Below are positions 1 through 64,000 of a stretch of 64,000 nucleotides of DNA, piece after piece. The stretch covers positions 1-64,000 of the forward strand of contig NZ_AKJY01000045.1 in assembly GCF_000282115.1 (NCBI RefSeq), in the 5' to 3' direction. Source of the stretch: Chryseobacterium populi. GTDB taxonomy: Bacteria; Bacteroidota; Bacteroidia; Flavobacteriales; Weeksellaceae. The stretch's first letter is position 1, and each line of letters starts with the position of its first letter. The position numbers were made by a program, and so were the translations under genes. A model generated the notes under the pieces. That model did no database searches. It saw only the letters and a program-made list of their open reading frames with translations, and was not told the origin of the DNA.

Positions 1-1541
1 GTAGTATCAAACATTCTGGCCATAGTAGCCGTCCACAGCCCTATATGATGCTGGTCTGTATACTGGCCTGCCTGAGAAATCAAAGCCAGCTGTCCGGTTC
101 CAGGAAATACTCCCATATTATAGCCGTTTACATTAGACAGATCAAATCCTATATTTGGATACAGCTTAAATCCTTTCATAAAATCTGGCATATTGCTGTC
201 TGTAGGTTTTATAATATGATAGTTGTTAAATTCAAAGGTATTTTTAGAAAGACCGGTTCTTACTCCATAAGGGGAAAAATCAATTCTGATGTCATCTACA
301 TATGTCCCTGAAGCAAGATTGGCAACAAGTACCGATGGAACTCTCCATCCGTTAGGGCACGGATCATAGGAGGATTTATTCCTATAAGGCCTGGCTCCAT
401 TATCTGAATTGTAATTTACATCAATAATCCCTTTAGAATTATCAGACCATAAATTAAGCTCCGGAAGCCGGTTATCTTTCATGCTCATTGACCTTCCAAA
501 CCAGTTGACCATTAAATTGGTATTGTTATTATAGTAAGCAGGACCGGAATTATCATCTTTATTAACGTAGATAAGGCTTAAAGGATTTTTCACCGACAGT
601 TTAATATTAGCTGTCACCTCAGCATTGGAAAACAGGACAAATTTTCTGAGATCATCAATCCTTACCGCATTGGTGAAATTTTTAGCTCCTCTGTGCCTTA
701 CCCGTCCTATGGAACCTGATACTTCATAAAAGTCGTTGCCACGATATACAAGAGGAGGGATAGGATCTTTTCTTCCCCATTGGTACAATAGTCCTCCGTT
801 TCTGTTCCATTCCGTACCGGTGATTGTTCCGCTTAGCGCTCCTAAATTCCGGTCCATCCATTGCCAGTCGGAATCTGGTATTAATTCTACCGTTCCGTCA
901 TCTTTTTCTCTTTTTATTCCTGCAAAGCTTTTGTAGGCAGGCCCGTTGGCAGGATCATCGGTTACCCAGATATGCCATGACCAGAACACTTCACCATCTA
1001 CCCTGAAAGCAATAACTGCATTTCCTTCTTTAGCTTTATTGACAGGTACTTTTATTTTAGCATCCTCTCCTGAGCCCAATACTTCCAAAGAATAATCTAC
1101 ACCACAGATAATCAACCCGGGAACATCTTCCCACAGAACGTCAGCAGTTATTTTTCCTGCAGGAATTCCGCTTCCACCGATGTATTGGTCACTATCCCAC
1201 ATGGCATAAGCTTTCCGTACCGGAATATACAGTCCGCCATCATTCTGGATGGGATCAAATAGGTAGCTGTTGGGAGCTTTTGTCCAATCCTGAACAACAA
1301 GTCCGCCAGCTATCAGATCTTTTGAATCAGGGGAATTAATGTGGCTTTTAGTAAAAAGTATAGTTTTTTCTCTATTGGTTTTCTTGGTTTTAATTAAAGA
1401 ATCTGCTTTTTTTAAATATCTGTTTTCTGATTGCTTATTTAATAACAAATTCTCTTCAGAATCAAGATTACTCCTGGAATAGGCATTGATCGATACAAGG
1501 CAAAAAACTGCCATCACATTTTTGATTACATTCTTTTTCAT
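1..1541 (-). CDS. Secreted FSMPD-like surface protein (3' part outside window)
   Basis: An open frame of 513 codons starts at the ATG ending at 1541, behind an AAGGAT ribosome-binding site, and runs off the left edge without a stop. The N-terminus (MKKNVIKNVMAVFCLVSINA) is a signal peptide. The middle contains the run WMDRNLGALSG followed by LLYQWGRKDP, and near the edge comes GLWTATMARM; these are hallmarks of the 'Fibrobacter succinogenes major paralogous domain' found in Bacteroidota surface proteins. The role is unknown, probably a cell-surface or secreted protein. The C-terminus, where a T9SS sorting domain would lie, is not in the window. The frame is certain; the family is likely. Confidence 0.8.
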   Translation of the reverse strand, partial: MKKNVIKNVMAVFCLVSINAYSRSNLDSEENLLLNKQSENRYLKKADSLIKTKKTNREKTILFTKSHINSPDSKDLIAGGLVVQDWTKAPNSYLFDPIQNDGGLYIPVRKAYAMWDSDQYIGGSGIPAGKITADVLWEDVPGLIICGVDYSLEVLGSGEDAKIKVPVNKAKEGNAVIAFRVDGEVFWSWHIWVTDDPANGPAYKSFAGIKREKDDGTVELIPDSDWQWMDRNLGALSGTITGTEWNRNGGLLYQWGRKDPIPPLVYRGNDFYEVSGSIGRVRHRGAKNFTNAVRIDDLRKFVLFSNAEVTANIKLSVKNPLSLIYVNKDDNSGPAYYNNNTNLMVNWFGRSMSMKDNRLPELNLWSDNSKGIIDVNYNSDNGARPYRNKSSYDPCPNGWRVPSVLVANLASGTYVDDIRIDFSPYGVRTGLSKNTFEFNNYHIIKPTDSNMPDFMKGFKLYPNIGFDLSNVNGYNMGVFPGTGQLALISQAGQYTDQHHIGLWTATMARMFDT

Positions 1542-1701
1542 ATCCTTAAAGTTTGGTATTAAAACACAAATACAAATCTTAAGCCTTCACCAATAGTTAT
1601 CAATTAATTATATAAATAATTTCACAATAACTAAATTAAAATATAAATAAAGCAAAGCAAATATTATATGAATGAAAAATTAACTTTCAGCTACGGCAGC
1701 A

Positions 1702-1709
1702 CAAAAGTA
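1702..1709 (-). promoter_or_regulatory. Possible -7 element for the FSMPD-like gene
   Basis: Read on the minus strand this is TACTTTTG, an exact match to the Bacteroidota -7 consensus TAnnTTTG. It lies about 160 bases upstream of the start at 1541, and no clear TTG -33 box is seen at the right distance, so the call is weak. The gene-free stretch 1542-1848 otherwise holds AT-rich sequence and the terminator at 1797-1826. Confidence 0.3.
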
Positions 1710-1796
1710 CATTTTTGCCATTGTATATTTTGAATAACATTGTTAATTTTCAGACATACTGAAATCTTAATTTATTCATCATAAAATAAGTAACAA

Positions 1797-1826
1797 TAAA
1801 AAGACGGCCTTTATTTAAAAGCCGTC
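1797..1826 (-). terminator. Rho-independent terminator of the EpsG operon
   Basis: On the minus strand a GACGGC/GCCGTC stem, extended by an A/T segment after one mismatch, is followed by TTTTTATT. It lies about 20 bases after the stop of the EpsG-like gene. Confidence 0.75.
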
Positions 1827-1848
1827 CCAATATCTTGAATTAAAAAAA

Positions 1849-2988
1849 TTAAGGTAAAATATGATTTTTGTAGAGGTCTATTGTAAACCTCCCCGCCTTA
1901 ATATTTTTAAAAATTGCAAATACAATGAAATTAAAAATAACGAGTGCAACAATAAATATGTGAATCAACTTTTTTGTACCGGCATTCACTACATACATTG
2001 AATTAGGAATCAATATGTAAGCAAAACCGATAAATGCGCCGGCAAGCCTTGAAGAGAAAACAGGATTATTCCTGAAAATAAAATAAAAACATATTCCTAT
2101 TACCGCATACATCCGGTGGTATTCATAGTAAGGATATTTCTCAACCATTTTGGTATCGAAAGTAAACAGAAAGAAGGTTAAAATAGCCATCATTGCTTCC
2201 GGGATTCCAAGCCCTCCGTTGAGCCGTTCTGCCGTCTCATCCACATATCCGTTAAATCCTTCAACAAGCATATTATCCGAGGCTATATTATTTAAAAAAT
2301 CTCCGAATATTCTGTAGACTTCAAATGGAGACGCAAGGATGGAAGCAATAATTAACCCCAGCATCCAGGCTTTGTTTAAAGGAAAACGAACAAGCCAGTA
2401 CATCGGAAGGAAAACATAACAAACATTATGAATCCCGCCCGCCAGATATATACATAAGAGGTAATAAAACAATTTTCGCTCTTTGATGAACCTGATGGCA
2501 AAATACACAACGAAAGAACCTAAATTCTGCCTGATCTGCCCACTCTCGCCAATAAAGAAGCCGGGAATAAACATAAGCGCAATGAAGGTAAACGGGTAAA
2601 ATGTATTATCATTGATATATTCAACTTTAAAAAAGATTGCAAGTGCCGCAATAACAAGAGTAAGCATATAAAACGGCGCATTGAATACATTAAGCAATAT
2701 TTTATTGATCAGTACGAAGAGCCATTCAAGCTCCATTGGCTGTGGAGGTTCCAGATGAAGTGCCGCAAAAAAGATAGAGATATAATCTTTGGTATCAGAA
2801 TATATATAAATCCCTCTATAACTTCCGAAATCCGGCCCCACATTATCCCTCAGCCCTGCCAGTACAATAAGATAGCCTCCTAAAAACCAAAGCCATTTTT
2901 TATCTACCCCGCCACGATATACTTCCTGAAAGCTAAAAATAAGCATGTAGATAATGGCAATTATATAGTATGGATGTAATAAACTCAT
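1849..2988 (-). CDS. EpsG family polysaccharide polymerase-like membrane protein
   Basis: This 379-residue protein is almost entirely hydrophobic, with about ten predicted membrane segments. The N-terminal part has the EpsG-family pattern: a GLRDNVGPDFGSYRGIY segment (roughly residues 45-62) after the second helix, and a later FFIGESGQIRQNLG segment. EpsG/Wzy-type proteins polymerise or move surface polysaccharide repeats at the inner membrane. Its start overlaps the stop of the upstream membrane gene (2985-4001) by four bases (ATGA), so the two are translationally coupled. No glycosyltransferase lies in the pair, so the polysaccharide is unknown. Confidence 0.75.
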   Translation of the reverse strand: MSLLHPYYIIAIIYMLIFSFQEVYRGGVDKKWLWFLGGYLIVLAGLRDNVGPDFGSYRGIYIYSDTKDYISIFFAALHLEPPQPMELEWLFVLINKILLNVFNAPFYMLTLVIAALAIFFKVEYINDNTFYPFTFIALMFIPGFFIGESGQIRQNLGSFVVYFAIRFIKERKLFYYLLCIYLAGGIHNVCYVFLPMYWLVRFPLNKAWMLGLIIASILASPFEVYRIFGDFLNNIASDNMLVEGFNGYVDETAERLNGGLGIPEAMMAILTFFLFTFDTKMVEKYPYYEYHRMYAVIGICFYFIFRNNPVFSSRLAGAFIGFAYILIPNSMYVVNAGTKKLIHIFIVALVIFNFIVFAIFKNIKAGRFTIDLYKNHILP

Positions 2989-4001
2989 TGTGATACGTGG
3001 GTGTTTTTAAACTGATATGAAGCCAATATCAATCCCGTAAGAATCAAAGGCAGGAAAAGCCTTGTCTCCCAGAACAGTCCTACTAAAGTAATCATTACGA
3101 GATAAGGCGAAGAGAAAAAAAGATATTTTTTAAGAACAGCCTTCCCGCTTTCATTGCATAGCAGGAACATAAAATACAATCCTATTACTCCAAACATCAG
3201 CCCTGCCAGATTGTAAGGGCTTGTAAAATTTTTAATAAAATAAACTCCTTCAAAGAAAGAGGTTTCCTGAGGAATCGCCAGCCTCAACCCAACATAGGGC
3301 ACAATAAAGGCAACGACAAGCATCAGCAATTCTTTTATATAGATTAAGTTTTTCTTTTTCAGCAGATTAAAATCAATAAAGAGTGCTGCAAAAAAAGCAA
3401 TATTCAAACAGGCTGTTTCCCTTACGAACGTTGAAATAAAAATAATAAGGCTCAGTGTCAACAGATCTGATGATTTTCTGTCCTCATAATATTTCAGGGT
3501 AAACAAAACACCGGCCAGATAAAAGAAAACCGCAATACAATCGCAATTAGTAGGAACGTACTGCACAATAACGATGATGAAAACAGCAATCAGATGAAAT
3601 AACCTTCTTATCTTAGTATTGAGAAGAATCTCAACAGGCTTAAGTTTTAAAACAGAATTCAATACAATGGAAGACAGAATAAAAAAGAAGCTGTTGATCA
3701 GAAAAATGCTGTGGTAAAATACCGTTCCGTTTTTCAGCAGGAAACTTTTAATCGAATAAAGATAATGGTCTATAATATAATTCAGAACATCCGTGACATA
3801 AATGCTAAGGTAATTGGGGATAACCCTATAGGCATACACCGATGAGAACATAAAGTCCGGAGCCTTTTCCATAGATTTCAATCTTACATAGGAAGATTCA
3901 AACCCATAATAGGACATAAAGAACAGCAGAAAAGGGAAAATTATTACAAATAAAAATCCGTTCAGTTTTTCATCAAATATTTTAAACATACTAAAATCCA
4001 A
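2985..4001 (-). CDS. Polytopic membrane protein of unknown function
   Basis: A 338-residue protein with about nine hydrophobic helices and short charged loops. I do not recognise a family with confidence. It is coupled by a four-base overlap to the EpsG-like gene, which suggests a shared role in surface polysaccharide synthesis or export, for example as a GT-C-like glycosyltransferase or polymerase partner. The loop after the first helix (SSYVRLKSMEKAPDFMF) and the segment VQYVPTNCDCIAVFFYLAG are the most distinctive stretches. It is the first gene of this minus-strand operon. Confidence 0.6.
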   Translation of the reverse strand: MDFSMFKIFDEKLNGFLFVIIFPFLLFFMSYYGFESSYVRLKSMEKAPDFMFSSVYAYRVIPNYLSIYVTDVLNYIIDHYLYSIKSFLLKNGTVFYHSIFLINSFFFILSSIVLNSVLKLKPVEILLNTKIRRLFHLIAVFIIVIVQYVPTNCDCIAVFFYLAGVLFTLKYYEDRKSSDLLTLSLIIFISTFVRETACLNIAFFAALFIDFNLLKKKNLIYIKELLMLVVAFIVPYVGLRLAIPQETSFFEGVYFIKNFTSPYNLAGLMFGVIGLYFMFLLCNESGKAVLKKYLFFSSPYLVMITLVGLFWETRLFLPLILTGLILASYQFKNTHVSQ

Positions 4002-4060
4002 GTTTCCTCACTTAAGGAGTTTTTTGTTTTAAAATGTATTTTATTAATAGGGAACTTTTG

Positions 4061-4068
4061 CAAAAGTA
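4061..4068 (-). promoter_or_regulatory. -7 promoter element for the membrane-protein/EpsG operon
   Basis: Minus-strand TACTTTTG matches TAnnTTTG exactly and lies 60 bases upstream of the ATG at 4001. A clear -33 box is not seen. Confidence 0.45.
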
Positions 4069-4132
4069 GAAGTTTTTTTCATTTCACCTAGAAATATTTT
4101 ACTGATTTTCAGTTAAACTTGTCCTTAAAAGT

Positions 4133-4162
4133 TTTGATCTAATTCTTAAAAATTTAAATTTG
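4133..4162 (+). promoter_or_regulatory. Promoter of the plus-strand pigment operon
   Basis: TTTG at 4133-4136 and TAAATTTG at 4155-4162 are separated by 18 bases, a full match to the Bacteroidota -33/-7 promoter. It would start transcription about 15 bases before the ATG at 4184. As no comparably good promoter or terminator is seen until 23842, it may drive the whole 20-kb operon. Confidence 0.7.
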
Positions 4163-4183
4163 CAAACTTGATTTTATAATATA

Positions 4184-7100
4184 ATGCACCGCTTTTTTAT
4201 ATTTTTATATCATCTGATTTCCAAAAACAGGCTGCTGGCTGTACTGGCTGCAACAGGAATTGCCCTGTTGTGTATTTTTTTTGCTTCAAAAATTAATTTT
4301 GAAGAAGATATCAATCAGATTATTCCTAAAAGCGAAAAATCAGACCTTACGGCGAAAGTTCTTAAACAGCTCAACTTTTCGGATAAGATCATCGTCATCA
4401 TAGAAAATAAATCTGCTGAAAACAATTTTCAGCTTTCTGAAACCGCTGATCGCTTTTTAGAGGAAATTTCACCTCTTCAGAAATATATCAGTTCCGTTCA
4501 GGGCAAAGTAAACGACAATGAAATCTCTGAGACTTTCGATTTTGTCAATCAAAACCTTCCTTTATTTCTGGATGAAAATGATTACCGGGAAATCAGCAGG
4601 AAGCTTCAAAAAGACAGTATTGTAAAGCAGGTAGAAAGCAACTATGTTTCACTGGTATCACCTACCAGTCTTGTAACAAAAGAATTCATTAAAAAAGACC
4701 CGCTTGGATTTACTTTTTTAGGGATAAAAAAACTGAATGCACTCAATATCAGTAAAGATTTCAGGCTTGAAGACAACTACATCGTTACAAAAGACGGCAA
4801 AAACCTTTTACTCTTTATTGATCCCGAGAATAAAAGTAATGATACCAGGAACAATGAAGCTTTTGTAGATAAGCTCAATGGGATAAAAGAAGACATCAAC
4901 AAACAGTTTAAAGGAAAAACAGAAATAAGCTATTTCGGATCTCCGGTCATTGCAGTAGCCAATGCCAAGCAGATAAAAAAAGACATTCAGAATACGGTGA
5001 TTATTTCAATGACAGTGCTTCTGATTCTTTTAATTTATTATTTTAAAAATATCTTTACTCCGCTCATCATTTTTCTGCCTACTGTTTTTTCAGTTTTGCT
5101 GGCACTGCTGATCCTGTATTTTATTAAAGATAAAATTTCCGCCATTTCATTAAGCGTGGGAGCCATTTTAATAGGAATCACCATCGATTACGCCCTGCAT
5201 ATCCTTACCCATTATAAACATAACAACAACATTGAAGAGCTTTATAAAGAGATCACGCAACCGATTATTTTAAGCAGCGCTACCACAGCGGTGTCTTTTC
5301 TCTGCCTGATTTTTGTACGCTCAGAAGCTTTAAAAGATCTTGGACTGTTTGCTTCAATAACCGTTATTTTATCTTCCATATCGGCTTTAATTATTGTACC
5401 TCAGCTTTACCAGCCTAAAGAGAAAGAGGGAAAACCCAATACCAATTTTATTGATAAAATAGGCTCGTATCCTTACGAAAAAAATAAACCTCTGATCATT
5501 GCCTGTTCATTGGTGATCATTGCCTGCCTGTTTGGTTTCAGACATGTAGGTTTCAATGAAGATATCGGAGATTTAAATTATATTCCGAAAGATATAAAGG
5601 TAAGTGAGGCCAAACTTCAGCAACTTTCGGATCTCACTTCAAAATCTATTTATACCATTTCTTATGGTGATTCCGAAGAAGAGGCTTTAGCACGAAATTC
5701 TCAACTGAGCCAGTTTCTGGAAAAAGAAAAGCAGCAGGGAAAAATTTTAAGCTACAACTCGTTGGGAAATGTCGTTTTATCAGAAAAGGATCAGCAGAAA
5801 AAGATTGAAATCTGGAAAAAATTCTGGGATATTCAGAAAAAAAACCAGACTGTTTCCGAATTAATCAGTGCAGGAAATCAATTTGGATTCAACAGTTCTG
5901 CCTTTGCCCAATTCAACGAAACTTTAAACAAAAGCTATCCGACCCTAAGCCTTAAAGACTATGAAAAAGTAAAAGCCCTGCAGGTTTCAGAGTTTTTAAG
6001 TAATGAAAAAGGATTTTACACTGTTTCAAACATCGTAAAAGTAGATGAAAATAAAAGAGACGCTTTCATAAAAGATGTGGAGAAAAAGCATGATGCCCTG
6101 GCAATAGACCGTCAGCAAATGAATGAAAACTTCTTAGGATTATTGAAAAGAGATTTTAATACCCTTATCAATTATTCATTGCTGGCCATTATCCTGACCA
6201 TTATTGTTTTTTTCAGAAACTTTGAACTGACCGTCCTTACCATGTTCCCGATTGTTTTAACGGGAATTGTAACGGCAGGTATTCTCTATTTTCTGGGATT
6301 AGAATTAAATATTTTCAGCACGGTCGTTTGTACGCTGATCTTCGGAGTCGGCGATGATTTCAGTATATTTCTTACGAAAGCCATGCAGAAAGAGCATACG
6401 ACAGGAAAGAACGAACTTCCTACCTATAGAATTTCGATTATTTTGGCAGTTTTCACTACCATCCTTTCGATCGGCTCCTTAATTTTTGCTAAACACCCTG
6501 CATTGCATTCCTTAGCTTTGGTCGCTTTGATAGGAATGTTCTCCGTAATCATTATTACCTCTACCTTATATCCGTTCTGGTTCAGACTTTTAATTATCAA
6601 CCGGGCAAAAAAAGGGCTTTCACCTGTCACATTCAGGTTATTCCTGCGCTCTGTCCTTTCATTTTTATATTATGGCCTGGGCGGACTTTTCTTTTCATTT
6701 TTCGGACATTTCTTTGTCAGAAAGGCCAAAGGAAAAACTTTAGATATCATTAAAAAATGCATCGCCTTATTTTTAAAATCAGTTTTACACCTTACTCCGT
6801 TTGTAAAGAAGACCATCATCAGAAATCCTGAAGAAGATTTCAGCAAACCGTCTGTCATTATTGCCAATCATACTTCTTTCCTGGATACGCTGGCTCTTGC
6901 CATGGCAACCCATAAGATCGTGTATTTAGTCAATGACTGGGTATATGATTCCCCGGTATTCGGAAAACTGGTAAAAGCATTGGGTTTCTTCCCGGTTTCC
7001 CAGGGTATAGAAAATGGGATGTCTCAACTCAAAGAAAAAATAAATGAAGGGTATTCTTTAATGATCTTTCCGGAAGCAGAACGTTCTTATACCAACGATA

Positions 7101-7837
7101 TCAAAAGATTCCATAAAGGAGCTTTCTATATTGCCGAAGAATTTGGTCTTGATGTGGTTCCTGTTTATATACATGGAAATTCAGAAGTACTGCCGAAAGG
7201 AGATTTCGTTATTTATGACGGAAGCATTACGGTAAAAGTCGGAAACAGGATTAATAAAGATGATCTTAAATTCGGGAAAACATATTCCGAAAGAACAAAA
7301 AAGATCAATGCCTATTTCCGGGAAGAATTTGCAAAGCTCAGAAATGAAATTGAAGATGAGAATTATTTCAAGAAGAAACTTTTCTTAAGCTTTCTCTACA
7401 AAGAAACTGGAGTAGTACAGCAGGTAAAAGAAGACTTCAAAACCAATAAATCTGTCTATTTTGAATTAAACAAGCATATTCCTAAAGATGCTACCATTCT
7501 TCATATTGCAGATGATTACGGGCAGACGGACGTTTTACTCACTCTTCAACAGGCAGGCAGAAAAATATTCAGTCTAATTGCCAATCGTGAAAAGAGGGAA
7601 ATTGCAGCACAGAATTATATTGTCAAAAGAAGAAAGATCAATTATATAGAAGATATTTCAGAGCCGGGCAAAGAAATCAATATACTTTTGGTTTCAGATG
7701 AAAGCTACGACATCAGTATGATTCCAAACCTTCCTGAAACGATCATTTTCATGAATATTAAAAATAATTCATTTAACAGTACTGATTATTCATTAGAATT
7801 TAGTTCAGAATCATTAAAAATATTTAAGACTAAATAA
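4184..7837 (+). CDS. MMPL/RND exporter fused to a PlsC-type acyltransferase
   Basis: A 1217-residue fusion. Residues 1 to about 810 form an MMPL/RND-type transporter with two repeats of helix, periplasmic loop and helix bundle; the segment SVGAILIGITIDYALHILTH is the conserved TM4-like region of the first half and IFGVGDDFSIFLTKA its mate in the second. Residues of about 855-1060 are a lysophosphatidate-type acyltransferase with the HX4D catalytic motif NHTSFLD (H896, D901) and FPEAERS (962-968). The last 140 residues (HIADDYGQTDVLL onward) look like a shortened Rossmann/methyltransferase fold. Related MMPL genes occur in aryl polyene clusters. It probably exports, and may acylate, a pigment lipid. 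The first and longest gene of the operon. Confidence 0.85.
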   Translation: MHRFFIFLYHLISKNRLLAVLAATGIALLCIFFASKINFEEDINQIIPKSEKSDLTAKVLKQLNFSDKIIVIIENKSAENNFQLSETADRFLEEISPLQKYISSVQGKVNDNEISETFDFVNQNLPLFLDENDYREISRKLQKDSIVKQVESNYVSLVSPTSLVTKEFIKKDPLGFTFLGIKKLNALNISKDFRLEDNYIVTKDGKNLLLFIDPENKSNDTRNNEAFVDKLNGIKEDINKQFKGKTEISYFGSPVIAVANAKQIKKDIQNTVIISMTVLLILLIYYFKNIFTPLIIFLPTVFSVLLALLILYFIKDKISAISLSVGAILIGITIDYALHILTHYKHNNNIEELYKEITQPIILSSATTAVSFLCLIFVRSEALKDLGLFASITVILSSISALIIVPQLYQPKEKEGKPNTNFIDKIGSYPYEKNKPLIIACSLVIIACLFGFRHVGFNEDIGDLNYIPKDIKVSEAKLQQLSDLTSKSIYTISYGDSEEEALARNSQLSQFLEKEKQQGKILSYNSLGNVVLSEKDQQKKIEIWKKFWDIQKKNQTVSELISAGNQFGFNSSAFAQFNETLNKSYPTLSLKDYEKVKALQVSEFLSNEKGFYTVSNIVKVDENKRDAFIKDVEKKHDALAIDRQQMNENFLGLLKRDFNTLINYSLLAIILTIIVFFRNFELTVLTMFPIVLTGIVTAGILYFLGLELNIFSTVVCTLIFGVGDDFSIFLTKAMQKEHTTGKNELPTYRISIILAVFTTILSIGSLIFAKHPALHSLALVALIGMFSVIIITSTLYPFWFRLLIINRAKKGLSPVTFRLFLRSVLSFLYYGLGGLFFSFFGHFFVRKAKGKTLDIIKKCIALFLKSVLHLTPFVKKTIIRNPEEDFSKPSVIIANHTSFLDTLALAMATHKIVYLVNDWVYDSPVFGKLVKALGFFPVSQGIENGMSQLKEKINEGYSLMIFPEAERSYTNDIKRFHKGAFYIAEEFGLDVVPVYIHGNSEVLPKGDFVIYDGSITVKVGNRINKDDLKFGKTYSERTKKINAYFREEFAKLRNEIEDENYFKKKLFLSFLYKETGVVQQVKEDFKTNKSVYFELNKHIPKDATILHIADDYGQTDVLLTLQQAGRKIFSLIANREKREIAAQNYIVKRRKINYIEDISEPGKEINILLVSDESYDISMIPNLPETIIFMNIKNNSFNSTDYSLEFSSESLKIFKTK

Positions 7838-7879
7838 TAAATATGAAAAGCATATTTTTGTAAACGCTAAAAAATAGTA

Positions 7880-8794
7880 ATGAAAAAAAATATACTGGTT
7901 ATCTATTACTCACAAACCGGACAGCTGGAAGATATTGTGAAGAATGTAGCTAAGCCTTTTGAAGCAAAAAAGGATGAATATGATGTTAGCTATTACAATA
8001 TTCAGTTAAAGGAAGACTTTGCTTTTCCGTGGTCGAGTGATGTTTTTTTCAATACATTCCCGGAATCTTATCTTCAGATTCCAAGTGAAATTCTTCCACC
8101 ACCTGAGGAAGTATTGAGTAAAAAATTTGACCTGATTATATTCGGATACCAGGTTTGGTATTTAACACCATCCATTCCAATCATTTCATTTTTAAAAAGC
8201 AGTTATGCAGATGGCATTTTGAAAGACACACCCGTTGTTACCATCTCCGGAACAAGAAATATGTGGATGCTTTCCCAGGAAAAATTAAAAATCTATCTGA
8301 GAGACCTTAAAGCAAAACTGGTTGGAAATATTGCTTTGGTAGACCGCCATGACAATTATACAAGTGTACTGACCATCCTTCGCTGGATGACAACAGGGCA
8401 AAAAGAAAAATCAGGAATGCTGCCGGCTGCCGGAGTATCTGATGAAGAAATCACCGGATCGGTAAAATATGGAACAATTATTGAAAAATATTTCAGCAAT
8501 AATGATTTAAATACCCTTCAGCCGGAGCTGGTAAAAAACGGAGCCGTCGAAATCAGGCCCTTCCTGGTAAGAGTGGAAAAAGTAGGGAATAAAATTTTCA
8601 CCGTATGGTCAAATCTGATTATAAAGAAAAAAGAGAAGCGACCATTGCTGATAAAATTCTTTAAGGTATATTTGATGGCAGCGATATGGATTATCTCACC
8701 GGTAGTTTTGGTTTTACACCTGCTCACAACACCAATTTTTTGGGTTAAAAGAAAAAAACAGAAAGAATATTTACAAGGAATTAATTTAAAATAG
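7880..8794 (+). CDS. darA: Dialkylresorcinol-forming enzyme DarA
   Basis: A 304-residue protein starting with a flavodoxin-like phosphate-binding strand (NILVIYYSQTGQ, residues 4-15). It matches the DarA family ('dialkylresorcinol condensing enzyme') and ends in a hydrophobic, basic tail (IWIISPVVLVLHLLTTP) that suggests membrane attachment. In the dialkylresorcinol pathway DarA acts with the ketosynthase DarB, forming the aromatic ring after the condensation steps. The darB gene follows one base later (8796), the pairing expected for flexirubin-type loci. TATTTTTG at 7853-7860 may be an internal -7 element. Confidence 0.85.
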   Translation: MKKNILVIYYSQTGQLEDIVKNVAKPFEAKKDEYDVSYYNIQLKEDFAFPWSSDVFFNTFPESYLQIPSEILPPPEEVLSKKFDLIIFGYQVWYLTPSIPIISFLKSSYADGILKDTPVVTISGTRNMWMLSQEKLKIYLRDLKAKLVGNIALVDRHDNYTSVLTILRWMTTGQKEKSGMLPAAGVSDEEITGSVKYGTIIEKYFSNNDLNTLQPELVKNGAVEIRPFLVRVEKVGNKIFTVWSNLIIKKKEKRPLLIKFFKVYLMAAIWIISPVVLVLHLLTTPIFWVKRKKQKEYLQGINLK

Positions 8795-8795
8795 A

Positions 8796-9935
8796 ATGAA
8801 CGACGTATTTATAACAAAAGCATCAACATACCTGCCCAATGAACCGGTTTCTAATGATGAAATGGAAACGTATCTTGGTTATATAAACGGCGCTCCGTCA
8901 AAGGCTAAAGCTATAATTTTAAGAAACAATAAAATTACAACAAGGTATTATGCTTTAGATAAAGAAGGAAACCCAACGCATACCAATGCACAGATCACGG
9001 CAAAAGCCGTAGAAGGACTTTTTGATGAAAATTTCAGAAAAGAAGATATGGAATTATTATCTGTAGGAACCACTTCCCCGGATCAGATCCAGCCTTCCCA
9101 TGCATCTATGGTTCACGGGGAATTAAACGTTGGAAAATCCTTGGCAATTAATACCTCAACAGGTCTTTGTAATTCCGGGATGAATGCCTTGAATTACGGT
9201 TTTCTTTCTGTAAAAGCAGGTGTTCACAAGCATGCAGTGTGTGCAGGATCTGAAAGAATGTCTGCCTGGATGACTGCTGATAAATTTAATCACGAAGCAG
9301 AAAATTTAATCTTATTGGAAGAGAGACCTATCATTGCTTTCAAAAGAGAATTCCTGAGATGGATGCTTTCTGATGGTGCAGGTGCTTTTTTATTAGAAAA
9401 CAAGCCGAGAGAAAATGAAGTTTCTTTAAGGATTGAATTTATTGATTTTTACTCATATTCTCACGAAATTGAAGCCTGTATGTATGCCGGTTGTGAAAAG
9501 CAGGAAGACGGAAGCCTGCAATCATGGGCAGATTATCCGTCAGACGAATGGCTGAAGCAATCTATCTTTGCTTTAAAACAGGATACAAAACTTTTAGATA
9601 AATATATTCTGGTAAAAGGTGCTGAAAGTTTAAGAGCATCTTTTGATAAACACAATCTGGATCCCGAAAAAATAGACCATGTTTTGGCACATATTTCTTC
9701 AGGCTATTTTAAAGAAGGTTTAAAAGACGAATTTGCTAAAAAAGGAATGGATTTCCCTTGGGAAAAATGGTTCTACAATCTTTCTGAAGTCGGAAACATT
9801 GGTGCCGGATCTATTTTCATTGCTTTGGAGCAACTAATGAATTCAGGAAAACTGAAAAAAGGAGAAAAAGTACTTCTTTGTGTTCCCGAAAGTGGAAGAT
9901 TTGCGTATTCTTGTGCATTATTAACGGTTTGCTAA
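8796..9935 (+). CDS. darB: KAS III-type ketosynthase DarB
   Basis: A 379-residue FabH-like enzyme. The likely triad is C125 (in STGLCNSG), H299 (LAHISSG) and N334 (EVGNIGAGS). Although FabH normally makes C-C bonds from acyl-CoA and malonyl-ACP, the neighbour DarA and the family point to DarB, which condenses two fatty-acid-derived beta-keto units to the cyclohexanedione precursor of dialkylresorcinol. The stop codon shares its last base with the start of the next gene, so translation is coupled. The length and all three catalytic residues are intact. Confidence 0.85.
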   Translation: MNDVFITKASTYLPNEPVSNDEMETYLGYINGAPSKAKAIILRNNKITTRYYALDKEGNPTHTNAQITAKAVEGLFDENFRKEDMELLSVGTTSPDQIQPSHASMVHGELNVGKSLAINTSTGLCNSGMNALNYGFLSVKAGVHKHAVCAGSERMSAWMTADKFNHEAENLILLEERPIIAFKREFLRWMLSDGAGAFLLENKPRENEVSLRIEFIDFYSYSHEIEACMYAGCEKQEDGSLQSWADYPSDEWLKQSIFALKQDTKLLDKYILVKGAESLRASFDKHNLDPEKIDHVLAHISSGYFKEGLKDEFAKKGMDFPWEKWFYNLSEVGNIGAGSIFIALEQLMNSGKLKKGEKVLLCVPESGRFAYSCALLTVC

Positions 9936-10366
9936 TGGAAATAAAACTCCCTACATCAGACAAAAATTTTGTAGAAAGCCTTATTCCGCAAAGATTTCCT
10001 TTTGTAATGGTAGATGAAATTTCAGATTATTCTGAAAATCACCTGATATCAGGATTCAAAATACAGGAAGACAATATTTTTGTTCATAACGGAATTTTTC
10101 AGGCTTCCGGATTAATTGAGCATCAGGCTCAGAGCGTAGCTTTACATACCGGATACAAATATTATCTGTTGGGCAAAGAAGCTCCGACCGGATATATTGG
10201 TGCCATTAAATCTTTTGAGACAGAAACCCTGCCAAAAGCCGGAGACCGGGTGACTACCGAAGTTACCATAATCAATGAAGTAATGGGAGTTACATTGGTG
10301 AACATCGTTACTAAAATAGATGATAAAACCATTGCCGGATCCCAGATGAAAACCGTTGTAAAATAA
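9935..10366 (+). CDS. FabZ-like hotdog dehydratase of the pigment pathway
   Basis: A 143-residue single hotdog domain. LIPQRFPFVMVDEI (residues 16-29) matches the FabZ N-terminal signature, and the central helix carries E62 (SGLIEHQAQS), the expected acidic residue. The classical GHFPG histidine is absent; H51 (FVHNGIF) lies close to that site. It should dehydrate 3-hydroxyacyl-ACP intermediates during polyene extension. I chose the ATG at 9935 (TAATG overlap with darB) over an upstream in-frame codon at 9878, because the upstream extension lies within darB and the family motif begins soon after the chosen start. Confidence 0.75.
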   Translation: MEIKLPTSDKNFVESLIPQRFPFVMVDEISDYSENHLISGFKIQEDNIFVHNGIFQASGLIEHQAQSVALHTGYKYYLLGKEAPTGYIGAIKSFETETLPKAGDRVTTEVTIINEVMGVTLVNIVTKIDDKTIAGSQMKTVVK

Positions 10367-10370
10367 ATTA

Positions 10371-10814
10371 ATGGATATAAAGGAAGACCATATCATCAAT
10401 ATACATCAGTTTTTACCCCATCGTACTCCCATGCTGATGGCAGATTACATATTGGAGCTCACCAAAGAAAAAGTGGTTACTTCCTTTGAAATTCTTAAAG
10501 ACAATATTTTCGTTCACCAGAATGAATTCGTTGAAGCTGGACTGATTGAAAATTTAGCCCAGACCTGCTCTTCAATTCTCGGGCAGAGTTTCTTCGAAAA
10601 CCCTGAAGCCGATACCAAAGTAATTGGTTTTATCACCAATATCAAAAAGATTGAAATTTTCGCCTTACCAAAAGTTGGCAATAAAATCATTTCAAAAGCA
10701 TCTCTGATCTCCCAGTACGAAAATATCTGTCATATTTTTTGCGAAACCTTTAATCAGGATGAATTATTAATCAGAGCTGAAATTAATTTGTTTATTCAGG
10801 AAATAAAACAATAA
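10371..10814 (+). CDS. ApeP-like hotdog dehydratase
   Basis: A 147-residue hotdog protein with LPHRTPMLMADYI (residues 15-27), close to the LPHRxPMLLLD signature of aryl-polyene ApeP-type dehydratases, and E60 in the central helix (AGLIENLAQTCSS). Like its upstream neighbour it has FVHQNEF instead of GHFPG, with H49 as the possible catalytic base. The two tandem genes are four bases apart and are paralogues, sharing the pattern D-N-I-F-V-H followed by A-G/S-G-L-I-E. They could act as a heterodimer, as bacterial hotdog dehydratases sometimes do; that is inference. Confidence 0.75.
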   Translation: MDIKEDHIINIHQFLPHRTPMLMADYILELTKEKVVTSFEILKDNIFVHQNEFVEAGLIENLAQTCSSILGQSFFENPEADTKVIGFITNIKKIEIFALPKVGNKIISKASLISQYENICHIFCETFNQDELLIRAEINLFIQEIKQ

Positions 10815-10819
10815 TACGG

Positions 10820-11242
10820 ATGAAAAAGCAAAATCTTCCCCAGGACGAAAGCAATCTGAAGTCAGCAAACATGACAGAAATACTGTATGTGACTGATGAA
10901 AACGATAACTACACCACTGCAAACAGCATCGGATGGGATGCCAAAAAAGCAGCTTTGGATGAATCAATGGCTCTTATCAATGAAAGAATAGAAGAAGCGA
11001 GACAGAATGTTGCCAGCCATATAGTAAGTCCCGTTATTTATTTTATGGAACTGAATAAAATGGATTTAGGTGTACTTGCATCTTACGTAGGAATGTGGCA
11101 ATGGCGGGTAAAAAGACATACTAAACCAAAAATATTTAAAACACTAAGCGATACTGTGCTGAAAAAATATGCAGATGCATTTGGAATCACAGTGGCAGAA
11201 CTAAAAAATTTCGACGGAAAGCAGGAGCAAACATCCTCATGA
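10820..11242 (+). CDS. Small HTH-like protein conserved in the pigment operon (function unknown)
   Basis: A 140-residue soluble protein with no signal peptide. The C-terminal half (about residues 72-132) has the layout of a Cro/XRE helix-turn-helix: a first helix IYFMELNKM, then LGVLASYVGMWQWRVKRH in the place of the HTH, and the closing LKKYADAFGITVAELKNF, which strongly resembles the last helices of HTH_3 domains. The N-terminal half is acidic and may be disordered. It may be a DNA-binding regulator or a structural relative that binds protein. An alternative start is the Met at residue 18. The gene sits between the dehydratase and BtrH-like genes, five bases after the former. Confidence 0.65.
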   Translation: MKKQNLPQDESNLKSANMTEILYVTDENDNYTTANSIGWDAKKAALDESMALINERIEEARQNVASHIVSPVIYFMELNKMDLGVLASYVGMWQWRVKRHTKPKIFKTLSDTVLKKYADAFGITVAELKNFDGKQEQTSS

Positions 11243-11281
11243 TGCATCCCCCTGAATCTCCGGAAAAACAAAAATGTACCG

Positions 11282-12277
11282 ATGAAACTGAACTTTGAAC
11301 ATCACCAGACCGCCCATTGCGAAAACGGTGTTGCCTCCAATTTATTACGCTATAAAGGTTTAAAACTAAGTGAACCTATGATCTTCGGAATCGGATCCGG
11401 ACTATTTTTCGTGTACCTTCCTTTTCTGAAAGTGAATTTCGCTCCCGGATTCAGCTATCGGCCGATGCCCGGAGCTATTTTCAGCAAAGCAGCCAAAAGG
11501 TTGGGAATTAAAATCAAAAGACAAAAATTTTCAAATCCTAAAGATGCGCAGACCGCATTAGAAAGAAATTTAGAAAATAATATACCCACAGGTTTGCAGG
11601 TAGGTGTTTTTAACCTTACTTACTTCCCGGAAGAATACAAATTCCATTTCAATGCCCACAATCTTGTCGTATATGGAAAAGAAGACGGCAGATTTCTGAT
11701 CAGTGATCCTGTCATGGATTATGTGACCTCTCTTTCCGAAGCAGAACTGGAAAAAGTGCGATACGCCAAAGGAGCCCTGCCTCCTAAAGGACATATGTAT
11801 TACCCTATCTATGTTCCTGAAAATGTAGACCTTGAAGGCGCCATCAAAAAAGGAATCCATGATACCTGTAAAAATATGCTGGCTCCTGTTCCGCTTATCG
11901 GAGTAAAAGCAATACGTTGGGTGGCAAAAAGTATCCCCAAATGGGCAGAGAAGAAAGGGACTAAAGTGACCAATCATTATTTAGGACAGCTCATCAGAAT
12001 GCAGGAAGAGATCGGAACCGGCGGTGGCGGTTTCAGATTTATATATGGCGCATTTTTACAGGAAGCCGCAGAAATCCTTAAGAATGATCAGCTCAAAGAA
12101 CTATCCAAAGAAATCACTTCAATCGGAGACCTTTGGAGAGACTTTGCCGTAGATATTGCCCGGGTTTATAAAAACCGGAATTCAAAAAGTAATATTTATC
12201 AGGAACTGTCAAAATCGATGCTTCATCTTGCCGATCTGGAAGAGGCTTTTTATAAAAAACTTAAAAAAGCGATTTAA
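11282..12277 (+). CDS. BtrH N-terminal domain protein, possible ACP-dependent acyltransferase
   Basis: A 331-residue protein with the BtrH_N layout: HCENGVASNLL at the N-terminus (C13), then H126 (FNAHNLVVYG) and D142 (ISDPVMDY), forming a plausible Cys-His-Asp papain-like triad. BtrH in butirosin synthesis moves an acyl group from an ACP to an amino sugar. In this operon, with two ACP genes nearby in the locus, a similar activity could move an aryl-polyene chain from ACP to an acceptor such as the dialkylresorcinol. That role is inference. The C-terminal half is mostly helical and I do not recognise it. The ABC ATPase gene follows one base after its stop. Confidence 0.75.
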   Translation: MKLNFEHHQTAHCENGVASNLLRYKGLKLSEPMIFGIGSGLFFVYLPFLKVNFAPGFSYRPMPGAIFSKAAKRLGIKIKRQKFSNPKDAQTALERNLENNIPTGLQVGVFNLTYFPEEYKFHFNAHNLVVYGKEDGRFLISDPVMDYVTSLSEAELEKVRYAKGALPPKGHMYYPIYVPENVDLEGAIKKGIHDTCKNMLAPVPLIGVKAIRWVAKSIPKWAEKKGTKVTNHYLGQLIRMQEEIGTGGGGFRFIYGAFLQEAAEILKNDQLKELSKEITSIGDLWRDFAVDIARVYKNRNSKSNIYQELSKSMLHLADLEEAFYKKLKKAI

Positions 12278-12278
12278 G

Positions 12279-13034
12279 GTGGAGCATATCATTGAAATAA
12301 AAAACCTGTATAAAAAATACAAGCACGCAGAAGAATTTTCTGTGAATGATATCTCGTTGAATATTGAGAAGAATGAAATCTACGGAATTCTGGGGCCAAA
12401 CGGTGCCGGGAAAACGACTTTGATTTCTATGCTTTCGGGATTGATAAAACCCACTTCCGGCCAGTTCAAAATCAACGGATTATCTCCACAGAAACACAGC
12501 TTTAAAATAAAGCAGATCATAGGAATCGTTCCACAGGAATATGCACTTTACCCTACTCTTACCGCTAAAGAAAACCTGCTGTTTTTCGGAAGTTTATATG
12601 GCTTAAAGCATAAAAACCTCCATAAAACTATTGATGAATCACTGGAGATTATGGGTCTGTCAAAATTTGCAGATAAGAAGGTAGAACAGTTTTCAGGCGG
12701 AATGAAACGCCGTTGTAATCTTATCGCAGGAACATTGCACAATCCTAAAGTTCTTTTCCTGGATGAACCAACCGTAGGCGTAGACGTACAATCTAAAAAA
12801 GTAATCATCGACTTCCTTCAGGAGCTCAATAAAAATGGGACATGTATTATTTATACTTCCCATCACCTTTCGGAGGCAGAGGAATTCTGCACTAAAATCG
12901 CCATTATCGATAAAGGGAAAATCCACGCGGTAGGTACACCGGAAGAACTTGTTTCGCAAATAGCCAATGCAGAAAACCTGGAAGACGTTTTCATTTCATT
13001 AACCGGAAAAGAATTAAGAGATGTTGTTGTATAA
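12279..13034 (+). CDS. ABC transporter ATP-binding protein
   Basis: A 251-residue ATPase with all motifs: Walker A GPNGAGKT (39-46), Q-loop Q86, signature FSGGM (138-142), Walker B VLFLDE (158-163) and H-loop H195. I chose the GTG at 12279, one base after the upstream stop, because a longer frame from 12156 would run through the BtrH-like gene and add 41 residues without a match. It belongs to the ABC-2 exporter type (DrrA/CcmA-like). It overlaps the permease gene by 14 bases. Together they probably export a pigment or a lipid. Confidence 0.85.
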   Translation: MEHIIEIKNLYKKYKHAEEFSVNDISLNIEKNEIYGILGPNGAGKTTLISMLSGLIKPTSGQFKINGLSPQKHSFKIKQIIGIVPQEYALYPTLTAKENLLFFGSLYGLKHKNLHKTIDESLEIMGLSKFADKKVEQFSGGMKRRCNLIAGTLHNPKVLFLDEPTVGVDVQSKKVIIDFLQELNKNGTCIIYTSHHLSEAEEFCTKIAIIDKGKIHAVGTPEELVSQIANAENLEDVFISLTGKELRDVVV

Positions 13035-14289
13035 ATTGTGGAGAAGCTTTATCAAGGAAATCCTTTTATTAAAAAGAGATATTGGTGGGATCGTGATTAT
13101 TTTCGTAATGCCTTTGCTGCTGATTGTAACGATTACTTTAATTCAGGATTCCACATTCAAGAACCTTGAAGGCTCAAAAATTCCGGTCATTTTTATTGAT
13201 AAGGATCAATCTGAAGTGTCAAAAAGTATAAAAAAAGAGCTGGAAAACAGCAAAACATTTCAGTTACTGACTAATTTCAACGAAAAATCGGCTCAGGATG
13301 CCGTATTTTCAGGAGATTATCAGATGGCCATTGTGATTCCGGAAAACTTAACAAAAGATCTCAACTCCAACATCGATTCCAAAGTACAGACGATTGTAAG
13401 TTCGTTTGGAATAGAAACCGACTCCTCGGTGGAAAAAAAAACAGTTGCAAAAACCAAGGAAATTCATTTGTATTTTGACCCCGCAACCAATGCCGGATTC
13501 AAAAATTCCGTAATGAATTCTGTGAATAAAATGGTCTTTGAAATTGAAAACAAAAAGATTTACAAAGCTTTTCAGGATCAGCTCGGAACTACAGACAATC
13601 TTGAAGAAAATAAAAACTTAATCAGTTTTAAAGAAATCAGCCCTAAAAAAGGAGATACCGAAATCATGCCTAATTCAGTTCAGCATAATGTTCCCGCATG
13701 GGCACTTTTTGCCATCTTCTTTATTGTTGTTCCGCTTTCCATTAACCTGGTAAAAGAAAAAAGCCAGGGCACCAGTGTGAGGGTCAGAGTAAGTCCTACT
13801 CCATATTATATTCATATTCTGGGAAAAACATTTACTTATCTTATCATCTGCATCATTCAGTTTTTGCTGATGGTTGCCGTAGGAATCTATCTTTTTCCTT
13901 ATATGGATTTACCGCAGTTTGATGTTACCGGAAAAATGTTTCATTTAATCGTGGTTACTGTTTTTGCAGGATTGGCAGCAATCGGTTTTGGGGTTTTATT
14001 GGGAACTTTAGCAGATACCCAGGAACAGTCTGCCCCTTTTGGAGCGACTTCGGTTGTGGTTCTCGCTGCTATCGGAGGAATCTGGGTTCCGGTATTTCTA
14101 ATGCCTGAATTTATGCAGCATGTTGCCAAATTCTCCCCGATGAACTGGGGCTTGAATGCCTATTACGATATCATCCTTAGAAACAGGGGAATTGGAGGGA
14201 TAGCCAAAGAACTGGCTTTATTATTTTTATTTTATCTTGCCATGGTAACCATTTCCATTTTTTATGAAAGAAAACTCCATAATGTTTAA
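13021..14289 (+). CDS. ABC-2 type transporter permease
   Basis: A 422-residue permease: one N-terminal helix (IGGIVIIFVMPLLLIVTITL, about residues 23-42), a large periplasmic loop to about residue 225, then five helices in the C-terminal half. This is the ABC2_membrane_3 layout (YhfB/YbhR-like). The start lies within the end of the ATPase gene (14-base overlap). It is the membrane half of the exporter. It is a second transporter in an operon that already has an MMPL exporter. Confidence 0.85.
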   Translation: MLLYKLWRSFIKEILLLKRDIGGIVIIFVMPLLLIVTITLIQDSTFKNLEGSKIPVIFIDKDQSEVSKSIKKELENSKTFQLLTNFNEKSAQDAVFSGDYQMAIVIPENLTKDLNSNIDSKVQTIVSSFGIETDSSVEKKTVAKTKEIHLYFDPATNAGFKNSVMNSVNKMVFEIENKKIYKAFQDQLGTTDNLEENKNLISFKEISPKKGDTEIMPNSVQHNVPAWALFAIFFIVVPLSINLVKEKSQGTSVRVRVSPTPYYIHILGKTFTYLIICIIQFLLMVAVGIYLFPYMDLPQFDVTGKMFHLIVVTVFAGLAAIGFGVLLGTLADTQEQSAPFGATSVVVLAAIGGIWVPVFLMPEFMQHVAKFSPMNWGLNAYYDIILRNRGIGGIAKELALLFLFYLAMVTISIFYERKLHNV

Positions 14290-14309
14290 CCTATAAAGCA
14301 TTTACAGAT

Positions 14310-14326
14310 GTCAGGAGTTTCCTGAC
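14310..14326 (+). other. Intra-operon hairpin
   Basis: GTCAGGA and TCCTGAC form a perfect 7-bp stem with a 3-base loop between the ABC permease and thioesterase genes. Only TTTGATAAAA follows, so it is a poor terminator; it may attenuate or set a mRNA processing point. Confidence 0.5.
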
Positions 14327-14365
14327 TTTGATAAAAATAAAATACATACACCGGAAGAAAACAAA

Positions 14366-14791
14366 ATGCAGTCTAAAGAGAAAATAATACAATGTTCTGA
14401 AGAAATCAGGGTAAGATTTAATGAAACAGATCCTCTGGGAATTGTCTGGCACGGGCATTATATTGTCTATTTTGAAGACGGAAGGGAGGCTTTCGGAAGA
14501 CAGCACGGGCTTACTTATCTCGATATTCAGAACGCGGGTTATGTAACCCCGATCGTAAAGAGCACCTGCGAGCACTTCCTGCCTTTAAAATATGGTGAAA
14601 CATTCAGGATTGTAACGACTTTTGTCAACTCAACATCTGCTAAGCTGATCTATAAATATGAACTTTTCAATCAGGAAAACAAACTGGTCTGTAGTGGAGA
14701 AACCATCCAGGTATTTTTAGATTCCGACGGAAATTTATGTTTGTATAATCCTGAGTTTTTTCAAACCTGGAAAGATAAAATGGAATTATAA
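14366..14791 (+). CDS. 4HBT-type acyl-ACP/CoA thioesterase
   Basis: A 141-residue hotdog thioesterase. The signature NETDPLGIVWHGHYIVYFED (19-38) has D22, H29, H31 and E37 in the positions typical of the YbgC/4-hydroxybenzoyl-CoA thioesterase family. Aryl polyene clusters carry such a thioesterase, which can release or edit chains on the ACP. The stop and the next start overlap (TAATGA), so it is coupled to the ketosynthase that follows. The true substrate cannot be read from sequence. Confidence 0.8.
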   Translation: MQSKEKIIQCSEEIRVRFNETDPLGIVWHGHYIVYFEDGREAFGRQHGLTYLDIQNAGYVTPIVKSTCEHFLPLKYGETFRIVTTFVNSTSAKLIYKYELFNQENKLVCSGETIQVFLDSDGNLCLYNPEFFQTWKDKMEL

Positions 14792-15921
14792 TGAAGCAGG
14801 AAATTTATATTACAGATTATAACTGCGTTACCCCTTTAGGATTTGATGTTACTTCCAACTGGAATGCATTGTTAAAAGGTAAATCCGGTGTGGCAAAACA
14901 TAAAATCATTGAAAATCAGGACGCTTTTTACGCATCTGTGATTGATACTGAACAACTGGAGAAAGAATTCAGCCGTAATTTTGATCATCAGGATTTTACC
15001 CGGCTGGAAAAAATGTTGCTGTTAAGTTTAAAACCTTTAGCAGAAAAGCACAATATCACAGAAGAAACAGCATTTATACTTTCTACAACAAAAGGTAATA
15101 TCAGCCTGTTAAAAAATCAAACCGAATTACCGGAAGGCGTTTATCTTTCTTCCCTTGCTCAAAAAATTGCTGACTACTTCGGATTTAAAACAAGCCCAAT
15201 TGTAGTCTCCAATGCCTGTGTTTCAGGGGTAATGGCAATTTCGGTTGCTAAAAACATGATCCGGGCAGGAAGATATAAAGATGCCTTTGTTATCGCCGGA
15301 GATGAAATATCAGAATTTGTTATTTCCGGATTCAACTCTTTTCAGGCGATCGGCAGTGAGCCATGCAAACCTTATGACAAAAACCGTAACGGAATTAATA
15401 TCGGTGAAGCCGCCGCCTCAGTGTACATTACTTCAACACCCGGAAATGAAAAGTTCAGGTTTAAAGTTTCCGGAGACTCGGCCATCAACGATGCCAATCA
15501 TATTTCCGGCCCGTCAAGAACCGGCGACGGATTGTATGCAAGTATTAAAAATGCGATTACGGAGGCTCATGTTTCAGCAGAACAGATCGATTTTATTTCT
15601 GCCCACGGAACAGCTACTTTATATAATGACGAAATGGAAGCAGTTGCTTTCAACAGAATGGAGCTTCAAAATATCCCTTTAAACAGCATGAAAGGCTATT
15701 ACGGGCATGCTTTGGGAGCTTCCGGGTTACTGGAAAGTATTATTTCCATGGAGAGTGCCCTTCAAAATACATTACTTCCTTCCAAAAACTTTGAAGAAAC
15801 GGGAGTATCCCAACCCCTGAATGTGATCAGGGAAAATCAATCCGCAGAAATCAGGTATATCCTGAAGACAGCATCCGGTTTTGGGGGTTGTAATGCAGCA
15901 ATTGTTTTAGAAAAATCTTAG
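14791..15921 (+). CDS. FabF-like beta-ketoacyl-ACP synthase
   Basis: A 376-residue ketosynthase with an intact triad: C143 (SNACVSG), H272 ([11 protein letters not shown]) and H306 ([10 protein letters not shown]). It is a little shorter than FabF (about 410). It should extend ACP-bound chains, presumably the aryl polyene. The gene is coupled to the thioesterase and is followed by a short ketosynthase-like gene, an ACP and two more ketosynthase-type genes, so its partner may be one of the Cys-less proteins encoded just downstream. Confidence 0.85.
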
Positions 15922-15928
15922 AGTGAAT

Positions 15929-16471
15929 ATGATGAAGAGAACAGACATCTGCACGATAGAAAGCTCAAAAATAACAGTAAATGAAGAGGTTATTTTTGAA
16001 AGTCAGGCTGAATTTTTCTCAGATTTCGCGAAAGAAGCCTATAAAAGTTTAGAACTCAATTATCCTAAATTTCATAAAATGGATAACCTGAGTAAGCTGG
16101 CTTTTCTTGCTTCCGAAATGCTTTTGAAAGATGAGGATAGCCACAGAACAGCATTGGTATTGGCCAATAAGTCGTCCAGCCTCGACACAGACTTCAGATA
16201 TCAGGAAAGTATCAATTCTCCGGAAAATTTTTTCCCGAGCCCGGCCGTTTTCGTTTACACATTACCCAATATCTGCGTAGGTGAGATCAGTATCAGACAT
16301 CAGATGCAGACAGAAAATGCGTTTTTTGTTCTGAATGAGTTTGATGAAAAATTTTTAAACGGTTATTCCCAACAGATTTTACAATCCGGAAAAGCCGACA
16401 AGGTATTATGCGGCTGGGTAGAACTCTATCAGGAAAGTTATAAAGCTTTTGTATATTTGCTAACTTTATAA
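15929..16471 (+). CDS. Short ketosynthase-like protein without catalytic Cys
   Basis: A 180-residue protein (start at ATG 15929; the next codon is also ATG). The segment [16 protein letters not shown] and the later [14 protein letters not shown] and [19 protein letters not shown] are typical of short Bacteroidota '3-oxoacyl-ACP synthase' proteins, which look like a single N-terminal half of a thiolase fold. No NACxSG or HGT motif is present, so it is unlikely to condense chains by itself. It may be a chain-length or scaffold partner of the adjacent ketosynthases. Family assignment is from memory of the pattern, function is inference. Confidence 0.65.
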
Positions 16472-16478
16472 AAAATGT

Positions 16479-16544
16479 AATAATATATCAATGTACCAGT
16501 TTACCAATTATAAAAACCGTATATATTATACTGATACATTGATA
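16479..16544 (+). repeat. Palindromic intergenic repeat, copy A
   Basis: Arms TATCAATGTACCAGT (16486-16500) and ACTGATACATTGATA (16530-16544) are inverted with 14 of 15 positions pairing. Its first 30 bases (16479-16508) match 27 of 30 bases of the minus strand at 36304-36275. Each arm is built from about 8-base units of the type RTGTANCA. It lies just after the stop at 16471 and upstream of the ACP gene. Confidence 0.7.
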
Positions 16545-16567
16545 CATGATTAAAGAAATTAATATTT

Positions 16568-16825
16568 ATGGAAAACTTAAAAACCGAGTTAAAGCACAAA
16601 ATTATTGAAGTCCTTAACCTTGAGGATGTTTCTGCTGATGAAATTAAAGATACAGATCCGTTATTCGGTGGCGGATTAGGCTTAGATTCTATTGACGCTT
16701 TAGAACTGATCGTTCTTCTTGACAAAGATTACGGAATCAAATTATCCGATCCTAAAAAAGGAAAAGAGATTTTTCAGTCCATCGATACTATGGCAAAATT
16801 TATCGAAGAAAACAGAACAAAATAA
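16568..16825 (+). CDS. Acyl carrier protein (pigment pathway)
   Basis: An 85-residue acidic ACP with the phosphopantetheine site at S41 in GLGLDSIDALEL. The preceding DPLFGGGLGLDS pattern is typical of ACPs in aryl polyene and related clusters rather than primary AcpP (GADSLD). It should carry the growing polyene. It is preceded by a palindromic spacer and followed three bases later by a ketosynthase gene. Confidence 0.9.
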   Translation: MENLKTELKHKIIEVLNLEDVSADEIKDTDPLFGGGLGLDSIDALELIVLLDKDYGIKLSDPKKGKEIFQSIDTMAKFIEENRTK

Positions 16826-16828
16826 TTA

Positions 16829-18028
16829 ATGAGTCATAAAATTGCCATAACAGGAATGGGCATTATTTCTTCCATTGGAAACAATGTGGAGGAAAATTTT
16901 ATTTCACTAAAATCCGGCAGGCATGGTATTTCAGACATTCAGGTTTTTGAGACCCGTCATGCCGGAACAATAAAAACTGGTGAGATAAAAAAATCTAATG
17001 AAGAGCTTGTACAACAGCTTCAGCTTGATGAAGACAATAATGTCACAAGAACAACTTTATTGGGTATGGTTGCTGCAAAAGAAGCCTTGGAAAGTGCCGG
17101 AATTTCAGATATCAATGAATACAAAACCGGATTGATTTCCTCAACCAGCGTAGGTGGGATGGATATCACTGAAAAGTATTTCTACTCTTACGAAGACTTT
17201 CCTGAAAAGCAAAAATATATTGACGCTCATGATGCCGGGAATTCATCCTTAGCTATCGCAGATTTCCTGGGATTAAAAGGAATGGTTTCTACCATCAGTA
17301 CTGCCTGTTCATCTGCTGCCAATGCCATTATGATGGGTGCAAAGCTGATTAAAAATGGGGTTTTAGACCGCGTGATCGTGGGTGGTACAGATTCTCTTTC
17401 AAAATTTACTTTGAATGGCTTTAATACCCTGATGATCCTTACAGATTCTTATAACACTCCTTTTGACAATGACAGAAAAGGATTAAACTTAGGTGAAGCA
17501 GCGGCCTTTTTGGTGCTTGAATCTGATGCAGTCATAAAAAAAGAAAACAAAAAAGTATTAGCTTACCTTTCCGGTTATGGAAATGCCAATGATGCCCATC
17601 ATCAGACAGCTTCCTCAGAAAACGGACAGGGAGCTTATTTAGCCATGCAGCAGGCTTTAAAAGTTTCCGGACTTCAGAAAGAAGAGATTGACTATATCAA
17701 TGTTCACGGAACCGCTACTCCTAATAACGACCTGTCGGAAGGAATTGCAATGATCAGGATTTTCGGGGAAAACAAGGTCCCGGAATTCAGCTCTACAAAA
17801 GCATTTACCGGCCATACTCTGGCCGCCGCCGCAGGAATTGAAGCTGTTTATTCAATCCTGGCCCTGCAACACAATATCATTTTCCCGAATCTGAATTTTA
17901 AAACCCGGATGGAAGAATTTGATTTGACGCCCGTTACCGAACTGAAAGAGAAAAACATCCATCATGTGCTTTCCAACTCGTTTGGGTTTGGAGGAAATTG
18001 TTCAACATTAATTTTCTCTAGATCATGA
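16829..18028 (+). CDS. FabF-like beta-ketoacyl-ACP synthase
   Basis: A 399-residue ketosynthase with C160 (STACSSAAN), H293 (NVHGTATPNND) and H329 (FTGHTLAAAAG), all intact. In aryl polyene systems an active ketosynthase pairs with a Cys-less chain-length factor; the next gene (18025-19086), coupled by a four-base overlap, has exactly that character. The pair probably performs repeated extension on the ACP encoded upstream. Confidence 0.88.
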   Translation: MSHKIAITGMGIISSIGNNVEENFISLKSGRHGISDIQVFETRHAGTIKTGEIKKSNEELVQQLQLDEDNNVTRTTLLGMVAAKEALESAGISDINEYKTGLISSTSVGGMDITEKYFYSYEDFPEKQKYIDAHDAGNSSLAIADFLGLKGMVSTISTACSSAANAIMMGAKLIKNGVLDRVIVGGTDSLSKFTLNGFNTLMILTDSYNTPFDNDRKGLNLGEAAAFLVLESDAVIKKENKKVLAYLSGYGNANDAHHQTASSENGQGAYLAMQQALKVSGLQKEEIDYINVHGTATPNNDLSEGIAMIRIFGENKVPEFSSTKAFTGHTLAAAAGIEAVYSILALQHNIIFPNLNFKTRMEEFDLTPVTELKEKNIHHVLSNSFGFGGNCSTLIFSRS

Positions 18029-19086
18029 GTGCAGTCTACATCAACAGTGCATCCTGCATTTCTGCTCAGGACACTCTAAATGAAAATTTATTCCAGCATT
18101 TAAAACCTCAAAACTGGGGTTCGATTATAAAAGCTATTGATCCCAATTACAAGGAATTCATTCCCCCTGCCATGATCAGGAGAATGTCTAAAACTGTAAA
18201 AATGAGCTCTGTAGCTTCCCAACATGCTTTAAAAGAAGCCGGAATTGAAAAGCCGGATGCCATTATTGTTGGCACCGGAATGGGCTGTTCCCAGGATTCT
18301 GAAAAATTTCTAAAAAATGTGATTGATAATCATGAAGAGTTTCTTACTCCTACTTATTTTATTCAATCCACTCACAATACTGTAGCAGGACAGATTGCTT
18401 TAGGCCTTCAATGCCACGCTTACAATTTCACTTATGTAAATACCTCATCCTCACTGGAATTTTCTATGCTGGATGCAAAGCTTCAGATCACCGATGGAGA
18501 GTCTGAGAATATCCTGGTAGGCTCTACTGACGAACAGACCGAAAGAACAATGGAGCTTTATCAGCTGAATAACACCATTAAAAAATCTGAAGATCTTCCG
18601 TTTGATTTTTTAAATTCAAAAACAAAGGGTGTTATCTGGGGAGAAGGCTCAAGCTTTTTCGTCTTAGGAAAAAATAAAACAGAAAACTCTTATGCCCAAT
18701 TGAATGACATCCAGATCAGTAACAGACTGGAAACTGATGGAGTTCAGGGATTTATTGTGGATTTTCTGAGTAAGAACAATCTGACAGCACACGATATTGA
18801 CGCAGTGATTCTGGGTTTCAGCGGAGATTCGGATTCTGATGAATATTATATAAAAGCGATGAACGTATTTCCTGATTCAGCTTTATTGTATTATAAACAT
18901 CTGAGCGGTGAGTTTAATACAGCGAGCGGATTTTCAATATTTATGGCTTGTCATATCCTCAAGAATCAACAGATTCCTGAAGTCATGATGATTAATTCAA
19001 CAAAGAAAGAAAGCATTAAAAATGTGCTTATTTATAATCACCTGTTGGGAAATGATCACAGCTTGGTGCTGTTGGGGAAAGTTTAA
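18025..19086 (+). CDS. Ketosynthase-like chain-length factor (no active-site Cys)
   Basis: A 353-residue thiolase-fold protein with FabF-like landmarks (EAGIEKPDAIIVGTGMGC; HNTVAGQIALGLQC) but with NTSSSLEF where active enzymes have TACSS, so S141 replaces the Cys. The HGTAT and GH motifs are also missing: DAVILGFSGDSDSD and YKHLSGEFNTASG stand in these places. This is the pattern of a chain-length factor (ApeC-like). It probably forms a heterodimer with the ketosynthase whose gene it overlaps by four bases. Confidence 0.8.
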   Translation: MSAVYINSASCISAQDTLNENLFQHLKPQNWGSIIKAIDPNYKEFIPPAMIRRMSKTVKMSSVASQHALKEAGIEKPDAIIVGTGMGCSQDSEKFLKNVIDNHEEFLTPTYFIQSTHNTVAGQIALGLQCHAYNFTYVNTSSSLEFSMLDAKLQITDGESENILVGSTDEQTERTMELYQLNNTIKKSEDLPFDFLNSKTKGVIWGEGSSFFVLGKNKTENSYAQLNDIQISNRLETDGVQGFIVDFLSKNNLTAHDIDAVILGFSGDSDSDEYYIKAMNVFPDSALLYYKHLSGEFNTASGFSIFMACHILKNQQIPEVMMINSTKKESIKNVLIYNHLLGNDHSLVLLGKV

Positions 19087-19211
19087 TAGCTGAAAGGTGA
19101 AATCGCTTAAAAAATTAATGACTAGATTTTTAAAACATTAAGAATCAGTTAGAAGTTAAGATTAGATTCCACGCTATACTTCGTTTTAGAGTCAAATTCA
19201 AATCATAAAAG

Positions 19212-19964
19212 ATGAAACATTATCCATTCATTTTCTTCTACCTTTTCTGTAACGTATTTATTTATGCGTTTCAGGGGAGTTTCTGGGTTTATGTGTTTTG
19301 TTTCCTGGCTTTTTCAGCGGTTATGGTCTGGGGTTCTTTTGATATTGAACTGGGATATTTTGTCAACAGCATTACCCATAAAAGAACGGAGATTAAAGAA
19401 ATCGCCCTTACTTTTGATGACGGCCCGACTGAGTTTACACCAAAGTTTTTAGATCTGCTGCAGGAATATGAGATTAAAGCAACATTTTTCTGCATCGGCA
19501 AACAGATTGAAAAATACCCTGAAACTTTTGAAAGGATCATCAGAGAAGGCCATACTGTTGGAAACCATACCTTTTCCCATTCAAACCAGACAGGATTTCT
19601 ATCCACACACAAAATGGTTGCAGAAATTGAAAAATGTGATGAAATCATTTCGGGGGTCGGTCATATTAAAACTGATTTGTACAGACCACCTTTTGGTGTT
19701 ACCAACCCTAATATTGCAAAAGCAATAAGAAAGACAGATAAAAAAAGTATCGGCTGGAATATCCGGTCGCTGGACACCATAATCGATGATGAAAAGAAGA
19801 TCTACAAAAGAGTGACCGGAAAAATAAAACCAGGAGGCATCATTCTGCTGCATGACACTTCAGAAAAGACCTACCATGTTTTGGTAGATTTATTGCTATT
19901 TTTGAAGGATAAAAAGTACTCGACTTTTACCATCGATTCAATTATAAATTTAAAGAAAAAATGA
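19212..19964 (+). CDS. Polysaccharide deacetylase family protein
   Basis: A 250-residue protein: two hydrophobic N-terminal helices (residues 1-43), then a NodB domain with TFDDGPTEFTP (D69, D70), metal ligands H119 and H123 in GNHTFSHSN, RPPFG (158-162) and ILLHD near the end. This family removes N- or O-acetyl groups from glycans in the envelope. Its presence in the pigment operon suggests processing of a head group or sugar, but that is not shown. It overlaps the LolA-like gene by four bases. The 125-base gap before it (19087-19211) holds no clear signal. Confidence 0.85.
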   Translation: MKHYPFIFFYLFCNVFIYAFQGSFWVYVFCFLAFSAVMVWGSFDIELGYFVNSITHKRTEIKEIALTFDDGPTEFTPKFLDLLQEYEIKATFFCIGKQIEKYPETFERIIREGHTVGNHTFSHSNQTGFLSTHKMVAEIEKCDEIISGVGHIKTDLYRPPFGVTNPNIAKAIRKTDKKSIGWNIRSLDTIIDDEKKIYKRVTGKIKPGGIILLHDTSEKTYHVLVDLLLFLKDKKYSTFTIDSIINLKKK

Positions 19965-20587
19965 TTAAACATATAGCTCTCGGAGCATTTTTACTGGTTA
20001 CAGGTTTCTTTTCTGCCCAGAACACGGCAATGAACGGAGCTGAAGCAAAAGCCTTTGTAACGAAAATTTCTTCCGATACCAAAGAGATCAAAACCCTGCA
20101 AAGTGATTTCACCCAAACCAAAAAACTGGATTTTCTGGATAAAAGTATCGTTACATACGGGAAAATGTCTTTAAAATCTCCGAATACGCTAAGCTGGAGG
20201 TATACTAAACCTTATCAGTACAGCATTGTTTTTAAAGAGAATAAGATTTTCATTAACGACCAGGGAAAAAAATCTTCTGTAGATGCCAAAAGCAAAACAT
20301 TTGAAAAGATCAATAAACTGATTGTAGGAAGCTCAAACGGGAAAATGTTCAATGATCCTGAATTTACAGTAACTTATTTTAAGAATGCCGGTTATAACAT
20401 CGCTAAGTTTGTCCCGAAATCTTCTCAGTTATTAAAATATATCAAGCAGATTGAACTGAGTTTTCCTAAAGGACAGTCTACTGTTTCACAGGTAAATATG
20501 ACGGAAGCATCCGGAGACACTACCAATATTGTTTTCAAAAACACAAAGATCAATGCGCCCATTCCTGCTTCAGAGTTTTCTTTATAG
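19961..20587 (+). CDS. LolA-like periplasmic lipid carrier
   Basis: A 208-residue secreted protein: signal peptide (MIKHIALGAFLLVTGFFSAQ) and a LolA-type half-barrel, with QSDFTQTKKLDFLDKSIVTYG (about 47-67) and LSWRYTKPYQYSI (about 77-89) typical of LolA. Aryl polyene clusters carry a LolA-like gene, thought to carry the pigment or its lipid across the periplasm. It overlaps both neighbours, by four bases upstream and by 35 bases with the lipoprotein gene downstream. Confidence 0.8.
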   Translation: MIKHIALGAFLLVTGFFSAQNTAMNGAEAKAFVTKISSDTKEIKTLQSDFTQTKKLDFLDKSIVTYGKMSLKSPNTLSWRYTKPYQYSIVFKENKIFINDQGKKSSVDAKSKTFEKINKLIVGSSNGKMFNDPEFTVTYFKNAGYNIAKFVPKSSQLLKYIKQIELSFPKGQSTVSQVNMTEASGDTTNIVFKNTKINAPIPASEFSL

Positions 20588-21188
20588 TTTTTTTCTTTTA
20601 GGTTTGCTTTCCTGTAAAACTTATCAGCTTACAGAGGCAACCCCAGTTTCAGGCTCTGAGGGAACCGTTGAAAACCTGTATTTTTCTTCTAATGAAGATT
20701 ATGTTTATAAGTGCCAGATGGATATTTATAAGAATCATGTGAGCGGAATTTTGATTATCAAGAAACTGAACGATACGACGCACCGTGTCGCATTGACTTC
20801 TGATTTCGGAAATAAGCTGATTGATTTTGAGATTTCAGATACTGATTTTAAACTCCATTATGTTCTTCCCGATCTGGATAAAAAAATCGTTATCAACTTT
20901 TTAAGAAACGATTTTCAACAGCTTCTCAAGCAGAAATATCCTGTGACCGGAAGTTTTGAAAATACAAATTCTAAAATTTATCTTTCGGAGATTGGTAAAA
21001 GAAAACATTACCTGTTTTTCAATAAAGAAAACGGATTGCTTCATCAGTTGGTTTACACTAAAAACAATAAGGAAAAAATCGTTTTCAGTTTTGAAGCAAA
21101 AAAACATATCTTCGCGGATAGTGTGAATCTACAGCACAAAGATTTTAAAATCAATATAAAACTATTTCAAATAACCGAAACCGAATAA
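20553..21188 (+). CDS. Outer-envelope lipoprotein, function unknown
   Basis: A 211-residue protein beginning MRPFLLQSFLYSFFLLGLLSC, a lipoprotein signal peptide with Cys at residue 21. I chose the ATG at 20553 over a TTG at 20529 because it gives a proper signal peptide. The mature part is beta-rich and lysine-rich without a domain I can name. It is nested 35 bases into the LolA-like gene, so the two are translated together and likely work together at the envelope, possibly as a LolB-like acceptor; that is inference. Confidence 0.7.
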   Translation: MRPFLLQSFLYSFFLLGLLSCKTYQLTEATPVSGSEGTVENLYFSSNEDYVYKCQMDIYKNHVSGILIIKKLNDTTHRVALTSDFGNKLIDFEISDTDFKLHYVLPDLDKKIVINFLRNDFQQLLKQKYPVTGSFENTNSKIYLSEIGKRKHYLFFNKENGLLHQLVYTKNNKEKIVFSFEAKKHIFADSVNLQHKDFKINIKLFQITETE

Positions 21189-21195
21189 ATTATTC

Positions 21196-21801
21196 ATGAA
21201 AAAACTATCTTTTTTACTCATCTTATTAATATCAGGTCTATCTTTTGCTCAGGTAACTTTCAATCCCGGGATCAGAGGCGGTCTTAACCTTGCTAAATTT
21301 ACAGAATCCGACAGAGGCGTTTATAACTGGTTTGATGATGACTATTATCCGAATGACCCCGGATTACAGAAAGAAAAGACAGATTTTATTGCAGATTTTT
21401 ACATCGGTTTTTTCGGAAATATCAGATTTGCAAAATTTTATGCGCTTCAACCCGAATTGAATTATTCGAGACAGGGAAGTAAAATAAAGCTTGGCAATGA
21501 AACGTATGAGCCGAAGATCTCATATATGTCATTTCAGGTGGTTAACAAATTTTATTTCGATAAATTTAATATCCATGTGGGACCTTCCATTGATTTTGCC
21601 ATTGAAAACAAAGGTTTTGAGCCTTCCAATAATGTAGACTTAGGCTTTTTACTGGGTGCAGGTTATGATATTACTCCTAATTTCGGAATTGAGGCAAGGG
21701 TGAAAAAAGGAATTATAGAAGTGGCTTACAGCAATGATGAAAACAGAACCAATGTTTTGCTTCAGGCTGGAGTTTATTATACATTTAACATGAAAAAATA
21801 G
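21196..21801 (+). CDS. PorT-like outer membrane beta-barrel protein
   Basis: A 201-residue secreted protein with a cleavable signal peptide (ending SGLSFAQ). The mature part has GIRGGLNLAKF at the first strand, alternating hydrophobic strands and an aromatic C-terminus (AGVYYTFNMKK), typical of Bacteroidota 'outer membrane beta-barrel' proteins. The role in the pigment operon may be an outer-membrane pore or an anchor for pigment. It lies eight bases after the lipoprotein gene. Confidence 0.8.
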   Translation: MKKLSFLLILLISGLSFAQVTFNPGIRGGLNLAKFTESDRGVYNWFDDDYYPNDPGLQKEKTDFIADFYIGFFGNIRFAKFYALQPELNYSRQGSKIKLGNETYEPKISYMSFQVVNKFYFDKFNIHVGPSIDFAIENKGFEPSNNVDLGFLLGAGYDITPNFGIEARVKKGIIEVAYSNDENRTNVLLQAGVYYTFNMKK

Positions 21802-21805
21802 GATT

Positions 21806-22186
21806 ATGCAGACTATTCTTACGGATTTTTACACTTTACAATCACACGATAAAACGGAAAACGGAAGCTTTATTGCCCATATCACCCTGAATAAGGACCA
21901 TGATATTTTCAAAGGTCATTTTCCTGGAAATCCTGTTACTCCGGGAGTTTGTATGATGCAGATTGTAAAGGAACTTACAGAAGAGTTTACAGGCTTAAAA
22001 TTATTTCTGAAAGCAGCGTCCAATGTGAAGTTTATGGCAATTATCAATCCGTTTGAAACCCCTGATTTAATACTCCAACTGGATATTGATCAGAACGAAA
22101 ATGAAGTTAAGGTAAAAAACACCACTTTATTTGGCGAGACTATTGCATTGAAAATGTCAGTAAACTATAAAAAATTGGCATCATGA
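21806..22186 (+). CDS. ApeI-like hotdog dehydratase
   Basis: A 126-residue hotdog protein with GHFPGNPVTPGV (37-48), the FabZ/ApeI signature including H38. The acidic residue expected in the helix after PGV is Q52 here (PGVCMMQIVKE), so the chemistry may differ or use E56. It is unlike the two tandem dehydratases at 9935-10814, which keep the acid but lack GHFPG; the three may be complementary. Its stop overlaps the next start by four bases. Confidence 0.78.
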   Translation: MQTILTDFYTLQSHDKTENGSFIAHITLNKDHDIFKGHFPGNPVTPGVCMMQIVKELTEEFTGLKLFLKAASNVKFMAIINPFETPDLILQLDIDQNENEVKVKNTTLFGETIALKMSVNYKKLAS

Positions 22187-22665
22187 AACTTATCCTGTCA
22201 TTCTTAACTACTTTTATTTTTTTCTTTCAGACTGACCTGGAAGCTTTAAGAAACAGCTATGCAAAAGCAAACCAATCTAGTGAGAATACCCGGAGCTTCA
22301 TCAGTATTGCTGAAAAACAATCAGGATCTGATCCTGTGACAAACGGTTACAAAGCAGCTGCCCAGATCATGGAGGCTAAGATCACTACCGAAAAAGGCAA
22401 GCGGAAATCTTTTGTGAAAACCGGAGCCACTACTCTTGAAAACCTGGTCAAAAACAATCCCAACAATATCGAGCTGAGGCTGATAAGATTAAGTGTTCAG
22501 GAAAACATCCCAAAAATTGTAGGATACAGAGGAGGTTTAAAAGAGGATAAGGCATTTATCCTTAACAATTACAACAAGCAAAGTACTGCATTAAAAAATT
22601 ATATCAAAAAATTTGCTGTGCAGTCTAAGACCTTTACGGTAACAGATAAAGCTTCATTAAAATAA
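22183..22665 (+). CDS. Secreted small protein of unknown function
   Basis: A 160-residue protein with an N-terminal hydrophobic segment (MKLILSFLTTFIFFFQ) acting as a signal peptide or anchor, followed by a basic helical region. The stretch ELRLIRLSVQENIPKIVGYRGGLKEDKAFI (about 107-136) is the most striking and probably conserved part. I recognise no named domain. Its tight coupling with the dehydratase before it and the glycosyltransferase after it (five bases) suggests a role in the pigment system in the periplasm. Confidence 0.6.
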   Translation: MKLILSFLTTFIFFFQTDLEALRNSYAKANQSSENTRSFISIAEKQSGSDPVTNGYKAAAQIMEAKITTEKGKRKSFVKTGATTLENLVKNNPNNIELRLIRLSVQENIPKIVGYRGGLKEDKAFILNNYNKQSTALKNYIKKFAVQSKTFTVTDKASLK

Positions 22666-22669
22666 AACA

Positions 22670-23842
22670 ATGACTCTTCCTGAAGTACAGAATGCAATCA
22701 TCGAAAAGAAAATCTGCATTTTAATACCTACCTACAATAACGAAAAAACTCTGAGAAGAGTGATTGATGGTGTGCTGGATTATACCTCCGGTATTATTGT
22801 GGTTAATGACGGTTCCACAGATTCCTCTTTTCAGATTTTAGACGGTTATACAGGAATTACGGTGGTTAATTTACCTGAAAACAAAGGAAAAGGGAACGGC
22901 CTGAAAACAGGATTCAGGAAAGCAAAAGAACTGGGTTATCATTATGCCATCACAATCGATTCGGACGGTCAGCATTATCCGGATGACATCCCCGTTTTTG
23001 TAGAAACTTTACTGAAGGAAAAGGAAGATGTTTTACTGATCGGAAACCGTAATATGTCCCAGGACGGAATTCCTAAAAAAAGCAGCTTCGGAAACCGTTT
23101 TTCCAACTTCTGGTTCTGGTTTGAAACCGGGATCAAGCTGGAGGATACCCAGTCCGGATACCGTCTCTATCCTCTGCTCAGAATCCCTAAAAAATATTTT
23201 ACCCCGAAATTTGAATTTGAGATTGAGATCATTGTAAGATCGGCATGGAGACATATCCCTGTAAAAAATGTTCCGGTAAAAGTTTTATATGATCCTTCCG
23301 AGAGAGTATCTCATTTCAGGCCTTTTAAAGATTTTACAAGAATCAGCATTCTGAATACGATTTTGGTTACAATCACTTTGTTTTATATTATTCCGAGAAA
23401 TTTTGTGAATAATTTCAAAAAAAAAAACTTTAAGAGATTTTTAAAGGAAGATGTTCTGGAAAGCGACGGAAGCAACCGTACGAAAGCTTTTTCTATTGCT
23501 TTAGGGGTTTTTATAGGATTGTCACCTTTTTGGGGATTCCATACATTACTGGTCATTTCCCTTGCTGTTCTTTTCAAGCTGAATAAGGTACTGGCTTTTG
23601 TTGCTTCCAATGTGAGCTTGCCACCATTTATTCCTTTTATTATTGCTGCAGCACTGTTTTTAGGAGCTCCTTTCGTGCACGGCAACAGTGATATCCTCAG
23701 CCAGGAACTGAATTTTGAACTGATTAAAAACAACCTTCTTCAATATGTTATCGGAAGTGCTATTCTGGCCAGCACCATGTCTGTACTCTCGGGGGTAGCT
23801 GCTTTTCTTTTCCTGAGCAGATTTAATCCTGAGAACAATTAA
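22670..23842 (+). CDS. Family 2 glycosyltransferase fused to DUF2062
   Basis: A 390-residue protein. Residues of about 13-230 are a GT2 domain of the dolichol-phosphate-mannose synthase kind: CILIPTYNN, VVNDGSTDSS and DSDGQHYPDD hold the nucleotide-sugar and metal-binding acids. The C-terminal third is a DUF2062 membrane module (SIALGVFIGLSPFWGFHTLLV and three helices). GT2-DUF2062 proteins occur in aryl polyene/flexirubin clusters. It may glycosylate a lipid carrier or pigment. It is the last gene of the plus-strand operon and is followed by a terminator. Confidence 0.85.
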   Translation: MTLPEVQNAIIEKKICILIPTYNNEKTLRRVIDGVLDYTSGIIVVNDGSTDSSFQILDGYTGITVVNLPENKGKGNGLKTGFRKAKELGYHYAITIDSDGQHYPDDIPVFVETLLKEKEDVLLIGNRNMSQDGIPKKSSFGNRFSNFWFWFETGIKLEDTQSGYRLYPLLRIPKKYFTPKFEFEIEIIVRSAWRHIPVKNVPVKVLYDPSERVSHFRPFKDFTRISILNTILVTITLFYIIPRNFVNNFKKKNFKRFLKEDVLESDGSNRTKAFSIALGVFIGLSPFWGFHTLLVISLAVLFKLNKVLAFVASNVSLPPFIPFIIAAALFLGAPFVHGNSDILSQELNFELIKNNLLQYVIGSAILASTMSVLSGVAAFLFLSRFNPENN

Positions 23843-23852
23843 TCTTTATCTT

Positions 23853-23895
23853 AAAAAAATAAAAAAAATCCATGAAGCAGAGCTTCATGGATTTT
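23853..23895. terminator. Bidirectional terminator between pigment operon and M36 gene
   Basis: A perfect 14-bp inverted repeat, AAAATCCATGAAGC at 23865-23878 and its complement at 23882-23895, with a 3-base loop. A long A-run on its left gives a U-tract on the minus strand, and four T on its right serve the plus strand. It separates converging transcripts. Confidence 0.85.
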
Positions 23896-23916
23896 CATAC
23901 GTACCATCTTTATTTT

Positions 23917-26565
23917 TTATTTTGAAACAATAATTTTCTGGCTGTAATCAATATTGTTACCACTGATTTTTACCATATAGCCTCCATTCAGAAGTTTGTT
24001 GACATTAATTGTAGTTTGTTTATTAAGATTAATCCTGTCTGTAGAAACTAATTTCCCTGTAAAGTCATAAATTGAAACCGTAGTAATTCCTGAAAAATCC
24101 TGCCCTGCCGGAACCTTAATTGTAAATTCTGTTTTTACAGGGTTGGGATAAATGGATATTCCCTTGGTTTTGGAAATATCGTTTACAGCTAACAAAGTAT
24201 TGCATTCTGCAGGGACGGTAAAGTCTTCCACCTGATCGCTTAAATCGGGAGCAGGATGATCAGCTCCGGGATACTGGCCGTTCAGACCACCAGGAGCAGC
24301 ATTAACCCCCAGACCTCTTTTAGCAAAAACCTTCCAGATCATGCATTTATCTACTCCGCCTGTTTTTGCCTGGTCTGCAGCTAAAATGGCATCTCTTCCC
24401 TGTATAAAGCTAGGGTTGCACGGCTGCAGTTTAAGAGCATCAGTTACCAATTGTAGAACCCTTGCACTTCCGCTGTCCGGAGCTGCCAGCACATTGCTGT
24501 TGTAACCATATTTCTCTACGTATTTCCAGTTAAGGTCCCAGAGCATCGTGCACCATATAAATCCTATACTATGGACAGCAGGTATGGTCATAATGCCAAA
24601 AATCCCGGTATCAAAGTTCACCTTCATTCCGTTAGTTTTTCCATAGGTATAGTCATTAATTGCAAAATCAGGAGAATATTTCGCAAGTCTCATCCCTGTC
24701 CCATTAGTTGGCTGATCAGTAGCAAATGTAGCCATTCCCCTGGGAACAGAGGCATTGTCTCCAGGCCTGTTTGTCAGCATCAGGGCAAAGAAATCAGACC
24801 ATCCTTCCCCCATCTGTTCATTGGAGGCTCCGGCATTTAGACAGTTACTTCCGGTACCTGTCATACGGTTGGTGATACCGTGCCCGTATTCATGAACAAT
24901 AATACCGTTGTCCAGACTTCCGTCTTTATATATATAATTTGCTTTGTCATATTTTAGCGTTGCATTAATAACTGCACCATTGCTTATCTCACTAACAAGG
25001 AAAGCCCCTTCACTATTTTCAATTAATACAGCCGGTATTGTAATAGAGGTATCCGCTCCGCCCATTGTTCCAAAATTTGCAGATGTGGGTGTGTTGTAAA
25101 TGACAGCTCCTACAGCTCCTTTCAACTGTGCGTTCTTAACCTTAGCTGTGAAATTACATGCTCCTCTTTGTATTACGGCAATTTTCCCGGTCAGGTCTTC
25201 CAAAATAGAACTACATCCATCTGCCGGCGTTGTAAGGGCAAGATTACCAGTTTTAGGGGGATTGCCGTCTAATTCATAGCCAAATTCTGCAGACTTTCCT
25301 GCCGGGGTCCTACCTGTGTAGCCTGACGGTGAATTATAAAAAAGCATCTGCATAGTGCTCGGTTCAAACAGAAACATCTGCATTCTAGGGGCAGTTCCAT
25401 CAGAAAGTGAATAGAAATTGGCATTGTTGTACGCTCTGCCGTCCCGGGCTTCAGCCAGTACCTCATCATTTCCTGATCCGCCGTTGCTGAAATTATTTTT
25501 CTGAAAATTCCGGGCAGTCTCAGTAAACCCCAATTTATAAAATACATCATGCATTTTATTGTTAACATAGAATAAATTGGTTACAGCTGCAGAGGTATAG
25601 TTACTCACCGGCAACGTTACGTCCATTGGAAAATCAAAAGACCTCGCAACTCCCCCATCCGGAGAAAACTGCGGGGTGTTTGTGTTATTTTCGTCAGTGT
25701 AGGCAAAGACATTATTTCCTCTTGTATTGGTATAGTGAGTGGTTCCGTCAAAATGCCATCCTTCGGGGGAAGCCGCCAGGTCCCAAGGGTTAGTGAGCAA
25801 AGCTCTGTTCCCAAATGTAGGTGCTTCTACAGGAAAAGGCAAAATATTATAAGAGGCATTGTCAGGGGTAGTCAGGACAAAATTTTTGTTCTGGTTATTT
25901 TCAACGCCCATATAAGCCGGCAATACGGAAGGCCGGATATCCTGCCCTGTATGAGAATGCCCGTAAGCATCAGGGTAAAAATTGCAGGAAAGCGTAAGGT
26001 TTTCCTGATACAAAACTGAACCGTCATCTGTACTGATAATAACACTCCAGAAATTACCGGTTTCCTTTTCCTCAATATTGAAACGATATCCCAGAGTCAA
26101 TGTGTTATTTTTCGCAAAATACACTACCTCTGATTTTATAGGCCCCTCTTTCCCTTCGCTGTTTTTAGCTGTAGGTAATCCATTCAATTTTTTAACAGCT
26201 TCTACTACCAAGGCATCTTTTCCTGCATTCTGCTTTCCTTTAACACTGGAAGGGTATGTTTTAATAAATGTATCTGCAAAATTCAGAACTTTATTTTCCC
26301 TGATCAGGGCATTTGCCGAGCTTCCAAAAACAGGAATCCCGTTGATGGTCTGTTGTATTCCCACAACTTCACCTTTTAAACTTGCAGACGGATCCACATT
26401 TACTATTCTGAATGTTTTCAGGTCTGCACTTAATTTTTGAAGCGGCCCTTTCGCAGTATTCATATAGCCGCTTATGATCTCTTCATACTTCTGGGCAGAA
26501 ACCACTCCAAAATAAGGTAGGGAAGAAAGAAGAACAATTTTAACAGTAAGTTTAACTTTCATCAT
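23917..26565 (-). CDS. M36 (fungalysin) family secreted metallopeptidase with T9SS sorting domain
   Basis: An 882-residue protein: signal peptide (MMKVKLTVKIVLLSSLPYFG...), a fungalysin/thermolysin-type propeptide, then a catalytic domain with HEYGH (558-562) as the zinc site. A PA-like domain of about 90 residues (LEDLTGKIAVIQRGACNFTAKV) is inserted before the catalytic motif. The last 80 residues (ISIYPNPVKTEFTIKVP ... GGYMVKISGN) form a type A T9SS sorting domain, so it is exported and possibly surface-anchored. It has no clear link to the pigment genes around it. Confidence 0.9.
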   Translation of the reverse strand: MMKVKLTVKIVLLSSLPYFGVVSAQKYEEIISGYMNTAKGPLQKLSADLKTFRIVNVDPSASLKGEVVGIQQTINGIPVFGSSANALIRENKVLNFADTFIKTYPSSVKGKQNAGKDALVVEAVKKLNGLPTAKNSEGKEGPIKSEVVYFAKNNTLTLGYRFNIEEKETGNFWSVIISTDDGSVLYQENLTLSCNFYPDAYGHSHTGQDIRPSVLPAYMGVENNQNKNFVLTTPDNASYNILPFPVEAPTFGNRALLTNPWDLAASPEGWHFDGTTHYTNTRGNNVFAYTDENNTNTPQFSPDGGVARSFDFPMDVTLPVSNYTSAAVTNLFYVNNKMHDVFYKLGFTETARNFQKNNFSNGGSGNDEVLAEARDGRAYNNANFYSLSDGTAPRMQMFLFEPSTMQMLFYNSPSGYTGRTPAGKSAEFGYELDGNPPKTGNLALTTPADGCSSILEDLTGKIAVIQRGACNFTAKVKNAQLKGAVGAVIYNTPTSANFGTMGGADTSITIPAVLIENSEGAFLVSEISNGAVINATLKYDKANYIYKDGSLDNGIIVHEYGHGITNRMTGTGSNCLNAGASNEQMGEGWSDFFALMLTNRPGDNASVPRGMATFATDQPTNGTGMRLAKYSPDFAINDYTYGKTNGMKVNFDTGIFGIMTIPAVHSIGFIWCTMLWDLNWKYVEKYGYNSNVLAAPDSGSARVLQLVTDALKLQPCNPSFIQGRDAILAADQAKTGGVDKCMIWKVFAKRGLGVNAAPGGLNGQYPGADHPAPDLSDQVEDFTVPAECNTLLAVNDISKTKGISIYPNPVKTEFTIKVPAGQDFSGITTVSIYDFTGKLVSTDRINLNKQTTINVNKLLNGGYMVKISGNNIDYSQKIIVSK

Positions 26566-26870
26566 AATGTTTTAGTATTTAGATAATAAATATACAATTT
26601 TAGTAAAAATAAATGCAATAAATACAATAAAATAATATCAAATTAATAATTTAAACTCATTAAATCGTTATGATGTGTTTTTTTATTTTTAACCGATAAA
26701 TCAATGTATTTTTTTCATATAAATTCAAATTATTTTTTTTTATGCCGTCTTATAATTTTAAAATAATCTTCTTTCTTTTAACATTTTGCCAACCTAAAAC
26801 CGGAGCAAATAAAAATTTCAGGAATGAAATCAAATAATTATGAGATTCAGTCCTGAAAAAATTTAGCTGA

Positions 26871-26902
26871 TAAAAAAACTGCAAAGCCTTTCGACTTTGC
26901 AG
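26871..26902 (-). terminator. Terminator of the FG-GAP/ASPIC gene
   Basis: On the minus strand CTGCAAAG and CTTTGCAG pair around an 8-base loop and are followed by TTTTTTTA. It lies about 30 bases past the stop at 26935. The remaining gap to the M36 start, 26566-26870 (305 bases), is very AT-rich and should hold the M36 promoter, but I see no exact TAnnTTTG there on the minus strand. Confidence 0.75.
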
Positions 26903-26934
26903 CATTGGTTATATCAATTAATTGGTTGTCAGCT

Positions 26935-28947
26935 TTATTTTTTAGTTATTTTCTGCGAATATGTTTTTCCATTTTTATCTGTTACCACTAATACATATAT
27001 TCCGGAATTTAATGATTTAACAGATATTGAATTTCTCTCCACTTTGGCCTGTAATGCCAGTCTTCCGCTTGTTTCGTACAATTTTGAATCAACAGGTATA
27101 AAATCCTGCATTGGTTTGAAATTGATTATATCATTCACCGGGTTCGGATAGATCGTAAATAATTCTTCAGGACTTTGAACATCATGTACACCTAAAGTTG
27201 AGCCTTCCAAAACAAATATTGTTGTATTGGGAGTTACATTATTAATAACATCCACTACCCCTGAAGGCCATCTTACAATTACTTTGGTGATCTCCGTAGC
27301 CTGACCTATTCCGAAATGAGCATTTAGTGTATTCATATTTCTGAATCCCACACCACTCTGTACATCCCGGATCTGTTTTCCCCAGGCTCCATAGATTTCT
27401 ACTCTTGTTCCGATTCCGTTTCTGTTACTTTGAGTTCCCTGTAGGGTTACTTTTAGCCATTTATTGGTATTCCCGTTATTCATCATGATGGTGTTCCCAT
27501 TCTGAATATCTAAGAAACCGTCATTATTCAGATCCCCGATTGGCCTGTTGTTGAAATTCAAAGTATAGGTATTGGCATTTGGGGTGAACTTAAAGGTTCC
27601 GTCACCAAACATAATTGTATTTCCGGCTCCCAATACATCAAGGAATCCGTCATTATCAAAATCATAAGCCACATATTCCCTGCTTAAGCTATTCGTTGTA
27701 TCATAACCTGAACCTGCGCTTACATCGGTGAAAGTTCCATCGCCATTGTTTTTCATTACCTTACTCAATCCGTTAGATATGGAATTGATTCCAACTACAG
27801 CATCCATCCATCCGTCATTATTAAAATCTCCCCATGCCGCAGACCACGTTTGAACCGGATTTGCCATATTGGTTGTAGAAGCTACATTTGTGAAAGTTCC
27901 ATTACCATTGTTCCGGTGGAGCTCGTCAATATTTCCTCCCGGCCCTGACCCGCCGCCACTGCACTTGGCAATAAACAGATCCTGATCTCCGTCATTATCG
28001 TAATCCATCCATATAGAACCGTAATTTCCACCCGAAGGGAAATCCCCTAATCCTCCCTGGTTATGGTTCATATTGGTTCCGTCATTGATATAAAATCTGT
28101 TCGGAGCATTATCATCACATACAAAAGCATCCAATTTTCCGTCATTATTAATATCGATAAAATTGGTACGCTGGGTAAGATATGACTGAGGCTTTCTGTC
28201 GGATGTAAAACCTGTTCCGTTAGCATTGGCTTTTACAAAAGTTACTCCACTGCTTGAGCCGTAGATAAGGTCATTAAACCCGTTATTGTCATAGTCTCCC
28301 GCAGCGATACTCCAGCTTGGGGTTATGACGGTATTGGGTACCGTATAGGTTATATTATTAAATCCACCTCCTGACTGCTGATACGAGATAACGATCTGTG
28401 TAGCATTTACTACAGAAACAATGTCATCCAGATAATCTCCGTTCATATCCACCACACAATGATTCATATTTCCGGCAACAGTGACCGGTGTCGGAGTAAA
28501 AGAAAGCCTGTCGGGTACAGCTATCGTTTCGGTAACTGTAAAGTTAAATCCTGAGCTTGACCATCTGTTATCAAAGGCTATATAATAAGTAGTTCCGGCA
28601 GTTCCGGCAAAGGTAACCAGTGCGGATGTCCCCGAAAAGTCATCGTTGGAAGCAAGACAGTTTAATGCTCCGCAAGTTCCTTTGTATACCATGACACGTG
28701 TATCAATATTCTGTCCTCCAACGACCGTAGAAACGGTGATGTTTGCATCTTGAGTAGCAGTATATTTATACCATAATCCTGCTGAGCCGGCAGTTCCTAA
28801 ACCACATGTCGCAGTGGGAGCAGTTCCCGTAACCGGCGGTGCGGTATGGGTTCCTTGTGTGAGATCTATGGCAGAGGCACACGTCAATTGGGCAAATCCC
28901 CATGCTATATTAAATAATACAACAAAAAAGGATAAATTTTTTCTCAT
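26935..28947 (-). CDS. FG-GAP repeat / ASPIC-UnbV protein with T9SS sorting domain
   Basis: A 670-residue secreted protein. After a signal peptide comes a PPC-like domain (about 20-140), then a run of VCBS/FG-GAP repeats with Ca-binding DxNxDGxxD loops (DINNDGKLDAF, DYDNDGDQDLF, DFNNDGWMDAV, DFDNDGFLDVL, DLNNDGFLDIQ), forming a beta-propeller. Near residues 500-580 is an ASPIC/UnbV domain (GIGTRVEIYG; ITKVIVRWPSG). The last 75 residues (FTIYPNPVNDIINFKP) are a type A T9SS signal. Function unknown; probably a surface binding protein. Confidence 0.88.
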   Translation of the reverse strand: MRKNLSFFVVLFNIAWGFAQLTCASAIDLTQGTHTAPPVTGTAPTATCGLGTAGSAGLWYKYTATQDANITVSTVVGGQNIDTRVMVYKGTCGALNCLASNDDFSGTSALVTFAGTAGTTYYIAFDNRWSSSGFNFTVTETIAVPDRLSFTPTPVTVAGNMNHCVVDMNGDYLDDIVSVVNATQIVISYQQSGGGFNNITYTVPNTVITPSWSIAAGDYDNNGFNDLIYGSSSGVTFVKANANGTGFTSDRKPQSYLTQRTNFIDINNDGKLDAFVCDDNAPNRFYINDGTNMNHNQGGLGDFPSGGNYGSIWMDYDNDGDQDLFIAKCSGGGSGPGGNIDELHRNNGNGTFTNVASTTNMANPVQTWSAAWGDFNNDGWMDAVVGINSISNGLSKVMKNNGDGTFTDVSAGSGYDTTNSLSREYVAYDFDNDGFLDVLGAGNTIMFGDGTFKFTPNANTYTLNFNNRPIGDLNNDGFLDIQNGNTIMMNNGNTNKWLKVTLQGTQSNRNGIGTRVEIYGAWGKQIRDVQSGVGFRNMNTLNAHFGIGQATEITKVIVRWPSGVVDVINNVTPNTTIFVLEGSTLGVHDVQSPEELFTIYPNPVNDIINFKPMQDFIPVDSKLYETSGRLALQAKVERNSISVKSLNSGIYVLVVTDKNGKTYSQKITKK

Positions 28948-28973
28948 GTTTTCTTCAATTTGATTATATAAAG

Positions 28974-30068
28974 TTATGGACAGGATTGATTCAGAGAATT
29001 AATCCATTGTTGCAGCAGGGCAACACCTTCATCATGCACTACTGTTCTTCCCAATAAAGGCATTCTGTTGCTTTCATCTACGGAATTAAGCCTGAAGTTC
29101 ATGACCGATTTATTATGATTTCCCGGGGTTATAATTTTTTCTAATGATTGATCTATAGGCTCATCTGCATTGACGCAAACTCCCATATTGGCAAGATCGG
29201 CTGTCTGGCTAAAGCTTAATCTTATCGCCCGGTAATCACATCGTGCATTTTGCTGATGACAATGGGCACAGTTGATATCCAGATACGACCGTAACCGAAT
29301 ATCTACAGGTTTACTGGTATCTCTGTAGTTTACGGTAGAAACGATATTGGATGGATAGCTTACCAGATAACCTTCATCTACTAATTTTTGCAGCTGATTT
29401 TTAATTCCTCCGGAATAGGGGTAACCTGTATTCAGGTTCTGAGGTTTTACGCCGATGGGTACAGGTTTGTTGTTGAGTTTATGACAGGCAAAACATTCTG
29501 ATTCTGACGGTATTCTGTAATCTGTTGTAATCACATTATTATTCTCTTTTTTGAAGGTGATATTCTTAGAGCTTCCGCTTGTAAAATCAGTTCCTGTTAT
29601 TAAATTTGCTTCCGTCTGATCGTCATTCCACAGGTATTCCGCAAATATCCATCCGCTGGATTTTCTGATCATCAGGCGGGTTTCAATAATTTTAGTGGTA
29701 TTATTCGGCTGTATGGTTGTATAATAGAAGCTCTTTATTAACACAGTCCCTACAGGGAAATTCAATGTTTTATCATCTGCATCATAAGTAGCTTTGGTAC
29801 CTTCAGGCATCCAGACAAACCTTTTTTTAGAGGCATAATCTGTAAATAATGAGCTGGCAGGCTCATAAGGAATCACTTTGCTTGATGGGGTCAGGTTTTT
29901 CAATTCTCCTGTAAAAAAAGAATAGGTAGATAATTTAGTATAAGGAACAGCATTAATATCAAAATTAACGAAAGAACTTTCAACTTTTACGCCTTCTATT
30001 TTCTCGTCATCCTTACAGGAAAACAGCATTAAAAAACATAAAGCAGTTAAAAAATAGATTTTTATCAT
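28974..30068 (-). CDS. Diheme c-type cytochrome lipoprotein (SO2930-like)
   Basis: A 364-residue lipoprotein (lipobox at C18, LMLFSC). It has two haem c motifs, CFACH at 192-196 and CAHCH at 267-271, and the segment ETRLMIRKSSGWIFAEYLWND typical of the SO2930 family. It lies 26 bases upstream of the FG-GAP/ASPIC gene, so they are likely one operon. Electron partners and role are unknown. The haems predict attachment on the periplasmic side or cell surface. No other cytochrome gene is present nearby. Confidence 0.82.
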   Translation of the reverse strand: MIKIYFLTALCFLMLFSCKDDEKIEGVKVESSFVNFDINAVPYTKLSTYSFFTGELKNLTPSSKVIPYEPASSLFTDYASKKRFVWMPEGTKATYDADDKTLNFPVGTVLIKSFYYTTIQPNNTTKIIETRLMIRKSSGWIFAEYLWNDDQTEANLITGTDFTSGSSKNITFKKENNNVITTDYRIPSESECFACHKLNNKPVPIGVKPQNLNTGYPYSGGIKNQLQKLVDEGYLVSYPSNIVSTVNYRDTSKPVDIRLRSYLDINCAHCHQQNARCDYRAIRLSFSQTADLANMGVCVNADEPIDQSLEKIITPGNHNKSVMNFRLNSVDESNRMPLLGRTVVHDEGVALLQQWINSLNQSCP

Positions 30069-30309
30069 TCAGTGGGTATTAGCGAAACGAATATAAATAA
30101 TTATTCAATACTTAACAAAATATTTTAACAAACAATAGATTAAATAATTAAAAATATCAAAACAAATAAATCATATCGATACAAATCCCATAAATAAACA
30201 TAAGAAACTGTTCAAAAAACAACAAAATTGAATTAATGAAAATTAAACATCAAAATACTAATTTTAATGTTTATTGTAAGAATAAAAATTTTTGGAATCT
30301 AAATGAGAA

Positions 30310-30326
30310 AAAGACAGAAAGTCTTT
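30310..30326 (-). terminator. Weak terminator after the C45 lipoprotein gene
   Basis: AAAGAC and GTCTTT pair around a 5-base loop and run into TTTTCTC on the minus strand, directly after the stop at 30328. The spacer 30069-30327 is AT-rich and includes the upstream region of the cytochrome operon; I see no exact promoter match in it. Confidence 0.45.
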
Positions 30327-30327
30327 A

Positions 30328-32037
30328 TTAATCTAAATGTTTCTGCGTTTTTTTCAGATACTTTTCAACAGCTTTTTTATCAGGAACAGTTGTGATTTCC
30401 TTAGTCAGTGCTTTTTTAAACTCTGCTTCAGCTTTCTGATATTCTTTTCTGCTGAAATAATATTTTCCCGCCTGATAATACACCAACCAGAAATCAGGAT
30501 TCAGAGACTGATAGTAAGGTATAAAATCATCTGTAAAAGCCATCCCTTTTACATTGTCAATGGCTTCATTTACTTCCGAGCTCATTATTTTATACTGCTC
30601 ATAATTTTCAAATTCTTCAGAGTCTGCGAAAGGATCTTTGGCGATATTCAGTTGTGATGTAGCCAGTTCACCGGCTTTCAACCGCTGGTCAGAGAAAATC
30701 TTATTTAAATCATAGCATACGAATTCACCAAGCTGATATGGGTTAGAAGATACCCAGACCAACTTTTTCTCCGGAGAAAATATAACTGCATGATGCGCTA
30801 AAAGCTGATTGATCGCTTTTTCATTTCCATAGCCTATTTTTTCACCCTTCAGCCCTGACCTGTCCCTTAAAATGGCAGCCATTTTTTCAGGATTCAGTTT
30901 TTTATTTTCTTCCAAAAGCTCCTGAAGTTTTTCGTAACGATATTCAGAATGGCTTTCCAGAATATGTTTCTTATTTTTTTTATCATCTTTATAAGCCTCT
31001 GACTGAAAATGATTGGTACAAAAAACCCGGCTTGAATTCTGTACTTTATAAACTCCGAAGTTCTTTGGTGAAACTTCAATAATAACAGCATTTTTATCAT
31101 TTGCACTTCCTACCAGAATCGACTCCGAAACAAAAACTTTCCGTTTTTCTGCGATGGCAATTGCTTCATCAATATTTTTCGCATATTGCAGAATTTCCCT
31201 TGTCACCAGAGAAATCGGTGTTTTTGCAGTCAATGGGATTTTAGATTTCCCGGCATTAATGGTAACGGTAATTCCTTCCTTATTCATCCCGGATACCACC
31301 CCTATCATTCCCGGCCAGCTTACTGACATATAGGGAATTCCCCGGTCCGGCTCTATAAATTCTACCAGCTTATTTTTTGCAAACTCATCTCCCACATAAA
31401 AATCAAAATTTCTTCCGATCAATAAATCCCCGTCTTCCGTATTATCGTTCCAGACTGCTAAAGAAGTACACCCTACCATGGCAAGATCCTGCATCGCGTG
31501 CCCTATATCATGTGCCCCGTGCAGGTATAAACTTCTTAAATATTTCGGGGCGATGAAATTATATTTATCCGATGAATACTGTGACAAACCATATAATTCA
31601 GCCTGATAATCTTCCCTTACATTCAGATACATTTTCCGGTTATACCATTTCAGAAAACCGCGCAACAGTTTCTGCTTAAATTTTGAGGGAACAAATCCTT
31701 CCACTTTGGAAAAGAAAATCTCTTCCTGCTTCTGCATTAAATTCTGAGTCAGGGCTCCGTTATTATAGCCCAGCTGAAGTGGGTTTCCTTTCATATAAAG
31801 TTCCCAGAGCTGCTGCTTATTCTTGGTTAAATAATTTTGTTTATACGTAAAAGTTGAATCATTGATGGTATTGATCTTCGGAACTTCTAAAGAATACTGC
31901 TTTACATCCGGAATGTGACGAACCGATTTTCTGATTCCACAAGAGGCAAGGCTGAGGGTAAGGAAAAGGCTGAAAAAAGCCAGGGACAAACACTTTGCTT
32001 TATTCTGAATGACAAACGGGCTACTATTTTTCTTCAT
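30328..32037 (-). CDS. C45-type acyltransferase/amidohydrolase lipoprotein
   Basis: A 569-residue lipoprotein (lipobox LASC, C33). The core resembles the C45 Ntn-hydrolase family (6-aminopenicillanate acyltransferase-like): C190 in MVGCTSLAVW is the likely nucleophile, followed by GRNFDFYVGD (208-217). Unlike self-cleaving members, about 190 residues precede the nucleophile. Residues 510-569 look like TPR helices (PDFWLVYYQAGKYYFSRKEYQKA). It overlaps the oxidoreductase gene by 14 bases and is the last gene of the minus-strand pigment arm. An acyl-transfer or ester-forming role at the envelope fits the context but is not shown. Confidence 0.75.
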   Translation of the reverse strand: MKKNSSPFVIQNKAKCLSLAFFSLFLTLSLASCGIRKSVRHIPDVKQYSLEVPKINTINDSTFTYKQNYLTKNKQQLWELYMKGNPLQLGYNNGALTQNLMQKQEEIFFSKVEGFVPSKFKQKLLRGFLKWYNRKMYLNVREDYQAELYGLSQYSSDKYNFIAPKYLRSLYLHGAHDIGHAMQDLAMVGCTSLAVWNDNTEDGDLLIGRNFDFYVGDEFAKNKLVEFIEPDRGIPYMSVSWPGMIGVVSGMNKEGITVTINAGKSKIPLTAKTPISLVTREILQYAKNIDEAIAIAEKRKVFVSESILVGSANDKNAVIIEVSPKNFGVYKVQNSSRVFCTNHFQSEAYKDDKKNKKHILESHSEYRYEKLQELLEENKKLNPEKMAAILRDRSGLKGEKIGYGNEKAINQLLAHHAVIFSPEKKLVWVSSNPYQLGEFVCYDLNKIFSDQRLKAGELATSQLNIAKDPFADSEEFENYEQYKIMSSEVNEAIDNVKGMAFTDDFIPYYQSLNPDFWLVYYQAGKYYFSRKEYQKAEAEFKKALTKEITTVPDKKAVEKYLKKTQKHLD

Positions 32038-33562
32038 TGTTCTTTTTAATCATTTCTGCCAGACGTTTATTGATCAGCTCTTTTCCCAAAATCTCTGCAC
32101 ATGTACTGAAAGCACCGATTGTACAACCCAGAATTCCGTGCATATTAACCGATTGCCCTGTCAAAAACAGGTTGTTAATTTTAGTTTTGGGTGAAACCAT
32201 TGTTTTCAATGGGTTTTCAGAGCTTTTGTTATAGCCGTACATATTCCCTTCAAAACTTCCGATATAATCACGGTAAGATAATGGTGAAGAGGTATATACG
32301 TTCCTGATTGATTTTCTCAGATCCGGAATTTTCTTTTCCAAAGCATCAATCATTTTATCTGCTTTTTCTTGTTTAAACCTTTCGTATTCCTTTCCTCTCT
32401 CGTGCTCATCAGCAACAGTATTCACCGTATTTTCCCAGGCTTTAACCTCGTCAAAATCCATATAGGAAATGGCAGTCAGACTTTCCGCAAATCCGGGATG
32501 ATGTCTGGAAGGGGTAGAAGAGAGCATATATGTTTCCGGCCAGTTTTCTTTCTGATAGCGGTGCGCGTTCCATACCAGGTTTTCAGAGGAATAATGATAG
32601 ATATTATAATTGAATCCCGCAATACTGCCCGGTTTTAATACCAGATAAACACTAAAACAGGATGAAACAGGTTCCCAGCTCAGTACCCTGTTGAGAAAAG
32701 ATTTTTTCAGTCTTTCTTCTCCTATCAGCCGGACAACAGAACGAATTTCTATATTGGAAATAAATTGCTTTGCAGTATATTCTTTGCCGGATTTTGTTCT
32801 AACGGAGGTCAGCGCTTCATTTTCATTAAAAAGCATTTCAGAAACCTCAGAGTGCTTATGCACATCTGCCCCATATTCCCGTAGTTTCCGGATCAGTAGT
32901 TTTGAAATCCGGCTTCCTCCTTTTACACATTTATAAGCACTCTGTATATAAGAATTCACTGTCAGTGCATGCACATAAAAAGGAATATTTTCAGAATCCC
33001 CGGCATAAAGAAAATTCGAGCCCAATAAAACCGACTGCAGTTTTTTATCTGAGGTAACAGATTCTATAAACCTTCTGGTATTAAGGTGTAAAATTTCTTC
33101 GTTATAATTGTCTTTTCCGATCAGATTGTATCTCGGAAACTGGCTGCATACATATTGGATTTCTTCACAATATCTTTCCAGGTTATCTTTTTCAGCAGGA
33201 AAAAACCGGGTAAGCTGTGAAACAAAATTTTCATAACCCTGAGCGTGGAGATATTCTATTTCATCTCCATCAAACGAAATTCTATCAAAACCGTTTTCAT
33301 CCATTTTCTCAATTTCCAGGTCATCTATGATCTCCAGGTAAGAAAAATACTGATGCAGATTCTGCCCTTTGGAAAGCCCGCCAAGATAATGAACACCGGT
33401 ATCAAAAATCAGTTTATCCCGTGAAAAGGTCTGTAAATTACCACCATATTGATTGTTTTTCTCCAGGACACATACTTTTAAGCCTTCTTTAGCCAAAATC
33501 AGAGCTGAAACAAGGCCTCCCAATCCGCTGCCGATTACAAGTATGTCGTATTCTTTTTTCAA
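32024..33562 (-). CDS. CrtI/CrtISO-like FAD oxidoreductase
   Basis: A 512-residue flavoprotein with the dinucleotide motif GSGLGG (11-16) and VCVLEKNNQYGGNLQTF, typical of phytoene desaturase and carotenoid isomerase-like enzymes. The C-terminal NLFLTGQSVNMHGILGCTIG is the matching FAD-binding end. No carotenoid synthase lies nearby, so it probably acts on the aryl polyene (isomerisation or desaturation) or on an aromatic intermediate. It overlaps the C45 gene by 14 bases and lies 185 bases from the acyltransferase gene upstream. Confidence 0.8.
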   Translation of the reverse strand: MKKEYDILVIGSGLGGLVSALILAKEGLKVCVLEKNNQYGGNLQTFSRDKLIFDTGVHYLGGLSKGQNLHQYFSYLEIIDDLEIEKMDENGFDRISFDGDEIEYLHAQGYENFVSQLTRFFPAEKDNLERYCEEIQYVCSQFPRYNLIGKDNYNEEILHLNTRRFIESVTSDKKLQSVLLGSNFLYAGDSENIPFYVHALTVNSYIQSAYKCVKGGSRISKLLIRKLREYGADVHKHSEVSEMLFNENEALTSVRTKSGKEYTAKQFISNIEIRSVVRLIGEERLKKSFLNRVLSWEPVSSCFSVYLVLKPGSIAGFNYNIYHYSSENLVWNAHRYQKENWPETYMLSSTPSRHHPGFAESLTAISYMDFDEVKAWENTVNTVADEHERGKEYERFKQEKADKMIDALEKKIPDLRKSIRNVYTSSPLSYRDYIGSFEGNMYGYNKSSENPLKTMVSPKTKINNLFLTGQSVNMHGILGCTIGAFSTCAEILGKELINKRLAEMIKKNNEEK

Positions 33563-33599
33563 AGGAGAAATAGATATTAGGGGATGAAGATATGATTTT

Positions 33600-33619
33600 A
33601 ACGCAAAGTCCGCAAAGAT
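33600..33619. repeat. Short GCAAAG direct repeat in spacer
   Basis: The spacer 33563-33747 contains ACGCAAAGTCCGCAAAGATT, two GCAAAG units nine bases apart. I recall similar degenerate GCAAAG runs as dispersed intergenic elements in flavobacteria. The rest of the spacer shows no clear promoter. Confidence 0.4.
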
Positions 33620-33747
33620 TCAAATACTAAATGCTTCTTTAAGGGTACAAAGGACCGGCATTCAGCAAAGTAAACCTAATGATCTTAGCTTTCAACACAT
33701 CTTGATGGTTTGAGTTTGTTATTGTTTTCGGGGTAAAATTAGAAAAA

Positions 33748-34632
33748 TTAATCAATATCGTCCCAAAAATCGAAATAATTGAACCATTGAAGGGGATATT
33801 TTTTCAGCATAGATTCCAGATTCTGCACATAAGAGTTCAGAAGTCCCTGTGCATCACGTTTTTTTACGTTCTGAGCTACCCTTGCATACAAATGATAATG
33901 AAGGTTGGTTTCTTTCATTACGTAAACATATACTACGGGGACTCCAAGCCTGGAAGCAATCAGGAAAGGGCCTGCCGGAAATTTGGCATTTTTTCCCAGC
34001 AGCTCCGTTTCCAGATATTTTGAGCCTTCAAAATAGCGGTCGCCTGTGAAGCAAATCAGTTCGTTATTGGATAAAGCTTTATTGATATCGAAAATGTGCG
34101 ACATATCTTCTTTCACGTAGATAAATTTGATATTGCTTTTTTTAACAGTAACACTGTCAAGGTATTCTTTAATTACCGTCACCTCCTGATCTGTTGTTAC
34201 AAGATTGATCTGGCAATCAAAATCAATATCGGCAAAAAAATGTTCTGCAATTTCAAAGTTTCCGATATGGGCACTGATTAAAACACCCCCCCTTTTTTCG
34301 TTTAGCAGGTCTTTAAGGTTTTCAACCCCATCGAATTCATAGGTAAAACGGTCTCTCAGCCCTACCGAGATTGCGGTTTTATCAATCAGTACTTTTCCAA
34401 AACCGAAATAACTTCTGAATACCGAAATTTTTGCTTTCCAGAAGCCGTAATTTAATCTTTTGCGGAAATAATAAAAAATGTACTGATTGCTTTTTTTCAG
34501 AAATAAAAAGTAGTAGCTTGCTACAAAATACAGTACAAAGTAAGAACTTCTGATTCCGATATTTCTAATGCACCAGACAAATATTTTATATCCTAATATG
34601 GTCCCTTTAGACTTACCCTTCCACTTGTTCAT
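33748..34632 (-). CDS. HtrB/LpxL-like acyltransferase
   Basis: A 294-residue membrane-associated protein of the LpxL/HtrB acyltransferase family: N-terminal helices (about 20-50), then HX4E as HIGNFE (H122, E127), and later GDRYFEGSKYLE and FPAGPFLIASRLGVPVVYVY, the usual downstream blocks. Such enzymes move acyl chains from ACP to lipids. With a dedicated ACP gene directly upstream, it is a good candidate for joining the aryl polyene to its alcohol partner or a lipid. It lies between two palindromic-repeat/GCAAAG spacers. Confidence 0.85.
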   Translation of the reverse strand: MNKWKGKSKGTILGYKIFVWCIRNIGIRSSYFVLYFVASYYFLFLKKSNQYIFYYFRKRLNYGFWKAKISVFRSYFGFGKVLIDKTAISVGLRDRFTYEFDGVENLKDLLNEKRGGVLISAHIGNFEIAEHFFADIDFDCQINLVTTDQEVTVIKEYLDSVTVKKSNIKFIYVKEDMSHIFDINKALSNNELICFTGDRYFEGSKYLETELLGKNAKFPAGPFLIASRLGVPVVYVYVMKETNLHYHLYARVAQNVKKRDAQGLLNSYVQNLESMLKKYPLQWFNYFDFWDDID

Positions 34633-34639
34633 AATTGTA

Positions 34640-34721
34640 GTTTACCAATCTATCAGTATACCAGTGTAATAATGAATTAAATTATTGTTACACTGGTACA
34701 CTGTTCTATTGTTACATTATT
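34640..34721 (-). repeat. Palindromic intergenic repeat, copy B
   Basis: Arms at 34657-34669 and 34688-34700 pair at 12 of 13 positions (core ACCAGTGTAA / TTACACTGGT perfect). On the minus strand it begins AATGTAACAATAG about 25 bases after the ACP stop and contains further RTGTANCA units. It is the same family as copies A and C. Confidence 0.7.
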
Positions 34722-34746
34722 AAAAGAATAAAGTTTTAATCAATAA

Positions 34747-35001
34747 TTATGCGTTTTTGTTAGCAATTTTATTTTCAATCGTTGTATAAAAATCATCAAA
34801 TGTGATCATTTTTTTAAAATCAGCTTCTCCTAATTTCACGCCGAAATTAGATTCAATAATTACAACCATGTCAATATAATCCAGGCTATCTAATCCTAAA
34901 GTGGTTTTAAGGTTGGCTTCATTGCTTATTTCATCACCATCCACTTCAAATTCGTTAACTAAAAAATCATTAACAATGGCAACAATTTTTTCTCTTTCCA
35001 T
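34747..35001 (-). CDS. Acyl carrier protein (second pigment ACP)
   Basis: An 84-residue acidic ACP with S39 in TTLGLDSLDYIDMV as the phosphopantetheine site. I chose the ATG at 35001, four bases after the ketosynthase stop, over a TTG at 35025 that would overlap that gene. It differs from the ACP at 16568 in the helix after the site (YIDMVVIIE versus ALELIVLLD), so the two may serve different enzymes, for example starter loading and elongation. Confidence 0.9.
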   Translation of the reverse strand: MEREKIVAIVNDFLVNEFEVDGDEISNEANLKTTLGLDSLDYIDMVVIIESNFGVKLGEADFKKMITFDDFYTTIENKIANKNA

Positions 35002-35005
35002 GTTT

Positions 35006-36226
35006 TTAATCAAACTTTTTAACAATTAATGCGGAATTGGTTCCCCCAAATCCGAAAGAATTCGACAAAAATACGTCAATTTTTTGACTTTTTGTTTCAG
35101 CGACCAAATTTATCCTTTTCGCCTCTTCATCAGGGTTTTCCAGGTTGATATTCGGAGCCACGAAATCATTCTGCATCATCAGGACAGAATAAATCACCTC
35201 ACTTGCTCCTGCCATCCAGCATTCATGCCCTGTCATTGATTTCGTAGAGCTCACCGGAACTTCACTGCCAAAGATTTCAAAAATAGCCTTGGCTTCATTA
35301 GAATCACCAATCGGTGTGGAAGTCGCATGGGCATTAATATAATCTATATCTTTTGCGGTTAAGCCAGACTGTTTCAAAGCTCTGTCCATTGCTAAGGCCG
35401 GTCCGTCAACATTCGGTGTGGAAATATGCCCGCCATTGGAAGAAAAGCCATAACCTATAATTTCCGCTAAAATCGGCGCTCCTCTTCTTTGTGCAGATTC
35501 CAGGCTTTCAACAATTAGGGTCGCTGCACCTCCACTTGGAATCAATCCGTCTCTTCCGGAGTCAAAAGGTCTCGATGCTTTTTCCGGCTGATCTTCTCTT
35601 ACTGAAAAAACGCCCAGTCCATCGAAGCTTGCCATAGAAAATTTATTGGTTTCCTGAGCCCCGCCACAGATAATCATATCCTGAAGACCGTTTTTAATCA
35701 TCATATGAGCTAGTCCTAAAGAATGAGATCCACTCGCACACGCTGCACTGATGGTAAGATTGATCCCTTTCAGGCTGAATATGGTTGAAAGGTTCATGGT
35801 AACGGTAGAGTTCATCGATTTAAAAATCGCACCCGAGCCCATCAATGTTGTATCTTTTTTTTCTCTCGCAATATCAATTGCTTCAACGACTGCCTGAGAG
35901 ACACTGTCGTTTCCATATAAAATACCCACTTCATGGGCCTCCAGAAAATCCTGTCCGATCTGCGCCTGCTTCAAGGCATCTATGGTAGCAAGGTAAGCAT
36001 ATTCGCTTTCTTCCCCCATGCTTACACGTTGTCTTCTGTTGAGCAAACCTTTTAAATCAGGTTTTGGGACACGTCCCGTTAAGCCCGATCTGTAGCCGAA
36101 CTCTTTTCTTTCTTCATCCAGAACAATTCCAGATTTTCCTTGATACAGGGAATCTTTCACCTCTTCCAGAGAGGTTCCGATGCAGGAATAAATTCCCATT
36201 CCGGTAATTACTACCCTATTTTCCAT
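35006..36226 (-). CDS. FabF-like beta-ketoacyl-ACP synthase
   Basis: A 406-residue ketosynthase with C163 (SAACASGSH), H300 (NAHATSTPIGD) and H334 (MTGHECWMAGASE). It is the full-length, FabF/FabB-like member of the locus, grouped with its own ACP and ketoreductase. In E. coli-type aryl polyene clusters a separate ketosynthase of this kind (ApeR) complements the ApeO/ApeC pair. It may handle the early elongation of the coumaroyl starter. Intact, no odd features. Confidence 0.88.
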   Translation of the reverse strand: MENRVVITGMGIYSCIGTSLEEVKDSLYQGKSGIVLDEERKEFGYRSGLTGRVPKPDLKGLLNRRQRVSMGEESEYAYLATIDALKQAQIGQDFLEAHEVGILYGNDSVSQAVVEAIDIAREKKDTTLMGSGAIFKSMNSTVTMNLSTIFSLKGINLTISAACASGSHSLGLAHMMIKNGLQDMIICGGAQETNKFSMASFDGLGVFSVREDQPEKASRPFDSGRDGLIPSGGAATLIVESLESAQRRGAPILAEIIGYGFSSNGGHISTPNVDGPALAMDRALKQSGLTAKDIDYINAHATSTPIGDSNEAKAIFEIFGSEVPVSSTKSMTGHECWMAGASEVIYSVLMMQNDFVAPNINLENPDEEAKRINLVAETKSQKIDVFLSNSFGFGGTNSALIVKKFD

Positions 36227-36242
36227 TTTTTTATTAATTTAA

Positions 36243-36304
36243 CAATGTAACAATAGTATTAAAGCTAAACCAGCATTGTTACACTGATACATTGATATAT
36301 TATT
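36243..36304 (-). repeat. Palindromic intergenic repeat, copy C
   Basis: Arms CAATGTAACAATA (36243-36255) and CATTGTTACACTG (36274-36286) pair at 11 of 13 positions. On the minus strand it begins directly after the ketoreductase stop, and its first 30 bases agree at 27 of 30 positions with copy A on the plus strand. Both are oriented with their transcripts. Confidence 0.7.
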
Positions 36305-37036
36305 TTAAGAGTAAATTCCACCGTTAATATTGATCACTTCGCCTGTGATGTAAGAAGATTTTTTAGACGCCAAAAACGCAACTAAATCTGCGACTTCTTC
36401 TGCTTCCCCGAATCTGTTGGCGGGAATCATGGCTTTTAATTCATCTTCATTAAACTCCTGGGTCATATCTGTCCTGATGAATCCCGGAGCTACGGCATTT
36501 ACCGTGATGTTTCTTTTAGCAACCTCCTGTGCCAATGCTTTTGTAGCCCCTACTACAGCTCCTTTTGCCGCCGAATAATTGGTTTGCCCGGCAGTTCCCT
36601 TTACCCCGGAAACCGAAACCATATTGATGATTCTGCCGTATTTATTACGCAACAATCTCTGGATAAAGAAATTCGTTACATTGAAAAAACCGTTTAAGCT
36701 TGTGTTGATCACACTGTTCCAGTCTTCACTCTGCATCCACATAAATAAGCCGTCTCTTGTAATTCCGGCATTATTCACAATCACCTCAACAATTGAATCG
36801 GCATTTTTCTCCTGCCATTCCGTTAAAACTTTTTGGGTTTCCTCTGCATTTCCAACATCAAATTTCAGGATTTCCCCGGTGGATCCAAGTTCCTGAACTT
36901 TAGCTAAAGTTTCTTTGGCTGCAGCTTCGTTTGAAGTGTAGTTAATGAGTATGTGATAGTTTTTCTCTTCGGCCAGTTTTATACAGATTGCTCTTCCTAT
37001 TCCTCTTGAGCCTCCTGTTACAATTGCACATTTCAT
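36305..37036 (-). CDS. FabG-like 3-oxoacyl-ACP reductase
   Basis: A 243-residue short-chain dehydrogenase with TGGSRGIG (7-14) for NADPH binding, NNAG (88-91), and the catalytic S141, Y154 and K158 (NYSAAKGA). The final block ITGEVININGGIYS is FabG-like. It is the only ketoreductase in the locus, so it should reduce every beta-keto intermediate of the polyene (ApeQ-like). It lies about 70 bases downstream of the ammonia-lyase gene in the same direction. Confidence 0.9.
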   Translation of the reverse strand: MKCAIVTGGSRGIGRAICIKLAEEKNYHILINYTSNEAAAKETLAKVQELGSTGEILKFDVGNAEETQKVLTEWQEKNADSIVEVIVNNAGITRDGLFMWMQSEDWNSVINTSLNGFFNVTNFFIQRLLRNKYGRIINMVSVSGVKGTAGQTNYSAAKGAVVGATKALAQEVAKRNITVNAVAPGFIRTDMTQEFNEDELKAMIPANRFGEAEEVADLVAFLASKKSSYITGEVININGGIYS

Positions 37037-37105
37037 GTTTTAGTGTTAGTTTTTTTAGTCTGTCGTTTTCCTCCTTATTTATTGACAATCAATTACAGAT
37101 AATAA

Positions 37106-38629
37106 TTACACTGTTTTTAAATATTTTTTCACTTCCTCCAGATAAGGATACATTACCATATCATTGGTGAATGCAGGAATAATTTTTCTTATCTCATCAT
37201 ACAATTCTCTTGTAGAAGATGAAACCTTATCTTTAAACTCAAGATATTCAATCGCCTGAACGATGGTAATGGTTTCAATTGCCAGTACTTCGAAAGCATT
37301 TTCAATTACTTTTCTGCAGATGACTGCAGCATTCGTCCCCATGCTCACAATATCCTGATTATCATTATTATTAGGAATACTGTGTACATACATTGAATTA
37401 GACAGCATCTGGCTTTCCGCTGTTGTAGAAGTCGCTGTAAACTGAACTCCCTGCATCCCGAAATTGAATCCTAATTTACCCAAATTTACAAAAGGGGGCA
37501 AAATTTCATTGATTTTAGCATTCAAAAGGTAATTCAGCTGTCTTTCTGCCAACATGGTCAGCTTGGTAACAACAATTTTCAGCTTATCCATTTCTAATGA
37601 AATATAATCTCCGTGGAAATTCCCACCGTGATAAACATGCCGGTCTTCCACATTGATAATCGGGTTATCGTTGGCCGAATTGATCTCATTTTCAAGAACT
37701 CTTTCAGCATACTCCAATGTATCCAGAACAGGTCCCAGAATCTGCGGGACACATCTTAATGAATAATATTCCTGAACTTTTTCTTTGAATACTTTTTCCT
37801 GTTCTTCAAAATGGGTATAAAGGTGATCTTCTCTTTTTCTGATCAATTTGCTGTCAGATAAATGCGCACGCATTCTTTCTGCAATTTTCTGCTGCCCGTA
37901 ATGTTTTTTGGTCCCGTTCAACGCTTCTGATAAATGGTCATCATAAGCCTGAACAATTTCATTGATTGCACAGGAAAGTTTAATGGATATTTCCGTTAAC
38001 TGATTAGCTTTATATGCATTTACAATTCCAATTCCGGACATTACGGAAGTTCCGTTCATTAAAGCAAGCCCTTCACGGATCTCTACTTTTATCGGCTCTA
38101 AACCTTCTGCTTCAAAAACTTCTTTTGTAGCTTTTCTTTCTCCTTTATAGAATACTTCTCCTTCGCCGATTAAAACCAAAGCAAGGTGAGCCAGCTGAAC
38201 CAAATCACCGCTTGCCCCAACTCCTCCGTGCTCGAAGATCAACGGCGTAACATTCCTGTTGATCAATTCTTTAAGTAAATTAACTACAGTATGATGTACT
38301 CCTGAATTTCCTAATGATAAGGTATTCAGCCTTGCCAGCATACAGGCTTTTACTTCCTGTGCCGGTAGAGGATTTCCAATTCCTGAAGAATGGCTTCTTA
38401 TTAAATTATATTGGAGCTGATGGGTGTCTTCATCACTAATTTTGAATTGTGCCATCGGACCGAAGCCGGTATTCACCCCATATATTACCTTATTCTTCGA
38501 AAATTCTTTCAAAAACTGAAAACTCGCGTCTACTCTGGCTAAAAGCGTATCATCCAGTTCTATTTTTTCATTATTTATGACGATATTCTGAAAATCTTTC
38601 AGTTTTAAAAAGCTATTTATTTTCATCAA
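37106..38629 (-). CDS. Aromatic amino acid ammonia-lyase, probably tyrosine ammonia-lyase
   Basis: A 507-residue lyase with A139-S140-G141 (GVGASGDLVQ) forming the MIO cofactor, Y50 in VIYGVNTGFG and RSHSSG at 78-83 in the substrate-selecting loop. It closely resembles, from memory, the characterised tyrosine ammonia-lyase of Flavobacterium johnsoniae, including NLIRSHSSG. Histidine ammonia-lyase (HutH) also has an SH pair there, but no hut genes lie nearby while flexirubin genes do. It should turn L-tyrosine into 4-coumarate, the starter of the aryl polyene, in the cytoplasm. Confidence 0.88.
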   Translation of the reverse strand: MMKINSFLKLKDFQNIVINNEKIELDDTLLARVDASFQFLKEFSKNKVIYGVNTGFGPMAQFKISDEDTHQLQYNLIRSHSSGIGNPLPAQEVKACMLARLNTLSLGNSGVHHTVVNLLKELINRNVTPLIFEHGGVGASGDLVQLAHLALVLIGEGEVFYKGERKATKEVFEAEGLEPIKVEIREGLALMNGTSVMSGIGIVNAYKANQLTEISIKLSCAINEIVQAYDDHLSEALNGTKKHYGQQKIAERMRAHLSDSKLIRKREDHLYTHFEEQEKVFKEKVQEYYSLRCVPQILGPVLDTLEYAERVLENEINSANDNPIINVEDRHVYHGGNFHGDYISLEMDKLKIVVTKLTMLAERQLNYLLNAKINEILPPFVNLGKLGFNFGMQGVQFTATSTTAESQMLSNSMYVHSIPNNNDNQDIVSMGTNAAVICRKVIENAFEVLAIETITIVQAIEYLEFKDKVSSSTRELYDEIRKIIPAFTNDMVMYPYLEEVKKYLKTV

Positions 38630-38676
38630 TTAAAAGTAATAATATATAATTTTATAAAATATTGATTATTTGTCAC

Positions 38677-38684
38677 TAATTTTG
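38677..38684 (+). promoter_or_regulatory. -7 element for the halogenase-like gene
   Basis: TAATTTTG matches TAnnTTTG and lies about 40 bases before the ATG at 38725. It forms the left arm of the palindrome TAnnTTTGCgGCAAAnnTA. No clear TTTG -33 box is seen at the usual spacing. Confidence 0.55.
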
Positions 38685-38687
38685 CGG

Positions 38688-38695
38688 CAAAGATA
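38688..38695 (-). promoter_or_regulatory. -7 element for the ammonia-lyase operon
   Basis: Minus-strand TATCTTTG matches TAnnTTTG and lies about 60 bases upstream of the ATG at 38629. It faces the plus-strand element, only three bases apart, so the two polymerase footprints should overlap. Confidence 0.55.
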
Positions 38696-38724
38696 GAAGT
38701 TATTATTAAAATAAAAAATCAAAG

Positions 38725-39981
38725 ATGAGCAAAGAATTTGTTGATGTTCTTGTAATCGGTGCCGGACCTTCCGGATGCGTATCTTCCTCATATTTAAAGA
38801 AGAACAACATCAACGTAAAAGTCGTTGAAAAAACAAAATTCCCAAGACTTGTTGTCGGTGAAAGCCTGATTCCCCGTGTAATGGATCATTTTGACGAAGC
38901 CGGGCTTTTCCCTGCGTTGGATAAAATGGGCTTTGAAAAAAAGCTGGGTGCACGTTTTTTAAGAGGCGACGAAGTCTGCATTTTTGATTTCAGTGATAAA
39001 TTCGGTGAAGGATGGGATTGGACGTGGCAGGTACCGAGAGCTGATTTTGATCATACTTTAGCTAATGAAGTCATTAATAAAGGTATCGATCTCGAGTTTG
39101 AAACTGAAGTTATTGACATTAAATTCGATGGGACAGATTCTATCACTACCGTAAAAAATAAAAACGGAAAAATCAAAGAAATTCATGCCAAATTTGTAAT
39201 TGACTCGAGTGGCTACGGAAGGGTTTTACCCCGTCTTCTTGATCTTGAAAAACCATCAAAACTTTCTCCACATTCCGCCATTTTTGCCCATGTAGAAGAT
39301 ATCAACAGAGAAGAAGGAGAAGAAGGAACTTTGATTTCTTTTGATATTATAGAAACTGAAGTATGGCTTTGGGTAATTCCTTTTTCTAACGGAAATACAA
39401 GCGTAGGAATTGTGGGGCCAACAGATTATATAGAAAAATTATCCGAAAACGGAGATCCTGCGGAAGCTTTGAAAAAAGCAATCTCTCTTTCCGATTATTA
39501 TGTAAAACGTTTCGGTGGTGTAGATTTCCTTTTTGAGCCAAAACATCTGAAAGATTATTCCTGTTCGGTTAAAAAATTATTTGGTGACGGATTTGCTTTA
39601 ACAGGAAATGCTTCGGAATTCCTTGACCCCGTTTTCTCATCAGGAATGGCTTTTGCAACCGAATCGGGAATGCTTGCTGCAAAATTAGCTTTAAAGCAAT
39701 TGAACGGTGAGAAAATCGACTGGCAGACAGAGTACACGGATTATATTTTATATGGTGTAGATGTTTTCACTACGTATGTGAAAGAATGGTATACCGGAAA
39801 TCTTCAGGAATTATTTTTCCATCAGCCGGAAAACCCGGACGTAAAGAAAAAAATATGTGCCGTTTTAGCGGGTTACGTCTGGAATAAAGACAATCCGTTT
39901 GTAAAAAAACATGATACTGTAATTAAAAATCTTGCCAACCTGATTAAACTGGAGAAACAGGAACAGCAGAAACAGCAATAA
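38725..39981 (+). CDS. FAD-dependent halogenase-like oxidoreductase
   Basis: A 418-residue flavoprotein: GAGPSG (12-17), the block FPRLVVGESLIP (39-50), a Lys pair at 72-73 ahead of LGARF, and WLWVIP (214-219), which fits the WxWxIP motif of flavin-dependent halogenases. The later GDGFALTGNASEFLDPVFSSG block is the common end of this family. Halogenases of the PltA/CndH kind share these marks, so chlorination of the pigment ring is plausible; a hydroxylase or reductase of the same superfamily is the alternative. Transcribed divergently from the lyase operon, with a terminator right after it. Confidence 0.78.
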   Translation: MSKEFVDVLVIGAGPSGCVSSSYLKKNNINVKVVEKTKFPRLVVGESLIPRVMDHFDEAGLFPALDKMGFEKKLGARFLRGDEVCIFDFSDKFGEGWDWTWQVPRADFDHTLANEVINKGIDLEFETEVIDIKFDGTDSITTVKNKNGKIKEIHAKFVIDSSGYGRVLPRLLDLEKPSKLSPHSAIFAHVEDINREEGEEGTLISFDIIETEVWLWVIPFSNGNTSVGIVGPTDYIEKLSENGDPAEALKKAISLSDYYVKRFGGVDFLFEPKHLKDYSCSVKKLFGDGFALTGNASEFLDPVFSSGMAFATESGMLAAKLALKQLNGEKIDWQTEYTDYILYGVDVFTTYVKEWYTGNLQELFFHQPENPDVKKKICAVLAGYVWNKDNPFVKKHDTVIKNLANLIKLEKQEQQKQQ

Positions 39982-40012
39982 AAAAATGGTCTGAAAATTC
40001 AGACCGTTTTTA
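39981..40012. terminator. Bidirectional terminator
   Basis: GGTCTGAA/TTCAGACC (39988-40005) is a perfect inverted repeat with A-run on the left and GTTTTTATTTT on the right, between the converging halogenase-like and 40015-40617 genes. Confidence 0.8.
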
Positions 40013-40014
40013 TT

Positions 40015-40617
40015 TTATTTTAAATCTCTTTCGATTCTCTGGGCAAGGGTCTTACCTGTTTTAGCAAAACCTTCTCCTACTCTGGTTTCATTATTAAAAT
40101 TACTTCCCCACTGATCTCCCGGAGCATCTACGCTTTCTATGTCACACAGTACCTTTTTAGAATCCGTTTCCACAAAAGTAAGCTGTGTTGTCACTTTTGC
40201 AGGCTGCTTCATAATCCCGGCATCCCAACCCGGATAAATCCATTTTACTTTAACAATAAGAGTATATGGACTTTGTGTATTTTCTTTAAGCTTTGTGTTA
40301 ATATTCTCTTTTGACAAAATTTTATTGAATAACATGATAAATTTGGGATTCCAAAGTTCTTCTTTACTTCTCTCCCATTGTTTTTTCCAGATATCTCCGC
40401 TTCCTTCGGTCTTTTTATTCAGTTCTTCAATTCTTTTTGGAATATATTCTGCTTCAGTATAATTTTCTTTCAACAGCTTCATATCTGTGTAATCAAAAAC
40501 AACATTTACAGTTTCAGTTCCCTTTAAGAATTTTGCATCCCCGCTCTTAATCTTAAATTTTTGAGCAACAACAGTTGTTGACACTGCAAAAAGAATCAAC
40601 AAAAATAATTTTTTCAT
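40015..40617 (-). CDS. Secreted protein of unknown function
   Basis: A 200-residue protein with signal peptide (MKKLFLLILFAVSTTVVAQ). The mature part contains KFKIKSGDAKFLKGTETVNVVFDYTDM at the front and SPYTLIVKVKWIYPGWDAGIMKQPAKV around residue 120, then TQLTFVETDSKKVLC. It looks like one of the soluble periplasmic or surface proteins common in flavobacteria; I do not recognise a named domain. It sits inside the pigment region but may be unrelated. It is probably a single-gene unit. Confidence 0.65.
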   Translation of the reverse strand: MKKLFLLILFAVSTTVVAQKFKIKSGDAKFLKGTETVNVVFDYTDMKLLKENYTEAEYIPKRIEELNKKTEGSGDIWKKQWERSKEELWNPKFIMLFNKILSKENINTKLKENTQSPYTLIVKVKWIYPGWDAGIMKQPAKVTTQLTFVETDSKKVLCDIESVDAPGDQWGSNFNNETRVGEGFAKTGKTLAQRIERDLK

Positions 40618-40637
40618 GGTTTATTTATTTAGGTCCA

Positions 40638-40645
40638 CAAATATA
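40638..40645 (-). promoter_or_regulatory. Possible -7 element for the secreted-protein gene
   Basis: Minus-strand TATATTTG matches TAnnTTTG and lies about 20 bases upstream of the ATG at 40617. No -33 box is clear. Confidence 0.4.
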
Positions 40646-40707
40646 TTAAAAAAGCAATTCAATAGAACTGCCGTATTTTTATTTTTTATTAATATTAAAA
40701 ATCATAT

Positions 40708-42000
40708 TTATCTTAAATCTATAAATGTAACCGGTTTTCTGCTGTTCGGATTGTGAACAATTTTTGCCAGAATATCAAAATCAATAATTTCTATTTTCGG
40801 GCTTACTCTCAATTTGGCGCGAAAATGGTCTCTTACTTCATTTACAAAACCTTCAGATTCGCTGTCTGTACTTAATCTGATGATAATTTCATCCAACCCG
40901 ATTTCATTGGACTGGATAACAATCTGATAGCACCGGATCGAATTGAAATCATTCAGGATATCATTCATTGCGGGCGGATACAGCGTTGTTCCTTTATATT
41001 TGATCATGTGTTGCTTTCTTCCGACCACAGGGCCTAACCGCATTGTATTTCTTCCACATTGGCAGGGCTTATAATGTGCTTTTACAATATCTCCGGTTTT
41101 AAACCTAAGCAAAGGAATCGCTTCAACCCCCAATGTTGTAATGGTCAGCTCTCCGCTTTCACCTTCTTTCACCGGGCTTTCGTTATCATCAAGAATTTCT
41201 GTGATGATTAATTCAGGATGGTGATGGCCTCCGATCTGAAATTCACATTCAGTAAAGGCTGTACTCATTTCTGTAGAAGCATAGGTAGAAAAAAGTTTTA
41301 TGTCCCATTTTTCTTTAATCTTCTGTGAAAGGATATTATCTGTAAAATCCTGGTTTTTGATGCTTTCTCCAATGCAAACAGCGCCATAGACGCTGGAGTT
41401 TTTATAGTCTAATTCATATTTTTCGGCATAGTCGATCATTTTCAGAAGAAAGGAAGGTACCGTAATCAGGTACTTCGGCTGGTATCTGAAAATAGAATCC
41501 CACTGAAGTTCCGGAATTCCCGGTCCCATCCTTACAACACTTGCCCCCATTTTCCTTAAACCTAAAAAATAAGCCAGGCCTGCCATAAATCTTTTATCAA
41601 TTGTTGTAATCATCTGTACAACATCTCCTTTTTGTATGCCGGCACAGGCAAAAGAAATCGCTTCATTGTAGGCAAGTCTTTCAAGATCATTGTCGGACAG
41701 ACCGAAAGTAACGGGATCACCTAACGTTCCTGATGTCGTGCTGTAATCAACAATTTTATCGGGAGTAATACAGAAAAAATCATGATTATATTGCTGCAGG
41801 TCATTTTTTGTGGTTGTAGGGATTTTCCGCAGATCTTCCAAAGTACGGATATCCCCGGTTTTGATATTATTTTCCCTGAACAGCTTCTGGTAAAAAGGGG
41901 AATTACCTTCGAGGTAAGTCAAAAGTTCCTGAAGTTTTTCCTCCTGGAATGTTTTTATTTCCTGAATACCTGCTTTCTCGATTGACGGATGAAATTCCAA
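40708..42000 (-). CDS. Adenylating aryl-acid ligase (phenylacetate-CoA ligase-like)
   Basis: A 430-residue ANL-superfamily ligase. The AMP-binding P-loop is STTSGTLGDPVTFG (87-100), and later blocks such as LLRFKTGDIV and KYKGTTLYPPAMNDIL match phenylacetate-CoA ligases. In the Chitinophaga flexirubin locus a lyase and a ligase start the pathway; this gene should activate 4-coumarate as CoA or ACP ester. It lies apart from the lyase, with two genes between them, and has its own -7 promoter element upstream (42020-42027). Confidence 0.85.
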   Translation of the reverse strand: MEFHPSIEKAGIQEIKTFQEEKLQELLTYLEGNSPFYQKLFRENNIKTGDIRTLEDLRKIPTTTKNDLQQYNHDFFCITPDKIVDYSTTSGTLGDPVTFGLSDNDLERLAYNEAISFACAGIQKGDVVQMITTIDKRFMAGLAYFLGLRKMGASVVRMGPGIPELQWDSIFRYQPKYLITVPSFLLKMIDYAEKYELDYKNSSVYGAVCIGESIKNQDFTDNILSQKIKEKWDIKLFSTYASTEMSTAFTECEFQIGGHHHPELIITEILDDNESPVKEGESGELTITTLGVEAIPLLRFKTGDIVKAHYKPCQCGRNTMRLGPVVGRKQHMIKYKGTTLYPPAMNDILNDFNSIRCYQIVIQSNEIGLDEIIIRLSTDSESEGFVNEVRDHFRAKLRVSPKIEIIDFDILAKIVHNPNSRKPVTFIDLR

Positions 42001-42019
42001 TGGTTTTAATTTTAAAGAG

Positions 42020-42027
42020 CAAATTTA
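42020..42027 (-). promoter_or_regulatory. -7 element for the aryl ligase gene
   Basis: Minus-strand TAAATTTG, the same sequence as the -7 elements at 4155, 44116, 50026 and 56418, lies 20 bases upstream of the ATG at 42000. Confidence 0.5.
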
Positions 42028-42088
42028 TTAAATAAATATTGTAGAATATATTCATGTGAAATCTATTCACGGTTTTCAGCTACTGATC

Positions 42089-43777
42089 TTATCTATGGAA
42101 GGTAAAAGTTTGTGTATTTATATTTCCAGCCGTATTTTCTATCGTTATTTTTAAAATATGTGAACCTGAGCCTTTCGGGCATTTTTCATCAAAAGTATAG
42201 ACAAAATCATCTTTTATCCGGGCAAAACGAAGCCATTTCCCATCCAATTCTGCACGGAACGAAACAATATCGCCGGTACTGGTTGTTCCTTTTAACCGTA
42301 AAGAACTACTGTTGATAAGAACACCATCCTTCCAATTCGGTGAAACAGACGGAAGACTAGTGTCTAAGATCAATTTTACAGTTCCTAATCTGTTGAATTG
42401 TCCTTCTGCCTGATTTCCACTCCATTTTCCTTTTACCACATCCTTATCGCTTCCGTAGTCAAGCATAATGACCGCTTTATCCTTTTCTTCGTTGGTTAGT
42501 TTTTTATTGGGCTTTATTCTCAGCGTATAATTATCATGAACAGGAATGTACAGACTATGTAAAACAATGCTGTTTGAAACCGCATTCAAATCAGTGCCGG
42601 GGTTTTCATAGGCATTAAAATTCAAAGCATCATAGACTGCATTTCTGCTAAAATTGATCTCTGCATTTTCAGTCACAATCGTTTTTCCTTCGCCCGGCAT
42701 TATTGTTTTATCTGTGAAGGAAACTTTATCTGATGCTGTATTGAACTGAACTTTTGTGATCAGCCGGCTTGTATTTCCGTTTATATCTTTTAAAATAATT
42801 TCAATATTATGAATTTTTTCATCCTGAAGATCTATAATTCCTGACAGGTTTGGGGCACTGTAATGCTGAAGTTTCATCCCGGGTAAAACCGACAGATGCT
42901 GAATACTCATTTTATCTCTGATAAATTTGGTATAGTCTATACAGCCGTTCTGGTAACGGGTGTCATCGTAACTTATCTTATCAATGGAAAAACCATACAC
43001 CAGCTTTCCATCCATCAATAATTCTGCCTGATAAACCCCAAGGTTAAATCCTTTATTGGCTTTATCCACAGCTTTAACAGCAAAGCTTATTGATGGTGAA
43101 TTTACCTGAACAATATTCGTTGTATACGTATTTCCTTCTTTTTTAACAGCAATACCGTTTGCACCCGGCTCATACGTGCTGAAGCGCCGGTCGTACCAAT
43201 AAAGTCCGCTGATCACCGGAGCAATGCTATCCGGAATATCAAAACCAAAAAGCAACGGATTGAGACATTCCTCTGTTTTAGTATCTCTTATCTCAAAATG
43301 TAAATGGGGTCCTGCCGAGCCGCCCGTATTTCCACTCAAGGCGATCAGCTGCCCTTTGGTTACAGGAAACTGTCCCGGAGAAAAGATAATATCCTGTTCC
43401 CATTTTTCATCTTTGTATTGTTTTTCTTTTACATATTCATCCAGCCTGTCGAAATATTTGTTTAAATGGGCATAGACGGTTGTATATCCATTGGGATGGG
43501 TAATATATACTGCATTTCCAAAGCCGTACCGCTCTACTTTTATCCTGCTTACATAGCCGTCTGCTGCGGCAACCACTGATAAGTTTTCCTGGCTGTTGGT
43601 TCTAAGATCCAATCCCATGTGAAAATGATTGGTCCGTACTGCTCCAAAGTTAGCAGCCAACTGCATGGGAATGTTTAAGGGATTCCGGAAATAATTCTGT
43701 GGATAATTATTCTGAGCCTTTGTGATGATGTTATTGATGACACAAACAAAAAGCATCAGTTTACAAAATATTTTCAT
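42089..43777 (-). CDS. M23 family (LytM-like) metallopeptidase
   Basis: A 562-residue secreted protein. After a signal peptide the M23 domain (about 45-175) has HxxxD (H53, D57, in FHMGLD), H104, and HLH (158-160, GPHLHFE), the full LytM zinc site. Residues 180-562 are beta-rich (Ig-like) modules. This length and layout fit the common Bacteroidota M23 protein that cleaves peptidoglycan in the periplasm. It marks the end of the pigment region; there is no sign that it belongs to it. Confidence 0.88.
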   Translation of the reverse strand: MKIFCKLMLFVCVINNIITKAQNNYPQNYFRNPLNIPMQLAANFGAVRTNHFHMGLDLRTNSQENLSVVAAADGYVSRIKVERYGFGNAVYITHPNGYTTVYAHLNKYFDRLDEYVKEKQYKDEKWEQDIIFSPGQFPVTKGQLIALSGNTGGSAGPHLHFEIRDTKTEECLNPLLFGFDIPDSIAPVISGLYWYDRRFSTYEPGANGIAVKKEGNTYTTNIVQVNSPSISFAVKAVDKANKGFNLGVYQAELLMDGKLVYGFSIDKISYDDTRYQNGCIDYTKFIRDKMSIQHLSVLPGMKLQHYSAPNLSGIIDLQDEKIHNIEIILKDINGNTSRLITKVQFNTASDKVSFTDKTIMPGEGKTIVTENAEINFSRNAVYDALNFNAYENPGTDLNAVSNSIVLHSLYIPVHDNYTLRIKPNKKLTNEEKDKAVIMLDYGSDKDVVKGKWSGNQAEGQFNRLGTVKLILDTSLPSVSPNWKDGVLINSSSLRLKGTTSTGDIVSFRAELDGKWLRFARIKDDFVYTFDEKCPKGSGSHILKITIENTAGNINTQTFTFHR

Positions 43778-43862
43778 ACAGCATTAGATTTATATCTACT
43801 TAAATATACAAATTTTAATAATGATGGAATGCTTTTTTGTTCTTGCAGTTGGTTTTATTTCC

Positions 43863-43953
43863 AACCACAGATTGCACAAATTCTCACAGATGATCATGTA
43901 TAGAAGTGCATCATTTCTAAAAAGTTACCGGAAATCTTACTTCAAATTTCCGG
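43863..43953. repeat. Dispersed-repeat remnant and inverted repeat in the M23-ileS spacer
   Basis: The 382-base spacer 43778-44159 carries CACAGATTGCACAAATTCTC at 43866-43885, part of a CACAGAT-type intergenic repeat I recall from many Bacteroidota genomes, and an 8-bp inverted repeat CCGGAAAT (43928-43935) / ATTTCCGG (43946-43953). No ORF or RNA gene is recognisable between them and the ileS promoter. Confidence 0.4.
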
Positions 43954-44115
43954 CTAAAAGTGTCATTGAAACTTACGTCAAGAATTAGGCAGAATCGGCT
44001 TATTCATCATTGGCAATCCACGGTCAAAAAACAGCCCGCCATTATATTTCTGAAATTGAACTTTTTAATAGATGATATCAAAATAAAACATATCTTATAA
44101 ACCGACAAATTTTAG

Positions 44116-44123
44116 TAAATTTG
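44116..44123 (+). promoter_or_regulatory. -7 promoter element of ileS
   Basis: TAAATTTG matches TAnnTTTG and lies 36 bases upstream of the ileS ATG at 44160. It is followed by CC, as usual just before a start site. No clear -33 TTTG. Confidence 0.55.
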
Positions 44124-44159
44124 CCAACTTAATTAATCAACGATATTGAGATATTTACA

Positions 44160-47100
44160 ATGAGCCAGTTTAAAGAATATAAAAACCTCAACCTTATTGA
44201 TATAGCCGAGAATGTATCGGAATTTTGGAAACAAAATAAAACGTTCAATAAAAGTGTTGAAATCCGCGAAGGTCAGCCTGAGTTTATATTTTATGAAGGT
44301 CCGCCTTCAGCAAACGGTATGCCCGGAATTCACCACGTCATGGCGAGAGCGTTAAAAGATATTTTCTGCCGTTACCAGACCCAGAACGGGAAACAGGTTT
44401 TTCGTAAAGCGGGTTGGGATACACACGGGCTTCCTGTGGAGCTGGGTGTTGAAAAGGAATTAGGGATTACAAAGGAAGATATTGGCAAAAAAATTTCTAT
44501 TGAAGATTATAACAAAGCATGTCGTGAAGCAGTAATGCGTTATACAGACGTGTGGAATAACCTTACTGAGAAAATCGGATACTGGGTAGATCTTGATGAT
44601 CCGTATATCACCTATAAGTCAAAATATATGGAGACGGTTTGGTGGTTGCTGAAACAATTGTATGCCAAAGATTTGCTGTACAAAGGATATACCATCCAGC
44701 CCTACTCTCCGAAAGCAGGAACAGGACTTTCTTCTCACGAGCTAAATCAGCCCGGAACATACCGTGATGTTTCGGACACTACGATTGTGGCTCAGTTTAA
44801 TGTAATAAAAGAATCTTCTGAACTGTTCAATGATGTTGACGGTGATATAAATATCCTGGCATGGACGACAACTCCATGGACATTACCTTCCAATACTGCC
44901 CTTGCAGTAGGAAGAGATATTGAATATGTTGTTGTAAAGACATTCAATCAGTACACATTTGAACCTGTAACCGTTATTTTAGCGAGAGTACTTTTAGAAA
45001 AGAACTTTGGTAAGAAATATGTTGCCGGAACTGATGAAGATTTTGCTAACTATACTTCTGAAAGCAAAACAATTCCGTATCAGATTTTAAAAGAATTCAC
45101 CGGGGATAAACTTGCAGGAACTCAATACGAACAGCTGATCCCTTGGTTTACACCAACTGAAACCCCCGAAAAAGCGTTCAGAGTGATTTTAGGAGATTTT
45201 GTAACTACGGAAGACGGTACCGGTATCGTTCACATCGCGCCGACTTTTGGTGCAGATGATGCCAGGGTTGCAAAAGATGCAGGAGTTCCGCCGATGTTGG
45301 TAAAAGATGAGAATGACAATCTGGTTCCATTGGTAGATTTACAGGGTAGATTTATTAAAGGAAATAATGTTCCGGAAGTTTTCTCAGGAAAATATATCAA
45401 GAATGAATATTATGATGACGGAACCGCTCCTGAAAAATCATGGGATGTAGAGCTGGCCATCTTATTGAAAACTGAAAACAAAGCTTTCAAAGTAGAGAAA
45501 TACGTTCACTCGTATCCACACTGCTGGAGAACTGACAAACCTGTATTGTATTATCCATTGGATTCATGGTTTGTAAAAATGACCGCTGTAAAAGACAGAC
45601 TGGTTAATTTGAACAAAGAAATCAACTGGAAACCGAAAGCAACAGGAGAAGGACGTTTTGCCAACTGGCTTGAAAATGTAAACGACTGGAATTTATCCCG
45701 TTCAAGATATTGGGGTATCCCGTTACCAATCTGGAGAACTGATGACCTGAAAGAAGAAAAGATCATCGGTTCTGTAGAAGAATTATACAACGAGATCGAA
45801 AAATCAGTTGAAGCTGGATTAATGAAAGAAAATCCCTTCAAAGGATTTGTGATCGGGAACATGTCTGAACAGAATTATGCTTTGGTTGATTTACATAAAA
45901 ATGTGGTTGACAAGGTAGTTCTTGTTTCAGATTCAGGAAGAGAAATGAGACGTGAAAGTGATTTGATCGATGTTTGGTTCGATTCAGGTTCTATGCCTTA
46001 TGCACAGCTTCACTATCCTTTTGAGAATAAAGAATTAATCGACAATAAAAAAGCATTCCCTGCAGACTTTATCGCTGAAGGTGTTGACCAGACCCGTGGC
46101 TGGTTCTATACTCTTCACGCTATCGGAACTGCGGTTTTTGATTCGGTTGCTTATAAAAATGTAATGAGCAACGGCCTTGTTTTGGATAAAAACGGTCAGA
46201 AAATGTCAAAACGTTTAGGAAATGCTGTAGATCCTTTCGAAACACTTTCTGTTTACGGGCCGGATGCTACCCGTTGGTACATGATCTCAAATGCAAATCC
46301 CTGGGAAAACCTGAAGTTTGATATCGAGGGAATTGATGAGGTAAGAAGAAAATTCTTCGGAACTCTTTACAATACGTACTCATTCTTTGCTCTATATGCG
46401 AATGTTGACGGCTTCAGCTATTCAGAAAAAGAGGTTGAAAACCGGCCTGAAATCGACAGATGGATCCTTTCTGAATTAAATTTATTAATTAAAGATGTAA
46501 AAGAATTCTACGAAGATTACGAGCCAACAAGAGTTGCAAGAGCAATCAGCAATTTTGTGAATGATAATTTGAGTAACTGGTATGTAAGATTATGCAGAAG
46601 ACGCTTCTGGAAAGGAGATTATTCGGAAGATAAAATCTCTGCTTACCAGACTTTATACACCTGCCTGGAAACTGTTGCTAAACTATCCGCACCAATCGCT
46701 CCGTTCTTTATGGATCAGTTGTATCAGGATTTAAATAAAGTAACCGGAAAAGAAAACTGCGAATCTGTACACCTTACGGATTTCCCGGTTGCCGATGAAA
46801 GTCTGATCGACCAGGATCTGGTTGAAAAAACACATCTGGCACAGAACATCACCAGTATGGTTTTCTCTCTTAGAAAGAAAGAGAACATAAAAGTACGCCA
46901 GCCATTACAAAAAGTACTGGTTCCTGTATTGGATTCTAAAGCAGAGGAACAGATATTGGCTGTTGCAGACCTGATCAAACAGGAAGTAAATGTAAAAGAA
47001 TTACAGTTAATTAATGCTGAAGAAGCATCTCATTTAATTGTAAAGCAAATCAAGCCCAACTTCAAAGCTCTCGGACCTAAATTGGGAAAAGACATGAAAG

Positions 47101-47549
47101 TAGTGGGTGGTGAAATAGCAAATCTTACCACAGAACAAATTTCAAGCCTTGAAAAGGAAGGAAAAATTGATGTTCAGGGATATGAAATCACCCTTTCCGA
47201 TGTTGAAATCTCTACTAAGGATATCCCGGGCTGGACGGTAACTTCCGACGGAAAAACAACTGTGGCACTAGATTTGAAGTTAACAGACGAGTTAAAATCT
47301 GAAGGTATTGCAAGAGAATTCATCAACAGAATTCAGAACCTGAGAAAAGACAAGGATTTTGAGTTGACTGACAGGATTAATATTCTTGTGGAAGAAAATT
47401 CACCTTTCCTTGATGATATTAAGAAAAATGAAGAATATATTTCCTCAGAGGTCTTGTCAAATAAAATAGAAATTGTATCTTCACTTTCAAATTTTAACGA
47501 AATCGAAATAGATGAGGTTAATTTTAAGATAAATGTTGAAAAAAATTAA
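44160..47549 (+). CDS. ileS: Isoleucyl-tRNA synthetase, type 2 with altered signature
   Basis: A 1129-residue class I synthetase of the long (type 2, eukaryote-like) form. The second signature is KMSKR (681-685). The first signature, normally HxGH, reads G56-I57-H58-H59 (NGMPGIHHVMAR), that is GxHH. Published work on type 2 IleRS links this swap to mupirocin hyper-resistance. The editing domain with WTTTPWTLPSN (around 239-249) is present. It should charge tRNA-Ile. It is followed by TraR/DksA-like, DUF6576, lspA and sanA-like genes in the same direction, a common Bacteroidota neighbourhood. Confidence 0.95.
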   Translation: MSQFKEYKNLNLIDIAENVSEFWKQNKTFNKSVEIREGQPEFIFYEGPPSANGMPGIHHVMARALKDIFCRYQTQNGKQVFRKAGWDTHGLPVELGVEKELGITKEDIGKKISIEDYNKACREAVMRYTDVWNNLTEKIGYWVDLDDPYITYKSKYMETVWWLLKQLYAKDLLYKGYTIQPYSPKAGTGLSSHELNQPGTYRDVSDTTIVAQFNVIKESSELFNDVDGDINILAWTTTPWTLPSNTALAVGRDIEYVVVKTFNQYTFEPVTVILARVLLEKNFGKKYVAGTDEDFANYTSESKTIPYQILKEFTGDKLAGTQYEQLIPWFTPTETPEKAFRVILGDFVTTEDGTGIVHIAPTFGADDARVAKDAGVPPMLVKDENDNLVPLVDLQGRFIKGNNVPEVFSGKYIKNEYYDDGTAPEKSWDVELAILLKTENKAFKVEKYVHSYPHCWRTDKPVLYYPLDSWFVKMTAVKDRLVNLNKEINWKPKATGEGRFANWLENVNDWNLSRSRYWGIPLPIWRTDDLKEEKIIGSVEELYNEIEKSVEAGLMKENPFKGFVIGNMSEQNYALVDLHKNVVDKVVLVSDSGREMRRESDLIDVWFDSGSMPYAQLHYPFENKELIDNKKAFPADFIAEGVDQTRGWFYTLHAIGTAVFDSVAYKNVMSNGLVLDKNGQKMSKRLGNAVDPFETLSVYGPDATRWYMISNANPWENLKFDIEGIDEVRRKFFGTLYNTYSFFALYANVDGFSYSEKEVENRPEIDRWILSELNLLIKDVKEFYEDYEPTRVARAISNFVNDNLSNWYVRLCRRRFWKGDYSEDKISAYQTLYTCLETVAKLSAPIAPFFMDQLYQDLNKVTGKENCESVHLTDFPVADESLIDQDLVEKTHLAQNITSMVFSLRKKENIKVRQPLQKVLVPVLDSKAEEQILAVADLIKQEVNVKELQLINAEEASHLIVKQIKPNFKALGPKLGKDMKVVGGEIANLTTEQISSLEKEGKIDVQGYEITLSDVEISTKDIPGWTVTSDGKTTVALDLKLTDELKSEGIAREFINRIQNLRKDKDFELTDRINILVEENSPFLDDIKKNEEYISSEVLSNKIEIVSSLSNFNEIEIDEVNFKINVEKN

Positions 47550-47608
47550 CATATAGTTATTGGATTTCAAATTCCATTTCATAATTTTATTAAAAAGAGA
47601 AAAAGAAC

Positions 47609-47989
47609 ATGTCAGACGAAAGAGTAAGATATAGCGATGCTGATTTACAAGAATTTAAAGCTATAATAAAAGAAAAAATAGAAAAAGCAGAAAAAGATTT
47701 ACAGCTGATCAGAGAAAGTTTTATCAACGACCAGAATAATGGAACTGATGATACCTCACCTACATTCAAAGCTTTTGAAGAGGGAGCGGAAACTCTGAGC
47801 AAGGAACAAAATTCTATTCTGGCAGGAAGACAGGAAAAATTCGTGCGGGATCTTAAAAATGCTTTAATCAGAATTGAAAATAAAACCTATGGTATTTGCA
47901 GAGTAACAGGAAAGCTGATTCCTAAGGAAAGACTTTTAGCCGTTCCTCATGCCACATTGAGCATCGAAGCGAAAAATATGCAGAAATAA
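47609..47989 (+). CDS. TraR/DksA-family protein with degenerate zinc finger
   Basis: A 126-residue protein: an N-terminal coiled coil (about 10-75), the family's DTSPTFKAFEEGAE segment with the DksA-like arrangement, and the C-terminal YGICRVTGKLIPKERLLAVPHAT of TraR/DksA proteins. Only one of the usual four zinc-binding Cys remains, so the finger cannot bind zinc in the normal way; this is common in Bacteroidota members. It probably binds the secondary channel of RNA polymerase. It is 59 bases downstream of ileS. Confidence 0.85.
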   Translation: MSDERVRYSDADLQEFKAIIKEKIEKAEKDLQLIRESFINDQNNGTDDTSPTFKAFEEGAETLSKEQNSILAGRQEKFVRDLKNALIRIENKTYGICRVTGKLIPKERLLAVPHATLSIEAKNMQK

Positions 47990-48013
47990 CCGTAAGGTTT
48001 GTAAAATAAATTT

Positions 48014-48051
48014 GGGTTTATATCGTATTTCATGAAATACTTTATAAACCT
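48014..48051 (+). terminator. Long hairpin after the TraR/DksA-like gene
   Basis: GGTTTATA and TATAAACC form the lower stem, GTATTTC and GAAATAC the upper stem, with a 2x2 internal loop. It is followed by TAATTTTTAATTT. It may partly end the ileS transcript before the next gene. Confidence 0.55.
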
Positions 48052-48069
48052 AATTTTTAATTTATATCC

Positions 48070-48315
48070 ATGAGCGAACTATTAATTTTAGGGATTATCA
48101 TTGCTGTAATTCTTTTGTTTTTCAACAGGAATTGGATCAAAAACAGATTCTTCCCGGACAAACAGAAAAATTACACCATAGATGACCGGTTTAATTCCGA
48201 TAAGCGCGAAAGGGAAAAAGAAATCGACCGGCTTTTAAGTAAAATGGGCGAAAACGGCATCAATGACCTGTCTGCAAAAGACAGAAAAAGATTGGATGAA
48301 TTGTCCAGAAAATAA
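48070..48315 (+). CDS. Small DUF6576-like membrane-anchored protein
   Basis: An 81-residue protein with one N-terminal helix (LLILGIIIAVILLFF) and a charged tail REKEIDRLLSKMGENGINDLSAKDRKRLDELS that matches the DUF6576 motif also found at the C-terminus of rhomboid-like proteins. The tail ends on the pattern LSxKDRxRLDELS. Function unknown. It lies between the TraR/DksA-like gene and the operon carrying lspA. Confidence 0.7.
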   Translation: MSELLILGIIIAVILLFFNRNWIKNRFFPDKQKNYTIDDRFNSDKREREKEIDRLLSKMGENGINDLSAKDRKRLDELSRK

Positions 48316-48330
48316 ATTAAATTGAAGAGA

Positions 48331-48522
48331 ATGGAATCTATAATAGTACACACTAAAAATGCAATGGAACTTAATGCCCTGAAAAGTGTTTTAAAAGAGA
48401 TGAACATTAAGTTTGAAAAGTTTCATATCAAAAATACCCATCACAACCAGAAAACAATTAAAAAAATTGTTGACAGAAAAAACGAGAAAATAGCAAAACC
48501 GTTTAAACCAAAAGGATTGTAA
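48331..48522 (+). CDS. Small basic protein of unknown function
   Basis: A 63-residue protein starting at ATG 48331; a TTG at 48322 would add three residues. The N-terminus MESIIVHTKNAMELNALKSVLKEMNIKFEK resembles DUF2683-like proteins, which may take part in toxin-antitoxin-like or regulatory roles, but this is a weak resemblance. The C-terminus is rich in Lys. Its stop overlaps the lspA start (TAATGA), so they are coupled. Confidence 0.6.
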   Translation: MESIIVHTKNAMELNALKSVLKEMNIKFEKFHIKNTHHNQKTIKKIVDRKNEKIAKPFKPKGL

Positions 48523-49160
48523 TGAAAAAAATATTAGCTATCACTTTTTTGGTGTTATTAATTGACCAGGCTTCAAAAATATATATTAAAACCCATTTCA
48601 ATCTGGATGACAGTGTTACCGTTTTTCCGGGCTTCAAACTGACTTTTGTGGAAAATCCGGGAATGGCTTATGGCCTTCATTTCGGAGGGGTTATCGGAAA
48701 ATATTTTCTCGTAATTCTAAGGCTTTTCCTGATCGGCGGAATGGTGTATATGTTTAAAAAATGGTTAAAGCAGGGAGCTTCCAACTATCTTTTAATTCCG
48801 ATGGCAATCATTTTTGCAGGAGCTATCGGAAATATTATTGACGGTATGTTTTACGGACTGATCTTTGACAGCGGAACCGTTTATGACCCAAGCATCGACC
48901 GATGGATCGGATATGGCGGGGTTTCCAAAATTGTTCCTTTCGGTGAAGGATATTCTACTTTCATGAAAGGCTGCGTGGTCGATATGCTGCATTTTCCTTT
49001 GGTAGACTGGAACGTTCCTGAAAATGTACCTTTAATCGGCGGTAAGCATATTGAGTTCTTCAAATATATTTTCAATGTTGCTGATTCAGCCATTACGGTA
49101 GGAGCTGCTCTTTTATTAATATTCAGAAAGAAAGCATTCCCGAACGGACTCGAATTTTAG
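48522..49160 (+). CDS. lspA: Lipoprotein signal peptidase
   Basis: A 212-residue membrane peptidase with the LspA blocks DQASK (15-19), ENPGMAYGLHFGG (44-56), and the two catalytic aspartates in CVVDMLHFP (D154) and FNVADSAI (D188). It is longer than typical LspA (about 165) by an insert around residues 115-150, a feature common in Bacteroidota. It cuts lipoprotein precursors, of which the window encodes several. Confidence 0.92.
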   Translation: MKKILAITFLVLLIDQASKIYIKTHFNLDDSVTVFPGFKLTFVENPGMAYGLHFGGVIGKYFLVILRLFLIGGMVYMFKKWLKQGASNYLLIPMAIIFAGAIGNIIDGMFYGLIFDSGTVYDPSIDRWIGYGGVSKIVPFGEGYSTFMKGCVVDMLHFPLVDWNVPENVPLIGGKHIEFFKYIFNVADSAITVGAALLLIFRKKAFPNGLEF

Positions 49161-49173
49161 AAGATATTATCAA

Positions 49174-49818
49174 ATGAAAAAAATAATCAGAACTCTGTTT
49201 AAAATTTTCCTGCTTCTTCTCGTTGCAGGAATTATTTTTATTGCCTGGGCCAATTATAGCATCAAAAAGGAAAGTGACGCATTTGTATCCTATAAAATTT
49301 CAGATATTCCCGAGACCAAAACTGCATTACTTCTGGGAACCGGTAAAAACCTCAGCAACGGAATGCCCAATGCCTATTTCTATAACAGGATTCAGGCAGC
49401 TATAGATCTGTATAAAAGCGGAAAGATAAAGTACATCATCGTAAGTGGTGACAACAGCACGAAAGATTATAATGAGCCCGAAGATATGCAACTTACCCTG
49501 ATGGAATATGGTATTCCGAAAGATAAAATTTTCATGGATCATGCAGGTTTCAGGACCCTGGATTCTGTAGTAAGAGCGAAAGAAATTTTCGGACAAACCA
49601 AGCTGGTTATTATTTCACAAAAGTTTCACAATGAAAGAGCAGTCTTCTTAGCCCGTAAAAACGGAATTGAAGCTTACGGCTACAATGCCAATGATGTGAA
49701 TAAATATGCAGGCTTTAAGACGAATATGCGGGAATATATTGCCAAAGCGAAAGTGTATTGGGATCTCATTCTGGGTGTTGAACCGAAATTCGGTGGGGAT
49801 AGGATTTTAATTCCTTAA
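49174..49818 (+). CDS. SanA/YdcF-like envelope protein (DUF218)
   Basis: A 214-residue protein with one N-terminal anchor helix (IFLLLLVAGIIFIAWANYS) and a DUF218 domain: LLLGTGKNLSNGMPNAYF, KYIIVSGDNSTKDYNEPE and LVIISQKFHNERAVFLARKNG are the family blocks. SanA in E. coli is an envelope-barrier protein; biochemical function remains unknown. It lies 13 bases after lspA, so likely in the same operon. Confidence 0.85.
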   Translation: MKKIIRTLFKIFLLLLVAGIIFIAWANYSIKKESDAFVSYKISDIPETKTALLLGTGKNLSNGMPNAYFYNRIQAAIDLYKSGKIKYIIVSGDNSTKDYNEPEDMQLTLMEYGIPKDKIFMDHAGFRTLDSVVRAKEIFGQTKLVIISQKFHNERAVFLARKNGIEAYGYNANDVNKYAGFKTNMREYIAKAKVYWDLILGVEPKFGGDRILIP

Positions 49819-49826
49819 TTTGGAGA

Positions 49827-49859
49827 TTCCGGTGGCTTCGAGTGCCTCAGCCACCGGAA
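49827..49859. repeat. Perfect 11-bp inverted repeat in spacer
   Basis: TTCCGGTGGCT (49827-49837) and AGCCACCGGAA (49849-49859) pair perfectly around TCGAGTGCCTC. It is not followed by a T-run, so it is not a terminator. I recall similar elements as dispersed palindromes in Chryseobacterium-type genomes. Confidence 0.6.
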
Positions 49860-49888
49860 GGAGTTTTAGCTGTTTTAATTTAGATTTC

Positions 49889-49939
49889 GGCTAAAGCCTG
49901 TTGATGGATTTCAAATTTTGAAAACGGGCTAAAGCCCGT
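49889..49939. repeat. Two GGCTAAAGCC palindromes (dispersed-repeat element)
   Basis: GGCTAAAGCC at 49889-49898 and ACGGGCTAAAGCCCGT at 49924-49939 flank an AT-rich spacer. Together with the repeat at 49827 they fill most of the 247-base gap between the sanA-like gene and trpS. The spacing suggests a composite dispersed repeat. Confidence 0.6.
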
Positions 49940-50025
49940 CCCTATTGAATATTAATTATGTCCTATTGACATTTATCAAAAAAATATTTTTAATATTTTT
50001 AATCCTTTATTCCCCACAAACCTCT

Positions 50026-50033
50026 TAAATTTG
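50026..50033 (+). promoter_or_regulatory. -7 promoter element of trpS
   Basis: TAAATTTG lies 32 bases upstream of the trpS ATG at 50066. A clear -33 box is not visible. Confidence 0.5.
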
Positions 50034-50065
50034 CAATTCATTAATTTTTATAAACAATAAAACAA

Positions 50066-51034
50066 ATGTCAAGAATTCTTACCGGCATACAAGCCACCGG
50101 AACCCCGCACCTAGGAAATCTCCTTGGGGCAATTATTCCTGCTGTTGAGCTATCAAAGCAGGAAGGAAACGAATCATTTTTATTCATTGCCAATCTGCAT
50201 TCACTTACGCAGATTAAAGATGCGAAAGAATTAAAACAAAACACCTATGAGATTGCTGCGGCTTGGCTTGCTTGTGGATTAGATACCGAAAAAACATTTT
50301 TTTACAGACAGAGTGATATCCCTGAAACCTGTGAACTATCTTGGCATTTATCATGTTTTTTTCCTTATCAGAGATTAACACTTGCCCATTCTTTCAAAGA
50401 TAAGGCAGACCGTCTTCAGGATGTAAATGCCGGTTTGTTTACTTATCCTATTTTAATGGCTGCAGATATCCTGTTGTATGATGCGGAGATCGTTCCTGTG
50501 GGAAAAGATCAGCTTCAGCATCTGGAGATTGCCCGTGATGTAGCTTCAAGGTTCAATAATCAGATGGGTGAAGTCCTGGTACTTCCTCAGGCTGAGCTTC
50601 AGGAAAACACGAAATATGTTCCCGGAACAGACGGTCATAAAATGTCTAAATCCAGAGGAAACATTATTAATATTTTCTTATCTGATAAAGAACTGAAAAA
50701 ACAGGTAATGAGCATTGAAACAGATTCCAAATCCCTGGAAGAACCGAAAGATCCTTCTACAGATAAAGTTTTTGCTATCTATGAGCTGATCGCAACTCCT
50801 GAACAAACGGAAGAATTAAGAGTAAAATACCTTGCCGGAAACTTTGGTTACGGGCATGCAAAAGCAGAGCTTTTAAACCTGATTCTAATCCGTTTCGCCA
50901 AAGAAAGAGAGGTATTCAGCTATTATATGACCCATCTGGATGAATTGGAGGTAAAACTACAGGAAGGCGCTGAAAAAACCAGAACAATAGCTACTCAAAC
51001 TATAAAAAGAGTAAGAGAAAGTTTAGGAATTTAA
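50066..51034 (+). CDS. trpS: Tryptophanyl-tRNA synthetase
   Basis: A 322-residue class I synthetase with HLGN (15-18) as the first signature, KMSKS (192-196) as the second, and GKDQLQHLEIARD in between, the TrpS-specific block. Normal length for bacterial TrpS. It charges tRNA-Trp. It stands alone, flanked by the repeat-rich spacer and a terminator. Confidence 0.95.
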   Translation: MSRILTGIQATGTPHLGNLLGAIIPAVELSKQEGNESFLFIANLHSLTQIKDAKELKQNTYEIAAAWLACGLDTEKTFFYRQSDIPETCELSWHLSCFFPYQRLTLAHSFKDKADRLQDVNAGLFTYPILMAADILLYDAEIVPVGKDQLQHLEIARDVASRFNNQMGEVLVLPQAELQENTKYVPGTDGHKMSKSRGNIINIFLSDKELKKQVMSIETDSKSLEEPKDPSTDKVFAIYELIATPEQTEELRVKYLAGNFGYGHAKAELLNLILIRFAKEREVFSYYMTHLDELEVKLQEGAEKTRTIATQTIKRVRESLGI

Positions 51035-51058
51035 TTTCTCGCTTTAAAATTATAAAAA

Positions 51059-51087
51059 ACAAAGACTGCTCAAAAGGCGGTCTTTGT
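51059..51087. terminator. Terminator after trpS (bidirectional)
   Basis: ACAAAGAC (51059-51066) pairs with GTCTTTGT (51080-51087), with further pairing inside the loop, and is followed by TTTTT. An A-run on the left also serves the minus-strand gene ending at 51164. Confidence 0.8.
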
Positions 51088-51163
51088 TTTTTGAATTTCA
51101 GAAGCTACCAAGTGAAGATTTAGCAGCGGGTCAGGAAGAAGCCCTGATTATAATAAAATAGAA

Positions 51164-51631
51164 TTACTCAAATTCTCTTCTTTCATCAGAAGTAAGATTC
51201 ATGTCATTTAAGATTTTTTCTTTTGATGGCCTTAAAGTTAAAAAATAAAGGACCATCATGGCTGACAGCATCAGAAATACCAGGTTTACTTCTTTTAAAT
51301 AGAAAACAATTCCCAATAATGCAGGCCCTTCAACAAAGGCAAATCTCATAATTATTGCGCGTTGGATTTTTGTCACCTTACTTTCTGTGCTATCCTGAAT
51401 TTCAATTTTATTTTTAAGGGAATTATACATCAGATTACTTCCGAAAATTCCACCGATCATAACAATTAACATAATTGCCAGAAAAGGATTCTTAAGATCA
51501 AAATTAACATCGGTAACAGGACTCATTACATAGATCATTGTTCCCATAGTAACCATACCGCCCAGGAAAGCCAAAAAGATGAATGGCAAAACCTTGAAAA
51601 AATAGGCTGGTGTTTGTCTTTGAGCTTTCAT
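51164..51631 (-). CDS. Small membrane protein of unknown function
   Basis: A 155-residue protein with four hydrophobic segments, two before and two after a polar middle region (NSLKNKIEIQDSTESKVTKIQ). I do not recognise a family. It lies two bases from the nucleotidase gene in the same direction, so it is probably co-transcribed with it. Confidence 0.6.
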   Translation of the reverse strand: MKAQRQTPAYFFKVLPFIFLAFLGGMVTMGTMIYVMSPVTDVNFDLKNPFLAIMLIVMIGGIFGSNLMYNSLKNKIEIQDSTESKVTKIQRAIIMRFAFVEGPALLGIVFYLKEVNLVFLMLSAMMVLYFLTLRPSKEKILNDMNLTSDERREFE

Positions 51632-51633
51632 AT

Positions 51634-52329
51634 TTATAAGTAATCTTTAATCTGTAAAAGATGCGTGATTGATTTTAAATTTTCTTCCTGTCTGTTTTCT
51701 TTATACACATCAAAAAAAATCACATCCATCCCGAACCTTCTGGCTCCGACTACATCAGCAATCCAATCATCTCCGATCAGAATACTTTCTTCTTTATCTG
51801 CACTGGAAAGGCCTAAAGAATATTCGAAAATTAAAGGGTTAGGTTTTCTTACCCCAACAGAATCTGCGCTGGTGATGGTTTGAAAATACTTATCAATTCC
51901 GGATAAGATACATTTTCTCTCTGTAACTTCCTGAAACCCATTTGAAATGATGTGCAATGTGTAGTTTTTTGACTTCAGATAGTCTAAAATATAAACTGCC
52001 CCTTCCACCAATTCATTATGGTAAAGCATTTTATCTAAAAAATGTTCTTCAAAGAACTCTGAAAGGTTTTCATCTTCAACCCCGAAATGCCTGAAAGTAT
52101 CATAAAAGCGATGTTTCCTCAGGTATTCTTTACCGATGATACCATCTCTTATTTGTTCCCAGAGCCTTTCATTGATATCATGATAGACGGAATGAAATTC
52201 TTCAAAGTCAATTGAATATTTTAAAGTGATTTCTTCTTTTTCAAAAAGATTTTTTATAGTAAGGTAAGCATTCTTACGGTGATCCCAAAGTGTATTATCG
52301 AGATCAAAAAAAATGTGCTGAATTTTCAT
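51634..52329 (-). CDS. YjjG-like HAD family nucleotidase
   Basis: A 231-residue HAD hydrolase: FFDLDNTLWDH (7-17) with D9 nucleophile and D11, HIISNGF as motif II, and VRKPNP plus ILIGDDWIADVVGARRFGMD as motifs III and IV. The YjjG type removes phosphate from pyrimidine nucleotides, including non-canonical ones. I chose the ATG at 52329 over a TTG at 52338. It is the first gene of a small operon. Confidence 0.85.
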   Translation of the reverse strand: MKIQHIFFDLDNTLWDHRKNAYLTIKNLFEKEEITLKYSIDFEEFHSVYHDINERLWEQIRDGIIGKEYLRKHRFYDTFRHFGVEDENLSEFFEEHFLDKMLYHNELVEGAVYILDYLKSKNYTLHIISNGFQEVTERKCILSGIDKYFQTITSADSVGVRKPNPLIFEYSLGLSSADKEESILIGDDWIADVVGARRFGMDVIFFDVYKENRQEENLKSITHLLQIKDYL

Positions 52330-52349
52330 ACAGCACAAAATTAATACTT

Positions 52350-52484
52350 TTAATTTTTGGAAATCGGATAATTCTTGTTTTTAGCTTTAACTATTTCAAG
52401 ACTTTTTGAAAAGTTGAGTAAAAAATCAATTGTTTGTTTTTTCGGTTTCAAAGCTTTCACTTTTAAGGAATCATTTTTTTTCAT
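52350..52484 (-). CDS. Very short ORF downstream of the sigma factor gene
   Basis: A 44-codon frame begins at the ATG ending at 52484 and stops at 52350. The peptide is basic and lysine-rich, with core KPKKQTIDFLLNFSKSLEIV. Tiny ORFs with a similar core occur in many flavobacteria, in my recollection. It follows the sigma factor gene on the same strand, 43 bases later. It may encode a small regulatory protein, or be a remnant. Not visible among longer frames because it is short. Confidence 0.55.
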   Translation of the reverse strand: MKKNDSLKVKALKPKKQTIDFLLNFSKSLEIVKAKNKNYPISKN

Positions 52485-52526
52485 AGGCTAAAATGTTTTC
52501 CTTAAAACGAGAAATATCAAGAATTA

Positions 52527-53117
52527 TTATCTCGTCAGTATAATATTATTCTCTTCCATGATTTTTCTCAGGTTAATTAAAGCATACCGTACCCTTCCTA
52601 ATGTAGTATTGATACTCATATCAGTGTGGTCTGCGATTTCTTTAAAACTTAACCCGTCAAAAAATCTTAATTTAATTACTTCCTGCTGATTCTGAGGCAG
52701 GAATTGAAGCATTCTCAGCAAATCTTCCTGAATCTGTCTTGAAACCAATTGGTCTTCAATGTTTTCGGAAGGTTCTCTGATCAAATCAAAAATAGAATAT
52801 TCATCAGTCTCGAAAGTAGTTTCTGAAACTTTGATATTTTTGGATTTTAATCTGAAATGGTCGATGATAAGATTGTGAGCAATTCTTTTTGCCCAAAGAA
52901 TAAATTTTCCTTCTTCATTATAACGTCCTTCTTTCAGCATTACGATAATCTTCATGAATGTATCCTGAAAAATATCATTGGCCAGATCTTCATCATTAAT
53001 CTTATAAAAAATGAATGTAAACAGTTCTCTCTGATGACGATGAATAAGTGCTGATAAAGCACCTTCGTCTCCTTTTTGATAAAGGGAAATTAATAGGCTA
53101 TCCGATTTTGATTTCAT
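52527..53117 (-). CDS. ECF-type RNA polymerase sigma factor
   Basis: A 196-residue sigma-70 factor. Region 2 runs DEGALSALIHRHQRELFTFIFYKINDEDLANDIFQDTF, and region 4 ends QNQQEVIKLRFFDGLSFKEIADHTDMSINTTLGRVRYAL. I chose the ATG at 53117 (MKSKSDS) over a farther upstream start at 53192, because the family starts there. No anti-sigma gene is next to it. It probably controls an envelope or growth-related regulon. Confidence 0.88.
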   Translation of the reverse strand: MKSKSDSLLISLYQKGDEGALSALIHRHQRELFTFIFYKINDEDLANDIFQDTFMKIIVMLKEGRYNEEGKFILWAKRIAHNLIIDHFRLKSKNIKVSETTFETDEYSIFDLIREPSENIEDQLVSRQIQEDLLRMLQFLPQNQQEVIKLRFFDGLSFKEIADHTDMSINTTLGRVRYALINLRKIMEENNIILTR

Positions 53118-53313
53118 AACTCTTCTCAATAATAAAAATTTGCGGTCAGGCAATCTTCCAGATATTTCATCTGATTCTAACCATAAATGCAAAACAGTTT
53201 TAAAGAATAGAGTCCAATCAATAAGCGGTACGTTTATTATGGATGTAAATATAATAAAATTTTAATAACTGTTAACCCATTATTAAATTTTTCCAGAAAA
53301 TATTTAAAAAAAC

Positions 53314-53805
53314 TTACTTAAACATATCATGAATGAATACAGTAGGGATATTTAATGTGAAATTAACATTCACTCCTTTCAGCTTCTTTCCGTTTAATTC
53401 GGCATCTCCGACAGGAAAAGCATACCCTGCAGTAAGATCCAGCAATCCGAAAAGGGTAACTCCAACTTTAGGGGCCACATATTTATTAGTTCCTTCTGCG
53501 CCGATCAAAAAATAATAGGAGTGGTAAAAATCCACATTTTTTTCAAAATTAAGCAAAACATCAGCCTGAAGTTTAGGCATAATAGCAAATTTGGAATGGG
53601 TAGAGCCCATTAATGCAGAGCCTCCCAACCTGTAAATAACATCATCATTTTTCAGGAAAAGCAATTTCCCTCCTATTTCCCCGAAGCTTTGATTCTGGTA
53701 CACATACCCTACATTAATCATTTTATGCATGGTATACTGGGCTTTTGCAAATGTACTCAGGAAAAACAGGGACAGAATGGTTATTGCAAATCGAAAATTC
53801 ATCAT
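53314..53805 (-). CDS. Secreted beta-rich protein of unknown function
   Basis: A 163-residue protein with signal peptide (ITILSLFFLSTFAKAQ). The mature part has alternating strands, for example MINVGYVYQNQSFGEIGGKLLF and GVTLFGLLDLTAGYAF, suggesting a small outer-membrane beta-barrel. The C-terminus (TFNIPTVFIHDMFK-like) ends with Phe-Lys. No named domain seen. It lies downstream of metK. Confidence 0.65.
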   Translation of the reverse strand: MMNFRFAITILSLFFLSTFAKAQYTMHKMINVGYVYQNQSFGEIGGKLLFLKNDDVIYRLGGSALMGSTHSKFAIMPKLQADVLLNFEKNVDFYHSYYFLIGAEGTNKYVAPKVGVTLFGLLDLTAGYAFPVGDAELNGKKLKGVNVNFTLNIPTVFIHDMFK

Positions 53806-53830
53806 CTTTAATTTATTTAAGGTGTAAAAT

Positions 53831-53867
53831 TAAAAAAAACTGCCTTATCTGATGAAGATAAAGCAGT
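53831..53867 (-). terminator. Terminator after metK
   Basis: Minus-strand stem ACTGCTTTATC / GATAAGGCAGT with one mismatch and a 7-base loop, followed by TTTTTTT. It lies just after the metK stop at 53891. Confidence 0.85.
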
Positions 53868-53890
53868 CTATTTATTTCTTAAGAGAAAAA

Positions 53891-55171
53891 TTAAATACCG
53901 AAAGCGGTTTTAATTTCTTCTACTTTGTCTAATTTTTCCCAGGTGAAAAATTCAAGATCTTTTAATGTGATCTCATTTTTGTGTCCTTTATTGAACGTTT
54001 TATCAGCTATATAATGCTCTTTCCCCATATGTCCGTAAGAAGCTGTTTCCTGATAGATAGGATTTCTCAGTTTAAGATTCTGCTCAATAGCATAAGGTCT
54101 TAAATCAAAAATTGCAGAAACTTTTTTAGCGATTTCACCATCGTGAAGATCTACTTTTGAAGTTCCGTAAGTATTAATGTATAAACCACATGGCTCAGCA
54201 ACACCGATTGCATAAGAAACCTGTACAAGAACTTCATCAGCAACACCTGCAGCTACTAAATTCTTAGCAATATGCCTTGTTGCATAAGCTGCACTCCTGT
54301 CTACTTTTGAAGGATCTTTTCCTGAGAAGGCTCCACCACCGTGAGCTCCTTTGCCGCCATAGGTATCAACAATAATTTTTCTTCCTGTAAGACCGGTATC
54401 TCCGTGAGGACCACCGATTACAAATTTCCCAGTAGGGTTGATGTGATATTTGATCTGGTCGTTGAATAATGCTTTGATTTCTGCTGTCTGCTGAGCAACA
54501 ACTCTTGGAATTAAAATATTTTTAATGTCTTCACGAATTTTGTTCAACATTTCTTCTTCTGATCCGAAATCATCGTGCTGGGTAGAAACTACGATAGAAT
54601 CAATTCTTACCGGCTTATGATCATCAGAATATTCGATCGTAACCTGGCTTTTAGCATCCGGACGAAGATAAGCAATCTCTTTATTTTCCCTTCTGATTGC
54701 AGAAAGCTCTTTAAGAATAGTATGTGCCAGATCCAGTGCTAAGGGCATATAGTTAGCCGTTTCGTTAGTTGCATAACCAAACATCATTCCCTGGTCTCCT
54801 GCACCCTGTGCATTGGCTTTGCTTTCAAAAGTTTCGTCAGATACAATTCTGTCAACTCCCTGATTGATATCCGGTGACTGCTCATGGATCGCAGAAATAA
54901 CACCGCAAGAATCCCCATTGAACATATATTCACCTTTTGTATATCCGATTCCGTTAATAACTTCTCTGGCAATCGTCTGAACATCAAGATAGGCATCTGA
55001 CTTCACTTCTCCGGCCAAAACTACCTGTCCTGTAGTAACAAGCGTTTCACATGCTACTTTTGATGTTTTATCATAAGCTAAAAAATGATCGATTAAGGCG
55101 TCGGAAATCTGATCGGCAATTTTATCCGGGTGTCCTTCTGAAACTGATTCAGACGTAAATAAATAAGACAT
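53891..55171 (-). CDS. metK: S-adenosylmethionine synthetase
   Basis: A 426-residue MetK, a bit longer than the E. coli enzyme (384). It has the family blocks [31 protein letters not shown] and [23 protein letters not shown]. It makes SAM from methionine and ATP. Upstream is a good promoter match (55309-55340). I looked for a SAM riboswitch in the 233-base leader but saw no recognisable SAM-I or SAM-II core. Confidence 0.95.
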
Positions 55172-55308
55172 ATTATTCTTTTGTTTTATTAATTAATAAA
55201 TGAGGAAAATTCAAATAATTGCCCGGAAAGCTCAAAAAGAAATACTGTTTTAGCTTTTTTTAAAGAGGTTGCAATCAGGTCAAATTTTTCCTCGTTCGTA
55301 AACGTCTG

Positions 55309-55340
55309 CAAAGTTAAGTACTATTTTCTTAATACTCAAA
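55309..55340 (-). promoter_or_regulatory. metK promoter
   Basis: On the minus strand TTTG (55340-55337) and TAACTTTG (55316-55309) are 20 bases apart, a full Bacteroidota promoter. The start site would lie about 130 bases before the ATG at 55171, leaving a long leader. Confidence 0.6.
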
Positions 55341-55404
55341 ACTTTTGCAGGTTAATTGCAATTTTCTTTAAACGAGAGGCTTATCCTCAAATAAAAGAAA
55401 AAAA

Positions 55405-56355
55405 CTATTGCGGTTTTATGCTTACGAATTCTTTTGGATTTTCATTATAATTCAATCTTTCTTTCAATGATAATTGTATAGAAGAAGATAATTCATCAAT
55501 GATTTTTTGCTTGAAAGTCGGTTTATAATAAATGATACTTATTTCTCTGTAAGGGAAAGGTTTTTTAAATCTGAAGACTTTACTTTTCTGTTCATCAGAA
55601 AGCTGGCTTAAAGCTAATTCCGGTAAAATACTGATTCCTCCTACTTTATCCACCATATGAACCAACGTCTGAATATTAGAAGCTAAAAAGTCTAAATTCT
55701 TTGGTTTCAAAGTATTTTCCTTCAAATGGCAAATATTCTCAAACTGGCTTCTCAAACAGTTTCCTTCTTCCAAAAGCCAAACTTTTTCCACATTCAGCTC
55801 TTCAGGAATTACATAGGTATTTTTCTTATTGGCCTCAGTATCCGAACTGTAAATCATTAATTCTTCATTGAATAAGAAATCCTGATAAAATTCATCAGCG
55901 GTATCGTAAGGTGTAGAGATAATTCCGGCGTCAAGCTCTCCGGCTTTCAAAGCTTTGATAATATTATCCGTAGTCATTTCTTTTACATTCATCTGGATTT
56001 TCGGATTTTCTTCCAGAAAGCTGAAGATCTCACTTGGTAAAATAAAAGAAGAAACGGTAGGAATAATTCCAAGATTGATTGTACCTCCTAAAATATTATT
56101 TAACAGGTTGGCCTTATTCTTCAGCTCATTGACAGATTCTATAATAACCTTAGCCTGATCAATGATCTGAAGCCCTACATCTGTGGTACGGATAGGGTGG
56201 GTCGTACGGTCAAAAACCTTTACATCCAGTTCGTCCTCAAATTTCTGTATCATTGCACTTAGCGTAGGTTGCGTAATGAAGCATGCTTGAGCTGCCTTAC
56301 CAAAATGTTTATACTTATCTACAGCGATAAGATACTCCAGTTGCTGAATGTTCAT
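55405..56355 (-). CDS. oxyR: OxyR-type LysR regulator
   Basis: A 316-residue LysR regulator: HTH in residues 1-60 (FGKAAQACFITQPTLSAMIQKFE), and a sensor region with LEEGNCLRSQFENIC. The two Cys, C200 and C209, have the same spacing as the redox Cys 199 and 208 of E. coli OxyR. It should activate peroxide defence genes. It is divergent from the catalase gene, with overlapping control region 56356-56486. Confidence 0.9.
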   Translation of the reverse strand: MNIQQLEYLIAVDKYKHFGKAAQACFITQPTLSAMIQKFEDELDVKVFDRTTHPIRTTDVGLQIIDQAKVIIESVNELKNKANLLNNILGGTINLGIIPTVSSFILPSEIFSFLEENPKIQMNVKEMTTDNIIKALKAGELDAGIISTPYDTADEFYQDFLFNEELMIYSSDTEANKKNTYVIPEELNVEKVWLLEEGNCLRSQFENICHLKENTLKPKNLDFLASNIQTLVHMVDKVGGISILPELALSQLSDEQKSKVFRFKKPFPYREISIIYYKPTFKQKIIDELSSSIQLSLKERLNYNENPKEFVSIKPQ

Positions 56356-56375
56356 TTGATTAATATTATCTATTA

Positions 56376-56404
56376 CAAAGATATGATGTTTTTGCTTTCA
56401 GCAA
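56376..56404 (-). promoter_or_regulatory. oxyR promoter
   Basis: Minus-strand TTG at 56404-56402 and TATCTTTG at 56383-56376 are 18 bases apart. It overlaps the katA promoter region, so OxyR bound here could control both genes. Confidence 0.55.
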
Positions 56405-56425
56405 TTAAAAATTGAAGTAAATTTG
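56391..56425 (+). promoter_or_regulatory. katA promoter
   Basis: TTTG at 56391-56394 and TAAATTTG at 56418-56425; the spacing of 23 is somewhat long. It lies about 60 bases upstream of the katA ATG at 56487. Confidence 0.5.
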
Positions 56426-56486
56426 ATAATTCTTACCCGTAGTATGCGTTCTTACGACACTCATAAATTAAAAAATTCTTAAGTAT

Positions 56487-57974
56487 ATGGATTCTAAAAA
56501 ATTAACATTAAGCAGCGGAGCACCCTATTTTGAACATCAGGACTCCCAGACAGCAGGCCCGAGGGGTCCCGTTTTATTACAGGATTTTATCCTTCAGGAA
56601 AACCTGGCTCATTTTGTAAGAGAAAGGATCCCTGAAAGAATTGTTCATGCAAAAGGAACCGGGGCTTACGGGACTTTCACTGTAACCCATGATATCAGCC
56701 AATATACAAAAGCAAAACTTTTTTCTAAAGTTGGAAATTCCTGCAGAATGTTTGCCCGTTTTTCCACGGTAGGAGGAGAAAAAGGGAGTGCAGATACGGC
56801 AAGAGACCCCCGTGGTTTTGCTTTGAAATTTTATACGGAAGACGGAAACTGGGATCTGGTAGGAAATAATACTCCTGTTTTCTTCATCAAGGATGCTAAA
56901 AAATTCCCGGATTTTATCCATACCCAAAAAAGAGTTCCGAAAACCAATCTGAAAAGTGCTACGATGATGTGGGACTTCTGGAGCTTGAATCCTGAATCCC
57001 TTCATCAGGTTCTTATTTTAATGTCAGACAGGGGCACTCCCCACGGATATAGGCATATGCACGGCTTTGGCTCCCATACATTCTCAATGATAAATGCAAA
57101 CAATGAAAGGGTCTGGGTAAAATTCCATTTTAAAACAAAACAGGGCATAAAAAACTTCACCAATGAAGATGCCGTAAAAATGGCCGGAGAAAACCCGGAT
57201 TTTGCTCAGGAGGATCTTTGTAATGCCATCGGAAACGGTGATTTTCCTAGATGGACTTTATACATTCAGGTAATGACCGAAGAGCAGGCCAGAGATTTCA
57301 GGTGGAATCCTTTTGATGTAACCAAAGTATGGTTCCAGGGAGATTTTCCTTTAATTGAAGTTGGAGAAATGGAGTTGAATGAAATTCCTGTTAATTATTT
57401 TGCCCACGTAGAGCAATCTACTTTTTCACCCAGCAATCTAATTAACGGAATCAGTTTTTCTCCTGACAAAATGCTGCAGGGAAGGTTATTCTCCTATCCG
57501 GATGCACACCGGTACAGAGTGGGAGTCAATGCCCATCAGCTTGAGGTGAACCGTTGTCCTTTTGCAACGAATAATTATCAGAGAGACGGTTTTATGGCAG
57601 ATGCTAAGGACTATGGTGATCAGCCGAATTATCATCCGAACAGTTTTGACAATATTAAAGCAGATTCTGCTTATAAAAGCTATGATTATGAACTTGACAG
57701 TGCCCATGTTGCCAGCTATAACAGAAATGAGAACGATGATGACCACTATACACAGCCGGGATTATTATATACGAAAGCAATGAATTCTGATGACAGGGAA
57801 AATCTTATCAATAATATAGTAGGAAGCATGAGAGGAATTGACGGACCAAAGAGAGATGAAATCATCAACCGACAATTATGTCACTTTTTCAGGAGTAATA
57901 TAGAACTTGGCATGAAAGTAGCATCACAGTTAAACATCAATATTGACGCAAATATGATGAACCATTCCAAATAA
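56487..57974 (+). CDS. katA: Haem catalase (clade 3 size)
   Basis: A 495-residue monofunctional catalase with H54 (ERIVHAKGTGAYG), FSTVGGEKGSADTARDPRGFALKFYTEDG, VGNNTPVFF and the haem-ligand block RLFSYPDAHRYRVG. Normal short-subunit length. It destroys hydrogen peroxide in the cytoplasm. It is divergent from oxyR, consistent with peroxide control, and followed by a terminator. Confidence 0.95.
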   Translation: MDSKKLTLSSGAPYFEHQDSQTAGPRGPVLLQDFILQENLAHFVRERIPERIVHAKGTGAYGTFTVTHDISQYTKAKLFSKVGNSCRMFARFSTVGGEKGSADTARDPRGFALKFYTEDGNWDLVGNNTPVFFIKDAKKFPDFIHTQKRVPKTNLKSATMMWDFWSLNPESLHQVLILMSDRGTPHGYRHMHGFGSHTFSMINANNERVWVKFHFKTKQGIKNFTNEDAVKMAGENPDFAQEDLCNAIGNGDFPRWTLYIQVMTEEQARDFRWNPFDVTKVWFQGDFPLIEVGEMELNEIPVNYFAHVEQSTFSPSNLINGISFSPDKMLQGRLFSYPDAHRYRVGVNAHQLEVNRCPFATNNYQRDGFMADAKDYGDQPNYHPNSFDNIKADSAYKSYDYELDSAHVASYNRNENDDDHYTQPGLLYTKAMNSDDRENLINNIVGSMRGIDGPKRDEIINRQLCHFFRSNIELGMKVASQLNINIDANMMNHSK

Positions 57975-57997
57975 TTATATTGAACATAAATTCAATT

Positions 57998-58033
57998 AAA
58001 AGGAAAAAAAGTCAATATTTTTTCCTTTTTTTT
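57998..58033 (+). terminator. Terminator after katA
   Basis: A 12-bp stem AAAAGGAAAAAA / TTTTTTCCTTTT with an 8-base loop and T-run, starting 24 bases after the stop. Confidence 0.8.
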
Positions 58034-58078
58034 GTAAAAAAATTATAATTTGCAGAAAATAATATTTTAAATTGGAAA

Positions 58079-58846
58079 ATGAGCTACGAAAATATATTAT
58101 TAAATAAAGAAGATAAAATATCTATTATTACCATAAACAGACCTGAAAGTCTTAATGCATTAAATGCTAAAACCATTCAGGAACTCAGTGCTGCATTCGA
58201 TGAATTAAATTCAGATACAAACTGCAGGGCTATTATTATTACAGGAAGCGGAGAGAAATCTTTCGTTGCCGGAGCAGATATTAAGGAGTTTAGTGACTTC
58301 GGACAAGATAAAGCAGAAGAGTTGGCCAGAACCGGACATAATTCTCTGTTTAACAAAATAGAAAACCTGTCTAAACCTGTCATTGCAGCAGTTAATGGCT
58401 TTGCTTTAGGCGGTGGATTAGAGCTTGCCATGGCATGCCATATCAGATACGCATCGGAAAATGCGAAGCTCGGACTTCCGGAAGTAACGTTGGGATTAAT
58501 TCCCGGTTATGGAGGAACTCAGAGACTTCCGAAGCTTATCGGAAAAGGCCTTGCCAACGAAATGATCTTCTCAGCCAAAATGATTCCTGCGCAGAGAGCA
58601 AAGGAAATCGGATTGGTTAATGAAGTATACCCTATTGAAGATTTATTATTAAAAACAAAAGAATTAGCAAAAATTATTGCCTTTAACTCACCAATGGCAA
58701 TATCAAAGGCTATCCATGCCGTCAATTTATCAGACACGGATAAAGGTTTCGATACTGAAATTAAATATTTCGGAGAACTTTTTGAACTGGACGATAAAAA
58801 AGAAGGAGTTACTGCTTTTATAGAAAAAAGAAAGCCTGGCTTCTAA
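58079..58846 (+). CDS. Enoyl-CoA hydratase/isomerase (crotonase fold)
   Basis: A 255-residue crotonase: FVAGADIKEF (62-71), GFALGGGLELAMACH with E115, and LGLPEVTLGLIPGYGGTQRLP with E135, the two catalytic acids of enoyl-CoA hydratases. It likely hydrates enoyl-CoA in fatty acid breakdown. Not clearly part of the pigment genes. Confidence 0.9.
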   Translation: MSYENILLNKEDKISIITINRPESLNALNAKTIQELSAAFDELNSDTNCRAIIITGSGEKSFVAGADIKEFSDFGQDKAEELARTGHNSLFNKIENLSKPVIAAVNGFALGGGLELAMACHIRYASENAKLGLPEVTLGLIPGYGGTQRLPKLIGKGLANEMIFSAKMIPAQRAKEIGLVNEVYPIEDLLLKTKELAKIIAFNSPMAISKAIHAVNLSDTDKGFDTEIKYFGELFELDDKKEGVTAFIEKRKPGF

Positions 58847-58890
58847 AAAAAATTAAACTCAAATTATTTCGAAAAAAACAATGTTGCGGT

Positions 58891-59313
58891 ATGAATAAGT
58901 TTGATAAAGCTTATCTTAAGATGGCTCAGGAGTGGGCAAAGCTCTCCTACTGTAAAAGAAAGCAGGTAGGTGCTCTTATCGTAAAAGATAGGATGATTAT
59001 TTCAGATGGTTACAACGGAACTCCTTCGGGATTTGAAAACTGTTGTGAGGATGAAGACGGAAAAACACACTGGTATGTACTGCATGCAGAAGCAAACGCT
59101 ATATTAAAATTAGCAGCTTCCACTCAGTCTGCAAAAGGGGCGACGTTGTATTTAACGCTTTCCCCCTGTAAAGAATGCAGCAAGCTGATTTTACAGGCAG
59201 GTATTACCAGACTCGTGTATATCAATGAGTATTCGGATGACGATGGAATATCGTTCCTGAGAAACCATAATATTGAAATAGAGCAAATTTCTGATTGTGA
59301 ACTAAAAAAATAA
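58891..59313 (+). CDS. Deoxycytidylate deaminase-like protein
   Basis: A 140-residue zinc deaminase: HAE (65-67) and PCKEC (92-96, C93 and C96) bind zinc. The GYNGTPSGFENC block is typical for dCMP deaminases (ComEB-like). It should convert dCMP to dUMP for thymidylate synthesis. It is followed eight bases later by xerD. Confidence 0.88.
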   Translation: MNKFDKAYLKMAQEWAKLSYCKRKQVGALIVKDRMIISDGYNGTPSGFENCCEDEDGKTHWYVLHAEANAILKLAASTQSAKGATLYLTLSPCKECSKLILQAGITRLVYINEYSDDDGISFLRNHNIEIEQISDCELKK

Positions 59314-59320
59314 AGCACAA

Positions 59321-60232
59321 ATGACTTGGGATGAAAAAATTAAGGATTTTGAAATCTTTCTTCGTTTCGAAAGAAATTTTTCAGAAAACACTCTCGACGC
59401 CTATGTTCGGGACATTAAAAAATTAAAAGAATACGCCGAGGAAGAACTTGACAGTATAGCTCCTGATAAAATCGGGTACGAAAACCTTCAGGAATATATC
59501 TTCAATCTCTCCAAACAAAAATTCAGCGAAAGATCTCAGGCACGATGGATCTCTTCCATAAAAGCTTTTTTCAAGTTTCTGCTTGAAGATGAAGCCCGTG
59601 AAGACAACCCTGCCGCATTGCTGGAGGGGCCTAAGTTGGGATTGTATTTACCTGACACTTTAAGTCTGCCGGATATCAACAGGATTATCGGAGCAATAGA
59701 AATCTCATCGGATCTTGGGAAGCGAAACCAATGTATTATTGAGGTCCTTTATGGCTGCGGGCTGCGGGTTTCTGAGCTTATCGACCTGAAAATTTCAAAT
59801 ATCAATTTTAAAGAAAATTATATTAAGATACATGGAAAGGGAAATAAAACCCGTTTCGTTCCTTTAGCCGATTACACTGCAGAATTACTGGGAAATTATA
59901 TCAGGGAGGTGCGTTCGAAAAGTAAAATAAATAAGAAATATGAGGACACTTTATTTCTTAACAGCAGAGGTACCTCTATGTCAAGAGTTATCGTATTCCT
60001 TATTATAAAAGAACTTACCGATAAAGCCGGTGTAAGCAAGAAAATATCTCCGCATACCTTCAGGCATTCTTTTGCTACCCATTTGCTGCAGAACGGGGCA
60101 GATCTTCGTTATATACAGGAAATGCTGGGACATTCCAGCATTACCACTACAGAGGTTTATACGCATCTGAAAACTGAAGAGCTCAGGGATGTTATCCTGA
60201 CTTATCATCCGAGAAATATTAATATTGTTTAA
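59321..60232 (+). CDS. xerD: Tyrosine recombinase XerD
   Basis: A 303-residue site-specific recombinase with R149 (CGLRVSE), H245 and R248 (HTFRHS), H271 (GHSSITTT) and nucleophile Y280 (VYTH). An N-terminal SAM-like domain (residues 1-100) is present. The chromosomal context suggests the dimer-resolution enzyme, not a mobile-element integrase. It overlaps the Nudix gene by one base. Confidence 0.9.
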   Translation: MTWDEKIKDFEIFLRFERNFSENTLDAYVRDIKKLKEYAEEELDSIAPDKIGYENLQEYIFNLSKQKFSERSQARWISSIKAFFKFLLEDEAREDNPAALLEGPKLGLYLPDTLSLPDINRIIGAIEISSDLGKRNQCIIEVLYGCGLRVSELIDLKISNINFKENYIKIHGKGNKTRFVPLADYTAELLGNYIREVRSKSKINKKYEDTLFLNSRGTSMSRVIVFLIIKELTDKAGVSKKISPHTFRHSFATHLLQNGADLRYIQEMLGHSSITTTEVYTHLKTEELRDVILTYHPRNINIV

Positions 60233-60747
60233 TGAAATTATTGAAATATTGCCCTAGCTGTGGTAAAGAATCTTTACAATGGGATGGTGAAAAAAAATGG
60301 AGCTGCCCCAATTGTGACTTCAGGTTATACAATAACGTGGCCGGCGCTGTAGCTGTAGTCATAAGATGTGGGAACGAAATTTATCTTACCCGAAGAAATC
60401 AGGACCCTAAAAAGGGTAAGCTGGATCTTGCCGGAGGTTTTGTAGATCCCAGGGAAAGTGCTGAAGAAAGCTGTAAAAGAGAATTATTTGAAGAGCTTCA
60501 GCTGGATATCAATATTTCAAATTTAAAATATTTAACAAGTCTTCCTAATATTTATCATTACAAAGAAATTGATTATAATACGATCGATCTGTTTTATGAA
60601 TATCGGATTTCAGAAAAATTTGAGGCAAGCCTGGAGCTTTCAGAAATCTCAGAAACACAGTGGATTCCTTTAAGTGAAATCAACCTGGAAGATATTGCTT
60701 TTGATTCTCAGAAGAGATTTTTTGAACAGTATCTGAAATCTGTTTAA
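60232..60747 (+). CDS. Nudix hydrolase with zinc ribbon
   Basis: A 171-residue protein: a zinc ribbon with C7, C10, C25 and C28, then a Nudix box beginning at G69 (GFVDPRESAEESCKRELFEEL). This is the NudC-like arrangement of a short Nudix protein. It may hydrolyse NADH or nucleotide sugars; substrate is uncertain. It is directly after xerD in the same operon. Confidence 0.85.
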   Translation: MKLLKYCPSCGKESLQWDGEKKWSCPNCDFRLYNNVAGAVAVVIRCGNEIYLTRRNQDPKKGKLDLAGGFVDPRESAEESCKRELFEELQLDINISNLKYLTSLPNIYHYKEIDYNTIDLFYEYRISEKFEASLELSEISETQWIPLSEINLEDIAFDSQKRFFEQYLKSV

Positions 60748-60762
60748 AAATTTATCAATAAA

Positions 60763-60784
60763 AAAGCGGACCTAGGTCCGCTTT
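60763..60784. terminator. Bidirectional terminator after the Nudix gene
   Basis: AAAGCGGACC (60763-60772) and its complement (60775-60784) are a perfect 10-bp stem with an A-run before it for the minus strand. A second hairpin (TGGCTT / AAGCCA, 60800-60816) with GATTTTCTTTTT follows on the plus strand. The rest of the spacer to 60967 is unmarked. Confidence 0.8.
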
Positions 60785-60967
60785 ACTCTTTATATAAGTT
60801 GGCTTTATTCAAGCCAGATTTTCTTTTTTACAGATTTTTAAAATGCAATCATTTGCGAAAATCAGTGATATTTGTAATTGAAAACCATGTATTTATAACT
60901 CACTCAGATTTTGCAAATTATGCAGAATTAACTGTAAGTAAAATTTAAAAGACCTGAAGAAATTGAT

Positions 60968-61426
60968 TTAATAGGTTTTGGATTTCAGCATTTCTTCAAA
61001 ATAATTTTCAAGCAATACTCTTTCCGCTTCTGATAGATTAGCCTCTTTGTGATAAACAATATACCCGGGCATCGGCATTGTTTTGCCCTGAAGCGTCTGA
61101 ACAACATTTTTAAGCATATTGGCTTTCAGGTCTGTATTATAAGTTTCCCAAACAGAGAAATTGATATGCTCCCGACCTTCATTGACATGGCTTTTTACAG
61201 ACCAGGAAACCGGTGCTATATAGGCATATTTCGGGTAAACCGTTTCATTGGAGTGACAATCGTAGCACGCTCCTTTAATCAACGCCGAGATTTTCACCGG
61301 AGTTTTTTTTGAATCAACAAAATTAACTTTGTGGTCAACAGGCTTATTATTTCTGTCTATAGGAATAAACTGAATGATCGCAAAAGCCACCAGGCTCCAG
61401 AATAGAATCTTCTTTACCGTCTTCAT
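60968..61426 (-). CDS. Haem-binding domain protein
   Basis: A 152-residue protein with an N-terminal helix anchor (ILFWSLVAFAIIQFIPI) and the haem-binding block GACYDCHSNETVYP, C54-x-x-C57-H58. This is the Haem_bd (DUF) family of Bacteroidota, single-haem c-type proteins of the periplasm. The role is unknown. It lies 11 bases after the Ig-like lipoprotein gene in the same direction. Confidence 0.85.
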   Translation of the reverse strand: MKTVKKILFWSLVAFAIIQFIPIDRNNKPVDHKVNFVDSKKTPVKISALIKGACYDCHSNETVYPKYAYIAPVSWSVKSHVNEGREHINFSVWETYNTDLKANMLKNVVQTLQGKTMPMPGYIVYHKEANLSEAERVLLENYFEEMLKSKTY

Positions 61427-61437
61427 GAACTGGTCTT

Positions 61438-63171
61438 TTATCTTACAGGTTTAACAAGGGCATTCCCGGATTTCAGATCCTGATCTTCTTTTTCAGTTTC
61501 CTTGACAGGTTGCTTTGGAATATTCAGACTTTTGGTATCCAATACCCGTGGGTCCTTTAGGTCCCAGTTTTCATTGGTATCCCATAATGGCCTCACCACA
61601 GCAACTTTATAGAAAACATAGGAATCTTCTGCAAAAATTTCATTCTGGAAATCAGCCTCATCCCAATATTTATTATCATTATTGTCTACAAGAATCCTTA
61701 CGATATACTCGGAAGGTTTTAAAATATCGAATTTAATCTCATTTCCATTCGTATATTTCTGGTAAACCACTTTTTCTGAAGTATCCAATAGCTGGATCCA
61801 ATAATTGGTAGCAGGAGCATTCTGAAGTTTAAAAGTTACACTGCCGTAGTTTTCAATTTTATCTGCTTCAAAGTCAAAACGTTTCGACTGGGTATTTTTA
61901 GCATAGAAAGATGAAACCGTTTCTTTAGGAATCGTCAGCTGGTATTTTTTTCCGGTTATGAAATCAGAATGGACCAAAATCTGGTAAGGGTTTGTTTCCG
62001 AAATTTTTGCTGTAAAAGGTAAAGTATTCAGACTGTCTCCCTCTGTTTTAAGGATCCATTTGTCTGAATTGATTTTATCCAGGTAATAATTGGAACTGAT
62101 TTTAAAGTCGGTCTTTGGAGCTAACAATGATCCTCCGTTATCACTGATCACATCCATTGCATTCTTCGTATTATACTTGTAAAATACAGAAACGGTATCT
62201 TGCTTCTTATCGGCATCGTAACTGAACTTTAAATTTTCTGTCGTGCTTTGTCCCACATTATTTTTTACCGCATCGAACCAGATTCTCACTGAATCCGATT
62301 TAGACTGATGGGTAACTTTTATATCCTGAAGCTTATCATTTAAAGAAAGAACTTTTACATCATTCGGATGTCCGTCAAAGGTCATTACAATCCCACCCGG
62401 TATTTCTTTCATTTCACCATATTTCAATGGCTTTTTAGACGGATAGATTTTTAAATTCAAGCCTGATATGGAGGTCTGCACATCTACAGGATCTTTCTGG
62501 AAGCCTATTTTTTCTTTTCCAGGATCATATATTGAATTTCCGTTTTCATCTTCAAATGCAATGATCTTATATTTTCCCGGAGATAAATAATTAAGCTCGT
62601 AATAGCTGTCATCATCCACTTTGGTGATATAATACGGTTTCTGCTTATAGTTCATTGTATCCTGTACCTTATATAAGCCCACAACAAGTTTATTATCCGA
62701 TGTAGATTGCGGCTTTATTGCTACGGCATCTTTTACTTCTCCACTGATGTATAGATCATCTAATTTATCACCGGTTGAAAAAGCAAAATTAAAGTAACGC
62801 AAAACATTAGCTTCATTATTATCCGTAATAGAGTTTCCGAAATTAAAATTATAGGTCGTATTGGCCTGTAAAGTATCTTCCCATTGAATAATCAGGTATT
62901 TATTCGCGATATTGGAAGGTAAAATACGTTTGATCTTTTTGATCGGTGGTGAGATGATCAGATTTTTGTTGATATCTTTCAACGTTACATATTCATCAAA
63001 ATCAATACGGAGCTCTTTAATATCCCTCGGAACATTGATTCTTGTTGTATCAATATTTGAGCTTAAAAATTTGGGAGCTAATGTATCTTTCGGCCCTCCT
63101 ACAGGCGAACCCACTCTTGCACAGGACTGCACAAGAAAACCGATAATGAATAATAAAAAAAATCTTTTCAT
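61438..63171 (-). CDS. Ig-like (SbsA) domain lipoprotein
   Basis: A 577-residue lipoprotein. I chose the ATG at 63171 over an upstream start at 63216, giving MKRFFLLFIIGFLVQSC as lipobox. The block SPVGGPKDTLAPKFLSS and LRIDFDEYVTLKDINKNLIISPP is typical of the SbsA-Ig-like Bacteroidota lipoproteins. The remaining part has several beta-rich modules, with a carboxypeptidase-regulatory-like segment near PGKYKIIAFEDENGNSIYDPG. Function unknown, exposed at the outer membrane or periplasm. Confidence 0.82.
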   Translation of the reverse strand: MKRFFLLFIIGFLVQSCARVGSPVGGPKDTLAPKFLSSNIDTTRINVPRDIKELRIDFDEYVTLKDINKNLIISPPIKKIKRILPSNIANKYLIIQWEDTLQANTTYNFNFGNSITDNNEANVLRYFNFAFSTGDKLDDLYISGEVKDAVAIKPQSTSDNKLVVGLYKVQDTMNYKQKPYYITKVDDDSYYELNYLSPGKYKIIAFEDENGNSIYDPGKEKIGFQKDPVDVQTSISGLNLKIYPSKKPLKYGEMKEIPGGIVMTFDGHPNDVKVLSLNDKLQDIKVTHQSKSDSVRIWFDAVKNNVGQSTTENLKFSYDADKKQDTVSVFYKYNTKNAMDVISDNGGSLLAPKTDFKISSNYYLDKINSDKWILKTEGDSLNTLPFTAKISETNPYQILVHSDFITGKKYQLTIPKETVSSFYAKNTQSKRFDFEADKIENYGSVTFKLQNAPATNYWIQLLDTSEKVVYQKYTNGNEIKFDILKPSEYIVRILVDNNDNKYWDEADFQNEIFAEDSYVFYKVAVVRPLWDTNENWDLKDPRVLDTKSLNIPKQPVKETEKEDQDLKSGNALVKPVR

Positions 63172-63196
63172 GAATACGTTTAAGCAAAAATAAACA

Positions 63197-64000
63197 TTAT
63201 TCTCCAAAAACTTCATGTCCGTTTTTCAAAGAATCCTGATTATCATTCATTACGCTGTGAAGCTTGTCTTTCTGTGCCGGGAAATCCTCAAATAATCCGG
63301 ATAAAGCAAGTGCAGTATATACTCTGTTTGAATATTTATTACCGATTGCAATAATGGTTACTTTAGATTTTAATAAATGGGCAAAAACTGAATTGGTTCC
63401 ATGCCACCAGCCATTATGATAGGTCAGCTTCTCTCCGTTATCAAAAATTTTCATTCTGAATCCTAAGCCGTAATTATTCATTCCCGCCTTTTCATTGCTG
63501 TATGGCGTGAAAACCATCTGCATCAGCTCCGGCTGAAGGAAATCTTTAGAATACATTGCTTTTGAAAAATTGAGAAGGTCTCTCGGCGTTGTATAGACAT
63601 TTTTATCTCCATAAATAAGGTCCAGCCTGTCTAAAGGATATAACCTGTTTCCACCATAATAAAAAGACTGGGCTGCGGTAGGAATATCTTTTTCCTGGAA
63701 AATATAAGTGTGGCTCATTTTTAAAGGAGTGAAAACCATTTCTTTCATGGCCTGCGAAAAAGGAATTTCCGTTACTTTTTCGATCAGTAATGCCAGTAAG
63801 GCAAAATTGGTATTACAGTACATAAATCCGGTTTCCGTATCTCTGGCCAGTTCAGGCTTATACCTGATAATCATATTCAATACATCCTGGTTGGTAATAT
63901 AGGTTTTTGAAAGCTCAGCCGGCGCCGGTTGAATTTTGGTGATAAAATACTCATATTTCGGAAGCCCGCTTCTTTGGGAAAGCAAAGACTTCACAGTCAC
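63197..64000 (-). CDS. Serine beta-lactamase-like hydrolase (5' part outside window)
   Basis: The C-terminal 267 residues of a protein that runs off the right edge. The YxN motif (MYCNTNF) and the HxG motif (YHNGWWHGTN) are those of class C beta-lactamase/esterase-like enzymes; SxxK would lie before the window's end. It may be a beta-lactamase, peptidase or esterase; the class is uncertain. It lies 26 bases from the Ig-like lipoprotein gene. Confidence 0.75.
   Translation of the reverse strand: MTVKSLLSQRSGLPKYEYFITKIQPAPAELSKTYITNQDVLNMIIRYKPELARDTETGFMYCNTNFALLALLIEKVTEIPFSQAMKEMVFTPLKMSHTYIFQEKDIPTAAQSFYYGGNRLYPLDRLDLIYGDKNVYTTPRDLLNFSKAMYSKDFLQPELMQMVFTPYSNEKAGMNNYGLGFRMKIFDNGEKLTYHNGWWHGTNSVFAHLLKSKVTIIAIGNKYSNRVYTALALSGLFEDFPAQKDKLHSVMNDNQDSLKNGHEVFGE

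Follow-up and report, generated by a model that had tools for sequence, protein, structure and literature searches.

Positions 4184-42000 of the 64,000-nucleotide stretch of Chryseobacterium populi DNA analysed here (the window) almost certainly represent, judging from the genes, the flexirubin locus of this Chryseobacterium, with a complete gene set in two joined modules, one for an aryl polyene and one for a dialkylresorcinol. Flexirubins are yellow-orange outer-membrane pigments and a chemotaxonomic marker of Bacteroidota. A profile search of the window proteins placed eight of them above the curated NCBIfam cut-offs for flexirubin/Dar families, which bears out the preliminary description of a combined aryl polyene and dialkylresorcinol locus. 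The span that it gave does hold this locus, but it also takes in a variable insert outside the pathway (23917-30068); tried as part of the pathway, this segment was rejected, as it carries unrelated, variable genes across the 80 closest loci. The features of the locus are as follows.

4184..7837, plus strand, MMPL/RND-type exporter fused to an acyltransferase (Pfam MMPL 79.9 bits, Acyltransferase 72.4 bits)
7880..8794, plus strand, DarA, flavodoxin-like protein of dialkylresorcinol formation (adjoins DarB; in 54/57 FlxA-bearing genomes)
8796..9935, plus strand, DarB ketosynthase (NF053539, 629 bits, cut-off 550)
9935..10366, plus strand, DH1, hotdog half, putatively ApeP-like (weak FabZ match; FabZ alignment)
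10371..10814, plus strand, DH2, second hotdog protein near DarB (weak FabZ match)
10820..11242, plus strand, DarG (NF053545, 192 bits, cut-off 170)
11282..12277, plus strand, DarH, BtrH-related acyltransferase (NF053550, 507 bits, cut-off 300)
12156..13034, plus strand, ABC transporter ATPase (Pfam ABC_tran), the real start probably lying further in
13021..14289, plus strand, ABC-2 permease (Pfam ABC2_membrane_3)
14366..14791, plus strand, thioesterase (Pfam 4HBT_2; TIGR00051, 76.8 bits, cut-off 68.7)
14791..15921, plus strand, KS1 (Cys-His-His intact)
15923..16471, plus strand, KS-like fragment (profile match to 'Ketosynthase' 6kxd_B, E 1e-5)
16568..16825, plus strand, ACP1 (NF006617, 83 bits, cut-off 70; phosphopantetheine Ser in 9/9 matching loci)
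16829..18028, plus strand, KS2 (Cys-His-His intact)
18025..19086, plus strand, chain-length-factor-like KS (catalytic Cys missing)
19212..19964, plus strand, polysaccharide-deacetylase-like protein
19961..20587, plus strand, LolA2 (NF053544, 257 bits, cut-off 125)
20529..21188, plus strand, LolB2 (NF053540, 252 bits, cut-off 60)
21196..21801, plus strand, outer-membrane beta-barrel protein
21806..22186, plus strand, DH3, hotdog half, putatively ApeI-like (Pfam FabA-like)
22183..22665, plus strand, small conserved operon protein (homologues in other flx loci; no family match in profile searches)
22670..23842, plus strand, glycosyltransferase with DUF2062
30328..32037, minus strand, C45/AAT-type acyltransferase or hydrolase (NF040521, 233 bits, cut-off 85; 78/80 loci)
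32024..33562, minus strand, CrtI/carotenoid-isomerase-like FAD oxidoreductase (79/80 loci)
33748..34632, minus strand, LpxL-like acyltransferase (79/80 loci)
34747..35025, minus strand, ACP2 (GLDSLD motif; phosphopantetheine Ser in 86/86 matching loci)
35006..36226, minus strand, KS3 (Cys-His-His intact)
36305..37036, minus strand, FlxB ketoreductase (NF053542, 420 bits, cut-off 340)
37106..38629, minus strand, FlxA tyrosine ammonia-lyase (NF053541, 902 bits, cut-off 700)
38725..39981, plus strand, flavin-dependent halogenase-like enzyme, divergent from flxA across 95 bp (Pfam Trp_halogenase, 75 bits, cut-off 21)
40708..42000, minus strand, FlxY 4-coumarate-CoA ligase (NF053551, 735 bits, cut-off 520)

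The aryl-acid ligase and tyrosine ammonia-lyase named earlier are thus FlxY and FlxA, and both exporters were found again as the MMPL/RND-acyltransferase fusion, homologues of which sit in flx loci of other genera, and the ABC-2 pair at 12156-14289. Residue 426 of FlxA is Gln, with Glu at this place in four HutH-like proteins from other genomes; TAL/PAL carry Gln and HAL Glu at the position, according to excerpts of PMC3992019. Family matches and active-site residues likewise support the two ACPs, three active-type ketosynthases, one FabG-like reductase and one thioesterase, and family searches define a FAS-like polyene machinery of KS1-3, the chain-length factor, both ACPs, FlxB, the hotdog proteins and the thioesterase. 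The best NCBIfam models for FlxB are FlxB and FabG, while among Pfam models the broad SDR family adh_short_C2, described as enoyl-ACP reductase, matches too; no dedicated enoyl reductase was seen among the locus genes, the single SDR being FlxB/FabG-like by NCBIfam. The DarA/DarB pair holds as well, DarB by its family model and DarA from position and conservation: DarA had no NCBIfam match and weak flavodoxin-like ones (2mwm 'Putative trp repressor binding protein', E 2.8e-5; 3klb 'Putative Flavoprotein', E 0.073), a search with DarA alone against the PDB gave no match, and folding it from the single sequence gave a poor model (pLDDT 50). An open reading frame at 40015-40617 was considered as a pathway gene and rejected (66/80 loci, median 36% identity, no family).

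That the locus has decayed and makes no pigment is improbable in the extreme. A genome of the same genus (G088) does show both darA and darB broken across two frames, through loss or sequencing error, but in the present locus the named part genes are full-length open reading frames and the active-site residues of the KS, ACP and lyase proteins are intact.

The preliminary description also counted three hotdog dehydratases. Three hotdog proteins are encoded (starting at 9935, 10371 and 21806), but none has the FabZ GHFP...Glu pair, and a reading as three ordinary dehydratases failed. Homologues of DH1 and DH3 occur in 57/57 FlxA-bearing genomes, and in all 57 DH1 carries Glu62, with the GHFP motif in none, and DH3 carries His38 together with Gln52 in place of Glu. 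In this window DH1 and DH2 each have a His close to where one is expected (residues 51 and 49 respectively). The DH1 position is His in only seven of the 57 genomes, and its distance to the Glu is 11 residues compared with 14 in FabZ controls; DH2 has the Glu in 5/5 loci and a His at the nearby spot in 0/5, though in the window it is present. Five of the six FabZ-type controls scored above the fabZ cut-off and had both residues, and the sixth (L272, below the cut-off) had no GHFP motif. As DH1 keeps the Glu without GHFP and DH3 keeps the His with Gln for Glu, their residues are consistent with a single dehydratase built as a heterodimer, the arrangement reported for ApeI/ApeP, two dehydratase proteins said in excerpts of PMC8041823 to form one active site. 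Aryl polyene clusters of the ApeI/ApeP type also resemble the present locus, by description rather than by comparison with Ape sequences, in having a KS plus chain-length factor, two ACPs and LolA-/LolB-like proteins, whereas their starter is 4-hydroxybenzoate and that used here would be tyrosine-derived 4-coumarate; relative to them, a dialkylresorcinol module is added here (PMC8041823, in part).

The locus is of an already known kind, another instance of the Chryseobacterium cluster, for which excerpts of PMC8151938 describe, from four genomes of the same genus, a conserved structure and a proposed product of the same class; no difference between that cluster and ours was established. The earlier description of the layout as distinctive does not stand, since the order and strand of nine genes were complete in 77/80 neighbouring loci and contradicted in 0/80, these being the best 80 of 531 relatives and nearly all of one genus, and Chryseobacterium clusters are already published (PMC8151938). 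By sequence comparison, the layout is that common to the nearest Chryseobacterium loci. Genes of the polyene and dar modules are intermixed within a single operon-like run, with DH1 between DarB and DH2, and the minus operon covers 30328-38629. Of the genes queried, the glycosyltransferase gene directly follows the C45 gene in at least 36 of the 80 loci, and the insert genes M36, cytochrome and FG-GAP appear in at least 22, 14 and 11 of them respectively, all lower bounds as the loci extend just 10 kb from flxA. Separate promotion of the halogenase-like gene, also claimed beforehand, is weakly suggested by its divergence from flxA over 95 bp and by a terminator-like hairpin at 39982-40011 directly 3' of it, but promoter matches stayed at chance level: five Bacteroidota-type patterns in the window compared with 5.2 expected, and 65 sigma-70-type matches in 23500-43000 compared with 60.1 expected.

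Beyond the genus, the gene set matches the polyene and dialkylresorcinol gene sets described for the Chitinophaga pinensis and Flavobacterium johnsoniae clusters in the available parts of PMC3992019. The F. johnsoniae UW101 flexirubin cluster of ~37 kb, which includes Fjoh_1078-1089 and darB Fjoh_1102, likewise unites darA and darB with an aromatic amino acid lyase and has LolA2 and LolB2 (excerpts of PMC3992019 and PMC11885536). Polyene and dar genes stand together in the examined Flavobacteriaceae relatives as well, where the flxA-to-LPLAT genes run straight into darA or have one FAD oxidoreductase gene between, whereas here there are two convergent operons and an insert. With C. pinensis, whose FlxA and FlxY activities have been demonstrated, the locus shares FlxA, FlxB, FlxY, KS, dehydratase, thioesterase, exporter and LolA genes, but the C. 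pinensis dar genes lie apart from flx, unlike here (PMC3992019, as excerpted). A literature search on flexirubin, Chryseobacterium and tyrosine ammonia-lyase found no paper.

From the gene identities, catalytic residues and co-occurrence observed, we infer each chemical step in this strain, the order of polyene steps following excerpts of PMC3992019 and of aryl polyene papers. FlxA would deaminate tyrosine to 4-coumarate, FlxY would activate it, and a machinery resembling type II FAS (KS1-3 with the chain-length factor, both ACPs, FlxB and a DH1/DH3 heterodimer) would extend it to an aryl polyene, to be released by the thioesterase or an acyltransferase. DarB would join two fatty-acid-derived units, with flavodoxin-like DarA helping resorcinol formation; the ester bond would be made by DarH, a candidate, or by the C45 enzyme, and transport of the product to the outer membrane would fall to the RND, ABC, LolA2 and LolB2 proteins. 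For the halogenase-like enzyme, chlorination of the polyene ring is the most likely role.

It is very unlikely that the locus instead yields the aryl polyene and the dialkylresorcinol as two free compounds. Such separate products would suit the arrangement outside dar-bearing Flavobacteriales loci, where dar is not interleaved with flx (in six genomes examined it lies at a distance or on a different contig, in two at the cluster flank), and the two FlxA-bearing genomes, among 50, that have no DarB; the interleaving in the present locus argues against them, as does the isolation, cited in excerpts of PMC8151938, of a flexirubin-type pigment from a Chryseobacterium. DarB was found in 48 of those 50 genomes compared with 0/20 FlxA-less ones, and in 7/7 further FlxA-bearing genomes of other orders, although the 57 FlxA-bearing genomes are related and the counts not independent. 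Because of the two exceptions FlxA alone is no proof of flexirubin; in the joined ester pathway preferred here, DarB is present.

The halogenase-like gene shows a similar distribution (54/57 FlxA-bearing genomes, 0/28 FlxA-less). Its Lys73 aligns with the lysine of the flavin-dependent halogenases 5bul/5bva, and both Lys73, which we take to be the putative catalytic lysine, and WxWxIP, presumably the motif of flavin-dependent halogenases, are invariant in 95/95 matching loci (93 distinct proteins), 80 of which are close relatives. Together with the chlorinated flexirubins known from excerpts of PMC3992019 and the three FlxA-bearing genomes that have no match to the gene, this invariance speaks against another FAD enzyme, such as a hydroxylase or polyene oxidase, needed in nearly all flexirubin routes. 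Such an enzyme is nevertheless quite possible, falling only somewhat short of an even chance: the closest solved structure by far is 3nix 'Flavoprotein/dehydrogenase' (497 bits compared with 138 for the best halogenase), the NF033113 CmlS model, whose cut-off is 900, gave just 158 bits, in contrast with the Pfam match, and near-universality is unusual for an optional decoration. In the literature searched on flexirubin halogenase or chlorination, including parts of PMC3992019 and PMC3949708, no assignment of such a gene to flexirubin was found.

Ring methylation offers a further comparison. In the C. pinensis flexirubin the polyene ring bears a methyl group derived from methionine (PMC3992019, in part), but the methyltransferase, present in 9/57 FlxA-bearing genomes, is absent from this one, as judged by a search for one family only, so that another enzyme could methylate the ring. 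From the gene content, we predict an unmethylated, possibly ring-chlorinated flexirubin. More broadly, we suggest tentatively, and with more doubt than conviction, that flexirubin synthesis in Bacteroidota may involve a flavin-dependent halogenase as an almost obligatory component, its gene in Flavobacteriales mostly lying right beside flxA, and that the enzyme may act on the tyrosine-derived ring rather than the resorcinol, because the gene stays in the two DarB-less genomes; genera without the methyltransferase, e.g. Chryseobacterium, would then make chlorinated, unmethylated flexirubins. Flexirubin chemistry includes ring chlorination, for which the conserved halogenase-like gene offers a concrete candidate, and the dehydratase residues across 57 genomes make a residue-level case that flexirubin clusters may use a split, ApeI/ApeP-like dehydratase.

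Eight proteins encoded in the window pass the NCBIfam cut-offs for flexirubin/Dar families, so a chance match is of no concern, and the preliminary identification of a flexirubin-type pigment locus is borne out. The window corresponds to contig 45 in a genome of 4.48 Mb and 119 contigs, and its tyrosine ammonia-lyase, FlxA, shares up to 95% identity with those of Chryseobacterium polytrichastri and other Chryseobacterium; the genus is therefore most likely Chryseobacterium. This is a known kind of locus in a known genus: PMC8151938 compares four Chryseobacterium genomes and gives a conserved flexirubin cluster with a proposed pathway, and PMC10734526 reports genus-specific flexirubin clusters from a survey of 2680 genomes. 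The genes are arranged as follows.

Gene content of the locus
4184-23842, plus: operon-like run, in order MMPL/RND-acyltransferase fusion, DarA, DarB, two hotdog proteins (DH1, DH2), DarG, DarH, ABC-2 exporter; thioesterase (TE), ketosynthase KS1, KS fragment, acyl carrier protein ACP1, KS2, chain-length-factor-like KS, polysaccharide-deacetylase-like protein; LolA2, LolB2, outer-membrane barrel, third hotdog protein (DH3), small protein, glycosyltransferase
23917-30068, minus, variable cargo outside the pathway: M36 peptidase, FG-GAP/UnbV protein, dihaem cytochrome
38629-30328, minus: FlxA, ketoreductase FlxB, KS3, ACP2, LpxL-like acyltransferase (LPLAT), CrtI-like FAD oxidoreductase, C45 acyltransferase
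38725-39981, divergent from flxA: halogenase-like gene (Hal)
40708-42000: 4-coumarate-CoA ligase FlxY

Catalytic residues are kept in KS1, KS2 and KS3 (Cys-His-His), both ACPs (Ser), FlxB (Tyr and Lys) and FlxA (Ala-Ser-Gly), and the chain-length-factor-like KS has no catalytic Cys; for KS1 and KS2, the residue counts across loci include paralogous ketosynthases of the same loci along with the orthologues. Position 426 is Gln in the window's FlxA versus Glu in four HutH-like proteins from other genomes, residues that a passage of PMC3992019 assigns to TAL/PAL and HAL respectively. Elsewhere in the window, a SAM-II riboswitch (55240-55299, minus; 63 bits against a gathering score of 44) lies upstream of a minus-strand ORF (53891-55171).

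Among the 80 nearest loci (the best 80 of 531 relatives), the order FlxY-Hal|FlxA-FlxB-KS3-ACP2-LPLAT-CrtI-C45 is complete in 77 and contradicted in order or strand in none; the three incomplete loci lack C45 (L032), lack FlxY (L051) or span only 7 kb (L076). The layout, previously called distinctive, had thus been over-read, and the boundaries that assigned all of 4184-42000 to the pathway were too wide, since 23917-30068 is variable cargo. In the same 80 loci the M36 peptidase is present in at least 22, the FG-GAP/UnbV protein in at least 11 and the dihaem cytochrome in at least 14, and in at least 36 no other queried gene separates C45 from the glycosyltransferase. The two convergent operons thus meet at a variable site, and these genes, which are also unrelated in content, are rejected as part of the pathway. 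Both the peptidase and the FG-GAP/UnbV protein carry a C-terminal sorting domain, and GC is raised (0.435) in 24001-26000.

More distant relatives differ. In the Flavobacteriaceae loci L085, L101 and L102 the dar genes directly follow LPLAT, and in L088 and L089 one FAD oxidoreductase gene intervenes; where the stretch extends far enough (L085, L088, L090, L102), TE-KS1 comes after dar. L092, L095, L096, L098 and L103/L261 have a polyene run LPLAT-DH1-TE-KS1 without dar, with at most single other genes between. Where this arrangement holds, DarB is distant or on another contig (G116, G509, G483, G589, G261 and G455, the last with no DarA match), at the cluster flank (G469 and G334) or not found (G183 and G095). 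We infer that the dar module entered a polyene operon around DH1 and that the Chryseobacterium run was later split in two. Searches of G095 and G183, which carry FlxA and the halogenase-like gene, found neither DarB nor DarA, and these genomes possibly make a tyrosine-derived aryl polyene without resorcinol. In G088, of the same genus, darA and darB are each split over two frames (C1:3279969-3282020), possibly through natural dar loss or sequencing error; its flxA and halogenase-like gene have full-length frames. In Flavobacteriaceae relatives, flxA and flxB are also separated by a gene that is missing here (L085:15010-16131, L087:19277, L089:12829, L101:9688, L102:11891); the L085 copy, the only one scanned, is a WG-repeat protein by Pfam.

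With FlxA as reference, 246 genomes of the order and 395 of the phylum were searched, giving 57 FlxA-bearing genomes (50 passing 1e-180 in the order and seven of other orders), and 28 FlxA-negative genomes of the same order were hand-picked. The halogenase-like gene was found in 50/50 (E 1e-40) and 4/7 (E 1e-20) FlxA-bearing genomes, which are related, so that the counts are not independent, and in 0/20 and 0/8 FlxA-negative genomes at these respective thresholds. In 46 of the 50, no more than 300 bases separate it from flxA; the distance is 1.4 kb in G143, about 5.6 kb in both G116 and G183, and 32 kb in G163. That G095 and G183 carry the gene but no DarB suggests a role on the polyene side. 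Among solved proteins, its nearest relative is 3nix, a ‘Flavoprotein/dehydrogenase’, and the CmlS model score falls far below cut-off, so another FAD enzyme, for example a hydroxylase or polyene oxidase, has a little less than an even chance of being the true function. However, 95/95 matching loci (93 distinct proteins; 80 loci are close relatives) share Lys73, which aligns with the lysine in the halogenases 5bul and 5bva, as well as the two tryptophans, the Ile and the Pro of WLWVIP, and this argues for a halogenase.

The preliminary description counted three hotdog dehydratases and could not reveal that two look, from their residues, like complementary halves of one enzyme. The FabZ-like DH1 (9935-10366) has the GHFP motif in 0/57 FlxA-bearing genomes, window included, and keeps Glu62 in all 57, with His at nearby residue 51 in only seven; DH3 (21806-22186) has His38 in 57/57 and, at the Glu position of the FabZ alignment, Gln52 in 57/57. 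Of six FabZ-type controls, five score above the family cut-off, come from five of the 57 genomes and have both residues; the sixth, which scores below it (L272), lacks the motif. DH2 has the Glu in 5/5 loci and the His in 0/5, the His being present in the window's own DH2. Two subunits contribute residues to the FabZ active site, and one complete site would accordingly result from pairing DH1 with DH3. PMC8041823 describes ApeI/ApeP as dehydratases that are heterodimeric and have a single active site; on that statement the arrangement is already known for aryl polyenes, and it would here be extended, from sequence, to flexirubins.

A Methyltransf_2 family methyltransferase, which may methylate the ring, occurs in nine of the 57 FlxA-bearing genomes (three of the nine scanned by Pfam), near other flx genes in all but G116, and in 0/30 genomes of the window's family (23 of the genus, the window's genome included). 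Given its absence here and the presence of the halogenase-like gene, the strain's pigment is predicted from gene content to be unmethylated and possibly chlorinated. The locus thus offers two modest, testable leads: the halogenase-like gene and the complementary-half dehydratases.
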